64,000 nt of DNA from assembly GCA_946800325.1 (NCBI GenBank), contig OX326956.1:37665082-37729081 (forward strand), given 5' to 3'. Both the position numbers and the translations under genes were made by a program. Positions 1-64,000 of this stretch are shown piece after piece. The notes beneath the pieces are model-generated. The model did not search any database. It was not told where the DNA came from and saw only the letters and a list, made by a program, of their open reading frames with translations. How positions within the stretch are numbered: position 1 is the first letter of the stretch; every line of letters starts with the position of its first letter. The DNA comes from Luzula sylvatica. Its lineage: Eukaryota; Streptophyta; Magnoliopsida; Poales; Juncaceae.

Positions 1-2
1 AT

Positions 3-320
3 TCATTTGTTTTCATCCTTGTTGTCTGATCTAGAAGGAAGCGGATTGGATCCTTTGATAACCCATCCAAGAGCAAAGAAAGACAGACCAGCTATAATGG
101 CGGTGCCCCAAGCCTGAGAGTACCATCGGCCGTACTGTCTCGTCGCAAACCGCCATTGATCTCTTAGCGTCGCCGGATCAGGGTTAGCCGACTCGGGCGG
201 GTTAGGGAACCCTTTAGGAATTTGGTGGCGGCGAGACCCATTAGATGAAGACCCAATAGAAGGACCGGGTTTTGGGGGCGGTGGTGCTGATGAAGCTGGT
301 TTGGGTTGTTGATCCGCCAT
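3..320 (-). CDS. Small single-pass membrane protein, function unknown
   Basis: A complete 105-residue single-exon reading frame. The start codon lies in a strong context (CCATGG at 317-322), and a CT-rich 5' leader typical of plant genes lies immediately upstream on the minus strand. Residues 1-50 are rich in Pro and Ser and look disordered. Residues about 51-68 are a conserved-looking Trp/Arg/Tyr-rich stretch (QWRFATRQYGRWYSQAWG). It is followed by one hydrophobic segment (about 69-88, TAIIAGLSFFALGWVIKG) and a short charged tail. This is consistent with a tail-region membrane anchor; the compartment cannot be told. It looks like a conserved plant small protein rather than a transposon product, but I do not recognise a named family. 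The frame stops at the window edge, so its 3' UTR is not visible. Confidence 0.7.
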   Translation of the reverse strand: MADQQPKPASSAPPPPKPGPSIGSSSNGSRRHQIPKGFPNPPESANPDPATLRDQWRFATRQYGRWYSQAWGTAIIAGLSFFALGWVIKGSNPLPSRSDNKDENK

Positions 321-342
321 GGGAGTATTGAGGAACTTTAGA

Positions 343-362
343 GTCTTCTCTCTCTCTCTCTC
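343..362. repeat. (TC)n tract in the leader of the 3-320 gene
   Basis: A short CT run about 25 bp upstream of the start codon; on the minus strand it reads as a GA tract in the 5' UTR. Such pyrimidine/purine tracts are common in plant 5' UTRs. Confidence 0.6.
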
Positions 363-559
363 AAGAGATTATGCTTGGAGTAGGAGAAGCAACTCTAGGG
401 CCCAAGTCCATAAAACAATCTTCTAATCAGGCCTTATTTATAAAAACAAGGAAAAAATTATGTTGAATGCTAACATGGATCTCAAAATAGATAGCAAATG
501 TAAAGATTTATTTATGAAAACTTTAGCATGAAAACCAAAATATTTTACTAAGAATTATT
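363..559. other. AT-rich upstream region, no gene seen
   Basis: This is the presumed promoter side of the small membrane-protein gene. It is AT-rich; no further motif is assigned. Confidence 0.4.
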
Positions 560-1690
560 ATTATTTTTTAATCGAAAGAAAAAGATAAATACAAATAAAA
601 TAAACAAGATCCATTATAATAATAAAAATATTATAAAATAATTGAAAGAAAATGACAAAGAGAGATAGAACTATTTCTTAATCTTTTTGAGCAAATAATT
701 ACAATGCATTAGGGTCCTTTATATAGGGAATACAAAACTTGATGGCAAAAAAATCATACGATACAATAAATATTTGCCTTCAATAATTTTCTTGTAATTA
801 TCATGACATTCATTTCATAACACTCACTCTTGAATGTCGTTATCTTGTACGCGTAAGGAAACCGCCTCATTAAAAACACTGCCAGGAAAATCCATTGAGA
901 TAAAACCACAGCTAAGGAAAAAAGACTGCAGCGCGTACTAAATTTCTCCCTCATGTAGGCAAATATCCTTAAGACGGCGAAGTCCGATCTTGTAAACCAA
1001 GTTCTTGAAAGTTGTAGTGACAATGATTGTGTGAGATCTGCCAAGCTATCATTCGAGCGAATTGATTGGACGTTTATCTCACCATTATTTTTAAAAACAT
1101 GCATTTAAAATAATTTTGGTGAAATATGTTTGGATCTATATCATGTGATATAACTTTCCTTGATTTGTGCGATGCATGTACCATTATCTTGATATATCAC
1201 AACTGAGCATGTGAAGTGTTGTTTGTTCCATGAAATGCTGCACTTCTGGATCAACAACATTTTACATTATCTTTTCCGTGACGAAAATAATCGTTCTTCA
1301 TATCAAGGGATTGATCACCATAAGTGAGATTAATGGGTGAGACTTGTCCATATACAAATGTTTCAAGATAGTCTCTACACAAGTATATTGATGAACACAT
1401 ATCCCATTTCTTATATATTCGATTTGCAGTCCAAGACAAAATCCTTTTCCTAGGCTTTTATTCAGTGTTTTCAAGTTCTTCAGGAGTTTCAATAATAAAG
1501 ACACATGAACTAATGAGATTATTTGACATCCTTCCTTTGCAAGGTCTTGGTTGTTTTAACCCATACAAAGATTCTTTCCATTTTATATAATACATACTCT
1601 TATGTATTTTATTGCATGTATCATATAAATTTGACCCTTCATGGATTTTCATGTAAATAATATTATCAAGTGATCCAAACAAATATGTTG
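560..1690 (-). pseudogene. Degenerate Ty1/copia 3' part (RT, RNase H end, LTR)
   Basis: On the minus strand, fragments in shifting frames match the end of a copia polyprotein. A stretch near 1390-1440 resembles the FCLGLQIEYIRNGI / VHQ block that follows RT. Near 1020-1100, INVQSIRSNDSLADL resembles the RNase H C-terminus (INVQ-IRS-NLADLFTK). Beyond it (about 840-940) lies the characteristic copia 3' region with a 'gttttcctggcagtgtttttaa'-type sequence. Further on, at about 715-725, a TATA-like CCTATATAAAGG on the minus strand suggests LTR promoter sequence. Frames are broken by many stops and shifts, so this is an old, dead insertion. The ends are approximate. It belongs to a different copia lineage from copies A and B. 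Confidence 0.65.
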
Positions 1691-1694
1691 TTAC

Positions 1695-2460
1695 TGTCGG
1701 GAATCGTCGGTCCCGAGCCCGCGCAGTAGAATGAAGTGTCCCGATCCAGTTCCCTAATCCAAGATCATGCCATCGCTTCGATGCACGAACATGATGAAAA
1801 CATACAAACCATACCTAGTGAAATTGGGCACTAACGAAGGGTTGATACGCTTTTCTTTGTGCTTTCGCTATGTCTACTTTGTGTATGTGCCACGCCCACA
1901 CGCCTTCACGCCTTCAAGCACGACTTCGGTTGTTCTCTTGTGCGTTTCACGCCTGCATTCTTCAACAACCTTCTTTGTTAACTCTCTCTTCGTTCGTACA
2001 AGGATCAAAGATATGATCCCTCTACCCGTATCCACCGTGAGTTGCGATCTATCGGTCACACACACGACTGCCTAGACGACGTATGTATGAACTTGCTTAT
2101 CTTTGTTGATTAAAATCTCTAATGGAGAAATATTTTTTTTCTCTTCTTTTCTCTCTCTTTCGTTCACACTCTTTTACTTAATGTTAGAATGGTTTCAATT
2201 GGTTGGAACACTTGGAGGAGAGAGAAACATTATATATATACCACATAGGATGGGGATGGGCCAAGGATTGCATCAAATGCAATGTTTAACTCATTATACA
2301 TATTCAGAGGTGCTTCTGACTGGGTAGAGCCAAGTTTCCGTCTGGACGGAACATTCAACTCGTAGGCTTCCGTCTGGACGAAACTAAGTTTCCGTTTAGC
2401 TTCGTCCAGACGGAATACTCTCTGGAACTGGATTTTGTATAATCTCATTATACATCCAAT
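1695..2460 (-). mobile_element. Degenerate solo-like LTR related to copia A/B
   Basis: It starts TGTCGGGAATCG and then follows the same order of blocks as the LTRs at 33223 and 61624: the CCCGAGCCCGCGCAG block, an 'agatcatgcca' block, 'cgaagggttgat', and a region resembling the promoter with 'cacataggatggggatgggcca'. Orientation matches copies A and B, so any coding part would have been on the minus strand. Near 2333-2415 it holds its own short palindromes (TCCGTCTGGACGGA type). No internal coding sequence of the same orientation adjoins it, so it is a solo or truncated LTR. The right end is approximate. Confidence 0.6.
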
Positions 2461-2479
2461 GATACCCACGAACGCATAC

Positions 2480-3062
2480 GTTCGTTTATCTTATAAGTAT
2501 CATTTTACTATTGATTCAAAACTTTATTTCCTTCACATTCATCATGGCTTAGAAATTCGCAAGTGTGCGAATCTATCTCTTCACGCATACTCCGATGCCG
2601 ATTGGGCAAGTTGTCCGTATGATCGAAGATCAATGACGGAATTTTGCATCTATCTCGGTTCGAATCTAGTTTCGCGGAGCTCTAAAAATCAACATACCAT
2701 TGCTCGTTCAAGTACGGAATCGGAATATCGAAACTTATCGATGGCTACGGCCGAATTAATATGGCTTGAATACTTGCTTCGAGAACTTGACCTCACTCTT
2801 CCGTCTCCTCCCGTTCTTTGGTGCGACAACCTGCGACAACCTTGGAGCAACATTTCTTGTCTTCAATTCCGTTTTTCATGCTCGCACTAAACAACTTTCA
2901 CTTCATTCGAGAACGAATCGATTCCAAACAATTTGAAGTGAAGTTTATTTGCTCCTCCGATTAAGTCGCCGATGCTCTCACCAAGGGACTTCGTTCTCCT
3001 CGTTTTATCGATTTTCGGTCCAAACTCACCGTGATGGAATCCCCAGCTTCGCCTGAGGGGGA
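2480..3062 (+). pseudogene. Ty1/copia RNase H remnant
   Basis: The plus-strand frame reads HAYSDADWASCPYDRRSMTE, then ARSSTESEYRNLSMATAE and VLWCDN. These are the three hallmark blocks of a copia RNase H (catalytic Asp in the YSDADWA block). After a frameshift near 2840 the C-terminal ADALTKGL-type block follows at about 2965-2990. Everything upstream of RNase H is missing, and it adjoins an unrelated LTR on its left, so this is a 5'-truncated relic. A purine-rich tract (GCCTGAGGGGGA, 3050-3061) sits immediately before the LTR and is the likely polypurine tract. Confidence 0.8.
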
Positions 3063-3339
3063 TGTCAGAATCAAATGGAGGTGTCTATTCCTATGACCAA
3101 ATGGAGACACAACCATAGTTGTTAGTTAATTTCTTGATGAAATATACCTTAGTCAGTTCAGTAGTACAAGGATATTCCTTGAGGTGTACAAATGGACAAA
3201 TGTAGTTAGTTAGATAATTAGCTTAATTAGTTGTTAAGTGAAGGCTATATACAAGGAATCCTTCGAGTACAGAATTATTTCTAATAATAATTATGATTTT
3301 TTCAATCCAGTTTCTTATTTCCTCTTAAATTCATTATCA
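3063..3339 (+). mobile_element. 3' LTR of the truncated copia at 2480
   Basis: It begins TGTCAG directly after the purine tract and ends near ...TTATCA, about 277 bp long. The short LTR and TG/CA ends suit a small-LTR copia lineage. No second copy is present, so the right boundary is inferred from the terminal CA only. Confidence 0.55.
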
Positions 3340-3775
3340 GAATATAGCTTGTGGAAAAATATTAGGGCTTTGTTTTTGAAGTATCCGTGTCACATAGATA
3401 TGCAGATATTTGATGCATGAGAAGTTCGAAAGACAAGTTATAGAGGATCCATGCAGCACAGCATCAGGTGTGATGACACAAAATACTCGCAACATATATA
3501 TCACGTGAAATTAGAAAAGTTAATTCAAGGAAAATGTTGGACATATCCCATCTCTTCCCCCAAAAGCGGAAAAGCCTTGATGACGATGATGAGGATAAGA
3601 ATTGACATCTTAAAAATTATTATTTTAATTCGTACTTTAACATTTTAATTGAATGTTCAATCATAAATTAAGATAATTAAATCATAAATTAAGATGTTAA
3701 ATTATATATTCATGTGTTAATTTGTAAGATGTTAAGTTATATTCACATCATCAAGATTCTTGGAAGAAAATATTA
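3340..3775. other. Intergenic, no gene seen
   Basis: AT-rich sequence with short repeated phrases (about 3655-3740, 'cataaattaagat'). There is no supported coding region and no clear element. Confidence 0.4.
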
Positions 3776-3783
3776 GGAAATGT

Positions 3784-3947
3784 CAATGATTTAAATTGCG
3801 GCGCAATTGCGCCGTCATAGCGCAAATCGCAATAAATATTGATAAAACGCAACACCGCAACCTACTAAATAGCGCCGCAATATCGATAATCATATGTAAA
3901 TTACATTCCAAACGCAATGAACCGCTATATCGCAATTTAAAACATTG
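3784..3947. mobile_element. 164-bp MITE, hAT type
   Basis: The termini are CAATGATTTAAATTGCG and its inverted partner CGCAATTTAAAACATTG, matching at 16 of 17 positions. The element is flanked by an exact 8-bp direct repeat GGAAATGT (3776-3783 and 3948-3955). An 8-bp target duplication with short inverted termini is the signature of hAT transposition. The interior is full of GCGCAATTGCG-like short motifs and encodes nothing. It is non-autonomous; its transposase source is not in the window. Confidence 0.8.
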
Positions 3948-3955
3948 GGAAATGT

Positions 3956-4652
3956 ACATCACTAGTCGTAATTTAATTACTCACCTCACTAGTCGCAATA
4001 TCGGTGATCATATCTATCTATTTTATGCCCTCATGTAATGTAACGTGATTCTATTTGCATATAAGATCCTAGTAGGAACTAAATTATAAGCTAAATTAGT
4101 TAGTAACACGTGAATTTCATTCTTAATACATCTACTAATGAAATATGATTTAACATAAATATTTGATGAAATATGAATTCACTTGGATAAGATTGGATGA
4201 AAAATAAAACGAAGTAGGGTTCATTCACAGAAGATCGAATTTATGTCAACCAATGAAATTTGATAATTAAGTGTGACAAGCATGATAGCTTATGAATGCT
4301 TTCCTATCCAAGCTTTTCCCACCTGACTAGACTTCAAAATTCAAATCATGGGCATTCATTCTATGGCCATACATGTTTCTAACTTGAATGTAAAATTGAT
4401 TCGAGTATTTGATCATAAGCCACTACATCGATTATGGCTCGAAAAGGCAGTACATAAGATCCATCCCAGCTCTATCTATCTGTCCATAACATACATGTTT
4501 AATGACTACAGTGAGGAGCTCGTGAACCTTTTAATGGAGTCTTGTTTTAGCCATATCCATCCATTTGTAAAGTCTCTACTTTGCATTCTTCACCTACCAT
4601 TGCATTGATCTCTAATCTATTTAAATTCTTCACTATCAATTTTCTCCAGCAC
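3956..4652. other. Upstream region of the 154-residue protein gene
   Basis: AT-rich intergenic DNA and the presumed promoter and leader of the gene at 4653. No other gene is supported. In-frame upstream ATGs exist (for example at 4581), but the residues they would add are not protein-like. Confidence 0.4.
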
Positions 4653-5117
4653 ATGAATAAATCATCTCCAATTAAAAACCCTAACCCTATGTGGGATTGT
4701 GAGAGCAAACTTTACGATTCCCTCGAGCTCATTTCCTTCACAAAACATCTCGATTCCATGATCAATTCACGGTCGTTCTCAATGCCTCATCACCATTTCC
4801 CTTCACCACCGGCAGAAGCATCCGCAGCTAGTTCGTCTGCAAAAAAAAGATTCAGGTTGTCGAAATTATTCAACAAGTTTTTCGGGAAGATGTTCCGATT
4901 AAAAATTGAACGAACATATAGCATGCCGTCTGGTTGTTATGATCATAGCATCGAAGATTACTACTATCATGGACTTTACTCGCTTTCGGACCGAACTCTT
5001 TCGTCCATACCTGAAGTCTCTGAGCAGGGTTCGCCAGACATTATGCCGATTGTGCGAAAGTCCAAGTCCGAACGACTTACCAGTTCCACGTTGGATCAAT
5101 TCGATATGATTCTATGA
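4653..5117 (+). CDS. Small basic plant protein, function unknown
   Basis: A single-exon frame of 154 residues, counting from the ATG at 4653. An upstream in-frame ATG at 4581 would add 24 residues of hydrophobic, leader-like translation, and I judge the later start more likely. The N-terminus carries MWDCESKLYDSLELISF, a Trp-Asp-Cys / Leu-Tyr-Asp-Ser-Leu-Glu-Leu block that looks conserved in small plant proteins. A Ser/Pro-rich linker follows, then a strongly basic patch around residues 67-90 (KKRFRLSKLFNKFFGKMFR). The C-terminal half is Ser-rich and acidic/basic mixed (SLSDRTLSSIPE; RKSKSERL). There is no signal peptide or membrane segment. The basic patch could bind nucleic acid or membranes; that is inference only. 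Confidence 0.65.
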   Translation: MNKSSPIKNPNPMWDCESKLYDSLELISFTKHLDSMINSRSFSMPHHHFPSPPAEASAASSSAKKRFRLSKLFNKFFGKMFRLKIERTYSMPSGCYDHSIEDYYYHGLYSLSDRTLSSIPEVSEQGSPDIMPIVRKSKSERLTSSTLDQFDMIL

Positions 5118-5510
5118 TGCATGGGGATGGATGGAGATGGTAAACAAGACCCTAATTAAGGGGGTTCAAATTATATAGGTCATTCAGCCGTTTTTTAGGG
5201 CAATTTGGTCATGTCTTAATTTAGTAGGAGAAATTAAGCATGCTTCTCCCAAGTCCCAATTGATATTACCTCTCCAAATTAATGTACTTGTTAATTAAAG
5301 ATCCCATTTAGTTTCGACTAAAAGGACCAAATTGGAGGAAAGGATTATCTTCTGGGATTTCTTAATTCCTGGTTTATTCATGTAATTTAGCTAATCACAA
5401 GTGAAATTGATCTTATGTGTTAGCTTAGTTTGAATTGTATCATAAAACATGGCTCAGTTGACTGCACTAATGATGGGCCGGATTGTGCCAATAAATGTGG
5501 TCGTTCATCT
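5118..5510. other. Downstream region, no gene seen
   Basis: This holds the presumed 3' UTR and terminator region of the preceding gene and AT-rich spacer. Nothing further is assigned. Confidence 0.4.
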
Positions 5511-5605
5511 TAATCTTCTCTTTCAAATACTTCTTTTTTTTTCTTTCAAAATTTTCTAATCAATATGGAGGTTAGGACATGCCAATCACCCATACAAGCC
5601 GTACC
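5511..5605. repeat. Flank sequence repeated inside the adjacent element
   Basis: About 95 bp ('taatcttctctttcaaatac ... ggacatgccaatcaccc') recur almost unchanged at about 5799-5890, inside the neighbouring hAT-like element. The last eight bases here, GCCGTACC (5598-5605), are one copy of that element's target duplication. Confidence 0.75.
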
Positions 5606-6740
5606 TGGGGACGTAAACGGTTCGGATATTATCCGTATTCGTATCCGACAATATTCGAACCGTATCCGTATCCGTTTAGTATTCGAACCGTTTTCGGATC
5701 TCCGGATTGTTCCGTATCCGAATATTTGTATTCGAAAAAGTATGGATACAAATTGTGTCCGTATTCGTATCCGACAATATTCAAACAATATTTCTCTTAA
5801 TCTTTTCTTTCAAATACTTCTTTTTTTTTCTTTCAAAATTTTCTAATCAATATGGAGGTTAGGACATGCCAATCACCCATACCTGGGGAAGTAAGTACCC
5901 GGTACCTGGGGAAGTAAACGGTTCGGATATTATCCAAACCAATCCGAACCCAATTCAACTAAATATTTGGATCCGAACGGATTTGGATCTGACTCGGATT
6001 CGTTTTTCGAATTCCGATCCAGATCCGAATGCGGATACAATTCGGATCCGAATAACAATAAAAAATATGTATCCGTTTTTTATAATTTATTTTACATTTA
6101 AATGGTTTTGATCTCATGAATCTAATAAAAAATAATATTCACGTGACTCATGATCAATGAATCAATTTTATTTAAAAAAAAACATGAAATTTATTTTCAA
6201 GATATTTACAAATTCCAAAATTATTTCTTTCTTTTCCAAGACTTGTCCTCTCTCTTCATTTTTTTTTTCAAGTTATATGAGCGGTTATTTTCTTCTTCTG
6301 AAAATCAAGATTTTTTTCAACATTTTTTGAAAAATTATGATATATTCTTTAAGAATAATTTAAGTATTATTTTAATTTTATTTGAATGTGGAATGTAAAA
6401 TAAATAGTTATTTTACATATCAAATATATGTTTTAATTATCCTAAAAAAGAATTTGTATCCGTATTCGTATCCGACAATATTCGAACCGTATCCATATCC
6501 GTTTAGTATTCGAACCGTTTTCGGATCTCCAAATTGTTTCTTATCCGAATATCTGTATTCGAAAAAGTATGGATACAAATTTGTGTTCGTATTCGTATCC
6601 GGCAATATTCAAACAATATCTCTATCCGTTTAATATTCGAACCGTATTCGGATCCGGGTTGTTCCGTATCCGAATATATGTATCCGAAAAAGTATGGATA
6701 CATATATGGTATGATCACTATCCGAACCGTTATGCCTCTA
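5606..6740. mobile_element. 1.1-kb non-autonomous hAT-like element
   Basis: The ends are TGGGGACGTAAACGGTTCGG on the left and, inverted, TAGAGGCATAACGGTTCGG on the right. The flanks carry an exact 8-bp duplication GCCGTACC (5598-5605 and 6741-6748), which is the hAT signature. The interior has dense clusters of GGATACGAATAC/CGAATATTGTC-type repeats at 5630-5790, 5930-6070 and 6450-6720; the first and third are close copies. Between them is AT-rich DNA with no transposase. A copy of the element's own left flank lies at 5799-5890, so the structure was rearranged after or during insertion. Translated frames here are simple repeats, not genes. Confidence 0.75.
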
Positions 6741-6748
6741 GCCGTACC

Positions 6749-8746
6749 TCGAATGGTTGACTGTTTGTCACAAAATACAATATCTCGTGGGTTCAAGTTT
6801 TATTAATATCATTGAAAAATTGGATTTAAGAATGTCGTGGTCTACGATTCTCTCTCAATTTTTTTTTGGATTTTAGCTCATTCACCTTCTATCAATTATT
6901 CATTTAAATTAAAAATTTATATGTATCTCTGTCCCCAAACAATGTGGCGTATATAATAATTAATGTATTGATCAATTATTTTTGTTTTTGTATGCTCGTC
7001 TATGTCATTTATGAGTAGTGATCTATATCTCCCGTTTCTCTCCCATATAAGTCTAGATGGCGTGACATTAGTTTTAAATTTTAATTTGACACATTAAATT
7101 GATTTCACATCTTAAATTATCATTTAACTATATTAATTAAAGTTTGACAATATGATAAATGTGCTAAATTATAAATTAAGATGCAAAAAAAGTTAAGATG
7201 TTTAAACATAAACATCATCAATTTGGCTATTCCGAACAATTCTCAGATCGGAGTTTGAGACAAAAAATGCAAATTGGTGAAAAATAGAGAGAACAATTTA
7301 GCGAAAGAAGGGGAAAAGTAAAACGAGGTGGAGACGAAGGGAAGAGAGAGGCGTAATTAAGGTGCTAATAATGAGAGAAATTGCTTTCTCGAAAAAAACC
7401 GAGCATAAAACTCAGTTTTATTTTTAACTAGTTTTCTGTAGAAGTTACCTACAAATTTCTTACCAAAAATGTTCCCCACAATTTACTAATTTTACTAATA
7501 TATATCCAAACATGCATCAGTAAATTGTTTGGACTTTTTTTCCCTATGCTACAAAATATATTTTTTTGAGAAAAATTAAGTGGGCTCTTTAGTCCCACTT
7601 CTATTACATATATTAGTAATATTTTTTACAGACTCTAATAAGGATATTTAAACCTGACAAAGACCTATGCTACAAAATATGTGATATTTACTTTGACGAT
7701 CCAAACAATCCCTTGCATAGTTCATAAAAATACCCGTTTTGTTTGGAAATCACAATCACCAATCACCATCTCTGACTTATTTAAATGAATTAATCTTATT
7801 TTTTTCTTCTAGAAAAACATGAATATCTTAATGCCATTGGATCTATTAATTATTCCAGGGAAGCCATTTATATGTATAATTAATTTCCCTCAACCTTAAC
7901 GTGAAACCAAAAAGATTCTCACATACAGATAAACGACTTATTTCGTGCACACTTGGGCACTTATACATCAACATTAACTACGAGCTAAGTTAGTATTTCT
8001 TAACTCAATTGATCCAAACGATTAAATGCATAACATAATAATATAATGTAAATTAAAAACTAATCCAACAATATTCAATAAAGAAATACTATTAACTATT
8101 CAGGAACATAAATAATCAAGAGATTTATTCTCTCAAAATGAATCAATAAATTATTGTTCTTTAGTTTTGAGTTCATACATAGGTATTACGATGTATTGAC
8201 ATCACAGTCCATTATTTATAATTGCCAAATGGAAAATGACACAACACAACCCGGTGGATGGAACAAAAGCTAAATGCCTAAATATCATAATCGATAAGGA
8301 CTTCAATACTTAATTAGCATAGCCTGGTCAGTGAGTTGTCCCATTAACATTAACATGATTGAGGAATAATCACAACCAAACCGTAAACAAAAACCAACCA
8401 TATTGATCATCATGATTAAGATAATTTTGAAAATTTGAATCGTATAAAAAATATGAAAATTTAAATCTTCTTACTTCGTAAAAATAAATTATGATTAAAA
8501 TGATTCGTTGACTAAGATTGTAAACATCTTGAAATATAGAATATTCTACTCGTGTTTCTCATCGTGGGTCGTAACAATCTCAAACATTATTGCTCTTCCT
8601 CTTTACATACTCTATTATCAGGATAGCATTTGTTTTCTAATTACAACTCAGCAATACATCTCTTTCTTCCTCTTTATAATTGTCTCAACTCAAGCATCCA
8701 CAGCTACCATTTTCATCTCAACAACAATTCTCCACTCCTTTCAGCA
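6749..8746. other. Intergenic and upstream region of the glycosyltransferase gene
   Basis: Two kilobases of AT-rich DNA. Apart from the short retroposed fragment at 7560-7663 I see no gene or element. The last few hundred bases are the presumed promoter and leader of the UGT; no TATA box is assigned with confidence. Confidence 0.4.
7543..7680 (-). mobile_element. Short retroposed insert with 17-bp target duplication
   Basis: A 104-bp insert (7560-7663) is bounded by two exact copies of CCTATGCTACAAAATAT (7543-7559 and 7664-7680). The insert begins with a T run, which is an A tail on the minus strand. It is therefore probably a 5'-truncated LINE/SINE-type fragment in minus orientation. A chance direct repeat is unlikely at this length, but the source family is not identified. 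Confidence 0.6.
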
Positions 8747-10156
8747 ATGGAGAAAGATAGCAATCCACCTCATGTAGTACTGCTCCCCTCGCCCGGTATG
8801 GGCCACTTTACCCCTTTCTTCGAGTTGGCAAAGCGACTTATCTCTCTCCACGGATTCACCGCTACTTTCATCACTTTTTCCTCATTTCCATCCCCTGCAC
8901 AAACCTCTCTTCTCTCCTCTCTTCCTTCTTCCATCTCCTCGGTCTCTCTCCCTCCTGTTCCACACCATGATGCCCCATCTGATGCCCGTATCGAAACCAT
9001 ACTTTCCCTAGAGGCCGCCCGTTCGATCCCTGCTGTAGCCGCCATCTTAGAAGACCTACAATCAAAACATCGTTTAGTCGCCTTCATTGGAGACCTTTTT
9101 TGTGGCGATATGTTTGATACGGCACGATCATTCGGTTTACCATGCTATTTGTTTTTTCCATCGAACTGTCTCATGCTTTCTCTCATGTTACATCTCCCTA
9201 CCCTTGACGCAACCACTACATGTGAGTATCGGGACTTACCGGGTCCACTAGAGCTTCCTGGTTGCGTACCGGTGCCTGGACCTGATTTGCTCCACCCATT
9301 GCAAGACCGGGCTAACGAATGCTACACTTGGATGGTGCATCACGGGAAAAAGTTTCATGAGGCCGACGGCATTTTGGTCAATTCATTTGAGGCAATCGAG
9401 CCTAGTGCAGTTCAAGTTTTACAAGTGGGCCAGCCACCTGTTTATGCAGTGGGCCCTATGATTCTTGATAAATCAAGTGATGACTTTGACAAGACTGGTT
9501 GTGTTGACTGGCTCGATAAACAACGGTCTAGATCCGTGTTGTATGTCTCGTTCGGTAGTGGCGGAGCTTTCACAAAGGAGCAAATGGGAGAGCTTGCTTT
9601 AGGGCTTGAAATGAGCAAGCAAAGGTTTATTTGGGTTGTGAGAAGTCCTTTAGATGATGATGATGATGAGTTTGTCGGGACAAAGTACTTGGATGTTGAG
9701 AGTAAAAAGGACCAGTTTCAATATTTACCAACTGGTTTTGTTGAAAGGACTAAAAATGTAGGAATTATAGTCCCCGTCTGGGCCCCACAAATAAGAATAC
9801 TAGGTCATCCCTCGACGGGTGGATTCTTGATGCATTGTGGATGGAATTCGACTCAAGAAAGTGTGATCAACGGGGTGCCGATGATTACTTGGCCGCTATA
9901 TGCTGAGCAACACCAGAATGCAATTATGCTGGTTGATGGTATCGGAGCAGCGTTGAGGCTGAAGGCACGAACGGATGGTTTGGTAACGAGGGATGAGATT
10001 GCCACGGTTGTGAGAGAGTTAATGGATGGGGTTGAGGGAAATAGAGTGAGGGCAAAGGTGAAGGAGCTTGGCGAGGCGGCGAAGCTCGGGTTGATGGAGG
10101 GGGGAGCATCCTATAAGGCTCTTGTTGAAGTAGCAAACAAGTTGAAATCATGTTAG
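8747..10156 (+). CDS. UDP-glycosyltransferase, UGT72-like (family 1)
   Basis: An intronless gene of 469 residues, the usual length for plant UGTs. It transfers sugar, probably glucose, from UDP-sugar to a small acceptor such as a phenolic or monolignol-type aglycone, in the cytosol. The N-terminal acceptor domain carries the catalytic His at residue 20 in PSPGMGH, with the partnering Asp likely at 116 (GDLF). The C-terminal donor domain carries a complete 44-residue PSPG box, W345 to Q388 (WAPQ ... HCGWNS ... GVP ... WPLYAEQ); the final Gln fits UDP-glucose use. SFGSGGAF at about 268-275 and WPLYAEQ favour the UGT72 group (arbutin-synthase-like); the acceptor cannot be read from sequence. An in-frame ATG at 8630 would add 39 unlikely residues. 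The start at 8747 (CAATGGAG) is chosen because the conserved N-terminus begins there. An acidic run of five Asp follows SPL at about 303-307. No inactivating change is seen. Confidence 0.93.
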   Translation: MEKDSNPPHVVLLPSPGMGHFTPFFELAKRLISLHGFTATFITFSSFPSPAQTSLLSSLPSSISSVSLPPVPHHDAPSDARIETILSLEAARSIPAVAAILEDLQSKHRLVAFIGDLFCGDMFDTARSFGLPCYLFFPSNCLMLSLMLHLPTLDATTTCEYRDLPGPLELPGCVPVPGPDLLHPLQDRANECYTWMVHHGKKFHEADGILVNSFEAIEPSAVQVLQVGQPPVYAVGPMILDKSSDDFDKTGCVDWLDKQRSRSVLYVSFGSGGAFTKEQMGELALGLEMSKQRFIWVVRSPLDDDDDEFVGTKYLDVESKKDQFQYLPTGFVERTKNVGIIVPVWAPQIRILGHPSTGGFLMHCGWNSTQESVINGVPMITWPLYAEQHQNAIMLVDGIGAALRLKARTDGLVTRDEIATVVRELMDGVEGNRVRAKVKELGEAAKLGLMEGGASYKALVEVANKLKSC

Positions 10157-10342
10157 AAAGTGACGGTTGATTTTCATATTCTTGATGTAAACATAGACAT
10201 GATGTTAAATGAATTGGATGTACTGTTAAAATTGAAATTGAATTTCACTTGTTATCACCTCATGGTAAATTTTTTAGATGAATGAGCAAGTCAAATTCCG
10301 GTCTGATTGGAAGGGGCCTTGCAATTTTTTTAATCCAGTACT
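10157..10342 (+). other. 3' UTR region of the glycosyltransferase
   Basis: A short AT-rich tail after the stop codon, before a LINE-tail fragment. No definite polyadenylation site is assigned. Confidence 0.45.
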
Positions 10343-10430
10343 GTTTTTTTTTTTTTTTTTTTGAAAACTAAAGAGGCAAAGGCTCTTTTAATATATTAAA
10401 GCATAGTTTAATACATTGGATACGATTTTA
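10343..10430 (-). mobile_element. LINE 3'-tail fragment
   Basis: The plus strand shows a long T run, then 'gaaaactaaagaggcaaaggctcttttaatatatt'-type sequence. Read on the minus strand this is a 3' end with a poly(A) tail, close in style to the tail of the full LINE at 48820-48886 ('ttttaatatatttgg ... catc' plus A run). The extent to the right is unclear; it may include the GC-rich island that follows. Confidence 0.5.
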
Positions 10431-10499
10431 CATGATTAATGTAAAAAAGAAATTTAGCGCAAAAGTAAATTACAATTGCAAAAGTAAGATACAAACCGA

Positions 10500-11295
10500 G
10501 ATGATGCTTTCGGCCATCCTTAGACGATCGGTTCGTCTCCATTATCGACCTCGTCGGAGCTGTCACCTTTTTCCTTGTCGCGGCACCGTCGCCCTCGCTG
10601 TCGTAGCCTGTCGCGCCCTCGCTGTCGCTGTCGCCGCCGGGGCTGTGCCCGTCGCTCTCGGACCTCCACCAGGGGCTGTCGCCCTCGGGTTGTCGCCGGG
10701 GCTGTCGTCCTCGGATCTCCGCCAGGGGCTGTCGCCGTCGCGTGTCGCCGTAGCCTTCGCCGTCGTCGCGGTGGCCTCGGTCCGTCGTCGCCTTGCTAGA
10801 GTTCCAAGCTCCCGTTGCGGTGGCCCCCTTTCTCCCTTTCCTCCCGTCGCCCTTCGTCGCCAGTCGGCAGTGGCTGTGGCCCTTTCCTCCCTTTCCAGTC
10901 GTCGCCAGTCCCTTTCCACCCTTTCCTCTCTTTCCTCCAGTCGCACCTTACGCCTCAGCAGCTCGCCAGCTAGGGTTTCCGTCGCCGCTCGCCTCAGCAG
11001 CTCGCCAGCTAGGGTTTCCAGTCGTCGCCTTCGCCGTCGCCTCAGCAGTCGCACCGTACGCCTCAGCAGCTCGCCAGCTAGGGTTTCCGTCGCCGCTCGC
11101 CTCAGCAGCTCGCCAGCTAGGGTTTCCGTCATCGTCGCGCCAATCGCCTCGCAAAGGATCTCCAGTCGCCCCACAGTCGCAAAGGATCTCTGGCGTGAGA
11201 GAGGAGGGGGTGGAGGCGGCGGCTACGGTTTGCCTCCACCCCACAGTCGCCCGAGTTTTCGCTCTTCGAGGAGCTCCAAGCGACTATCGTGAGAA
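10500..11295. repeat. GC-rich low-complexity island with 39-bp repeats
   Basis: About 800 bp of GC- and CpG-rich sequence dominated by GTCGCC/CTCG phrases, sharply distinct from its AT-rich surroundings. Four copies of a 29-bp core (GCCTCAGCAGCTCGCCAGCT plus AGGGTTTCC) start at 10952, 10991, 11060 and 11099, arranged as two pairs with 39-bp spacing. Both strands have long open frames (about 286 and 203 codons), but these translate to repetitive Arg/Ser/Ala or Arg/Glu/Ala runs with no domain. I read it as non-coding repeat DNA. AGGGTTTCC is common in plant gene and transposon leaders, so it may be the 5' region of a transposable element. Confidence 0.55.
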
Positions 11296-11575
11296 TGTGA
11301 AATTGTATACCTACTGTTTGTTTTTTAAAAATGATAAAAACTAAAAGAACTAACCAAATTAAGATACTGATGTGGCCTGCTGCCCGAAAGAAAATGTCAA
11401 TTTAAAAGTAAAATGGAGACGATCGATCTGAACACTTGCTGATATAAGCATGACATTAAATGAGATCATTCAGAGTAAATATGAGAACTTAGCCTAAAAG
11501 TCGAATTCTTTTGCTTTTGCTTTTGCTAGTTCTATTCTGAACTTGTAGTATTAAGTAATATTTTTAATTTGACGG

Positions 11576-13606
11576 TGTTGGAATTTTGGGATTTATTTGT
11601 TGATTTCCTGAGTGGAGAGTAATTGAGGGATTTGACTTTGGAGTTGTATAACAAAGATTAATAAATAATCTCACGGAAAATATCAACAAACTAATACACG
11701 AAACTAATACACAGAGAGAGAGTTTCTCAAAAAAAAAAAAAAAATATACACAGAGAGAGATAATTAATAAAAACAAAAAAAATACACGGATAGAGATATT
11801 TGTGTTTTAAAAAAAAAATAGAAAAATGATACAACACATCCAAAAGATGTACACAAGAAATTGAATGGATACAATCGTAAAGATAATGGTGCAATTGTTT
11901 TCTACGCTACTTACTCAATAATTTATTATTTTTGCATCTCCTTCAATCCGAATTACAATCATAGAGATATGTTGTATTTATAGATACACATCACGTTCCC
12001 ATACAAAACTATTATATTATTTGGATAAGACAGCCATACATGTCAAAATAATTCTTATCATCTACATACTAATATCTTTTTCATACATGTATTAATTTAT
12101 TTACGACATAAATTAATTATTACATAATTAAAATATATTACTAAAAACATTAATTTTAATATCCTCCCTTAATGTTTTTTCTCGTTCTCATCATACACAT
12201 TAAAAAAATATCTTCATTATCGTCTTATTCTTTAGCGTAATTTACTTGTTCATCGTCATCGGTTTTAAATCGACAAACCTTTTTAAGAATATCAAATTTC
12301 TTGCAATTGTGGCATTAAAGCTTCTCTTTGAACCAACAATCTTTGACGACATGAGAATATCTTTGGCAAAACTTACACGGTATTTTTGTTGGTTATAATA
12401 ATCTTTGATTGAACCATACTTTCAATAGTTTTTCGGTATCCTTATTTAACCTAACTTTTGCTTGTGTCTTTCTAAAGAACCTATTAAATCATGCACACTA
12501 AGGATCGAAAGATCTTTTGTTTCTTCAAAAATTGATGCTATGTTATCATACTAATTTGGCGATAGGCTAATTATGATTTTTCACAAACCGATTTATCGGT
12601 TAATTATTCGCCGCAACTCTTAATTTGACTTACCACCTCCATTATATTAGAGAAATAATCTTTAAGACTCTCATTCGTTCTTAAAATTTGAAATTCTCTC
12701 TTAAGCGTTAATAGTTTTATTGTTCGCAATTTTTCGTTTTCTTGAAATTCTTTTTGTAAAATTTTCCACGTTTTTTTTTGAATTTTTCGCTCCACTTATT
12801 CTCGGAAATAGTTTATCCGATATTGCTTGTTGTATCAAAAATAAGATTTTGCATATTTTTTCATATTCTCTTTCAAATCGTCTTTTTCGAAGTTTCATCT
12901 CTATTTGTTGTGTCCACAACATCTTCATATCCATATTCTACTATTTCCAAAAGACATTGTGAGACTAAAAGAGTTCTCATCATAATACTCCAACAATAGT
13001 AATTCTTACCATAAAAAATAAGTTCTGAAGTTGGTGGGAGTCCAAGTACATTTTTTTCGATTGTCATGGTGATCTTTTTCTCCGATTTCTAATAAATTCG
13101 ATAATCGTGGCTCTGATGTCAATTTGTAGGAATTTTGGAATTTATTTGTTGATTTCTTTACTGGAGAGTAATTGGGTAATTTGACTTTGGGGTTGGATAA
13201 CAAAGATTAATAAATAATCTCACGGAAAGAATCAACAGAAACTAATACACGAGAGATATTTTTAATAGAGAAATCATACAACACATCCAAAAGATGTACA
13301 CAAGAAATTGAATGGATACAATCTTAAAAATAAGGGTAATATTGTTTCTACACTCCGTACTCAAAAATTTATTATTTTTGGATCTCCTTCAATCTGAATC
13401 ATTCATAGAGATATGTTGTATTTATAGATACACATGTAACTTCTCAAACACAATTTTTTATGTTTTGAATAAAACATTCTTACATATCAAACTAATTCTT
13501 GTCCATGTACATACTAATATTTTATTCATACATGCATTGATTCATTTAGTACATAAATTAATTATTATATAATTAAAATATATAACTAAAAATATTAATT
13601 TTAATA
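11576..13606 (-). mobile_element. Gag-only copia-type LTR element (TR-GAG-like)
   Basis: Two direct repeats flank a short interior: 11576-12161 and about 13127-13606. Both begin TGTTGGAATTTTGG/TGTAGGAATTTTGG, share 'caaagattaataaataatc' and 'catccaaaagatgtacacaa', and end '..ttaattttaata'. Next to the right repeat is GGCTCTGATGTCAATT (about 13107-13122). On the minus strand this is a primer site of the initiator-Met-tRNA type, slightly changed. Next to the left repeat is TCCTCCCTT, a polypurine tract on the minus strand. The interior carries gag only. No exact target duplication is visible and the repeats differ by indels, so it is old. Confidence 0.65.
12180..13067 (-). pseudogene. Copia gag remnant with zinc knuckle
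   Basis: The minus strand, in changing frames, reads FYGKNYYCWSIMMRTLLVSQ near the start, the classic copia gag N-terminal block. A mid-region follows with LKREFQILRTNESLKDYFS. Near 12310-12390 comes a knuckle-like CKFCQRYSHVVKDCWF. No protease, integrase or RT follows; the internal region ends at the polypurine tract. At least two frameshifts make it non-functional. A gag-only internal region is known in plant TR-GAG elements, which depend on other elements for reverse transcription. Confidence 0.65.
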
Positions 13607-14248
13607 ATGGGATGAGGCCCAAGGTTTTCAAATTATTAATTTGTACTCCTATCAGGAAAATGGCCTGTGCTTCGTTCCCTGTAACTAATAAATGTGATGT
13701 ATCATGTACTGTGTACGTTTTTTTTGAAGTAAACTATGTATAGTTTCCCACATGTTTTTCCTCCGATTTATCGTTTTTATTCGAATATCAAAATAAAAAC
13801 CAGCATAGCCAAAATAATATTATTGTAAGTAGATAATTTTTTTTAATACATACTTAAAAAATAAATAACTAACGTTGTCATCATTAATTACACATGTTTA
13901 CAAACCAATATATAACCTTTTAAACCAATATATCAACAACACCGTCTCATGTTTGATCGTGCATAATCCAAGAAAACCTTTAAATTTTGAAAGAAGTATA
14001 TCTAAAAGTAAAATCTAATTATGTTTATATAACCTGACATTCCGTATCACTGAATATGTAGAATCAGGATCCTTTAATAGGTAAGTTGAGAGAAGATGAT
14101 ATATAAAGCGGAATTTCACATGTGCTCCACTGCTCCTACCAAACAACGAATTTCACCTATATACCACTCCAAAAATGAAATATCATGTATACACATACAA
14201 AATGTAAGAAATGTCATTAATACCCTCCTTTTACCGGTTAATCTAAAT
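13607..14248. other. Intergenic, no gene seen
   Basis: AT-rich DNA with no supported coding region or recognised repeat up to the MITE at 14249. Confidence 0.4.
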
Positions 14249-14496
14249 GAGAGTTCTATCATACACCTTTTCAAAATGATATTTTGGGTATTTAGAACGG
14301 TGTATCATAAATTTTTCTTTTTATAGATGTTTTTTTTTTCATGAACAATTCAAATTTTCTATTTAACATAACATTTATTGATAAATATTAAATACACTTG
14401 AAAAATTACTTTAAATACTCATTAATTGATAATTACACAAAATATTCTCGAAAATGAGCGTATCATAAACAAAATAGGTGTATGGTAGAACTCCCC
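14249..14496. mobile_element. 248-bp MITE, probably Mutator-like
   Basis: The left end GAGAGTTCTATCATACACC matches the inverted right end (GGGAGTTCTACCATACACC) at about 17 of 19 positions. Flanking direct repeats TAATCTAAAT lie at 14239-14248 and 14497-14506. A 9-10 bp duplication with G-starting inverted ends points to a Mutator-like MITE. The interior is AT-rich and encodes nothing. Confidence 0.6.
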
Positions 14497-14799
14497 TAAT
14501 CTAAATATGTTTTGAGATGCCAGATTTTATAGGATATAGAAGGAAATGAAATTTAAATCCATGAAAAATGATATTTTTTTGAAGGGAAATCTAGTCCACG
14601 CATTGTGGATATTTTTGGTTTTTTATATCTGCCATGATATGTATGTGGCTGTACGTCGTACATATGAAGCGTCTAATTTACCATCAATGAAATCCAAGGG
14701 AATCACACGAGTTTGAATGTAATGCGATTACATGAGATTAAATCTTGTGTATGTATAATCGTTATACGTATATATACATAATGGTTATGTATATCTTAC

Positions 14800-15420
14800 C
14801 CATCGGGATTTGCATTGAAACCGGTGAAGTTTGTCCTTGAATGCTTCAAGAAAGAATTCAAGATTTTATTTTATCTATAATGGTGTGGAGGACGGGTTGG
14901 TTATAAAGAGTTATACCAACGACAATTTCCAAATATATAACACGTCCTAATATGTAGCACGACTTTCGATCACGAAGTGTGTACGTATTTTTCTTAATCG
15001 AAAACGCGGTTATGTGGAAAGTTTCCACACGACCAATAGTTTACGATTCTATTTACGGAGGCGATTATATTGCGGTTATTAATCGTAAAAAGGAAGCGGT
15101 ATGGATCAAGGATACATGAGCAAGCTCGAAGCAGTCACGACTTATCGGATTTATGGTTGTGTATTGCGTCAGACGCAATAGTACAAGCAAAAAATGCCGA
15201 GGTCACAATTACTTCTAGCCAATACTCAGAAAATTTCATTTGATCCGTGAAATTTTATGAAAAGATGTGATCGTAGGTATATGGAAATGTTCCAAACAAA
15301 CCTTACGAAGATTAACTCTAATGGAAACGTAGCGGAAATGTTTACAAAACCGCTCTCTCTAGTCGCGCGTGACTGTCATGCGATGACTATGGGTATGGAG
15401 ATACCTAGATGAGGAAGAAG
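14800..15420 (+). pseudogene. Copia copy C: degenerate RT end and RNase H
   Basis: The plus strand follows the protein of copies A and B block by block. VKFVLECFKKEFKILFYL corresponds to the VKNILKYLRRTKDQFLIY region, and GLVIKSYTNDNFQ to GLVINGYTDASFQ. KEAVWIK is conserved, VVYCVRRN corresponds to the VVYCDNTG region, and KINSNGNVAEMFTKPLS to IDTDRNVADPFTKPLS. Several shifts and stops break it. Everything upstream of RT is absent, so the element is truncated on the left near 14800. It is the outermost and oldest layer of the nest that ends at 35129. Confidence 0.75.
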
Positions 15421-16645
15421 GGAGTAGAGTGTAGTTATCTAATACGATAGTCCTCGCAGGTTATGGGTATGGAGATACCCATAGGTAGACGTTGTATCAC
15501 CCAAATACTTAATCCATATGAATGCATCCCTTTAAAATTTTTGTTTACTTAAATTAATATGCATTCACCTTATATGAAAATTGTGTGCGGATTGTGTAAT
15601 ATGATTACATGAACCCTGATTTGAGCTTGTGTGGACGTCGGCATAATCGGTGATTATGTGCAACGAAACCGTCACACCTAAAGTTTCATTTCTAAACATC
15701 CCTAGTCGCGGGTCAGTTTGCTTAAGAGAGAAGCATTCCTATTATCAAGAAATAGACTGAACGCGTACACTAGTACGTTAGCCGAGGAGATGATTATGTT
15801 TTGCTAATCATGGGACAAATGGTTTGTCGAATCAGGAACATAAATATATGCTAGGTGACATATATTGGATATGACCAAAGCCGCGAGACCATGACATGGT
15901 TTAGTCATTATAGATGGACTCGCGACGAGTAGGGTATTAGGTTCTTCATACTTGAGGGGACCATTGATTGCGTTACGTGCGTAACACAATGCTTTGATAT
16001 GACCTTACGCCTGCCATAACAGGGGGCTAAAACGGTCATCATTGGGTATTGTCCGAAACACGAAATTCAATATGAGTTTCCAAGATAGGAATTGTTTATT
16101 CAGAAAGGAATATATATCTCTTAGGCGCCGCTCGATGAGTTGATTAACAAAAATTATGGCCATAGTCAATGATATTAAAGGTTAATATCAATTGTAATTT
16201 GTTAACTCAATTCGGAATCGGGGAATAAGTTTAGTCAATCAAACTATAAGGATGACTACCACCATGTCTTTTGATTAACATATATCGCGTAACAAGAGAA
16301 CTAATAACCGCCATTCGAGATAGGCACAATGATCACAATCATTTTTTGTTTTAATATGGGCAGCCATGATGGAGTGACTAGATCCCGCTCGTGGGCTTGT
16401 AGTTCCTTGGAAACAGCCTACTGCCATCGTTAAACGAACCTACACGGTCACACAATGAGTCGTACTATGTCGGGCTTGATTGCAAGTTTTGGCACATGTG
16501 ATGTGCATAGCTTAATTTATTTGATACATGGCTATATTCTCTATTATAGTGCATATATGATATGCACGAGTATAAAATGGTTTTGGCACATGGATGTTCA
16601 TGGGTTTGATTAAATGCATAATATGATTGTGCAAAGTTAAGTTCC
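15421..16645 (+). mobile_element. Copia copy C: 3' untranslated region
   Basis: About 1.2 kb that is the reverse complement of the 3' non-coding regions of copies A (17663-18460, 29299-29650) and B (54911-56069). Shared landmarks are 'gagatgattatgttttgctaatcatgggaca', the tract around the cytoplasmic-looking 'accatgacatggtttagtcatta', and 'gtgtaacacaatgctttgatatgacc'-like sequence. Short frames in it are shared non-coding sequence, not genes. Confidence 0.75.
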
Positions 16646-16658
16646 TGAGAGTGGTTCG
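16646..16658 (+). mobile_element. Copia copy C: start of 3' LTR (split)
   Basis: The junction region 'gagagtggttcg' corresponds to the polypurine tract/LTR start of the family. Copy A inserted here, so the LTR continues at 34227. The exact LTR start is uncertain within about 20 bp. Confidence 0.4.
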
Positions 16659-17662
16659 TGTTGGGGATTCTACCCGGCCCCGGGCCCGCGCAGCGGATAT
16701 GTAGGCCCGGTCCGGTTCTCCGATTCCCGAGATCACGCCATGATTTCGAAGGGTACGATGCAATTAAGAAGATTAGATTCATACCAGTGCAAAATTGATT
16801 GCACACGAAGGGTTGATTGCTATTCTTCTTTCGTGTCACGTTGGTGACAATCCGCGCGTCCCACACCACGCGTCTTTCACCGTTCGTTACCGGTTCACTC
16901 GAATTCGTCTCCGACTGAAATTACTCGTCCGAATCGATCACAACCGAGAGAGCCCCAATTGTTGCTCCTCTACACGTATCCACCTCGACTCGTAAGACGT
17001 CGGTCGCGGGTGCAACTGCCTACACGATGCACCGGCGAACTTGCTCGATTGTTTGATTCTCTATACCGGAAAACACCTTTTCACGGGTTCTCTCTTTTAC
17101 ACCCTTTCACTCTCTAGAAATTTGTCTCACAATTTTCTGAAATATATTGAATGAATTGGACTGAATCAACCACCAGAGATGAGAGAGAATTATCCTATTT
17201 ATATCACATAGGATTAGGATGGGCCAAAAGACATGTATATCCAATATACACTCTTTCACACAGAAAGTTGCATGTATCTGTCCAGTATTCTGTTCATACG
17301 AAATTGGTAAATTCCTCTGACAGAAAATCAACCAACCCGAAAGTTGTAGATAATCTTATTATCTACACGACCCAATTTTGCCTGGACCAATTGGAGTTCG
17401 TATGCAAAAATTATGACTGTTTTACTAACTGTATATCATACTGTTGCACCCTTTCGGTATTTCATAGAAACGACACTGATACTTCGTTCATATGAAATAT
17501 ATTTCTATATGAAGGTTGTAGATAATCTTATTATCTATCTAACCCAATTTGAACCATTCAAATTGGATCTTCCTACTGAAAGATATGACCACGAATATAC
17601 GCTTACATTCGTTTATCCTTGTGTACACTTTTACGGTTGATCCTGAAACTGTATTTCCTTCA
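16659..17662 (-). repeat. Copia A 3' LTR
   Basis: 1004 bp. It carries a TATA-like GATATAAATAGG on the minus strand (about 17194-17205). The adjoining GTCTCCCACT (17663-17672) reads AGTGGGAGAC on the minus strand and is the polypurine tract. Confidence 0.9.
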
Positions 17663-18460
17663 GTCTCCCACTCAATTTCAGATCTACCTAAAAGGTACTC
17701 ATGCATATCTAATATGCACGATTTTAGAGAATATAGCTCGCGTATCAAATACCAAGTTACGCACATCTTATGTGCCAATTTTATAATCAAGCCCGACTTA
17801 GTCCGACTCGTTGTGTGACCAGGTAGGTTCGGTTAACGATGGCAGTAGGCTGTTTCCATAGCACTACAAGCCCATGAGCGGGATCTAGTCACTCCATCAT
17901 GGCTACCCATGTTAACACGAAGAATGATTGTGATCATTGTGCCTATCTCGAATAGCGGTCGTTAGTTCTCTTGTTACCGATATCCGTTAATCAAAAGGCA
18001 TGGTGGTAGTCATCCTTATATTTTGATTAACTATACTTATTCCTCGTTTCCGAACTGATTTAACAAATTCAATCGATATTAACCGTTAATATCATTGACC
18101 AAGGCCTTGGTTTTCGTTAATCAATTCATCGAGTGGCCTAAGAGATATCTTTTTCTTTCGGAATAAACAATTCCTATCTTGCAGACTCACATTGAATTCC
18201 GTGTTTTGGACAATACCCAATGATGACCGTTTTAGCTCCCTGTTACGGTGAGCGTAAGATCATATCAAAGCATTGTGTTATGCACGTAACGCAATCAATG
18301 GTCCCCTAAAGTATGAAGAACCTAATACCCTACTCGTCGCAAGTCCATATATAATGACTAAACCATGTCATGGTCTCGCGGCTTCGGTCATATCCAATAT
18401 ATGTCACCTAGCATATATCTACGTTCCCGATTCGACAAACACATTTGTCCTATGATTAGC
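17663..18460 (-). mobile_element. Copia A 3' untranslated region, left part
   Basis: Non-coding sequence shared with copies B and C, interrupted at 18461-18465 (AAAAC) by the gypsy insertion. It resumes at 29299; copy B shows the uninterrupted form around 55710. Confidence 0.85.
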
Positions 18461-18465
18461 AAAAC

Positions 18466-20103
18466 TGATGGGCGGGTTTTTGGCGTGTAAAATTATCGTT
18501 GTATTCGAAAACCCGATTCAATCAACAAAATTTGTAATCTATGTTTGTACAGTGGTAAATGTATAGATTCGTTCCACGGGGAGCAATTGCGTCAAAGATT
18601 AAATCAAAACTAGATGAGAAATAACAAAGAAGATTCACAGAAGGTAGTCCGTTACAACGGAAGTAGACTCCGTTACAACGGACATTAGGGTAATGTTAAC
18701 GCAGGAATTAATATGAAGGTCCGTTACAACGGAGGAAGTTCCGTTATAACGGAAAGAGGTAGTCCGTTATAACGGATAGGAGTAGCGTTATAACGGATTG
18801 GTTGATCCGTTACAACGAACTCTTATGTCCGTTACAACGCACTAGTATGAGTGATATTGAATGCTTTTCCTCGCTGGCCCGTTACAACGGAAGTAAAGTA
18901 CGTTACAACGGAGTACCAACAGACTGAAAATCAGGTACAAACTGAAAGGTCCGTTGTAACGCAAGTTATATTCCGTTATAACGGAAGTTATTCTGGATTT
19001 CTGTTTATATTTTTAGATTGAGGATTGAATTGAAGGTTTCATTTGAGATTTGAACTAAGGGAGATTTAAACTAAGTTCAAGGCAGTAATTAAAAGTAAGA
19101 GATCAAGTAAAAACACTAACAAAGATTCGATTCAAGTAAACAAGAACTAAAGATTCATTAAACCGAGAATTCTTTACACAAATCCAATTCGAATTTAAAC
19201 TACAAGAATTACAAGAAAGGAAAGAAAACACCTAGAGAGATGAAGTGAGCTCCGAGTCTCGTCTTGGATGCCTCCTTTGTTGTTTTGAGATGCTAGTGAG
19301 CTAGACACCTCGCACAACGTGTTCCTTTCGTACCAATCCACCCGCCAATAGAAGAGAGCTTCGTACCGGTCGAGTGAACTCGAGATTGCAAGAAGTCCAA
19401 TTGGAAGAAAGCTCGCGAGTGGAATAGAGTAAGCTTGACTCTTTGCTTGCGCGGATTCGGATGAAGAAAGCTCCACCTTAATCTTCGCAACTCGATCTTC
19501 GTCGAAGTGTAAACCAATTCACCGAATGAAGTGAGCTTTTATTCGGTGATCGATTTTAGAGAATTATCGTTCGTATTTGCAATTCTTGCGTGTTCTTGAA
19601 GGTTCTTGGACTTGCTTAAGAGGGAGAGAGAGAGAGAGAGAATGGGCATAAAAGAGCGTACCCAACTCGTGGCCCTTGTGGTCATATTTATAGCACTCAT
19701 GGAGTCTTCTTATTGGCCACGAGTTGGTGGAGAGGATTGGGGGTAAATAGGTAATTCCCACCAAAGGTAGGTGGGCAGGATAAGGGCTAAGGATTGAGTG
19801 GTTTTCGTGTAGACTTTTGTGTAAGTTTGTATCATGATAATTGTTTGCCTCCCGTCTTATTCATGTACCGAATGTATCGGTATAATATATCGTTTTCACT
19901 CCTCTTGACGTGTTGGAGACAAGTACACTCTCCAAATTCCCAGAAATTCCTTCTAATTCCTGTGATTAAGCAATAAAATACACTTAGTGAAGAAATATTC
20001 ATGTTATCTCAAATATGATTAATAAAGCATATAGAATTGTTCTTCACAAGGGCTAAAATCCCTAAATTAAGCATTAAATTTGTGCCTTATTTGCCTCACA
20101 TCA
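18466..20103 (-). repeat. Gypsy 3' LTR
   Basis: 1638 bp. It holds the palindrome array (18648-18986), a short (GA)9 tract (19623-19640) and a TATA-like CTATAAATATG on the minus strand (19683-19693). Confidence 0.93.
18648..18986. repeat. Palindrome array TCCGTTAYAACGGA, 3' LTR copy
   Basis: Twelve units of the 14-bp palindrome or one-sided variants (CCGTTACAACGC, GCGTTATAACGG, CCGTTGTAACGC) in about 340 bp, spaced irregularly. Each full unit has inverted AACGG half-sites around a 4-bp centre. Confidence 0.9.
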
Positions 20104-20115
20104 AATACCCCCACA
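20104..20115 (-). promoter_or_regulatory. Gypsy polypurine tract
   Basis: The plus strand reads AATACCCCCACA, which is TGTGGGGGTATT on the minus strand. It lies directly against the 3' LTR, where plus-strand DNA synthesis is primed. Confidence 0.8.
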
Positions 20116-22057
20116 CTTAAATCCTTGATCGTCCTCGATCAATTAGAGTGTAAAAGTCAAACATAAGAGAGAATTGCATAAGATTTTGTTGAAGTTATAT
20201 TGTTGGTTCAAAAACTAATTTCACAAATCAAATTGGGGTACTCTTACTTCATCATGATTACTAATATTGAGAGAAATATAGGTTGATCAAATATAGAATC
20301 TATTTCAATAAATTTCACAAATTCGAAGAGTTTAATAGAGCAAATGATCTCAACCGAAAAAGATGATTAAACACCATCATTCAACTCTTTTCACTCTACT
20401 ATTCACAAGGATTATCATGAAAAAGCATTAGTGAAAACCAATTTTTCCGTTTTGCAAAAATCATTTCTTAAATGTAATTTGTCACTTTTAAACCGTTCGG
20501 TACGTTAGTACTTGGTTCATCTTCGATTTCTACTAAATTTTCCCAACTTGCGCTCGATTTTTGAACTCCTTTCCTTTTTATTCTTTTATTTCTTTTCTTC
20601 TTTTCTTTTGTTCTTTTTTATTTCTTTTCTTTTGTTCGTTATTGCTTTTGATGGTCCCCATGTGTGTCCTTTGGGATAACAAGTGGTCATGACTCACACC
20701 ACTCATTACTTAGTAAACCCCATGGATCCGCGCAATCTTTAGCCAACAAGTGGTCATGACTCACACCACTCATTACTTAATCAATCACACGGACTCGACA
20801 ATCGAAAGCGCTTTAATCCGTGATTGTAGAAAACTTTTTCGCATCGACTCTTGATCATGACTCACACCAAGAACCGGCTACTTTGGTTTACTACGACTCA
20901 TGCACCCCTTTAGCCAACAAGTGGTCATGACTCACACCACTCATTACTTAATCAAGGTGCATGAGCTCATCGAATCAAGCCTTGAGCGCAAATTGGTTCC
21001 CGTTAGTGTAATTTCGAATCCCCATGAACGGTCGAGCTCTTTAAGTGCAAATGGTCAAATTTTAGATTCAAGCAAAACTTACTAAATTGGTTCAAACAAA
21101 GCTTTTAAGAACTTCCAAGTTCAAAATGGGTTTATTTATTGAAAATGGTGTGTCATGTAAATCGAGGATTGATCAAATTGTCAAAAAGTCATTAATTTGT
21201 GAAAATATTGATTAGGGCTTGAATCCCCGAAAGAATCTCTTAAAGATTTCAACCACAATTCTTCAAATATTATGTAAAATGGACATTTTGAGAGTAAAAA
21301 TGGTGGTTCGGTGAAAATTCGTTTAAAAACCAACAATCTAATTCAATGAAGTGGAGAAAAATCTTTTTATGCATTTTATGCTTGACTTGATTATTATTGA
21401 TGCTCAGGGTTCAAAAATAATGTCAAAAATTTGGAAAAATTCGATTAGAAGAGGAACATGCCAGAAATTATTCCGTTATAACGCAGTTTAAAGTCCGTTA
21501 CAACGGACATTGAGGTCCGTTACAACGCACTAACTACGTTATAACGGAGAACTAGCCGTAGCAAATTTTGAAAATTCTGAGCAAGTCCGTTGCAACGGAC
21601 ATTGAGTTCCGTTACAACGGACATAGTTCTGGCAAATTTCGTGAATTTACCGTTGCAACGCAATTTCATGTGCTTTTCGTGTCCGTTGTAACGGTATTTT
21701 AACTCCGTTACAACGGAGTTTGCCTTCGTTACAACAGAATGTCTGGCACCAACCAGATTTTCAAATTTCATAGTCCGTTATAACGGACATTGAAGTCCGT
21801 TACAACGGAGTTGCTAGCCAGATCACAATTTTTCAAATTTTCCCTGATTTTTAAATTTTTAATTGGGCTCATACAGGTCAAAGATTGTATGGATTGTATG
21901 TTACCCCCCCACACTTAGAGATTACTTGTCCTCAAGTATAAAGAAATCGAAAATTTCACAAAGAGGGATAATAGAGTGATACAACCTTTGATGCGTGGGC
22001 GTGCCTCCCTCGCTAGCGCTCTTGTTTAACGTCTTGAGCTCGACTTGGCCGAGCTCA
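20116..22057 (-). mobile_element. Gypsy 3' non-coding region
   Basis: About 1.95 kb between integrase and the 3' LTR with no env-like frame. Repeats of AAGTGGTCATGACTCACACC lie at about 20680, 20745 and 20919, with a partial one at 20850. A second palindrome array lies at 21471-21810. A second polypurine-like tract (TTACCCCCCCACAC, 21902-21915) follows. Confidence 0.75.
21471..21810. repeat. Palindrome array TCCGTTAYAACGGA, gypsy 3' region
   Basis: Twelve full or degenerate units, including CCGTTGCAACGG variants, in 340 bp. They are separate from the LTR array but use the same unit. Confidence 0.9.
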
Positions 22058-23458
22058 TCATTGTGAGGTGTTGTCGGGTTCTAGAGCTTGCTCCTCCATC
22101 CACCCGGTTTCGAAGTTTGCATGGTAGTGCTTGAGTCGATGGCCGTTTACCTTGAACGTTTTGTTCGTTTCCTCGCTTCGAATTTCGACAACCCCAAATG
22201 TAGTCACATTGGTGACCACAAAAGGGCTGATCCATCGGGACCGAAGTTTCCCGGGGAAAAGTTTGCGACGAGAGTTGAATAACAACACTCTTTCCCCTAC
22301 TTGGAATTCTTTCTTTTGAATCATTTGGTCATGAAACCTCTTTGCTTTTGCCTTGCACGAGCTCGAATTATCGTAGGCCTCTTGCCGGAATTCCTCTAGC
22401 TCGAGTAATTGAAGCTTACGCGCCGATGCGTCCTTCGGGTAGTCGAGGGCAAATTGCTTGATCGCCCAAAAGGCCTTGTGCTCTAACTCGACCGGTAAAT
22501 GGCACGCCTTTCCGTACACGAGCTTGAAAGGAGTCATACCTATTGGCGTTTTGAAAGCAGTACGGTACGCCCAAAGTGCGTCGCCGAGTCGAGTACTCCA
22601 ATCCTTTCGATTCGGGTTCACTACCTTCTCTAGAATGGATTTGATCTCGCGGTTTGAAACCTCCGCTTGGCCGTTTGTTTGAGGATGATACGCGGTTGAG
22701 GTTCGATGGCTCACATGGTATTTCTCGAGGAGGCTTTGGAGATATCGATTGAAAAAATGGGAGCCTCGATCGCTTATAAGAACTCTTGGTATGCCGAATC
22801 GTTGAAAGATATTCTTCTTCAAAAAGTCCACCACCGTTTTCGAATCCGCATGCTTGGTTGGTACCGCCTCCACCCATTTTGTCACGTAATCTACACACAA
22901 CAAGATGTAAGTATAGCCAAAAGACGATGGAAACATGCCCATGAAATCAATGCCCCAAACATCGAATGGTTCACACACATAGATTGAATTGAGGGGCATT
23001 TGATTTCTACGGCTCAAGTTCCCCGTCTTTTGGCAATTTCCACAACCTTTCACAAAGTTCGCAACGTCTTTATGCAAGGTTGGCCAATAAAATCCACATT
23101 CTTGTACCTTGTGTGTGGTACGTGCGATACCGAAATGTCCACCACATTGTAATGTATGACAAAAAGAAAGAATAGATTGTACCTCACTTTGGTGCACACA
23201 TTTTCGAATTACTTGATCGGTGCAAATTCGGAATAAGATCGGGTCCTCCCAAACGTAGAATCGCGCGTTACTTTTCATCTTGTCGCGTTGCGCCTTGGAG
23301 AAGCTCGGGGGAAATTTCTTCGTGACGATGTAGTTTGCTAGGTCGGCGTACCATGGTGCTTCGACTTGGGCCGCGAGAACGTGTTCCTCGGGAAATTCTT
23401 CGCAAATCGGAACGAGATCTTCGATCTTCAATGGAAGCCGACTCAAATGATCCGCCAC
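22058..23458 (-). pseudogene. Gypsy integrase (pol C-terminal part)
   Basis: An open 466-codon stretch starting inside ADHLSRL, the end of RNase H. It then has the H2C2 zinc-binding region ([10 protein letters not shown] ... [14 protein letters not shown]) and the integrase core with catalytic residues in GIDFMG (Asp), ISDRGSHF (Asp) and GQAEVSNRE (Glu). The C-terminal region ends with a [10 protein letters not shown] block. All catalytic blocks are present. In the source element it is the end of a single gag-pol frame; here it is cut off from RNase H by a stop at 23519-23521, so the annotated Met is not a true start. Confidence 0.9.
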
Positions 23459-23518
23459 GAGATTGTCGCATCCCTTTTTGTCCTTGATCTCGAGGTCGAA
23501 TTCTTGAAGAAAAAGGAT

Positions 23519-23782
23519 TCATCGGAGCAATCTCGGTTTGCACTCCTTTTTCTTCATCAAATGTCTCAACGCGCCGTGGTCCGAGAAGATTATCACCTTC
23601 GTACCTAAAAGATAAGAACGAAATTTCTCCAATGCAAACACAATTGCGAGGAGTTCCTTTTCGGTGGTGGTGTAGTTTCGTTGGGCATTGTCGAGAGACC
23701 TCGAGGCGTACGCGATGACGTGGGGGGTCTTTTCCTTCTCTTTGGCCAAGTACCGCCCCCACACTTGTGTCGCTTGCGTCAC
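23519..23782 (-). pseudogene. Gypsy RNase H segment
   Basis: It carries VIAYASRSLDNAQRNYTTTE and KELLAIVFALEKFRSYLLG, typical gypsy RNase H blocks. It follows a frameshift at a G run (23722-23727) that separates it from RT. It ends in a TGA at 23519-23521 where the family has a Trp codon. It is in the same frame as the integrase downstream. Confidence 0.85.
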
Positions 23783-26699
23783 ACATTATCTCGAATGGTA
23801 GCTCCCAATTTGGCGACTTGATGATTGGCGCGGAGCAAAGCCTTCCCTTGAGATTGTTGAAAGCCTCCTTGCACCTTGCGTCGAACTCGAATTTTGCATC
23901 TTTTTGGAGAAGTTGGCACATCGGTTGCGAGATTTTCGAGAAGTCTTTGATGAAGCGCCTATAGAATCCTGCATGGCCGAGAAAGGATCGCACGTCTTTC
24001 ATCGTCTTTGGATACGGAAGCGTCTTGATCACGTCGATTTTTGCCTTGTCGACTTCCATTCCTTTCTCCGAGATTAAATGACCTAAAACAATTCCTTCGC
24101 TCACCATGAAGTGGCATTTCTCAAAATTTAAGACAAGGTTAGATTCAATGCACTTCTCGAGTATTTGGGACAAGTGATCTAGACACGAGTCGAATGAGTC
24201 CCCAAATACCGAGAAATCGTCCATAAAGACCTCAATAAATTTCGAAATGTAATCACTAAAAATCGAAAGCATACACCTTTGAAAAGTTCCCGGTGCGTTG
24301 CAAAGGCCAAAGGGCATTCGGCGGTACGCAAAGGTACCAAACGGGCACGTGAATGTGGTCTTCTCTTGATCTTCGGGTGCGATCGGTATTTGAAAGTAGC
24401 CCGAGAATCCATCGAGGAAGCAATAAAACGGATTTCCCGCGAGTCTTTCTAGCATTCGATCGATGAATGGAAGCGGAAAGTGGTCCTTTTTCGTCGCCTT
24501 ATTGAGCCTTCGGTAATCGATGCAAACCCGCCACCCGTTTTGAACTCGAGTCGGTACTTGATCGCCTTCATCGTTCTCAACAATTGTAATCCCCGTTTTC
24601 TTTGGTACTACGTGTATGGGTGAGACCCATCTTGAGTCTGTAATGGGGTAAATGATCCCCGCGTCCAACAACTTGATCACCTCTTTTTTCACTACTTCCA
24701 TCATGGGCGGATTGAGCCGCCTTTGAGGTTCGCGCGATGGTTTTGCTCCGTCCTCGAGAAGGATTCGGTGTCTGCACATGGAGGGGGAGATGCCCGGAAT
24801 GTCGGAGAGTGTCCACCCGAAAGCCTTCTTATTCCTTTTGAGCACTTCGAGGAGTTTTTCTTCTTGCTTCCTTGTTAGATTCGAGGCGATTATCACCGGC
24901 AAAGTCTCCGCTTCATCCAAAAACACGTATTTTAGTCCAAAAGGTAGTGATTTTAGATCTAACCTTGGAGCTTGTTCGGTGGAAGGTGGAGTTCTCTTCA
25001 TTGGAATCTCGAGGTCTCTTAGAAAGAGTGCTTGATCTATGCTTTGTTCTTCTTCCAAATCCGACTCGATCTCGAATGTAGGATTGTTATATCCTTCAAA
25101 TTCTTCGAATAGTGGGTTCGAGTTCCATTGAAGGTTTTCGAATGAGCTATCCATGACCTCTTGTACACAATCGTCGATCACGTCCATAGCGCTTAAGTTG
25201 AGTGTACCTACAATGGGTTCCTTTAGTTTTTCAAAAATATTGAATTTGATTACCTCATCATCGAACTCCATTGTGATCTCTTCCGCGTGTACATCGATCT
25301 TTGTGCGTGCCGTCTTCAAAAATGGCCGTCCAAGGAGAATCGGGGTTGAATCGCTATTCCCTTCATTCATGTCCAAAACGTAGAAGTCCGCGGGAAATAG
25401 CAACCCATTAACGGTTACTAACACGTCCTCGATCACCCCAACCGGTCGAGTCGTGGACCGATCGGCCAGTTGGATCACAACTTGAGTATCATCAAGGGGG
25501 CCTAGATCGAGATTCTTGAATATCGAGTATGGCATCACATTTATTGAAGCGCCCAAATCAAGCATGCATTTCGGCAATTCATGTTGCCCGATTTTGCATG
25601 GAATGGCAAACATCCCCGGATCCTTGTGCTTTTGGGGGAGTCTCAAGATTGCCGTAACTCTCTCCCCCACACTTATCAATTCGTCCCCTTTTGTCTTTCT
25701 TTTATTCGTGCATAATGACTTGAGGTATTTTGCCAAACGAGGCACTTCCTTGATTGCTTCGAGTAGAGGTATGTTTACCTCTACTTTCTTTAAGATGGCA
25801 AGCACGTCGTTGTTCGACTCGATTGGCTTTGGGAGACGACTCGGGAAAGGTGGCTTGACATGAGTCGATTCGGGTTCTAGTTCTCGAGTTGGTATCTTCG
25901 TGGCTTGAGTCGAACTCTCTTTTGGTACCGGTACCTCAAGCTCCTTTTCTTCTTGTACCTCCTTGCTCTTTGAACTTTCACCCACCTCTTTACCGCTTCG
26001 GAGCGATATTGCGTTCACATGCCTTTGCTCGGAAGGAGCCAACGATTGAGATTGGAGTCGAGATGTACCTTGAGATTCGATTACGTTTACTCGAGTGGCG
26101 ATTTGGGTGAGTTGGGTCTCCAAGTTACCCACATGGCGATTTGCGTTCGAAACCTCTTGCCTTACGCTTGAGATATCTTGCTTTACCACCCCAAACTCTT
26201 GCTTGATACTTGAGATATCTTGTTTTACCACTCCAAACCCTTGCGTAAGTGAGTCCACGTTTTTATTCATACTTTGCAACAACTCCATTATTGTTTTCAT
26301 GTCTTGATTTGGTTCTTGTGTTTGGGTTGGTTGATGAATCATTTTAGTTGCATTCGGGTGTTGGTACGTGGCCGGTTTTGCAACCGCTTGTCGATATGGG
26401 TCGGGTTGAGCATTGTTGGGGTTCGACCAACTAAAGTTAGGATGGTTGCGGATATTCGGATTATACGAGTTCGAGGCGTCGAATTTCTTGTAAACGGCAT
26501 TTGTATCTTCGATCACACTCGGGCACTCATCGGTGTGGTGGGTATTTGCGAGGCAAACCCCACATGTTTTCGTTTCCTCCTTGCCCAAAGCCTTCATGAT
26601 GATCTCGAGATTGTTGTTAAGCATGTCGACATTGAGGTCGCTACACGCATTAACTCGGTATTCAACGTTCCGCCTTGATTGAGAATTGGTTGCCATCAC
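23728..26699 (-). pseudogene. Gypsy zinc knuckle, protease and reverse transcriptase
   Basis: A frame of about 990 meaningful codons (it stays open to 23268, but past the shift it is out of frame). The zinc knuckle is C46-X2-C49-X4-H54-X4-C59. Repeated GVVKQDISS phrases (about 156-180) suggest a coiled coil. The protease has DLGASINVMP at 381, Athila-style DLGAS rather than DSGA. RT blocks include WRVCIDYRRLN, DGFSGYFQI and FMDD near residue 826. It is joined to gag by a shift at a C run (26745-26752). Confidence 0.9.
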
Positions 26700-26712
26700 T
26701 TCGAGTAGCTTC

Positions 26713-27492
26713 TTAATCTCTTCGAGATCTTTGTTCGCGATGCTCCCCCCCCGCGGATGCGTTGAGGAATTGGCTCTCCGAGTAACCTAGCCCTTGTATA
26801 AATTGCTCGTATAGGTAATGGATTGCGACATTGTGGCTTGGACATTCCTCCATCAAACGGTTGAATCGATCGTAATACTCGTGGAGAACCTCGTTTGGCT
26901 TTTGTGTGATTGCTAGAAGTTCTCGCCTAATTGCCGCCAATCTCGAATGCGAGTAGTATTTCTCCTTAAAACGCTCGGCTACTTCATTGAAGTTGAGGGG
27001 TCCTCGTAGGTTGTAGAACCATTCTTTCGGCCCTTCACCTAGTGAATAAGGAAAAATAAGAAGTAAAATATCGTTAAATGCCACATAATTTGCATAAATG
27101 TTTAGTTGAATCTTGAAATCTTTCAAATGTTTGTGTGGATTTTCGGTAGCTTCGCCATGAAAGATGGGTAAAGAGCCTATGATGCTCGGATCGGCTTTAA
27201 AGTTTGGTATGTTCGGCCTAATAAAATTGTAGTTATCTTCTACGATATTTGGGGCCACTAATTCCTTTAATGTTTTTGGTCTTGGAACCCTAGTTTCATC
27301 CCCCATGTTTGAATTTAAATGAGTAGAGAGAGAAGAAAAAGTTTGAGTTTGAAGTTGAGGTTCGTCTTGATCTTTTTGTGTCGGTTCCTTGCTCTTCTTA
27401 GAGCTCTTGTTCCTTCTTTCGATCTCCTTGACAAACGGAAGTAATTCTCCTTTTCGTGATCTTGTGTTGTGCATAAAGCCTTCTTCCTTCAC
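26713..27492 (-). pseudogene. Gypsy gag
   Basis: 259 codons with a retrotransposon gag core (about 98-235: ADPSIIGSLPIFHGEATENP ... EWFYNLRGPLNFNEVAERFK ... LHEYYDRFNRLMEECPSH). The last 12 or so residues, after NASAGG, are out of frame because of the C run at 26745-26752. A nearby preceding Met is possible; MKEEGF at 27492 is the most upstream in-frame start. Confidence 0.85.
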
Positions 27493-27582
27493 CTACATTG
27501 TCACAAAAGAAACAAAGAAGTGAGTAATCAATGTCATGAATTTAAATCTTCAAATTTCGATCTAAAATATTGACTTAAACAC

Positions 27583-27604
27583 CGCTCCCCGGCAGCGGCG
27601 CCAT
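27583..27604 (-). promoter_or_regulatory. Gypsy primer binding site (tRNA-Asp-like)
   Basis: On the minus strand TGGCGCCGCTGCCGGGGAGC sits two bases from the 5' LTR. It fits the 3' end of plant tRNA-Asp with a mismatch and is the site used by many Athila-like elements. Confidence 0.75.
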
Positions 27605-27787
27605 TTGATGAGTGGATTTTTGGCGTGTAAAATTATCGTTGTATTCGAAAACCCGATTCAATCAACAAAATTTGTAATCTATGTTTGTACAGTGGCAAAT
27701 GTATAGATTCGTTCCACGGGGAGCAATTGCGTCAAAGATTAAATCAAAACTAGATGAGAAATAACAAAGAAGATTCACAGAAGGTAG

Positions 27788-28126
27788 TCCGTTACAACGG
27801 AAGTAGACTCCGTTACAACGGACATTAGGGTAATGTTAACGTAGGAATTAATATGAAGGTCCGTTACAACGGAGGAAGTTCCGTTATAACGGAAAGAGGT
27901 AGTCCGTTATAACGGATAGGAGTAGCGTTATAACGGATTGGTTGATCCGTTACAACGAACTCTTATGTCCGTTACAACGCACTAGTATGAGTGATATTGA
28001 ATGCTTTTCCTCGCTGGTCCGTTACAACGGAAGTAAAGTGCGTTACAACGGAGTACCAACAGACTGAAAATCAGGTACAAACCGAAAGGTCCGTTGTAAA
28101 GCAAGTTATATTCCGTTATAACGGAA
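27788..28126. repeat. Palindrome array TCCGTTAYAACGGA, 5' LTR copy
   Basis: The same twelve units as in the 3' LTR with few substitutions. It lies downstream of the predicted TATA box, so in the RNA leader. Confidence 0.9.
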
Positions 28127-28759
28127 GTTATTCTGGATTTCTGTTTATATTTTTAGATTGAGGATTGAATTGAAGGTTTGATTTGAGATTTGAACTAAGG
28201 GAGATTTAAACTAAGTTCAAGGCAGTAATTAAAAGTAAGAGATCAAGTAAAAACACCAACAAAGATTCGATTCAAGTAAACAAGAACTAAAGATTCATTA
28301 AACCGAGAATTCTTTACACAAATCCAATTCGAATTTAAACTACAAGAATTACAAGAAAGGAAAGAAAACACCTAGAGAGATGAAGTGAGCTCCGAGTCTC
28401 GTCTTGGATGCCTCCCTTGTTGTTTTGAGATGCTAGTGAGCTAGACACCTCGCACAACGCGTTCCTTTCGTACCAATCCACCCGCCAATAGAAGAGAGCT
28501 TCGTACCGGTTGAGTGAACTTGAGATTGCAAGAAGTCCAATTGGAAGAAAGCTCCCGAGTGGACTAGAGTAAGTTTGACTCCTTGCTTGCGCGGATTCAG
28601 ATGAAGAAAGCTCCACCTTAATCTTCGCAACTCGATCTTCGTCGAAGTGTAAACCAATTCACCGAATGAAGTGAGCTTCTATTCGGTGATCGATTTTACA
28701 GAATTATCGTTCGTATTTGCAATTCTTGCGTGTTCTTGAAGGTTCTTGGACTTGCTTAA

Positions 28760-28762
<3 letters not shown>

Positions 28763-28830
<68 letters not shown>
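28763..28830. repeat. (GA)34 microsatellite in the gypsy 5' LTR
   Basis: 68 bp here against 18 bp at the same place in the 3' LTR (19623-19640). This 50-bp difference accounts for the whole length difference between the LTRs. Confidence 0.95.
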
Positions 28831-28834
<4 letters not shown>

Positions 28835-29298
28835 GGCATAAAAGAGCGTACCCAACTCGTGGCCCTTGTGGTCATATTTATAGCACTCATGGAGTCTTCT
28901 TATTGGCCACGAGTTGGTGGAGAGGATTGGGGGTAAAGAGGTAATTCCCACCAAAGGTAGGTGGGCAGGATAAGGGCTAAGGATTGAGTGGTTTTCGTGT
29001 AGACTTTTGTGTAAGTTTGTATCATGATAATTGTTTGCCTCCTGTCTTATTCATGTACCGAATGTATCGGTATAATATATCGTTTTCACTCCTCTTGACG
29101 TGTTGGAGACAACTACACTCTCCAAATTCTCAGAAATTTCTTCTAATTCCTGTGATTAAGCAATAAAATACACTTAGTGAAGAAATATTCATGTTATCTC
29201 AAATATGATTAATAAAGTATATAGAATTGTTCTTCACAAGGGCTAAAATCCCTAAATTAAGCATTAAATTTGTGCCTTATTTGCCTCACATCAAAAAC

Positions 29299-29650
29299 AT
29301 AATCATCTCCTCGGCCAACGTACTAGTGTACATGTTCAATCTATTATCTGATAATGTAAATGCTTCACTCTTAAGCAAACTGAATCGTGACTAGGGATGT
29401 TTAGAAATGAAACTTTAAGTGTGACGGTTTCGCTGCACATAGTCCTCAACTATGTCGACGTCCATACAAGCTCAAATAATGGTTCATGTAATCAAATTAC
29501 ACAACCCGCACACAGTTTTCATATAAGATAAATGCAAATGAAAAATTTTAAAATCTCGAAATTGCTTTAATATAAGATAAGTTTGGGGTGATACAACGTT
29601 TACTAATCTATTAGACTAATCTCGTCCTACGAAACTATCGTTTTAGATAA
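29299..29650 (-). mobile_element. Copia A 3' untranslated region, right part
   Basis: Continues the region cut at 18460; matches copy B 55714-56069. No coding sequence. Confidence 0.85.
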
Positions 29651-32459
29651 CTAACTACTCTCTTCCTCTTCTAGGTATCTCAAACCTATAGCTTTCGCAT
29701 GGTAATCGTGCTTAGCTTGCGAGAGTGGCTTAGTAAACGGGTCCGCAACATTCCTGTCAGTATCAATCTTTTCAATGATCACATCCTTTCGTTTTAAAAT
29801 CTCACGAATCAAGTGAAATTTTCTGAGTATGTGTTTGGAGCAATGATGTGCCCTCGGTTCCTTGGACTGTGCTATCGCTCCCGTATTGTCGCAATACACA
29901 ACCACGGGCTCCGAGATACTCGGGACTACTCCAAGCTCGGACACAAACTTTTTTATCCATACCGCCTCCTTTGCTGCTTCCGAAGCCGCAATATACTCCT
30001 ATTCAGTTGTAGAGTCTGCTATTGTGGGTTGTTTGGAACTCTTCCATACTACCGCTCCACCATTTAGACAAAACATGTATCCACTTTGTGATCGAAAGTC
30101 GTCGACACATGTTTGGAAACTGGCGTCGGTATATCCATTAATAACCAACCCTGATGTCTTTCCTTCATAAATTAGAAATTGATCCTTAGTTCTTCGTAAG
30201 TACTTAAGGATGTTTTTGACCGCGATCCAATGCATATCCCCTGGATTAGATTGGTAACGCGAAACGACGCTCAATGCATACGACACATCGGGGCGCGTAC
30301 AAATCATGGCATACATAATTGATCCAACCGCCGAAGCATATGGAACAATACTCATCGCATTCTTATCCTTACTCGATGTCGGACATTGAGTTTTAGAATA
30401 CGATATGCCACTCGATATTGGAAGAAGTCCTTTCTTCGAATCTTGCATTGAAAACCGTTTCAACACTTTGTCGATGTACGTGCTTTGACTCAAGCCGAGT
30501 AACCTCTTGGATCTATCTCTATAAATCCTCACGCCTAATATATAAGCGGCCTCGCCCAAATCTTTCATAGCGAAACGAGTATTTAAATACTTCTTAACAT
30601 TCGTAAGCATCGGAATGTCGTTTCCTATGATCAAGATGTCGTCTACATATAGTACAAGAAATACAACGCGGCTCCCACTAACCTTCTTGTATACACAAGG
30701 TTCCTCTACATTTTTCACGAAGTTAAATTCGCTTATAACTTCATCGAAACGTATGTTCCAACTCCGAGAAGCTTGCTTCAATCCATAAATGGATCGTTGC
30801 AACTTGCACACTTTATCCGGACTCTTTGAATCGACAAAACCCTCGGGCTGTGTCATGTATACATCCTCTTCTAAATTCCCGTTAAGGAATGCGGTTTTGA
30901 CATCCATTTGCCAAATCTCGTAGTCATAATACGCAGAAATAGCAAGTAAGATCCGTATGGATTTAAGCATTGCTACGGGAGAAAACGTTTCTTCATAGTC
31001 TCCACCATGAATTTGTTTGAAACCTTTCGCCACAAGCCGTGCTTTATAAGTGTGTACATTCCCATCCATGTCGGTCTTCTTCTTGAAGACCCACTTGCAT
31101 CCCACTGGTTTAACCCCGGGAGGTAGATCAATCAAGTTCCAAACTTGATTATCGTACATGGATTGAATCTCGGATTTCATGGCAGTTTGCCACTTAATGG
31201 AATCCTCGCTTTTCATAGCCTCGCGATAAGATGTCGGTTCATCATCTATGAATTCAACTTCGTCGTCATTTGCCACGATAAAACCATATCGTATAGGCTC
31301 TTGACAAATCCTACCCGATCTACGAATTGCGCCTTGTGCACTTGACTCCGGATCATCAACATTTAACGAAACCGGATCAACATTCATCGGTTCAACATTC
31401 GTTCGCGGGTCTCGAATTTCTTCGAGATCTATTTCATTCCCAATAACTCGCGTAGAGATAAAATCCTCCTCAAGGAAGACACCTCTTCGAGCTACGAAAA
31501 CTTTATTTTCGTTTGGAAGATAGAAATAATATCCTTTTGTTTCTTTAGGATACCCGACAAATAAACATTTATCAGACTTGGGTTCGAGCTCGTCCGACAT
31601 TAATTTTCGAACATATGCTTCGCAACCCCAAATCTTAACAAAAGACAACTTCGGAACATTTCCAAACCACATCTCATATGGCGTCTTTTGTACCGATTTA
31701 GAAGGTATGCGGTTCAATAAGAAAGCCGCAGTCTCTAGGGCAAATCCCCAAAACGATTTTGGAAGGGAAGTTTGACTCATCATAGATCGAACCATGTCCA
31801 ACAAGGTCCGATTCCTCCTCTCAGACACGCCATTCCATTGTGTCGTTCCTGCCGGAGTCCATTGTGGAACTATTCCACAATCTTTCAGATGGTCCTCAAA
31901 CTCATAGCTCAAATATTCGCCTCCTCGATCTGATCGAATGGCTTTAATTTTCTTGCCTAGCTGATTTTCAACTTCGTTTTGAAACTCTTTGAACTTTTCA
32001 AAGGTCTCCGCTTTAGCACGCATTAAGTAAATATATCCATATCTACTATAATCATCCGTAAACGTAACAAAGTATCGATAGCCTCCTCTTGCCTTGATGC
32101 TCATCGGTCCACACACATCTGAATGTATGAGTTCCAACAAGTCGTTGGACCGCTCTCCAACCTTGGAGAACGGTACCCTTGTCATCTTGCCAAGCAAACA
32201 AGATTCGCAATTCCCATATGAATCGAATTCAAATGAGTCTAGCATTCCATCTTTATGGAGTCTAGCAATACGTTTCTCATTCACATGACCGAGACGACAA
32301 TGCCAAAAGAAAGTCCGATTATCAACTTTAGGTTTAATCCTTTTCGTATTAACATTATAAAGTGACTTATCATTTTCGTGATCAAAATCCAATACATAAA
32401 GACCATTTTCTAATAGAACATTTCCATAGATAATATTATCCTTACATATAGTAAATTCA
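29651..32459 (-). pseudogene. Copia A pol: integrase, RT, RNase H (gag and protease lost)
   Basis: A long open frame (797 codons from 32392 to 29999) carries the integrase zinc-binding block (HCRLGHVNEKR ... NCESC), catalytic-core blocks HSDVCGP, RSDRGGEYLS and NGVSERRN, and RT with YVDDILIIGND. RNase H runs to TIADSTTE, where TAG at 29999-30001 replaces the Ser codon of copy B. The rest of RNase H continues in frame to 29651 (YCDNTGAIAQ; NVADPFTKPL). Reading begins inside the pre-integrase region (ENGLYVLDFDHEN). Everything N-terminal, the gag zinc knuckle and protease, was removed by a deletion whose scar is at about 32459. Confidence 0.9.
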
Positions 32460-33209
32460 TTAAATTATCTAATATGCTAGAATGATTGATGCCGATCATA
32501 TCGATATAAAGAACTCAAAATTCCGAGTTGTGTAGCCAAAGTTACCACGAAAACAAAATCAGCAAACAGAAATTATTCCGTTGCAACGCACCATAGTCCG
32601 TTACAACGGAACCCCTGTTTCTTCTACTCCGTTACAACGGAAATCATGTCCGTTACAACGCTATTTATTCCGGAGTTTGGCCAAAATTGCCAGAAACATG
32701 TCCGTTACAACGCAACCTAGGTCCGTTACAACGGACAGACTCGTGAACAACTTCCGTTACAACGGATCTTATCCGTTACAACGGACTCCTAAAGACACCA
32801 TAGGCATCCCCGCATCCTCGTATCACATACAAGGTCCGTTACAACGGAACCCATGTCCGTTACAACGGACTATACGTTTATTCACAGTCCTCCTCACATC
32901 CCTGCATCATATACATGGTCCGTTACAACGGAACTCCAAGTCCGTTATAACGGACTATGTGATTTTCGCAGAAATTCCCAATTTTCTGTATCGTATACAG
33001 TGTCCGTTACAACGGATCAACCAATCCGTTGTAACGGACTATGCGATTTTTCTGCTGTTTCGTCTGTTTTCGCTCGTTTCCAAAACGATTATTCATGAAA
33101 CCTTTTCATGAACATTCCTAGATACTCTCAATCAACTTTTGGGTATTTTGATAACCCGTGCGTATATCGAATATACGACTATGATTCGACCCTCGAATCG
33201 ATGGCGATC
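32460..33209 (-). mobile_element. Copia A leader
   Basis: Untranslated leader between the primer site and the deletion scar. It aligns with copy B 60713-61610 and holds the palindrome array. Confidence 0.85.
32577..33039. repeat. Palindrome array TCCGTTAYAACGGA, copia A leader
   Basis: Fourteen units in about 460 bp, most perfect (TCCGTTACAACGGA), some one-sided (CCGTTACAACGC). Many come as pairs about 19-24 bp apart, separated by longer non-palindromic spacers. Confidence 0.92.
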
Positions 33210-33221
33210 GCTCTGATACCA
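33210..33221 (-). promoter_or_regulatory. Copia A primer binding site (tRNA-iMet type)
   Basis: Minus strand TGGTATCAGAGC, one base from the 5' LTR; the standard plant copia primer site complementary to initiator Met tRNA. Confidence 0.92.
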
Positions 33222-33222
33222 C

Positions 33223-34226
33223 TGTTGGGTATTCTACCCGGCCCCTGGCCCGCGCAGCGAATATGTAGGCCCGGTCCTGTTCCCCGATTCCCGAGATCAC
33301 GCCATGATTTCGAAGGGTACGATGCAATTAAGAAGATTAGATTCATACCAGTGCAAAATTGATTGCACACGAAGGGTTGATTGCTATTCTTCTTTCGTGT
33401 CACGTTGGTGACAATCCGCACGTCCCACACCACGCGTCTTTCACCGTTCGTTGCCGGTTCACTCGAATTCGTCTCCGACTGAAATTACTCGTCCGAATCG
33501 ATCACAACCGAGAGAGCCCCAATTGTTGCTCCTCTACATGTATCCACCTTGACTCGTAAGACGTCGGTCGCAGATGCAACTGCTTAGACGATGCACCGGC
33601 GAACTTGCTCGATTGTTTGATTCTCTATACCGGAAAACACCTTTTCACGGTTTCTCTCTTTTACACCCTTTCACTCTCTAGAAATTTGTCTCACAATTTT
33701 CTGGAATATATTGAATGAATTGGACTGAATCAACCACCAGAGATGAGAGAGAATTATCCTATTTATATCACATAGGATTAGGATGGACCAAAAGACATGT
33801 ATATCCAATATACACTCTTTCACACAGAAAGTTGCATGTATCTGTCCAGTATTCTGTCCATACGAAATTGGTAAATTCCTCTGACAGAAAATCAACCAAC
33901 ACAAAAGTTGTAGATAATCTTATTATCTACACGACCCAATTTGGCCTGGCCCAATTGGAGTTCTTATGCAAAGGTTATGACTGTTTAACTAACTGTATAT
34001 CATACTGTTGCACCCTTTCGGTATTTCATAGAAACGACACTGATACTTCGTTCATATGAAATATATTTCTATATGAAGGTTGTAGATAATCTTATTATCT
34101 ATCTAACCCAATTTGAACCATTCAAATTGGATCTTCCTACTGAAAGATATGACCACGAATATACGCTTACATTCGTTTATCCTTGTGTACACTTTTACGG
34201 TTGATCCTGAAACTGTGTTTCCTTCA
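33223..34226 (-). repeat. Copia A 5' LTR
   Basis: 1004 bp, with TATA-like GATATAAATAGG on the minus strand (33758-33769). Flanked by the second copy of target duplication GTTCG. Confidence 0.92.
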
Positions 34227-34507
34227 GTTCGTTCGAACTAACTGTCGGGTCTGTTCGAACGAATCGCTACGAGTATAAAATGGTTTTATACATATTCATT
34301 CCAGGGAGTGGTTCGTTCGAACTAACCTTTGTGTTCGTTCGAATGTAATTTGGAATTAACACATAAATGAGAGAAAGAGTATATTGGATAAAATGGTTTT
34401 ATACATATTCATTCCATGGTGCGTTCCAACTAACCTCATGCTGGAAGTGTATATTGGATATACACAACCTTTGACCCAATCCTTATCCTATTTTAGTATA
34501 AATATGA

Positions 34508-34568
<61 letters not shown>

Positions 34569-35129
34569 TCAATCCAAGTCAATTGAAGACTAATCACAAT
34601 CTAATTCAGTCCAGAAATTAGAGAGACTCTTATCAAGGATTTGAAAGAGTGAGAAGAAAAAGAGAAAGAGAAAAGAGGTTTCTCCGTCCAGAGAATAGAA
34701 AGCAATCAAGCAAGTTCGCCGGTGCATCGTCTAGGAGGTTGCACCCGCGACAGAAGTGCTACGACTCATGGTGGATACAGGTAGAGGAGAGACACTTGTG
34801 GCTCTTCGTTTGTGATCAAACCGGAGAAGTAAATCAGTGAAAGGTTGCGGAAGCGTGTGGGCATGGGACGCACGAAGACAATCGGAGACGTGTCAAGACG
34901 GTGGGAGACGTGTGGTATGGGACGCATGGGCTAGACACCAATGTGACACCGAAGAAGAGAAGGATGCGAGCGATCAAACCGTCGTGCGTGATCAATTTCA
35001 CGTTGGTAATCGTCTATCATACTTTGCATCGTATCCTAGATATCGAAACGTGATCTCGGGATTTGGGAACCGGACCGGGCCTTCATATCTGCTCCGCGGA
35101 CCCGGGGTCGGGATAATTCCCTTCAAACA
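34227..35129 (+). mobile_element. Copia copy C: remainder of 3' LTR
   Basis: Reverse-complement relative of the A/B LTR. Plus-strand TATA-like TATAAATATG (34497-34506) is followed by a (TC)n tract. Then come 'gttcgccggtgcatcgtctaggaggttgcacccgcga' and, at the end, 'cgtgatctcgggatttgggaaccggaccgggcc ... cggacccggggtcgggataatt'. It ends near ...TTCAAACA (35129). The first 110 bp carry several GTTCGTTCGAAC-type palindromes absent from A and B. Confidence 0.75.
34513..34567. repeat. (TC)n microsatellite downstream of the copy C LTR TATA box
   Basis: A pure CT run of about 54 bp starting a few bases after the TATA-like box at 34497. Its position resembles that of the CT tract in the gypsy LTR. 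Confidence 0.95.
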
Positions 35130-36240
35130 CATACGCGACATAATCAAACACAAAACTAAACAAGATGTCGCAGCGACAAAAGGCTCGCTGCCCAGAAACG
35201 GAAGTATACTAATATACAAAACATGGAGGTTCCGCGATGAAAACGAAACCATCATACTCACGCTCTAGATACCCGCTGCCCCCTATGATTTGTCCACCGT
35301 ACCTAGACTCAAAACATTCAAATAAAATGGTTAGTCACGGAAGTGACCAAGTGAGTGAGTTTTGAGCCTAGATTATTAAGATCGACCTTATACATGGCTG
35401 GCCAAAAATCTCACTCTAAAATAATCATAAACATAATTCATATTATGAAATAATATAAGTATATAAATACTTCTCAAAGTAATTGTCCCGGCTTTTCGAA
35501 ATCAAAATCACTTACCTTCATACATAATCATATACATACTAATACTTTTATCCGGGGTGAGGGCGCTAATAACTCTCGACTGAAGTGCCATCCCGAGTTG
35601 ATAGTGAATCACATTTGGACTGGAACAAGACAAAAGGGGAACACATCCACCCGACGACTGGATATTCATGCGCCACAGCCAGACCCCTCATGGGTCGGGA
35701 CTTTGCACTACATCAAGTTAGCTACGCCTTTCACTCAATAGAGTCTCACGAAGATCCTTTCTAAAATCGCAAGTCCTAGCTTACGTTTTAGACAAATTCA
35801 AATCATACATATATAGAGCCTCATGGAGACCCTCATTAAAATCGTAATCCCGGCTTACGTTTTATCCAAATAAAATTCTACATATATATAGTTGATCAAA
35901 TCTACATAATATACATTTTATTGAGGTAACACGGTTTTTAAAGCAAAATACGGTTTTTAAAGAAAGAACCCTAGACTATCATGTAAGGTCTAGAAACACT
36001 CGTAATTGTATTCTTAATAAGAGAGAAGTGAGAGTAGCACTCACCTAATCGAAAGAACTCGATGACCAAGAGGTTAATCAAAACGGCGCAGAAAATAGAG
36101 TAAAAGTGGAGCAACTCGAAACATGAAAGGAATTCTTCTTTTGATCTTGCCAACTCGCACAACTCAACCTTCTGAAGATTATGGCACCTTTCGTTTTGCG
36201 AAATATCCCCTTTTCCTTGCTTTTTCCTATTTTTCTCTCT
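35130..36240. other. Unassigned repeat-like non-coding DNA
   Basis: No coding frame is supported. Phrases such as 'ccggggtgagggcgctaataactctcgactgaagtgcc' and 'aatcacatttggactggaacaagacaaaa' have the style of a plant LTR or other dispersed repeat. A short internal duplication exists (two 'gagtctcacgaagatcc/gagcctcatggagaccc' blocks at about 35740 and 35815). I cannot place it in a family. Confidence 0.35.
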
Positions 36241-36839
36241 TTTCCCCTTAGGATTTCATGACATTTCCGATGTGTGCTAATGGATATGGAAGGGGAGAGG
36301 TGTTGGCCGCATGGTTAATGAAGGAGTGATGAGGTGGATGACACATTTCATACATACCCACAAAACTATCATAATTGCAAGCCCTGGAATTTACAACTCT
36401 ATGGGGGCTTCTTTACAAACTCTATTTTTAATATTAGTAATAGTTTGATCATTATGCAAATAAGACCCTATAATATATTTATTTAAATAACCCATAAAAA
36501 TGAAATTATGGTTATACCCTTTCGAAAATTTTGACGCATAAGAACTCAGTTTTGATCGTTGGAGAAGTTATATTTTTAATATGGGTCTTATATTCTGAAG
36601 TTTTAGGAATAATAATCTACAAATATCAAAACAGTATTTTTGATATTTATTACAGTTCGAACAGACTATGTTTCGAATTCTGTGTTGGCAGTTTTTACAA
36701 GATCTTTCCAAATAATTGTCCTTAATTAATGGCTTGATATGAGATTAATGAGATTAATATTCAGATCTGTAAAGAAAGAAGAAAAAAAGTGAAGTGAATT
36801 GTTCATCTTCTCCCTCAAAAAAAGAGAAGTGAATTATTT

Positions 36840-36898
<59 letters not shown>

Positions 36899-37377
36899 AG
36901 GAAATTCAAGCAATAATAATAAGCCGAATATATTATATGTATGTATGACATACATTATATATATGTATATATGGAAATACCAACATTACTCTATCTATTG
37001 TTTCCTTATATTTTGACCCCTCCCCTCCCTACAAAAGCTAGGCCGAGAATTATAAAGGGAGAAGAAAGAGAAGTGATTCGAGTCGCCACCATCTCGCTAG
37101 TACAAGACGGCCGCATCCCTCTGAAGGCAAGCACGGTTGATTCAAGTAGAGGCTTCAAATTTTTGGAGCTAGACGTGATCGAGCTCGACGGATAAACATG
37201 ACACAAGGAGGAGACATGCCGAGTCGGGGTTTTCATCGTCACCGAATCAAGCGTGATTCGGAGACAATAATACATAATCTCTTCCTTCGATGTTTAATTT
37301 AATTGCACGGATCCTCATGATCATGTCCGCGGTTATTTTCTTTTTAATTTGCGTTGCGTTTTATGCCGTGTGGCCCA
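36241..37377. other. AT-rich spacer, no gene seen
   Basis: Contains an (AT)n run at 36842-36895 and a moderately GC segment (37010-37300) with short open frames on both strands but no recognisable protein. Ends at the satellite. Confidence 0.4.
36842..36895. repeat. (AT)n microsatellite
   Basis: About 54 bp of uninterrupted AT dinucleotide. Confidence 0.95.
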
Positions 37378-40203
37378 ACATGAAGACAAACACATGAAGA
37401 TTTTTTTTTCAATTTCACAAAAATGCAACAAGTGAAGTCAAATACGTTCTAAAAAATCAATTATCATATTTTTTTTTTAAAAAACATTGATGTCTAAAAT
37501 GAGTAAAATACTCTATTTTCATGTTTTCCTAAAAAAACACCATAATTGAAGAGAAACACATGCACATTTCTATTTTTCTAATAAAATTTGGAAAAATGAA
37601 GAAGCGTAGGAAGAGATTGTGTATTTTTGAAAATCAATTTTCATTTTGCATTTTTGCAAATTTTTCATAAAAAAATAGAAATTCGCATGTCTTAGTCATA
37701 AATTAAATATTTTTCTCACTCTTGACAGAAACATTGGAATTGTTTTGAAAAATATGATAATTGATATTTTTAAGGTGTTACACTTCAATTTTTTAATTCA
37801 TCCAAATTTTGTGAAAAAAAATTGAAATCCACAACTGTTAGTCTTCAATTTTGGAATTTTTTTAGGAAAACATGAAATTCAAATATTTTGCTTATTTTGG
37901 ACCGAAATTTTGGAATTGTTTTGAAAAATATGATAATTGATATTTCTGAAGGTGTTAGACTTTAGTTTTTGCATTATTCAAATATTTGAAAAAATTGAAA
38001 TTCGCATGTATTATTCTTTAATTTTGGAGTTTTTATTACAAACAAAAAATTAAGTATTTTGGTCATTTTAGGCATTAATTTTGGCATTTATTCAAAAATA
38101 TGATTATTGATTTTTTTGAAGGTGTTAGACATAAATTTTTGCATTCTTTTGTCAAATTTTTTGAAAAAAATATGGAATTTTACATGTGTTACTCTTCAAT
38201 TTTGGAGATTTCGTTAGAAAAATATGAAAACAATGTATTTTACTTGCTCTAGACAGAAATCTCGAAATTATTTTGAAAAATATGATAATTGATATTTTAG
38301 AAGGTGTTGTTAGACTTCAATTTTTGTATTTTTTCAAAAGTAAAGCACGTGTTCGTCTTCAATTTTGGAGTTTTTGTGAGAAAAACATGAAAATTATGTA
38401 TTTTGTTCGTTCTAAACTGAAATCTTGGAATTATTTTGAACAATATGATATTTGATATTTATGAAGGTGTTAGACTTCTCTTTTTGCATTTTTCCAATTG
38501 TTTTGGAAAACAATAGAAATTCGAATGTGGTAGTCTTCAATTTTGGAGATTTTTTGAGGAAAACACGAAAATTATGTATTTTGTTCGTTTTAGAGATCAA
38601 TTTTGGCATTTATTAGAAAATATGATAATTTATTTTTTTGAAGGTGTTCTACTTCACTTTTTGCATTTTTTTAAAAAAAATAAAAATTCGCATGTGTTAG
38701 TCTTCAATTACGGAGTTGTTTTTAGAAAAACGTTGAAATTAAATATTTTTGTTCGTTCTAGACAGAAATCTTGGAATTGTTTCGAAAAAATATGATAATT
38801 GATATTTATGAAGGTGTTAGACTTCACTTTTTGGATTTTCGCAAAATATTTGAAAAAAAGAAATACGCATGTTATAGTCTTCAATTTTTGAGTTTTTATG
38901 AGGAAAACATGAAAATTAAGTTTTTTGGTCGTGTTAGGTAGCAATTTTGGCATTTATTAGAAAAATATGATAATTGATTTTTTTTTGAAGGTATTAGACA
39001 TCACTTTTTGAATACTTTTGTCAACTTAAAAAAAAACAAATAGAAATTTGCATGTGTTAGTGTTAAAGTTTGGAGTTTTTTTTTAAGAAAAATATGAAAA
39101 TTAAGTATTTTACTCGTTCTCGATAGAAATCTCGGATTTTGAAAAATATGATAATTGATAATTTTGAAGCTGTTGTTAGACTTCACATTTTGCTAATTAA
39201 AAAAAATAAAATAGAAATTCGCATGTGTGTTAGTCTTCAATTTTGGAGTTTTTATGAGGAAAACATGAAAATTAAGTATTTTGTTCGTTCTAGACATAAA
39301 TCTTGGAATTGTTCTGAACAATATGATAATTGATATTTTTGATGGTGTTAGACATTGCTTTTTGCATTTTCGCACAAAAATTGAAAAAATTAGAAATTCC
39401 CTGGTGTTAGTGTTCATTTGGGAGTTTTTATGATGAAAACATGAAAATTAAGTACTTTTGTCGTTTTAGACTTCACTTCTTGCATTCTTTTTCATTTTTT
39501 TTGAAAAAAAAATAGAAATTCGCATGTAAACGTCTTCAATTTTTTTAGTTTTTTTTAGAAAAACTTGGAAATCAAGTATGATGCTCGTTCTAGGCGGAAA
39601 TCTTGGAATTGTTTTGAAAAATACGATTATTGATATTTTTGAAGTGTTTGACTTCACTTTTTGCATTTGAGTAAATTATTGAAAAAATAGAATTTCGCAT
39701 GTGGTAGTCTTCAACTTTGGAGTTTTTTTAGTAAAACATGAAAATTAATTATTTTTACTAGTTCTAGACATAAATGTTGGAATTGTTTTGAAAAAAATGA
39801 TAATTGATATTTTTTGAAGGTGTCAAACTTTAGTTTTTGCATTTTTTAAATATTTGAAAAAATTTAAATTCGCATGTGTGTTAGTCTTCAATTTTTGATT
39901 TTTTATGATGAAAACATGAAAATTAAGTACTTTGGTCGTTTTAGATAACACCTTTGGCATTTATTAGAAAAATATGTTAATTGGTTTTTTGAAGGCTGTT
40001 GGATTTCACTTCTTGCATTCTTTTTCAATTTTTTCGAAAAAAATAGAAATTCGCATGTAAACGTCTTAAAATTTTTAGATTTTTTTAGAAAAACATGAAA
40101 TTAAGTATAAGCTTGTTCTAGACAGAAATCTTGGAATTGTTTTGAAAAATTTGATAATTGGTATTTTTTGAAGGTGCACTTCAATTTTTGCATTTGAAAA
40201 AAA
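37378..40203. repeat. About 175-bp AT-rich satellite, left block
   Basis: Tandem monomers with landmarks GATAATTGAT, TTAGACTTCACTTTTTGCAT, GAAATTCGCATGTGTTAGTC and ATGAAAATTAAGTATTTT. GATAATTGAT or close variants start at 37756, 37932, 38102, 38284, 38447, 38624, 38794, 38969, 39150 and 39325, so the spacing is 163-182. One monomer near 39420-39620 has an internal deletion. The first unit (37378-about 37590) is inverted relative to the rest. Short frames here are satellite translation, not genes. The array continues past the LINE at 48889. Confidence 0.92.
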
Positions 40204-40290
40204 TATTGAAAAAAGATTGTGGATAGGCCTGGAGAAGGAGGCGGCTAGGGTTAGGGTTAGGGCTATTCTAAGAAGATTTTGGGGTGAAAC

Positions 40291-41882
40291 CATGGTTCGT
40301 AATATCGGCCGAGATAAAAAAAACTCGGCCGATATTCTCGGACTCGGTGGCCACCGAGCCGATTTTGATCCGATAAAATCGGATCCGAGTCACCGATCTT
40401 TTTTATTTTTATTTTTTTTAGAATGGTGTATATACTATAGTTCGTACTGAGAAATGAAGAACGACTTATCAAGATGAATATCACTGCTGCCCCACCCACC
40501 AGATGCATCGAGAGAGAAAGAGAGAGACAGGGGCGAGCAGTAGCGCCATTGTTGCTGGCTAGGTTTTGAATCATAATTCAATTCAATTGATGGTGAAGAT
40601 GGGAATTGTTTTCTTGGTTTCTTGAGTTTTGAAAAAAAAAAACAGAATTAAAGTTCTGGTTTGTTAAGGTAATAAAAAACTGAGAAATTGAATCCCGATT
40701 TTGGAATACACAAATCAGGTTATTATTTTCCAAGTTTTGAAAGTACTTAAAATTCAAGTTATTATTAATATAGGTATTATAATATAATTTAAAATTATTA
40801 TGATTCATTGTAATTTTGACCTTGTTAATAAATATGATTTTATTTGGTAATTATAATTATTATTCAAAATTGGTACTAATGACTTGGTTAATAAATTTTA
40901 AAATTATTTTAGTTTACATAGGTCGCTTGTTAGTATTGGTATCAGGTCTTTAAATATGCGGATTAAAATAATTCTTTCTAAATAAACACAACGCATATCA
41001 CTGCTGCCCCACCCACCAGATGCATCGAGAGAGAAAGAGAGAGACAGGGGCGAGCAGTAGCACCATTGTTGCTGGCTAGGTTTTGAATCATAATTCAATT
41101 CAATTGGTGGTGAAGATGGGAATTGTTTTCTTGGTTTCTTGAGTTTTGAAAAAAAAAACAGAATTAAAGTTCTGGTTTGTTAAGGTAATAAAAAACTGAG
41201 AAATTGAATCCCGATTTTGGAATACACAAATCAGGTTATTATTTTCCAAGTTTTTAAAGTACTTAAAATTCAAGTTATTATTAATATAGGTATTATAATA
41301 TAATTTAAAATTATTATGATTCATTGTAATTTTGACCTTGTTAATAAATATGATTTTATTTGGTAATTATAATTATTATTCAAAATTGGTACTAATGACT
41401 TGGTTAATAAATTTTAAAATTATTTTAGTTTACATAGGTCGCTTGTTAGTATTGGTATCAGATCTTTAAATATGCGGATTAAAATAATTCTTTCTAAATT
41501 AACACAACGCATATAAATGCAATATACATATACACTATTCTATCGTTAAATATTATAGTTTTTATACAAATTTATTTATTTATAATTTATTTATTTTTTT
41601 TAATTATTTTGTTTTAAAATGTTTTTTGATCCGATTCCGACTTTCATAAATATGCTATGTACTTATGCTATGTCGTAATTTGAGTTTTTATTAGTTGAAT
41701 TTGTTTTTATAATGTTTCTTAATTTTTTTCAACTTTTATTTTATTTTTTTTTCAATTTTTTTGATTTTTTTACTAACAGTCCGATATTTTTTTTGACTCG
41801 CCCGAGTCTTGTCCGAGTCGACCGAGTCCCGAGTCGACGGACCCGGCCGAGTCCGATTCCGAGTCTGATATTCAGAACCATG
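40291..41882. mobile_element. 1.6-kb hAT-like element in the LINE leader
   Basis: Inverted ends CATGGTTCGTAATATC and, at the right, GATATTCAGAACCATG; exact 8-bp target duplication GGTGAAAC at 40283-40290 and 41883-41890. Both ends have clusters of CGAGTC/CGGCCGAG motifs (40310-40400 and 41800-41870), typical of sub-terminal repeats. The interior holds a direct tandem duplication of about 517 bp (40478-40994 and 40995-41510), nearly identical. There is no transposase frame. Removing it joins LINE leader sequence cleanly. Confidence 0.8.
40478..41510. repeat. 517-bp tandem duplication inside the hAT-like element
   Basis: Both copies start 'atatcactgctgccccacccaccagatgcatcgag' and differ by only a handful of bases. 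Confidence 0.95.
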
Positions 41883-41994
41883 GGTGAAACTAGAACTCGG
41901 GAAGGAACCCAAGTGGAACACCAGTTCTACTACCCCCCTTGATCTACAAGGTTTCTCCCTAAACTGCTCACCCAGTTCGCAGACAGAGGCAAAG

Positions 41995-42336
41995 ATGTCT
42001 CAGAAACCAAGCTATGCACAAGTTGTGAAGGAAAACTTGAAATGCACACAAGAAAATCCTTGGATTACAATTACTAGAAAAAAGTCTAGTAAACCTAAAA
42101 CCAAGTGCACTAGATGCCTCGAGGAAGATCATCATAGATCAGAATGTAGAAATAGAATTAAGTGCAATTCGTGCAAAAAATCTGGCCACATAGCGTTAAA
42201 TTGTTGGGATAACAATAATAAACAAACAATTAATTACAGTGCGAGGAAGATCTATCTTCCTCCAAATACAATTTATCCCATAATTAAGGAGGACCAAACC
42301 ACAACTCAACACAACTCTCACCCGCCTCGTAATTGA
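41995..42336 (+). pseudogene. LINE ORF1, N-terminal part with zinc knuckles
   Basis: Starts MSQKPSYAQVVKENLK, a usual plant LINE ORF1 beginning. It then has two knuckle-like motifs, CTRCLEEDHHRSEC and CNSCKKSGHIALNC (residues about 39-69), which suggest nucleic-acid binding by the ORF1 protein of the LINE particle. The frame closes at 42336 after a shift; the meaningful sequence continues in another frame to 43294. The ATG at 41995 is chosen over an upstream in-frame one at 41884 because the latter lies at the hAT boundary. Confidence 0.8.
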
Positions 42337-42339
42337 CAA

Positions 42340-43294
42340 ACTTCCAAAGCTTCTCTGCTCCCCGTCCAACATTGCTAATATAATATCGGAGGTAGGAACC
42401 CTGCACAACATTCAAGAAATCAAAGGATACAATGAAATAAAACAAATTCACCTACAAGCTCATATCAGTACCAAAGCAAAATTACCAATAAAATTATTTT
42501 TAGATGATGGAAGCCGTACACTCAGATTGCAAGTTTCAAAAAAGAGAGAAGATAAAAGCAATACTCGTCATGGGGTATGGATTCTAAAGAAGAGAGACCC
42601 CATAAAAGAGTGGAGAGTCAAACAATGCTCACAACAAACTCTCAAATTTAACCCAGCCACAAAAAATTCAAGCTCAACAGATCCTCGGCAACTCGATGTT
42701 CTTAACTCAGCCACACAAAAATCAAGCTCAACAGATCCTCGACAACTCGATGTTCTTAACTCAGCCACAAAAAAATCAAGTTCAAGTGATCCTCGGCAAC
42801 TCAATATTTTGGATGATCAGTACCGATCTGATTCACTCACCATCATCCCACATGACAATCCTCACTTCCAGGATAATTTAACACCCATTTCCAACAAAAA
42901 CCATGCCATCATCATCTATCAAAACCCACTTACCACTTCAAACCACCAGGAACCAATTCTGTCCATCGAGCCAATTGACGCTGAAATTTTAAGTGAAGGA
43001 TCAACGCAAAAAACACAGAAAGAAATAAGGAGAAGTGAGAGGATAAGAGAAAAGCAAGGAGACCATTATATCTTGGCCACAGAGAGAGCCCAAATCACAC
43101 AATACCAAGAAATTTCCTATGGTTTTGATAAAAAAGGTTATAAATCAAAGGCCTCTTTCTCTTACCAGCTACCAGAGAATGCGAAACAGTATATAGAAAA
43201 GGATGCTGTTTTCAGCGCTCTCAGGTTCGTAGGAATAGAGATAAATGATGACCTAGAAGATGTAATCTCCTCCCTATCAGACCCTAAACAATAA
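42340..43294 (+). pseudogene. LINE ORF1, C-terminal part
   Basis: Continues ORF1 after a frameshift. It contains three in-frame 54-bp repeats (42657-42710, 42711-42764, 42765-42818; about SATKNSSSTDPRQLDVLN each). An acidic, low-complexity tail follows, with a basic patch EIRRSERIREKQGDHYI near residues 164-180 of the segment that opens at 42527. No catalytic domain is expected here. Confidence 0.7.
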
Positions 43295-43329
43295 TTCAAG
43301 TCAAGTAATCAGAAACAAACTCATAAATA

Positions 43330-44412
43330 ATGAAGCAAAAAAAAATCAAACTCATTTCCTGGAATGTCAGAGGGGCAAATGCGGTAGAAAAAAGGCGAAT
43401 AATTAGAGAATCACTGATAAACGAGCAACCTGATTTCATTTGCCTGCAAGAAACAAAACTTAAAGAATTTAGTAAATAATTAAATAAAGAAATGTGTGGA
43501 TCTAAACTAAATGATTTAAGTACCTTAGAAGCAATATGGGATTCAGGGGGGATTCTAATGGCATGTAATCAATCCCTATTCCAACGAATTAGTTTTTCGA
43601 AAAGGAAATACTCCATCACTGTAAAACTCAAATGCCAATGGGATAACAACATTATTTTCATTACAGGGGTTTACGGCCCACAAGGGGAATCAGAAAAGAA
43701 AGAATTTCTAGAAGGATTAGAAAAGACAGACAGAGAAGTAGAATTGCCTTGGCTTATATTAGGTGATTTCAATCTAATAGCCCATCGCAATGAGAGATCT
43801 GGCGACTCACAGAGAAACTAGCGGGAATCTCAAATGTTCACGCATTTTATTAATGATGTAAATCTCATAAATCCCCCACTGATACGCATATCTCACACAT
43901 GGGCTAACGCTATTGCTAGAGCAAGATTAGATAGAGTTTTGTATAACAAAGCATGGGCCATCGTCTTTCCTCAATCAGCCCAAACGGGTGGGACCAACAC
44001 TTGTTCCGATCATATTCCGGTGATATTTCAAGCCAACACTTCTTTTCCAATCCACACGAGTTTCAGATACGAAAATTCATGGCTCCACAACCCAGAAGCG
44101 CACGCAATTGGGGTGACCCATTTACAAGAATCCATAGCAACAACGTGCAAGCAATTTTATGGCAAATTTGAGTCGCTCTCAATCAAATTCAAAAGATGGA
44201 ATAAGAATAGGCAAATACTCAAGAAACAATTCAGCTCAAACTGCAGAACCATACTAAATCAGCTTGAAAAAATTAGGGATGAGAGGCAACTGAGCGAGAT
44301 GGAGAATTGGCTAAAAGCAATAATAAAACAAAGACTTTGCGAAATAACAAAATTGCAGGAAGCCTACTGGAAACAGAGGGCAAAATTCAGGTGGATCAAG
44401 GAGGGGGACGCG
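43330..44412 (+). pseudogene. LINE ORF2: apurinic-type endonuclease domain
   Basis: ORF2 starts at the ATG at 43330 (IKLISWNVRGAN). It carries the endonuclease blocks CLQETK (about 43440), GVYGPQGE, LILGDFNLI and CSDHIPV in one frame, interrupted by stops at 43477-43479 and 43819-43821. This domain nicks target DNA to prime reverse transcription. It leads into the KFRWIKEGDA linker, where a hAT-like element interrupts the frame. Confidence 0.88.
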
Positions 44413-46151
44413 CAGGCCCGGCCCTGGCCCTTGGCCGAGTTGGCAGGCGTCACAGGCCTCCATTTGCGATAGGCCTCCATTTTTTTTTTCTTCAGTGGAT
44501 AAGCTTCTTCCGTTAGGGTTTCTCTTTCTCTCTCTCAACCAGCACGTCTCTCTCTCTCCGTGTTTCTGTCGAGCTCGAGCGAACCCTAGGCGATTCAGAC
44601 GCGATTTTTGCGATTGCGCTGCGGCGACGATCCGACGACACGACCAGCGACAACAAGCGGCGACGATCTCTCCTGCAGGTCTTTATCCGACGACACGACC
44701 TGCTGCGACGCGACTGAAGCAACCTCCACTCCACGCTACTGAAGACTGAAGCAACCTCCACGCACGCGACCTACGGCGATACTCGATTCAATTAAGACTC
44801 TTGTTGCTCGATTCAATTTGTGCTCGATCTGTGCTCGATTACACTTCGACTTCGCGACGGGACTGAATCAAGATGCTTGGATCCTCTCGTCTTCTCAATG
44901 TTCTCACTCTGGATTGAATCAAGAAGATTGGATTCGGAATTGGGGGTAATTGTCTTTCTGAATCTTACACTGATTCACATATTTTGGCTTCTAAATTGGG
45001 ATTAATTTGTAATTCTTGGTTGAAATTTCCCCAAATCATCGATGTAATTGGTAATTTTTCATTCAATTTTGCTAAATATTGGATTAATTAGCATGGAAAT
45101 TTGAACCTTGCAGTTCTTCGCTGAATTTTCTACATGTGCGATAATTTTGGCAACTTTTTTGGTGGTCGTTCGAGCTGCTTATCCTTCTTTCTGAACTTCT
45201 TCCTAATCCCGAGCTCAAAACTTCTGTTCTTTCAATATGGTATATCTTGATAGTATTTTTTTTTTTCAATTTCAATATAGTTCGTGTTCATTTGATCTTG
45301 TTTTGAGTTTCGGGTGGTTCTTTTTTCTAAACAGTTTCACAAGCCTCACTTCGCAGACGAGAGGCACAATCAAAGAGACGTTGGACGCTGTAGGGACCCA
45401 CGCCTCTCGTCTTCAATCACATACATGTATGATTTTCTTCTTAGCGATGGGTCTGATTTACTTCCTTCTTAGGGTCGATTTATTTCTTAAAATCTTAACA
45501 ACGATTTACTTCTTAACGACAGCCACAGATCTGATTCGTCTGAATGAAGAAGCTCGGATCCTCTCGTCATCTTACTCTGGATTGTTGAATCAAGGATATT
45601 CAATTAGGAATTGGGGGTAATTGATTTTTTTGAATTTCATACTGATTCAAAGATTTTGGCTTCGGAATTGGGGTTAATTTGTGATTGTTTTGTTGGCAGG
45701 AATTTCCCTAAATCATCCCTGGTACTGGTAATTTTCGTCGAATTTTACTCAAAAAATGAAATAATTAGCATGAAAAATCGATAACATTTTGGTAATTTTC
45801 TACAAGTATGAGAATTAGCATGAAAAATTGGGGTTAATTTGCTCACTTTTTCGCTGAATTAATTAGCATCGAGTCGGCAAATCATCCCAGGATTAATTAC
45901 TTAATTTGGTATAATTTGACATTTTTATTTTCTTTGCTGAATTAATGTATTTGGCTCAAAAAATACGAGAAGTGCGGCATTTAAATGAATATGCAAGTTA
46001 CGTGTTTTGTAATATTTTGAACTTGCTTTATTATTATGTATTTTGATGTACATTAAAAAATATATTTTTTAATTTTAAATTATATTATTTCGTAATTTTG
46101 GATTATCGTAATATCATGTCACGGGCCTCCTAAAACTCAGGACCGGGCCTG
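44413..46151. mobile_element. 1.7-kb hAT-like element in LINE ORF2
   Basis: Inverted ends CAGGCCCGGCCCTG and CAGGCCCGGTCCTG (right end inverted); exact 8-bp target duplication GGGACGCG at 44405-44412 and 46152-46159. Sub-terminal AGGCCTCC repeats lie near both ends. Removing the element and one duplication restores the linker reading between endonuclease and RT, which confirms the boundaries. The interior resembles the leader and first intron of a plant gene: 'tagggtttctctttctctctctc', a CGACGACACGACC-rich block, then AT-rich DNA with repeated 'aattgggg(g)taatt'. There is no transposase. It may carry captured host sequence. Confidence 0.85.
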
Positions 46152-46159
46152 GGGACGCG

Positions 46160-48591
46160 AACACTAGATTCTTTCACACCTTTGCGACGGTGAAGAGAAA
46201 TAAACTCCTAATCCCCTTCCTCGTGGATACAAGATCAAACACAGAGTCGACAACCCACAATGACAAAGCAGCAATCCTCTAACTTCTACAAAAATCTCGT
46301 GGGCCAAGCCAACAACTCAACAATCCAATCAACAATCGACACGTCGGTTCTGTTCAATCAAAGAGAGATAAATCTACCATTTTTAGAAAGAGAAATAGAA
46401 ATGACAGAGCTAGAGAATGTCATTAAGAAATGGAAAAAAGAAAAATCTCCCGGACCTGATGGGTTCAATGGGGAATTCTTTAAATTATACTGGCCTTATC
46501 TAAAAGATGAACTTCATCACATTATCTCGCAATTGACAAGTCTAGATTCAAAAGAAGGGCTTGGGGAGATTTGCGATATCCCACATCGCTCTACTTCCCA
46601 AAAAAGAGGGTACGACTCTGGCCAAGGACTTCAGGCCAATCAGCTTGGCAAGTAGCATTCAAAAAATTATCTCCAAAACTCTTGCAAATAGACTCAAGAA
46701 GGTGATGAATTCATTAATACATGAAACACAAATAGGTTTTTTGGAGGGTAAGGAAATATCAGAATGTCTGATCTATGCGAGAGAAATAATTCACTCGGCA
46801 AATATTAATAAACAACCAACTCTACTGTTTAAGGCTGATATCCAAAAAACTTTCGACACAATCTCTTGGGACTTTCTAATAAAGATACTCAGATGGAGAG
46901 AGAGGTTGTGGTCAAGGGTGGATTAACTGGATAAAGAACCTCGTGCTAGGGGGGCCACTAAAATTCTATTAAATGGAGTGCTCGAAAAAACTATCTACCT
47001 CAAGAGAGGGGTGAGGCAGGGGGATCCTCTATCCCCGCACCTCTTCATTTTAGCGATAGATGCGTTGGCAAGAATTGTAGAAAATTTAGGGTTGTTAAAC
47101 TTCATAGAGAAGCCAATTAAAGATGTACACAATTCGCTTTTCTATGCGGACGATTCGCTCTTTTTTATCAAACTGGATATGACCCAAGTCAAACGGCTCA
47201 AAGCGATCCTAAACATTTTTGGAGAAGCTTCTGGCCTAATGATTAACTACGAAAAATCTGAATTTATAATAATACCGGAAAACTCAGGGGTAACATATGA
47301 GATTGAAAGAGAGCTGGGGTGTCCTAGAGTACACTTACTTTTTAAGTACCTTGGCTACTCACTCCACTATAAGAAACCTGGCAGAGATGTTTTTAGAGAA
47401 ATCATTCAAAAATTTGATAAGAAATTAACTGGATGGAAGGGGACCGTACTGAATATGGGAGGTAGACTAGTCTTAATAAACCCAGTGCTCTCATCCTTGC
47501 CTGTGTATTACTTCTCTGTCTATAAGTTTTCAAAATGGGCTCTTAATGAAATGAATAAGTTGTTGAGAAAATTTTTATGGAAGGGAAGAAATGAGAATGG
47601 TTACCCCTTGGTGGCATGGGAAAAAGTCTGCTGACCGAAGACTGGGGGAGGTCTAGGTATAAAGAACTTAGAATACTTCAATCTAGCGCTCCTCACGAAA
47701 TGGCTGGGGAAATTTTATGACACGAAACAAGGACTGAAATGGAAATCTCTAATTAATAACCCTTGTGAGAGAAGCTTGTCCGACAAAGGAAATAAAACTG
47801 ACTCCTACTTTGTGAAAGTTCTCTTAAAATTGATGGAGTTTTTTTATCTGAATACGAAATTCACAGTGGGATCGGGTGAGAGAATTAACTTTTGGTACAG
47901 TGATTGGGGTTACCCTTATCTTAAAACAAATCCAGCTGGAAAAACTTTTCAGGTTACCCTTATCTCTCACAGCCGAGACTGAATTACAATACTTAAAAGA
48001 TTGGATCTACCAATCTCAAGAAGGGACATAATACAGTGTGGAATGGAAAGGGGGGGGGGGATCAAGTCTCAATTCTCGGTTGCGAACATGTATCGAAAAA
48101 TGGCTTTAGGTGTTTTCACTTACCACAAAGCCGTGCAAATCTGGCACCTAAAAATCCCGAATAGGATGAAAGTTTTCTACTGGCTATATGAAAAAGAGGC
48201 AATTTTAACACAAAATAATCTAAAAAAGAAGGGCTTACAATTGGTCAATAGATGCTTTCTTTGCTGTAGTGCCGAGGAGATTTGCATGCACCTTGTTGAA
48301 TGCGTCTTTGTAAACCAGCTCTGGTTCCGGTTCCAGCAAGAAATACGGGTAGAAACGAGCGAACAAATTAATTTAACGCAAGCTCTTCTCTCCATCTACT
48401 CTCACCCACAAAAACTCAACCAAAATCGTGACTTCGCGGTGTTCTTCTTCGTAGTCTGGAGGGAAAGGTGTCGTCGTGCTTTCTCAGACTATGAGAAGAA
48501 AGAAGAAGAACTTCTCGAAGAAATCCTCAAGGAAAGAAGGGAATTGATGCGATTCTACCGACAGAGTCGAGCTTTAGAACAAAAAGAGTAA
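46160..48591 (+). pseudogene. LINE ORF2: reverse transcriptase and C-terminal zinc-binding domain
   Basis: Follows the insertion with NTRFFHTFATVKRN, then shifts frame near 46260. RT blocks: KSPGPDGFNGEFFK (about 46446), then after another shift DFRPISLASSIQKIISK and FKADIQKTFDTISWDFL. After a third break come GVRQGDPLSPHLFI and the catalytic FYADDSLFF (Tyr-Ala-Asp-Asp at 47143-47154). The thumb region runs to 47634. Later frames (47776-47982, 48001-48591) hold the zinc-binding reverse-transcriptase tail (IWHLKIPNRMKVFYWL ... RCFLCCSAEEICMHLVECVF). Dead copy with at least four breaks. Confidence 0.88.
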
Positions 48592-48888
48592 GAGAGGCGC
48601 AAAAATAGAAAGAGGAGCTCGAAGAGGAGACTAGGGTTTCTATCTGGAGCAATAAAAGGAAGAAGTGGTATCCACGAGATGGATGCGCATGGTACATAAT
48701 CACCACAGGGTGAAGGTTATAAACTTAGGTATTTTTGGGCCTGGGCCGAGTTTCTAAGTTTTGGGAATAAAGCTAGTTAGTATTTATTTTTCAGAAAAAA
48801 AAACTTTGTAAATACTTTTTGCCTTTTCTTTTAATATATTTGGATGGGGATGTGAAAGCCCTCTCCATTTCATCAAAAAAAAAAAAAT
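48592..48888 (+). mobile_element. LINE 3' UTR and poly(A) tail
   Basis: Ends 'ccctctccatttcatc' plus an A run (48875-48887), then the target duplication. The 'ttttaatatatttgg' phrase matches the style of the tail fragment at 10343. Confidence 0.8.
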
Positions 48889-51800
48889 TATTGAAAAAAA
48901 TGAAATTCGCATGTGGTAGTCTTCAATTTTGGAGTTTTTTTTAGTAAAACATGAAAATTAAGTATTTTTGCTTGTTCGGGACATAAATGTTGGAATTGTT
49001 TTGAAAAATATGATAATTGATATTTTTGAAGGTGTTAGATTTCACTCTTTGAATTTTTTCAATTTGTTTTGAAAAAAAAAGAAATCCACAAGTGTTAGTC
49101 TTCAAATTTGGAGTTTTTTTTTAGAAAAACAAGAAATTTAAATAGTTTGCTCGTTTTAGACAGAAATATTGAAAATGTTTTGAAAAATATGTTAATTGAT
49201 ATTTTTGAAGGTGTTAAACATCATATTTTGCATTCTTTTGTCAATTGTTTTGAAAAATATATATAATTTTTCATGTGTTAGTCTCCAATTTTTGAGCTTT
49301 TCTAGAAAAATATGAAAATTAAGTATGTTACTCATTCTAAACAGAAATCTTGAAATTGTTTTGAAAAATATGATAATTGATAATTTTGAAGGTGTTGTTA
49401 GACTTCACTTTTTGCAAAATAAAAAAAAATAGAAATTCGCACGTGTTAGTCTTCAATTTTGGAGTTTTTAAGTGGAAAACATGAAAATTAAGTATTATAT
49501 TAGTTCTAGACAGAAATCTTGGAATTGAACAATATGATAATTGATATTTTTTACGGTACTAGACTTGGCTTTTTGCATTTTTGCAAAAAAATTGAAAAAA
49601 ATAGACATTCGCTGGTGTTAGTCTTCAATTTTGGAGTTTATACGATGAAAATACGAAAAATAAGTACTTTGGCCATTTTAGATATCACCTTTGGTATTTA
49701 TTAGAAAAATATGATAATTTGTTTTTTGAAGGTGTTAGACTTCACTTCTTGCATTCTTTTTCAATTTTTTCAAAAAAAAAAGAAAAAAGAAATTCGCATG
49801 TAAACGTCTTCAATTTTTTAGTTTTTTAAGAAAAACATCAAAATTAAGTATTATGCTTGTTCTTGGAAGAAATCATGGAATTGTTTTGAAAAATTTGATA
49901 ATTGATATTTTTGAAGTTGTTGGACTTCACTTTTTGCATTTTAGAAAATTATTGAAAAAAATAGTAATTGAAAAGTGTGATAATTTGTTTTTTTTAAGAT
50001 GTTAGACTACACGTTTTTATTTTTGGCAAAAATTATCAAAAAAATAGTAATTTGCATTCTTTTACACTTCACTTTTTACATTTTTACAAAATATTTGAAT
50101 AAAATAGAAATTCGAATGTGTTAGTCTTAAATTTTATAGGTTTTTCGAGTAAAACAGGAAACTGAAGTATTTTGTTCATTCTAGACAGAAATCTTTGAAT
50201 TCTTTTGAAAAATATGATAATTGATATTTTTGAAGGTGTTAGACTTCACTTTTTGAAAAAATAGAAATTCACATGTGTAAGTCTTTAATTTTGGAGTTTT
50301 TTTTAGAAAAACATGAAAATTAGGTATTATGCACGTTCTAGGAAGATATTTTGAAAAATATGATATTGATGTTTTTGAAGGTGTTAAACTTTACTTTTTC
50401 TTTTATTTCAAAATTATTGAAAAATAGAAATTTGCATGTGTTCTTCAATTTTTGAGTTTTTTAAAAAACATGAAAATTAAGTATTATGCTCGATATTGAC
50501 ATCAATTTTGGAATTGTTTTGAAAAATATGATAATTGATATTTTTAAAGGTGTTAGCTTTCACTTCTTGAATATTTGCAAAATATTTGAAAAAACTAGAA
50601 ATTTGCAAGTGTTAGTCTTAAATTTTTAGGTTTTTTTTTAGTAAAACAGGAAAATTAAGTATTTTGTTCGTTCTATACATAATTCTTTCAATTCTATTAA
50701 AAAATACGATAATTGATATTTTTGAAGTTGTTAGACTTCACTTTCTTGCATTTTTTGCATAATATTTGCAAGAAATAGAAATTCGCATGTGTTAGTCTTT
50801 ATTTTTAGAGTTTTTATGATCAAAACATGAAAATTAAGTATTTTGGTCATTTTACACATAAATTTTGGCATTTATTTGAAAATGAGATAATTGGTATTTT
50901 TGAAGGTGTTAGACTTCACTTTTTTATCATATGCAAAATTATTGAAAAATAGAAATTTGCATGTGTTAGTCTTGAATTTTTAAGTTTTTTTAAAACATGA
51001 AAAGTAAGTATTATGCTCTTTCTAGGAAGAAATCTTGGAATTTTTATGAAAAATATGATAATTGATATTGTTAAAGGTATTAGCCGTTACTTTTTGGATA
51101 TTTGTTAAATATTTGAAAAAAATAGAAATTCGCATGCGTTAGTCTTAAATTTTATAGGTTTTTTTTTAGTAAAACAGGAAAATAAAGTATTTTGTTTGTT
51201 CGAGACAAAATCTTTAAATTTTTTTTGAAAATTAGGATAATTGATATTTTTGAAGGAGTTAGACTTCACTTTTTGCGTTAGACTTTAATTTTGCATGTGT
51301 TAGTCTTTAATTTTTGAAGGATAATATGATAATTAAGTATTATGCTCGTTCTAGGAAGAAATCTTGGAATTGTTATGACAAATATGATAATTGATATTTT
51401 TAATGGTGTTAGCCTTTAATTTTTGCATATTTGCAAAATATTTGAAAAAAATAGAAATTATTATGTGTTATTCTTAACTTTTATAGGTTTTTTTTAGTAA
51501 AACAGGAAATTTAGGTATTATGCACGTTCAAGGCAAAAATCATGAAATTATTTCGAAAAATATGATCATTGATATATTTGAAGGTGTTAAACTTCACTTT
51601 TTCTTTTTTTGTAAAATTATCGAAAAAAAAGAAATTTGCATATGTTAGTCTTAAATTTTGGAGGCTTTTCTAGTAGCACAGGAAAATTAAGTATTTTGTT
51701 CGTTCAAGACACAAATTTTTGAATTGTTTTGAGAAATAGTATAATTGATAATTTAGAAGGTATTAGACTTCACTTTTTGCATTTTTGCAAAACAATTTAA

Positions 51801-53872
51801 AAAAATACAAATTCGGATGTGTTAGTCTTTAATTTTGGAGTTTTATTTTAGGAAAACATGATAATTAAGTATTTTACTCGTTCTAGACAGAAATCTTTGA
51901 ATTGTTTTGAAAAATATGATATTTCATATTTCTGAAGGTGTTAGACTTCACTGTTTGCGTTTTTTGTGAAATATTTAAAAATATATAAAAATTCGCATGC
52001 GTCAATCTTAATTTTTGGAGATTTTATGATGGAAACATGAAAATTAAGTATTTTGGTCATTTTAGACATCAATTTTAGCATTTATTTGAAAAATATGATA
52101 ATTGGTTTTTTTGAAGGTGTTAGTCATCACTTTTTTATTTTGTGCAAAAAATATTGAAAAAATAGAAATTCACATGTGTTAGTCTTCAATTTTTGAGTTT
52201 TTTTAAACATGAAAATTAAGAATTATGCTCTTTCTAGGAAGAAATCATGGAATTTTTATGAAAAATACGATAATTGATATATTTTTAAAGGTGTTAGCCT
52301 TCACTTTTTGCATATTTGAAAATATTTGAAAAAAATAGAAATTCGCATGTGTTAGTCTTTAATTTTATAGGTTTTTTTTAGTAAAACAGAAAAGTGAAGT
52401 ATTTTGTTCGTTCAAGACATCACTTTTTGCGTTTTTTGCAAAATATTTGAAAAAAGTAGAAATTCGCATTTGTGAGTCTTTAATTTTGAGTTTTATGATG
52501 AAAAAATGGAAATTAAGTATTTTGGTCATTTTAGACATCAATTATGGCATTTATTTGAAAAGTATGATAATTGGGTTTTTTTATGGTGTTAGACGTCACT
52601 TTTTTTATTTTTGGCAAAAAATATTGAAAAAATAGAAATTCGCATGCGTTAGTCTTCAATTTTTGAGTTTTTTTAACATGAAAATTAAGTATTATGCTCG
52701 TTCTAGGAAGAAATCTTTGAATTGTTTTGAAAAATATGATAATTGATATTTTTAAGTGTGTTAGCCTTCACTTTTTGCATATTTGCAAAATATTTTCAAA
52801 AAATAGAAATTCGCATGTGTTAAACCTAAAAAATTTAGGTTTTTTTAGTAAAACAGGAAATTTAAAGATTTTGTTCGTTCTAGACAGTAATCATTGAATT
52901 ATTTTGAAAAATATGATAATTGATATTTTCGAAGGTGTTAGACTTCACTTTTTACGTTTTGTGCAAAATATTTGAAAAAATTAGATATTCGCATTTGTTA
53001 GTCTTTAATTTTGGAATTTTATGATGGAAACATGGAAATTAAGTATTTTGGTCATTGTAGACATCAATTTTGGCATTTATTTGAAAAGTATGATAATTGT
53101 TTTTAAGGTGTTGGATTTCACTTTTTAATTTTTAGCAAAAATTATTGAAAAAATAGAAATTCGCATGTATTAGTTTTCAATTTTTGACTTGTTTTTTAAA
53201 ACAAGAAAGTTAAGAATTATGCTCGTTCTAGGACGTAATCATGTAATTTTTATGAAAAATATGATAATTGATATATTTTTAATGGTGTTAGACTTCACTT
53301 TTGCATATTTGCAAAATATTTGAAAAAAAATAGAAATTCGCATGTGTTAGTCTTAAATTTTATAGGTTTTTCGAATAAAACAGGAAAATAAAGAATTTTG
53401 TTCGTTCTAGACAGAAATCTTTGATTTTTTTTTGAAAAATAAGATCATTGATATTTTTGAAGGTGTTAAACTTCACTTTTTCTTTTTTTGTAAAATAAAA
53501 TAAAAATAGAAATTTGCATGTGTTAGTCTTCAATTTTGGAGTGTTTATGATTGAAACATGAAAATTAAGTATTTTGGTCATTTTGGACATCAATTTTGGC
53601 ATTTAATTGAAAAGTGTGATAATTTGTTTTTTTTGAGATGTTAGACTACACGTTTTTATTTTTGGCAAAAATTATCAAAAAAATAGTAATTTGCATGTGT
53701 TAGTCTTCAATTTTTGAGTTTTTTTTACACATGAAAATTAAGTATTATGCTCGTTCTAGGAATTAATTTGGGAATTGTTTTGAAAAATATGATAATTGAT
53801 ATTTTTAAGTGTGTTAGCCTTCAATTTTTGCATATTTGCAAAAAAATTTAAAAAAATACAAATTCGGATGTC
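48889..53872. repeat. About 175-bp satellite, middle block with 526-bp trimer
   Basis: Continuation of the left block after the LINE. From about 52500 three monomer types alternate strictly. B ('ggtcattttagacatcaattttgg') lies at 52524, 53050 and 53576; C ('atgctcgttctaggaagaaatc') at 52694, 53219 and 53747; A ('gttcgttctagacagaaatc') at 52873 and 53400. Each type recurs every 525-528 bp. Earlier in the block the order is less regular, with deletions (for example B to B is 469 bp at 52055-52524). Confidence 0.93.
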
Positions 53873-53877
53873 TTAGT

Positions 53878-54910
53878 TGTTGGGGAATATCCTCGACCCC
53901 GGGCCCGCGCAGCGGAATGAAGGCCCTGTCCGATTCCCCGATTCCCGAGATCACGCCACGACTTCGAGGGTACGATGCAATAGAATGATAGATTCATACC
54001 GGTGCAAAATTGATTGCACTCGAAGGGTTGATCGCTGCCTTCTATCTCCTGTCACGTTGGTGACAATCCGCGCGTCCCACACCACGCGTCTTTCACCATT
54101 TGTTGACTACGCCGGTTCAATCGACTTCGTCTTCGTGCGTCCAAGCGTTTCTACCGTCTTTCTCACTCGAGTCGATCACAATCGAAGAACCACAAACGTC
54201 GTTCCTCTAGTTGTATCCACGTTGATTCGTAAGACGTCGGTCGCGGATGCACCTGCCTAGACGATGCACCGGCGAACTTGCTCGATCTAATCGATTCTAT
54301 ATCTCTCCAGAAATTCTTTTCTCGATTTCTCTCTCTTCGCACCTTTTCACTCACGAAAGATGAAATCTGAATTTGCTCTTTTTTCTTGTGTATTAGGCAG
54401 AATAATTACTTAGAAATTTCATTATTAGGAGAGAGAAAGTATCCTATTTATATATAATAGGATCAGGATTAGCCAAAAGGCATGTATATCCAATATACAC
54501 CATTTCACACAGAAAACTGCATGAACCTGGTCAGTATTCTGTCCAGACGAAATTGATAAATTTCTCTGACAGAAAATCACCTAACATGAAAGTTGTAGAT
54601 AATCTAATTATATACAAAACCCATTTTGGCCCAGACCAATTGGAGTTCGTATGAAAAAGTTATGACTGTTTTACTAACTATATGTCATACTGTTGCACCC
54701 TTTCGGTATTTCACATAAACGACACTGATACTTCGTTCATATGAAATATATTTCTACATGAAGGTTATAGATAATCTAATTATCTATATAACCCAATTTG
54801 AACCATTCAAATCGGATTTTCCTACTGAAAGTTATGGCTACAAATGTACGCTTACATTCGTTCATCCACGTGTACACTTTTACGGTTGATCCGAAACTGT
54901 ATTTCTTTCA
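53878..54910 (-). repeat. Copia B 3' LTR
   Basis: 1033 bp, with TATA-like TATATATAAATAGG on the minus strand (about 54448-54461). The polypurine tract AGTGGGAGAC (minus) abuts it at 54911-54920. Confidence 0.93.
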
Positions 54911-56069
54911 GTCTCCCACTCAATTTCAGATCTACCTAAAAGGTACTCATGCATATCCAATACACACGATTTTAGAGAATATAGCTCGCGTATCAAATAC
55001 CAAGCTATGCACATCCAATGTGCCGATTTTATGATCAAGCCCGACTTAGTACGACTCGTTGTGTGACCATGTAGGTTCAATTAACGATGGCAGTAGGTTG
55101 TTTCCAATGCCTACAAGCTCATGAGCGGGATCTAGTCACTCCATCATAGCTACCCATGTTAAACGAATAATGATTGTGATCATTGTGCCTATCTCGAATA
55201 GCGGTTACTAGTTCTCTTGTTTGCGATATCCGTTAATCAAAAGGCATGGTAATAGTCATCCTTATAATTTGATTAACTACACTTATTCCCTGATTCCGAG
55301 TTGATTTAACAAATTTCAATCGATATTATAATCATTAATATCATTTACTCTGGCCAGAGATTTCGTTAATCGACTCATCGAGCGGCGCCTAAGAGATATC
55401 TCTTCCTTTCGGAACAAACAATTCCTATCTTGGAGACTCACATTGAATTCCGTGTTTCGGACAATGCCCAATGATGACCCTTTTAGCTCCTTGTTACGGT
55501 GAGCGTAAGATCATATCAAAGCATTGTGTTACGCACGTAACGCAATCAATGATCCCCTCAAGTATGAAGAACATAAAACCCCATCCGTCGTAAGTCCATC
55601 TATAATGACTAAAGCATGTCATTGTCTCGCGGCTTCGGTCATATCCAATACATGTAACCTAACATATATCTACGTTTCCGATTCGACAAGCACCTTGTCC
55701 CATGATTAGCAAAACATAATCATCTCCTCGGCAAACGTACTAGTGTACGAGTTCAGTCTATTATCTAATAATAGAAATGCTTCTCTCTTAAGCAAGCTAA
55801 TTCGCGACTAGGGATGTTTGGAAATGACACTTTAAGTGTGACGGTTTTGCTGCACATAGTCCTCAACCATGTTGACGTCCACACAAGTTCAAATCAAGGT
55901 TATGTAATCATATTACACAACCCAGCACACAATTTTCATATAAGATAGATGCAAAAATGAAAAATTTTAAAATTCTGAAATTGCATTACTGTAAGATAAG
56001 TTTGGGGTGATACAACGTTTACTAATCTATTAGACTAATCTCGTCCTACGAAACTATCGTTTTAGATAA
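54911..56069 (-). mobile_element. Copia B 3' untranslated region
   Basis: About 1.15 kb, non-coding, shared with A and C; around 55710 it shows the intact target of the gypsy insertion in copy A ('gattagcaaaacataatcatctcc'). Confidence 0.85.
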
Positions 56070-57551
56070 CTAACTACTCTCTTCCTCCTCTAGGTATCTC
56101 AAACCTATAGCTTTCGCATGATAATCTTGCTTAGCTTGCGAGAGTGGCTTAGTAAACGGGTCCGCAACATTCCTGTCAGTATCAATCTTTTCAATGATCA
56201 CATCTTTCTTTTGCAAAATCTCACGGATCAAGTGAAATTTTCTGAGTATGTGCTTGGAGCGGTGATGTGCCCTCGGTTCCTTGGACTGTGCTATTGCTCC
56301 ATTATTGTCGCAATACACAACTACAGGTTCCGAGATACTCGGGACTACACCAAGTTCGGTCACAAACTTCTTGATCCATACCGCCTCCTTTGCAGCTTCG
56401 GAAGCCGCAATATACTCCGATTCAGTTGTATAGTCTGCTATCGTGGGTTGTTTGGAACTCTTCCAAACTACCGCTCCACCATTTAGACAAAACACGTATC
56501 CGCTTTGTGATCGAAAGTCATCGACATATGTTTGGAAACTGGCGTCGGTATATCCATTGATGACCAACCCGGATGTCTTTCCACCATAAATTAGAAATTG
56601 ATCCTTAGTTCTTCGTAAGTACATAAGGATGTTCTTAACCGCGATCCAATGCATATCCCCTGGATTAGATTGGTAACGCGAAATGACGCTCAATGCATAC
56701 GACACATCGGGGCGCGTACAAATCATGGCATACATAATTGATCCAACCACCGAAGCGTATGGAACAATACTCATCGCATTCTTATCTTCGCTCGATGTCG
56801 GACATTGAGCTTTAGAATACGATATGCCACTCGACATTTGAAGAAGTCCTTTCTTCGAATTTTGCATTGAAAATCGTTTCAACACTTTGTCGATGTACAT
56901 GCTTTGACTCAAGCCGAGTAACTTCTTGGATCTATCTCTATAAATCCTCACGCCTAATATATAAGCGGCCTCGCCCAAATCTTTCATAGCGAAACGAGTA
57001 TTTAAATACTTCTTAACATCCGTTAGCATCGGAATGTCGTTTCCTATGATCAAGATGTCGTCTACATATAGTACAAGAAATACTACACGGCTCCCACTAA
57101 CCTTCTTGTATACACAAGGTTCTTTTACGTTTTTCACGAAATTATATTCTCGTATAACTTCATCGAAACGTATGTTCCAACTCCGAGAAGCTTGCTTCAA
57201 TCCATAAATGGATCGTTGCAACTTGCACACTTTATCCGGACTCTTTGAATCGACAAAACCCTCGGGTTGTGTCATGTACACATCCTCTTCTAAGTTCCCG
57301 TTAAGGAATGCGGTTTTGACATCCATTTGCCAAATCTCGTAGTCATAATACGCAGAGATAGCAAGTAAGATCCGTATGGATTTAAGAATTGCTACGGGAG
57401 AAAACGTTTCTTCATAGTCTACACCATGAATTTGTTTGAAACCTTTCGCCACAAGCCGTGCCTTATAAGTGTTCACATTCCCATCCATGTCGGTCTTCTT
57501 CTTGAAGACCCACTTACATCCCACTGGTTTTAACCCCGGGAGGTGGATCAA
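56070..57551 (-). pseudogene. Copia B pol: reverse transcriptase and RNase H
   Basis: 493 codons. RT begins at the PVGCKWVFKKKTDMDGN block, with MDVKTAFLNGNLEEDVYM and catalytic YVDD at 162-165. RNase H follows: GYTDASFQT (Asp 336), TESEYIAASEAAKEAVW, VVYCDNNGAIAQ and NVADPFTKPL. No stop interrupts it. It is separated from the gag-integrase frame only by a 1-bp shift in a T run at 57528-57531, so the Met at 57551 is not a real start; in the family gag-pol is a single frame. Confidence 0.9.
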
Positions 57552-60042
57552 TCAAGTTCCAAACTTGATTATCGTACATGGATTGAATCTCGGATTTCAT
57601 GGCAGTTTGCCACTTATCGGAATCCTCGCTTTTCATAGCCTCGCGATAAGATGTCGGTTCATCATCTATGAATTCGACTTCATCGTCATTTGCCATGATA
57701 AAACCATATCGTATAGGCTCTTGATGAATCCTACCCGATCTACGAATAGCGCCTTGTGCACTTGACTCCGAATCCTCAACATTTGAGGAAATCGGATCAA
57801 CGTTCATCGGTTCAACATTCGTTTGCGGGTCTCGAATTTCTTCGAGATCTATTTCAGTCCCATTCACTCGCCTAGAGATAAAGTCCTCCTCAAGGAAGAT
57901 TCCTCTTCGAGCTACGAAAACTTTATTTTCGATTGGAAGATAGAAATAATATCCTTTTGTTTCCTTAGGATACCCGACAAATAAACATTTTTCAGATTTG
58001 GGTTCGAGCTTATCCGAAATCAATTTTCGAACATATGCTTCACAACCCCAAATCTTAACAAAAGACAACTTTGGAGAATTTCCAAACCACATCTCATATG
58101 GCGTCTTTTGTACCGATTTAAAAGGTATGCAGTTCAATAAGAAAGCCGTTGTCTCTAGGGCATATCCCCAAAACGATTTTGGAAGGGAAGTTTGACTCAT
58201 CATGGATCGAACCATGTCCAACAAGGTCCGATTCCTCCTTTCGGACACGCCATTCCATTGTGGCGTTCCTGCCGGAGTCCATTGTGGAACTATTCCACAA
58301 TCTTTTAGATGATCTTCAAACTCATAGCTCAAATATTTGCCACCTCGATCCGATCGAATGGCTTTAATTTTCTTGCCAAGCTGATTTTCAACTTCGTTTT
58401 GAAACTCTTTGAACTTTTCAAAGGTCTCCGCTTTAGTACGCATCAAATAGATATATCCATATCTACTATGATCGTCCGTAAACATAACAAAGTATCGATA
58501 GCCTCCTCTTGCCTCGATGCTCATCGGTCCACACACATCGGAATGTATGAGTTCCAATAGATCATTGGACCGCTCTCCGACCTTGGAGAACGGCGCCTTA
58601 GTCATCTTGCCAAGCAAACAAGATTCGCAATTCCCAAATGAATCCAATTCAAATGAGTCTAGCATTCCATCTTTATGGAGTCTAGCAATGCGTTTCTCAT
58701 TCACATGACCGAGACGACAATGCCAAAAGAAAGTCTGATTATCAACTTTAGATTTAATCCTTTTTGCATTAACGTTATATATGGACTTATTATTTCCGTG
58801 ATCGAAATCCAACACATAAAGACCATTTTCTAACAGAACATTTCCATAGATAATAGAATCCTTACATATCGAAAACTCATTATTCCTAATAACGAATTCA
58901 TAGCCATCATTGGCCAGTTTCGACACACTTATTATGTTCTTACATAATGTCGGTACATAATAACAATTATTTAGTACTAATATAAGTCCATTAGGCAAAG
59001 TCAAATTGACTACTCCTACGGCAAACGCAGCAACTCTTGCTCCATTCCCGACGTGTAGATCGACTTCACCCTTTTCCAACCTACGACTATTTTGAAGAAC
59101 CTGCATATTTCGACAAATATGAGTCCCACAACCGGTATCCAATACCCAATTAGTCATAGTTGAAATATTAACTTCAATAACGTTAATACCTGAGAGGCCG
59201 GTCACTGAAACCGCCTTGCCCTTCTTTACCTCCTCGAGGCAAGACTTGCAATCGCGCTTCCAATGTCCAGCCTTGTGACAATGAAAGCACGTCTCATCCT
59301 TGGATTTCTCCTTTCCCTTTTTATTCGGTTTCGAACGTTTCTTAGACGAACCGCCTTTGGACTTTGATCTCTTACGATCCTTATTCTGAATTGTGAGAAC
59401 ATTTCCGGCAACTCTTGCCCTGTTCTCTCCGGACGACTTCAACATCTCCGATTCAAAATTCTTGAGCATTCCGTGAAGCTCAAGGATCGTCTTATCCATC
59501 GAATGCATGTGATAGTTAGTCATGAACGGAGAAAACATTGGAGAAAGTGCACACAAGATCAAATCTTGTTGCATAATCTTCGACAATTTCTCTCCTAGCC
59601 TCTCTAGACGGTCTATGAGAGCTTGCACCTTCAAAACGTGAGTGCTAACCGAAGACCCCGAAGGCATCTTGCAGTTTACCAACTCTTTGAGCGTACTGAA
59701 CCTTTCAATACGCTCCTGCTCTTGGAACATTTCCTTGAGCACAACGTTTATCGAGTATGTATCCGTGTCCTCAAACTGCTTTTGAAGACTAGCGTCCATA
59801 CATGCCAACATGAGGCACGTAACGTCATTTGAGTCCTTCATAAGTTTCTCAAACGCGGCCGTTTCATCGGCCGTAGCATCGGGGCCCGGTTCTACTATTT
59901 TCGTATCCAATACGTGACTCTTGCCCTCTTGCCTGAGAACTATTCTCAGGTTTCGATGCCAGTCTAAGTAGTTCCGACCCACTAGCTTTTCCTTTTCTAA
60001 TACCGATCTAATCGATAAGGTGCTGGTGTTACTAGAAGACAT
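57514..60042 (-). pseudogene. Copia B gag, protease and integrase
   Basis: 842 codons from the natural start (MSSSNTSTLSIRSVLEKEKL). Gag core; zinc knuckle C252-X2-C255-X4-H260-X4-C265; protease DTG at 302-304 (WVLDTGCGTHIC). Integrase zinc-binding H441, H446, C472, C475; catalytic Asp 502 (HSDVCGP), Asp 565 (RSDRGG) and Glu 601 (NGVSERRN). The first part of the RT-linker follows before the frame runs off at the T-run shift. Gag forms the virus-like particle, protease processes the polyprotein, and integrase inserts the cDNA. All catalytic residues named are present. Confidence 0.92.
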
Positions 60043-60825
60043 GTTCTACAAATGAAATAAAAGATTGATTACTAACGTTGCGTACTTATCTTATAGGGCT
60101 TATATGATGATTATATGATAGTGTTATTTTATCGAATCGATAACCCTCATACCGACACGGGACTCCAAGTCCATAACACTCAAGACCCATATTTTACGAT
60201 CCTCCCATAAGTGACTATGGCCGACAAATAAGATCTCGATATTTTAGGTAGGATTAAATCCAATCGTATCCAATACGACTCTCGTTCCTTTATAGAATTT
60301 CGGTGACGAATCGTATCCAATACAATCCATGTTCCGTGTGTGTATTCTTTCTATGCCCCGAACTCCAATCGGATTGGCTTGGACGGTTAAGTCACAACCA
60401 TATCCATCGTATCGTTTAATTGAACTACTCACGTGCCCGACTATGGCCTGAAACCACGTGAGTCCCCAATTAACGCTTACCATCCGCACCAATATATACA
60501 GTAGTACGTACCCGACTATGGCCTGAAACCACGCACTATGTCATATCAATCTCGATGGTTGTGGATATGGAAGGCATTTCCATGACTTAAATATTATGAG
60601 GGATTATGCCATTGCATGTTTCTAAATTCGTGACATAATCATATTATATCACTTTCACAAGATTTTCAATATGCATATGATTTTATTTGGGAGTCTAATT
60701 ATTCTAAATAATTATCTAATTATATGCTAGTATGATTGATGCCGATCAAATCGATATAAAGAACTCAAAATTCCAAGTTATGTAGCCAAAGTTATCACGA
60801 AAACAAAATCAGCAACCAGAAACCA
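60043..60825 (-). mobile_element. Copia B leader, gag-proximal part
   Basis: Untranslated. Contains repeated phrases: 'cccgactatggcctgaaaccacg' at about 60437 and 60511, and 'cgtatccaatac' at about 60266 and 60312. No palindrome units in this part. Confidence 0.75.
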
Positions 60826-60826
60826 G

Positions 60827-61361
60827 TCCGTTGTAACGCAACATAGTCCGTTACAACGGACCTCCAGTATTCTTGGCACTCCGTTACAACGGAACTCCAG
60901 TCCGTTACAACGCTATTTATTCCGTAGTTTGGCCAAAATTGCCAGAAACATGTCCGTTATAACGCAACCTAGGTCCGTTACAACGCTATTTTCTGCAAAC
61001 CATTGTCCAAATTTCCAGAGACCAGTCCGTTATAACGCAACATAATGTCCGTTACAACGGACCAACTGTGTAGAGATCTGTTACAACGGACCATGTCCGT
61101 TATAACGGACTCCAAAAGACACCCTAGGCATCCCCGCATCCTCGTATCATATACAAGGTCCGTTACGACGGACTCCAAGTCCGTTACAACGGAATATGCA
61201 TTTTTCACAGTCCTCCTCACACTCCCGCATCCTATACAGGGTCCGTTACAACGGACTCCAAGTCCGTTATAACGGAATATGTGATTTTCGCAGAAATTCC
61301 CAATTTTCTGTATCCAATACAGTGTCCGTTACAACGGACTAACTAGTCCGTTATAACGGAC
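60827..61361. repeat. Palindrome array TCCGTTAYAACGGA, copia B leader
   Basis: Sixteen units in about 535 bp, equivalent to the copia A array but with gained, lost and altered units (for example CCGTTACGACGG at about 61161). Pair spacing is similar, with non-palindromic spacers between pairs. Confidence 0.92.
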
Positions 61362-61610
61362 TATGCGATTTTTGCGCTGTTCAGCCTGTTTTCGCTCGTT
61401 TCCAAAACGATCAATCATCAAACTTTTTCACGATCATTCCTAGATACTCTCAATCAACTATTGATCGATCTCTACCGAATTTCACTTGTGATTTTAATGG
61501 AATTTGACATTATATATATATGTAACATCATGCAAACGGGTACGAACTATGATAACCCGTGCGTATATCTAATATACGACTAGGATTCGACCCTCGAATC
61601 GATGGCGATC

Positions 61611-61622
61611 GCTCTGATACCA
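61611..61622 (-). promoter_or_regulatory. Copia B primer binding site (tRNA-iMet type)
   Basis: Minus strand TGGTATCAGAGC next to the 5' LTR, identical to copy A. Confidence 0.92.
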
Positions 61623-61623
61623 C

Positions 61624-62614
61624 TGTTGGGGAATATCCTCGACCCCGGGCCCGCGCAGCGGAATGAAGGCCCGGTCCGATTCCCCGATTCCCGAGATCAC
61701 GCCACGACTTCGAGGGTACGATGCAATAGAAGGACAGATTCATACCGGTGCAAAATTGATTGCACTCGAAGGGTTGATCGCTGCCTTCTATCTCCTGTCA
61801 CGTTGGTGACAATCCGCGCGTCCCACACCACGCTTCTTTTACCATTTGTTGACTACGCCGGTTCACTCGACTTCGTCTTCGTGCGTCCAAGCGTTTCTAC
61901 CGTCTTTCTCACTCGAGTCGATCACAATCGAAGAACCACAAACGTCGTTCCTCTACTTGTATCCACGTTGATTCGTAAGACGTCGGTCGCGGATGCACCT
62001 GCCTAGACGATGCACCGGCGAACTAATCGATTTATCTCTCTTCGCACCTTTTCACTCACGAAAGATCAAATCTGAATTTGCTCTTTTTTCTTGTGTATTA
62101 GGCAGAATAATTACTTAGAAATTTCATTATTAGGAGAGAGAAAGTATCCTATTTATATCTAATAGGATCAGGATTAGCCAAAATGTATGTATATCCAATA
62201 TACACCCTTTCACACAGAAAACTGAATGAACCTGGTCAGTATTCTGTCCAGGCGAAATTGATAAATTTCTCTGACAGAAAATCACCTAACATGAAAGTTG
62301 TAATAATCTAATTATCTACAAAACCCATTTTGGTCCAGACCAATTGTAGTTCGTATGAAAAAGTTATGACTGTTTTACTAACTGTATGTCATACTGTAGC
62401 ACCCTATCGGTATTTCACATAAACGACACTGATACTTCGTTCATATGAAATATATTTCTATATGAAGGTTATAGATAATCTAATTATCTATCTAACCCAA
62501 TTTGAACCATTCAAATCGGATTTTCCTACTGAAAGTTATGTCTACAAATGTACGCTTACATTCGTTCATCCACCAGTACACTTTTACGGTTGATCCGAAA
62601 CTGTATTTCTTTCA
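61624..62614 (-). repeat. Copia B 5' LTR
   Basis: 991 bp, with TATA-like GATATAAATAGG on the minus strand (62148-62159). Confidence 0.93.
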
Positions 62615-62619
62615 TTAGT

Positions 62620-64000
62620 CTTAAATTTTGGAGTTTTTTTAGGAAAACATGATAATTAAGTATTTTGCTCGTTCTAGACATAAAGCTTTGAATTGTTTTG
62701 AATAGTATGATATTTCATATTTCTGAAGGTGTTAGACTTTACTGTTTGTGTTTTCTGAAAAATATTTTAAAAATATAAAAAAATTGGCATGTGTTGGTCT
62801 TTAATTTTGGAGATTTTATGATGGAAACATGAAAATTAGGTATTTTGGTCATTTTAGATATCAATTTTAGCATTTATTTGAAAAATATGATAATTAGTTT
62901 TTTCGAAGGTGTTAGTCTACACTTTTTTATTTTTTGCAAAAAATATTGTAAAAATATAAATTCACATGTGTTAGTCTTCAATTTTTGAGTTTTTTTTAGA
63001 CAAGAAAATTAGGAATTATGCTCTTTCAAGGAAGAAATCATGGAATTTTTATGAAAAATATGATAATTGATATATTTTTATACGTGTTAGTCTTCACTTT
63101 ATGCATATTTGAAAAATATTTGAACAAAATTAGAAATTCGCATGTGTTAGTTTTAAATTTTATAGGTATTTTTAGTAAAACTGGAAAATGAAGTATTTTG
63201 TTCGCTCTAGACATAAATCTTTGAATTTTTTTGTAAAATATGATAATTGATATTTTTGAAGGTGTTTTTTGCAAAATATTGGAGTTTTATGATGGGAACA
63301 TGAAAATTAAGTATTTTTGTCATTTTAGACATCAATTATGGCATTTATTTTAAAAGTATGATAATTGATTTTTTTGAAGTTGTTATTAGACTTCACTTTT
63401 TTATTTTTGGCAAAAAATATTGTAAAAATAGAAATTTGCATGTGTTAGTCTTCAATTTATGAGTATTTTTTTTTAACATGAAAATTAAGTATTATGCTCG
63501 TTCTAGGAACAAATCTTGGAATTGTTATGAAAAATATGATAATTGATATTTTTAATGGTGTTAGCCTTCAATTTTTGCATATTTGCAAAATATTTGAAAA
63601 AAATTGAAATTATGTGTTATTCTTAAGTTTTATAGGTTTTTTTAGTAAAACAGGAAATTTAGGTATTATGCACGTTCTTGGGAGAAATCCTGAAATTATT
63701 TTGAAAAATATGATCATTGATATATTTGAAGGTGTTAAACTTCACTTTTTCTTTTTTTGTAAAATTATCGAAAACAAGAAATTTGCGTATGTCAGTCTTA
63801 AATTTTGGAGGTTTTTTTAGTAGAACACGAAAATTAAGTATTTTGTTCGTTCTAGACACAAATTTTTGAATTGTTTTAGGAAATAGTATAATTGATATTT
63901 TAGAAGGTGTTAGACTTCACTTTTTGCATTTTTCAAAAAAATTTAAAAAAATACAAATTCGGATGTGTTAGTCTTTAATTTTGGAGTTTTTTTTTCGAAA
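62620..64000. repeat. About 175-bp satellite, right block
   Basis: Same orientation as the rest and continuing off the window. Types A (62668), B (62847), C (63019) and A (63200) follow in order, so the trimer pattern persists past copia B. A shortened unit lies near 63260. Confidence 0.92.

Follow-up and report, generated by a model that had tools for sequence, protein, structure and literature searches.

How one short palindrome comes to be arrayed in separate families of LTR retrotransposon, and what might read it there, is the question raised by this part of the Luzula sylvatica genome. The window, meaning the whole stretch of 64,000 nucleotides that was analysed, contains five arrays of 12, 12, 12, 14 and 16 units, or 66 in total when counted at up to 4 mismatches inside the array regions only. 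The places and unit numbers given for these arrays in an earlier note are borne out, as is its division of the elements into copia (with Retrotran_gag_2, RVT_2 and integrase domains) and gypsy (with Retrotrans_gag, RVT_1 and integrase domains). The answer favoured here, with a probability of about 0.6, is that the arrays represent a cis-regulatory DNA module, exchanged between families and of the same kind as the repeated motifs of Sireviruses, and that its putative reader is a host protein.

Arrays and elements in the window

The gypsy element is inserted within copia A (TSD GTTTT). The copia arrays are located between the primer-binding site (PBS) and gag; in copia A the gag is missing and the array precedes the remaining polyprotein. 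Those of the gypsy LTRs are close to the 3′ end of the LTR, downstream of the TATA box, and the third gypsy array is found between the integrase and the 3′ LTR. The features are:

18466–20103, minus strand: gypsy 3′ LTR, 98% identical to 27606–29293, TSD GTTTT at 18461–18465
18648–18985, minus strand: palindrome array of 12 units in the gypsy 3′ LTR (unit search)
21472–21809, minus strand: palindrome array of 12 units, gypsy internal, integrase to 3′ LTR (unit search)
21622–21639, plus strand: spacer segment beside unit 21608, containing TTCTGGCA, with 15 of 18 letters common to copia A and copia B
22061–27492, minus strand: gypsy gag and pol frames with Retrotrans_gag, RVT_1 and integrase (frames, domains)
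27606–29293, minus strand: gypsy 5′ LTR, TATA near 28875–28883, PBS starting at 27603, which we take to be tRNA-Asp-like
27788–28125, minus strand: palindrome array of 12 units in the gypsy 5′ LTR, downstream of TATA (unit search)
32577–33038, minus strand: palindrome array of 14 units in the copia A leader (unit search)
32683–32700, minus strand: spacer segment adjoining unit 32701, containing TTCTGGCA, also present in the gypsy internal array
33223–34228, minus strand: copia A 5′ LTR, partner LTR 16659–17664
57517–60042, minus strand: copia B gag-to-integrase frame (frame, domains)
60827–61360, minus strand: palindrome array of 16 units in the copia B leader (unit search)
61624–62614, minus strand: copia B 5′ LTR, partner 53878–54912, PBS TGGTATCAGAGC at 61622–61611

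In the 3′ region of copia B there are two runs of at least 9 purines, at 55789 and 55410, with none by the LTR, and in the gypsy element two GTGTGGGGG tracts are separated by about 1.8 kb. Rfam and tRNA scans of the window returned no matches.

The palindromic unit and its possible reader

The usual unit is TCCGTTRYAACGGA, which has the core CGTTR-YAACG, the order CCG..CGG and two half-sites. When searched on both strands with up to 2 mismatches, it has 125 matches in the window, whereas shuffles average 0.63 and reach at most 4; the exact core CGTTRYAACG is present 62 times, always inside the arrays. A genome-wide count, which the earlier note had proposed, gave 14,940 forward and 14,809 reverse exact unit matches in the 445-Mb host genome and none for the reversed control. 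Of 199 units, 198 have RY at the centre, and on the sense strand the centre reads GT in 113 and AC in 21 of the 199, so that the units are oriented. An oriented centre is not something that a symmetric DNA dimer would require.

A literature search for 12–14-mers of the unit as a retrotransposon motif found none, the text matches being unrelated as judged from titles and the opening lines of abstracts. A scan for pairs of units recovered 17 stretches in viral contigs and 96 in prokaryote contigs. All of these were rejected as relatives of the plant elements, a judgement made on the set as a whole rather than stretch by stretch; the densest by core count are 21-bp periodic repeats, mostly from Treponema and uncultured bacteria. 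Inspection covered four stretches (the letters of L063, L103 and L105, and the translations of L063, L072, L103 and L105), and a search of the viral contigs for relatives of the copia or gypsy proteins found none.

The earlier note had recognised a MYB half-site in the unit. A host MYB of the R2R3 or three-repeat type, with the half-site (C/T)AACNG, is a possible if somewhat doubtful reader, and three-repeat MYBs would couple the elements to G2/M. The sites of R2R3 MYBs are (C/T)AACNG (PMC7145699), and MYB3Rs bind the MSA element, the core of which is AACGG (PMC9409031). Y is found in 397 and AAC in 381 of 398 halves, the RY centre makes nearly every half YAAC, and YAACNG fits 302 halves, with at least one such half kept in 193 of 199 units. 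The remaining letters agree less well, since the base that is free in a MYB site is G in 389 of 398 halves whereas only 319 have the G that a MYB needs, the reverse of what MYB degeneracy predicts. Moreover, the sixth base is mostly A, whereas WER reads AACNGC (PMC7145699), and an RY centre would also be expected from transitions alone.

Carriers elsewhere in the genome

Families were sampled in 17 chosen stretches, among the matches listed (100, all within the first 2.73 Mb of C1), and these include every listed match except one near 1,123,448. A third carrier is a Sirevirus-like LTR (L123, L136 and L137), in which the array lies shortly upstream of the TATA box, a position that supports a regulatory module; L123 has three GGGGGAG tracts (PPT copies) within 170 bp. 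The carrier families therefore number at least three, namely copia, Athila/Tat-like gypsy and Sirevirus-like copia. Aligned arrays contain 12–22 units, those of copia 14 to 22 with internal tandem periods of 73 and 83–84 bp, and L124 holds two single units only.

Conservation of the units

The copia A and copia B arrays differ at 8 of 196 unit positions and 48 of 264 spacer positions (Fisher p 2e-6). The difference persists when the unit centre is excluded (4/168 against 48/264, p 1e-7) and when a badly aligned stretch is removed (spacers 37/247; p 1e-4, or 8e-6 with the centre excluded), and the advantage of the units over the leader outside the array is slight (8/196 against 27/298, p 0.047). 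With the centre excluded, two gypsy LTR subfamilies differ at 7/144 unit, 75/169 spacer and 41/236 flank sites, the gypsy internal array at 9/144 unit and 37/170 spacer sites, the pooled Sirevirus-like arrays at 41/574 and 221/857, and nine pooled copia copies at 297/6294 and 1594/9862. In their totals the units are less diverged than spacers and flanks in all four array types, and this, along with the genome-wide count, upholds the earlier proposal that the unit is selected and common to copia and gypsy.

Within the gypsy LTR pair, which has diverged since insertion, the units show no protection (3/168 against 25/1467). Because they are unprotected after insertion, the constraint acts while the elements replicate. 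Among copia copies that are without a sense-strand frame of 150 aa, the units differ from those of copia A at 2/162 positions in L125, 2/144 in the second array of L127 and 2/144 in L135; the exception is the first copia array of L127, at 20/168.

Spacing of the units

The two gypsy LTR subfamilies have 11 of 11 spacings equal within 1 bp, and the run 21/22-23-20-51/52-21/22 is common to the gypsy LTR and Sirevirus-like arrays. Across the four array types the unit spacings follow a helical period of 10.45 bp (p 0.003–0.03) in a post hoc test of moderate strength, to which the copia spacings contribute partly through tandem duplication. The p value weakens to 0.028 when only long spacings are jittered, and off-phase spacings of 24 and 69 exist.

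Helical spacing is a property of DNA, and it is improbable that the arrays act instead as RNA, whether through leader hairpins or dimer contacts involved in packaging, dimerisation or translation, or as small-RNA precursors. In copia and gypsy the arrays come after TATA and, by position, would be transcribed, so that an RNA role is possible. Their sense strands fold far below shuffles (z −12.6 for the gypsy 5′ LTR array and −11.5 for copia B), the excess of GT over AC centres would fit a tolerance of G.U wobble, and small RNAs are drawn to the palindromes of Sireviruses (Bousios 2016, cited in PMC10760457). However, any palindrome folds, the copia B antisense strand also lies far below shuffles (z −10.7), and 1194 pair cells include 3 compensatory and 22 wobble cases, as well as 107 in which pairing is broken. 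In addition, one array is upstream of TATA.

Spacer sequence in common between families

The claim that only the palindrome is shared has to be withdrawn for the copia and gypsy-internal arrays, which have spacer sequence beside units in common (p ≤0.003 in a unit-anchored test). Other pairs are weak or inconsistent in p. Between gypsy LTR and copia the spacers match weakly, with a max p of 0.01 and 0.09 in one test and 0.02–0.30 in another, gypsy LTR and gypsy-internal spacers gave p 0.76 in one test and 0.02 in a later one, and the Sirevirus-like array is weakly matched to the others (max p 0.03–0.99 by pair). A first masked local alignment between families detected little spacer homology (p 0.01–0.39). 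Anchoring in the opposite orientation gave best scores that were equal or higher in several pairs, and both orientations were therefore pooled in later spacer tests.

In every array type a TTCTG box lies 5 nt away from the edge of a unit. As it was first spotted in the comparison of copia with gypsy-internal, the independent checks on its offset are the gypsy LTR (p 0.0005–0.001) and Sirevirus-like arrays (p 0.06–0.09) only. TTCTGGCA has four copies in the window, an unsurprising number (mean 1.76; at least 4 in 12 of 100 shuffles); it is their placement that is surprising.

The spacer sequence common to copia and gypsy-internal, together with TTCTG at one offset, suggests that the array probably moved between families. 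For this pair, the sequences make segment transfer more likely than pure convergence, in which each family would have gained the palindrome independently as the same host factor rewarded it. Convergence as a general account is unlikely: it would agree with the conservation of units in every family, with the scant masked alignment and with the near-identical motifs of very divergent Sireviruses (PMC2829016), but not with spacer pieces common to copia and gypsy-internal, nor with the spacing run of the gypsy LTR and Sirevirus-like arrays. A functionless minisatellite expanded by slippage, for which the copia tandem periods and variable copy number might speak, is very improbable, as homogenisation should keep the spacers too, yet these are about 3 to 9 times more diverged, and in the gypsy LTRs the lengths of the spacings are retained as the letters of the spacers change.

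A module probably exchanged between families

Built on the observed anatomy, abundance, conservation, spacing and common spacer pieces, the favoured reading is that one DNA module is carried by at least three LTR-retrotransposon families of L. sylvatica. Its reader would be a sequence-specific DNA-binding protein encoded by the host and probably acting as a dimer or as a pair placed side by side, which fills many units on one helix face and, when bound, may raise element transcription or shield it from silencing. The module would have passed between families via recombination or template switching, after which the spacers would drift fast with the units and helical spacing held.

A more tentative extension, which we would put at rather less than even odds, is that genomic parasites hold the cassette as a common good. 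A palindrome array, perhaps originally that of a Sirevirus, would have been captured by gypsy and by a second copia, giving some 20,000 units for one host protein. Units and helical phase would be fixed, and the spacers would diversify more quickly than the sequence around them, as would be expected if they escape homology-based silencing with the sites of the protein still legible.

Comparison with known systems

VANDAL elements are DNA transposons, and the Drosophila gypsy element has a natural leader cluster of 12 Su(Hw) sites. The plant copia element Tto1 is reportedly driven by a host MYB, NtMYB2, through U3 boxes, which to our knowledge are neither long palindromic arrays nor shared across superfamilies.

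The closest likeness is to the repeated-motif (RM) boxes of Sireviruses, which PMC2829016 describes as high-copy palindromes, 8–32 per element, in non-coding DNA of the LTR and the linker before env. The unit is likewise palindromic, present in at least 8 copies (12–22 here) and located in non-coding DNA of plant LTR retrotransposons, and the array upstream of TATA in L123, L136 and L137 and the three PPT copies of L123 are Sirevirus traits. To call the arrays an undescribed system was accordingly too strong. Unlike the CGG..CCG core signature, the order here is CCG..CGG, although 1 of 13 Sirevirus RMs also lacks that signature (PMC2829016), and the gypsy LTR and copia leader arrays are downstream of TATA. 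Furthermore, RMs are confined to Sireviruses in that account, whereas here a gypsy (RVT_1, Retrotrans_gag) and a copia without a PPT cluster carry the unit of the Sirevirus-like LTR; helical spacing and the TTCTG box do not appear in the portion consulted.

In Arabidopsis, according to PMC5735166, VANC6 motifs of VANDAL elements also occur in the unrelated TE AT9TSD1. These arrays are similar in having a short, dense motif of one orientation in TE non-coding DNA that evolves by tandem repeats, but there the element's own protein reads the motif. A frame for a private binding factor was looked for here and not found, ATG frames reaching at most 83 aa in the 3′ region of the gypsy and 79 aa in the leader of copia B. 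The Su(Hw) cluster is also alike, an LTR element there holding a group of about 12 sites; these are read by a host zinc-finger protein with insulator and barrier activity, and a Drosophila reporter carries 12 copies of them (PMC9917439). That cluster differs in belonging to one family, with another motif and another host.

Significance

Retrotransposon regulatory arrays are usually taken as private to a family, whereas here one unit is common to copia, gypsy and Sirevirus-like elements. With the signs of sequence exchange, it can be asked whether parasites that live in one genome are in competition for a single host factor and trade access to it. The array serves as a natural selection experiment that records the needs of its reader letter by letter (CGTTRYAACG, with a phase near 10.4 bp), and this narrows the search for the protein. 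With exact sites numbering about 15,000 to 30,000, the arrays could titrate that factor or bring sites for it close to genes.

Arrays and their carriers

The window contains three LTR retrotransposons, all on the minus strand, of which copia A is interrupted by the nested gypsy element whilst copia B stands separate. Domain matches are consistent with the copia and gypsy names.

16659-17664 with 33223-34228, minus strand: LTR pair of copia A
18466-20103 and 27606-29293, minus strand: gypsy LTRs, TSD GTTTT
53878-54912 with 61624-62614, minus strand: LTR pair of copia B

The census of the earlier note, 66 palindromic units in five arrays, is borne out. With up to two mismatches there are 125 palindrome matches in the window on both strands, against a shuffle mean of 0.63, and exact copies of the core CGTTRYAACG were absent outside the arrays throughout the window. 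The copia arrays lie in the leader, 3' of the primer-binding site. In the gypsy LTRs the arrays follow TATA and sit close to the 3' end, and the third gypsy array occupies the interval between integrase and 3' LTR.

Several other features of the window were recorded. Copia A (29294-33222) has no counterpart of copia B 58883-60709, the stretch that holds gag, and its leader runs straight into a later part of the polyprotein. Apart from a TC/AG run whose length differs greatly (28759-28831 versus near 19620-19641), the gypsy LTRs are 98% identical. At 40478-41514 a segment of about 520 bp is duplicated in tandem (98.8% identity). A diverged repeat of about 177 bp (71–79% matches in the tandem-repeat rows), possibly a satellite of the kind seen in holocentric plants, forms long arrays at 37700-40214, 48894-53877 and 62615-63994, flanking copia B on both sides, and recurs elsewhere in the genome, at 8909-9278 of another host stretch (L137). 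Among the 120 matches listed of 3334, a UGT72-like gene has its closest relatives in Carex rostrata (75%) and Rhynchospora pubera (73%); by this one gene the host is probably a sedge.

Abundance in the genome and a third carrier

Genome-wide counting, as the earlier note had proposed, was carried out in the 445,347,901-base assembly, where the window is C1:37665082-37729081, and gave 14,940 forward and 14,809 reverse matches to TCCGTTAYAACGGA, against none on either strand of the whole assembly for its reversed control. As AT-centred sites are counted on both strands, the true number lies between 14,940 and 29,749; judging by how the centre types are distributed among the units, we infer roughly 24,000. 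Twenty further genome stretches were inspected, 17 picked at palindromes, all within 2.73 Mb of the start of one chromosome, and three picked otherwise. One of these three (L138) has four units beside a piece of gypsy LTR, and no units were found in the other two (L139, L140). Of the 289 units (up to two mismatches) that the 20 stretches contain, 284 sit in arrays of at least four, a biased sample because most stretches were picked at palindromes. The 10-bp core CGTTRYAACG also occurs, apparently unrelated, in regular 21-bp repeats of bacterial contigs (L050, L072, L025 and others, including Treponema).

A third carrier looks like a Sirevirus and is named for two traits that PMC2829016 gives for that lineage, repeated polypurine tracts and boxes of palindromes 5' of TATA; no polymerase of its own was seen. 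Its LTR begins TGTTGGTTCAAA, is about 1.5 kb long in L136 and L137 and is cut short in L123, where three GGGGGAG tracts within 170 bp precede it. The terminus is ACAACA in L136, where the LTR is inserted in a copia polyprotein at the integrase, and CCAACA in L137, with TSD TATAG. The array of 16–18 units (up to three mismatches) stops about 40 to 100 bp upstream of CTATAAATA. In L123 it spans 4466-5018, with a beta-amylase-like frame (Glyco_hydro_14, 8018-8833) following about 3 kb downstream.

Conservation of the units

In the totals of all four array types, units differ less between copies than the sequence between and around them.

Divergence as differences/compared sites, without the two centre bases of the units; totals pool non-independent pairs
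Carrier: units; spacers; flanks
Nine copia leaders: 297/6294; 1594/9862; 906/7767
Eight gypsy LTRs: 97/4033; 950/4768; 518/6672
Four gypsy internal arrays: 29/936; 116/1167; 88/1397
Three Sirevirus-like LTRs: 41/574; 221/857; 122/587

Spacers are more divergent than flanks in all four totals, and in copia and Sirevirus-like arrays the centre bases of the units vary as much as spacers (211/1038 and 28/94). The cleanest pair, the window's gypsy LTR and that of L121, differs at 7/144 unit, 75/169 spacer and 41/236 flank sites, with all 11 spacings preserved to within 1 bp. Contrary cases exist: copia A against L128, with the flank (62/213) above the spacers (61/264), and the first array of L127 against copia A, with units at 20/168. 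Between copia A and B themselves, the contrast of units with the leader outside the array is slight (8/196 versus 27/298, p 0.047).

Near-identical recent copies give units no protection (window gypsy LTR pair, units 3/145 and spacers 2/169; L122 versus L134 internal arrays, 3/168 and 0/219), consistent with an LTR-pair control of 3/168 versus 25/1467. The constraint is thus visible between replicating lineages and absent after insertion. Four stretches (L124, L125, L127, L135) hold a non-autonomous copia subfamily with a decayed polymerase, whose leader and LTR are closer to copia B; their middles match at 73–76% of DNA positions and sense-strand frames of 150 aa were absent from all four. 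Near-perfect units persist in such copies when compared with copia A (L125 2/162, L135 2/144, second array of L127 2/144), and L124 retains only two single units (up to two mismatches).

Reading of the unit

The arrays might be read as RNA. Those of the gypsy LTR and copia B fold strongly, and sense-strand centres are GT rather than AC by 113 to 21, a bias of the same direction in all four array types that symmetric DNA binding does not explain. However, the antisense strand of copia B also folds strongly relative to its shuffles, changes in 1194 pair cells comprise 107 broken, 22 wobble and only 3 compensatory, and one array, the Sirevirus-like, lies upstream of TATA. For these reasons a reading as DNA is favoured. 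Units are oriented along the direction of transcription in all carriers: sense-strand centres are far more often GT than AC, and position 13 is less variable than position 2.

Base preferences were tallied over 199 units from 13 arrays, giving 398 half-sites. The centre is RY in 198 units, and there is hardly any variation at positions 3-6 and 9-12, each conserved in 193–199 of the 199. Position 2 carries C 140 times and G 45 times, position 13 carries G 179 times. Of the half-sites, 381 have an unbroken AAC; a pyrimidine stands before it in 397 and G directly after it in 389, whilst the second base after it is G in only 319. This second G is the one that MYBs require according to PMC7145699, and the degeneracy of the unit, judged from the tally, is unlike that of a MYB site. 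A MYB may still be the reader because YAACNG survives in one or both halves of 193 of the 199 units. Methylation of the AAC cytosine cuts the affinity of the MYB protein WER more than 45-fold, and in the palindromic unit this cytosine falls in a CG, so that putative binding could vary with methylation. Between copia A and B, CGs are retained at 54/56 in units, 8/12 in spacers and 30/35 outside the array.

Distances between units cluster at 19-23, 29-34, 41, 49-53, 62-64 and 74 bp, with 24 and 69 bp also present in copia copies. Taken jointly, the four array types fit best to a period of 10.45 bp (p 0.003 with every spacing class jittered, 0.028 with jitter confined to the long classes), and the window's three array types alone give p 0.006–0.008 under the class-wise null, several tests of the analysis being post hoc. 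Duplication accounts in part for the 73-bp and 83-84-bp periods of copia, a contribution that the class-wise null accommodates.

Shared spacers and relation to known systems

The earlier note held that only the palindrome is shared between families. Plain local alignment of the arrays with units masked finds little similarity between families, but unit-anchored flanks of copia and the gypsy internal array are similar beyond chance, the best score being met by 0/2000 and 1/2000 shuffles and by 0 to 0.08% of random real anchors. With the two unit-adjacent bases dropped p is 0.001–0.003, which contradicts the claim. The two share an 18-base piece in inverted orientation (15/18 matches), and ATAATTTCTG comes after the last unit in both the gypsy internal and copia A arrays. 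The four copies of TTCTGGCA in the 64 kb, an unremarkable number in itself, all lie within or at the edge of arrays. In copia (two of three copies), in the LTR and internal arrays of gypsy and in the Sirevirus-like array, a TTCTG box is separated from a unit edge by exactly 5 nt; the box occurs once or twice per array in all carriers. Sharing of the gypsy LTR with copia, or with the gypsy internal array, is weak and varies with the test, and a spacing run of 21/22-23-20-51/52-21/22 is common to the gypsy LTR and Sirevirus-like arrays.

VANC/VANDAL and Su(Hw)/gypsy, as outlined in PMC5735166 and PMC9917439, are working analogues of which the array is not a member. The closest known kind is the palindromic RM boxes of Sireviruses; as these are described in PMC2829016, the array differs in the order of its core, in its position in copia and gypsy, and in being common to several superfamilies. 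From the shared spacer pieces, the TTCTG offset and the common spacing run, we read the array segments as having probably been transferred between families, with later drift of the spacers. That they passed from Sireviruses to the other families is a guess, made because such boxes are known from Sireviruses.
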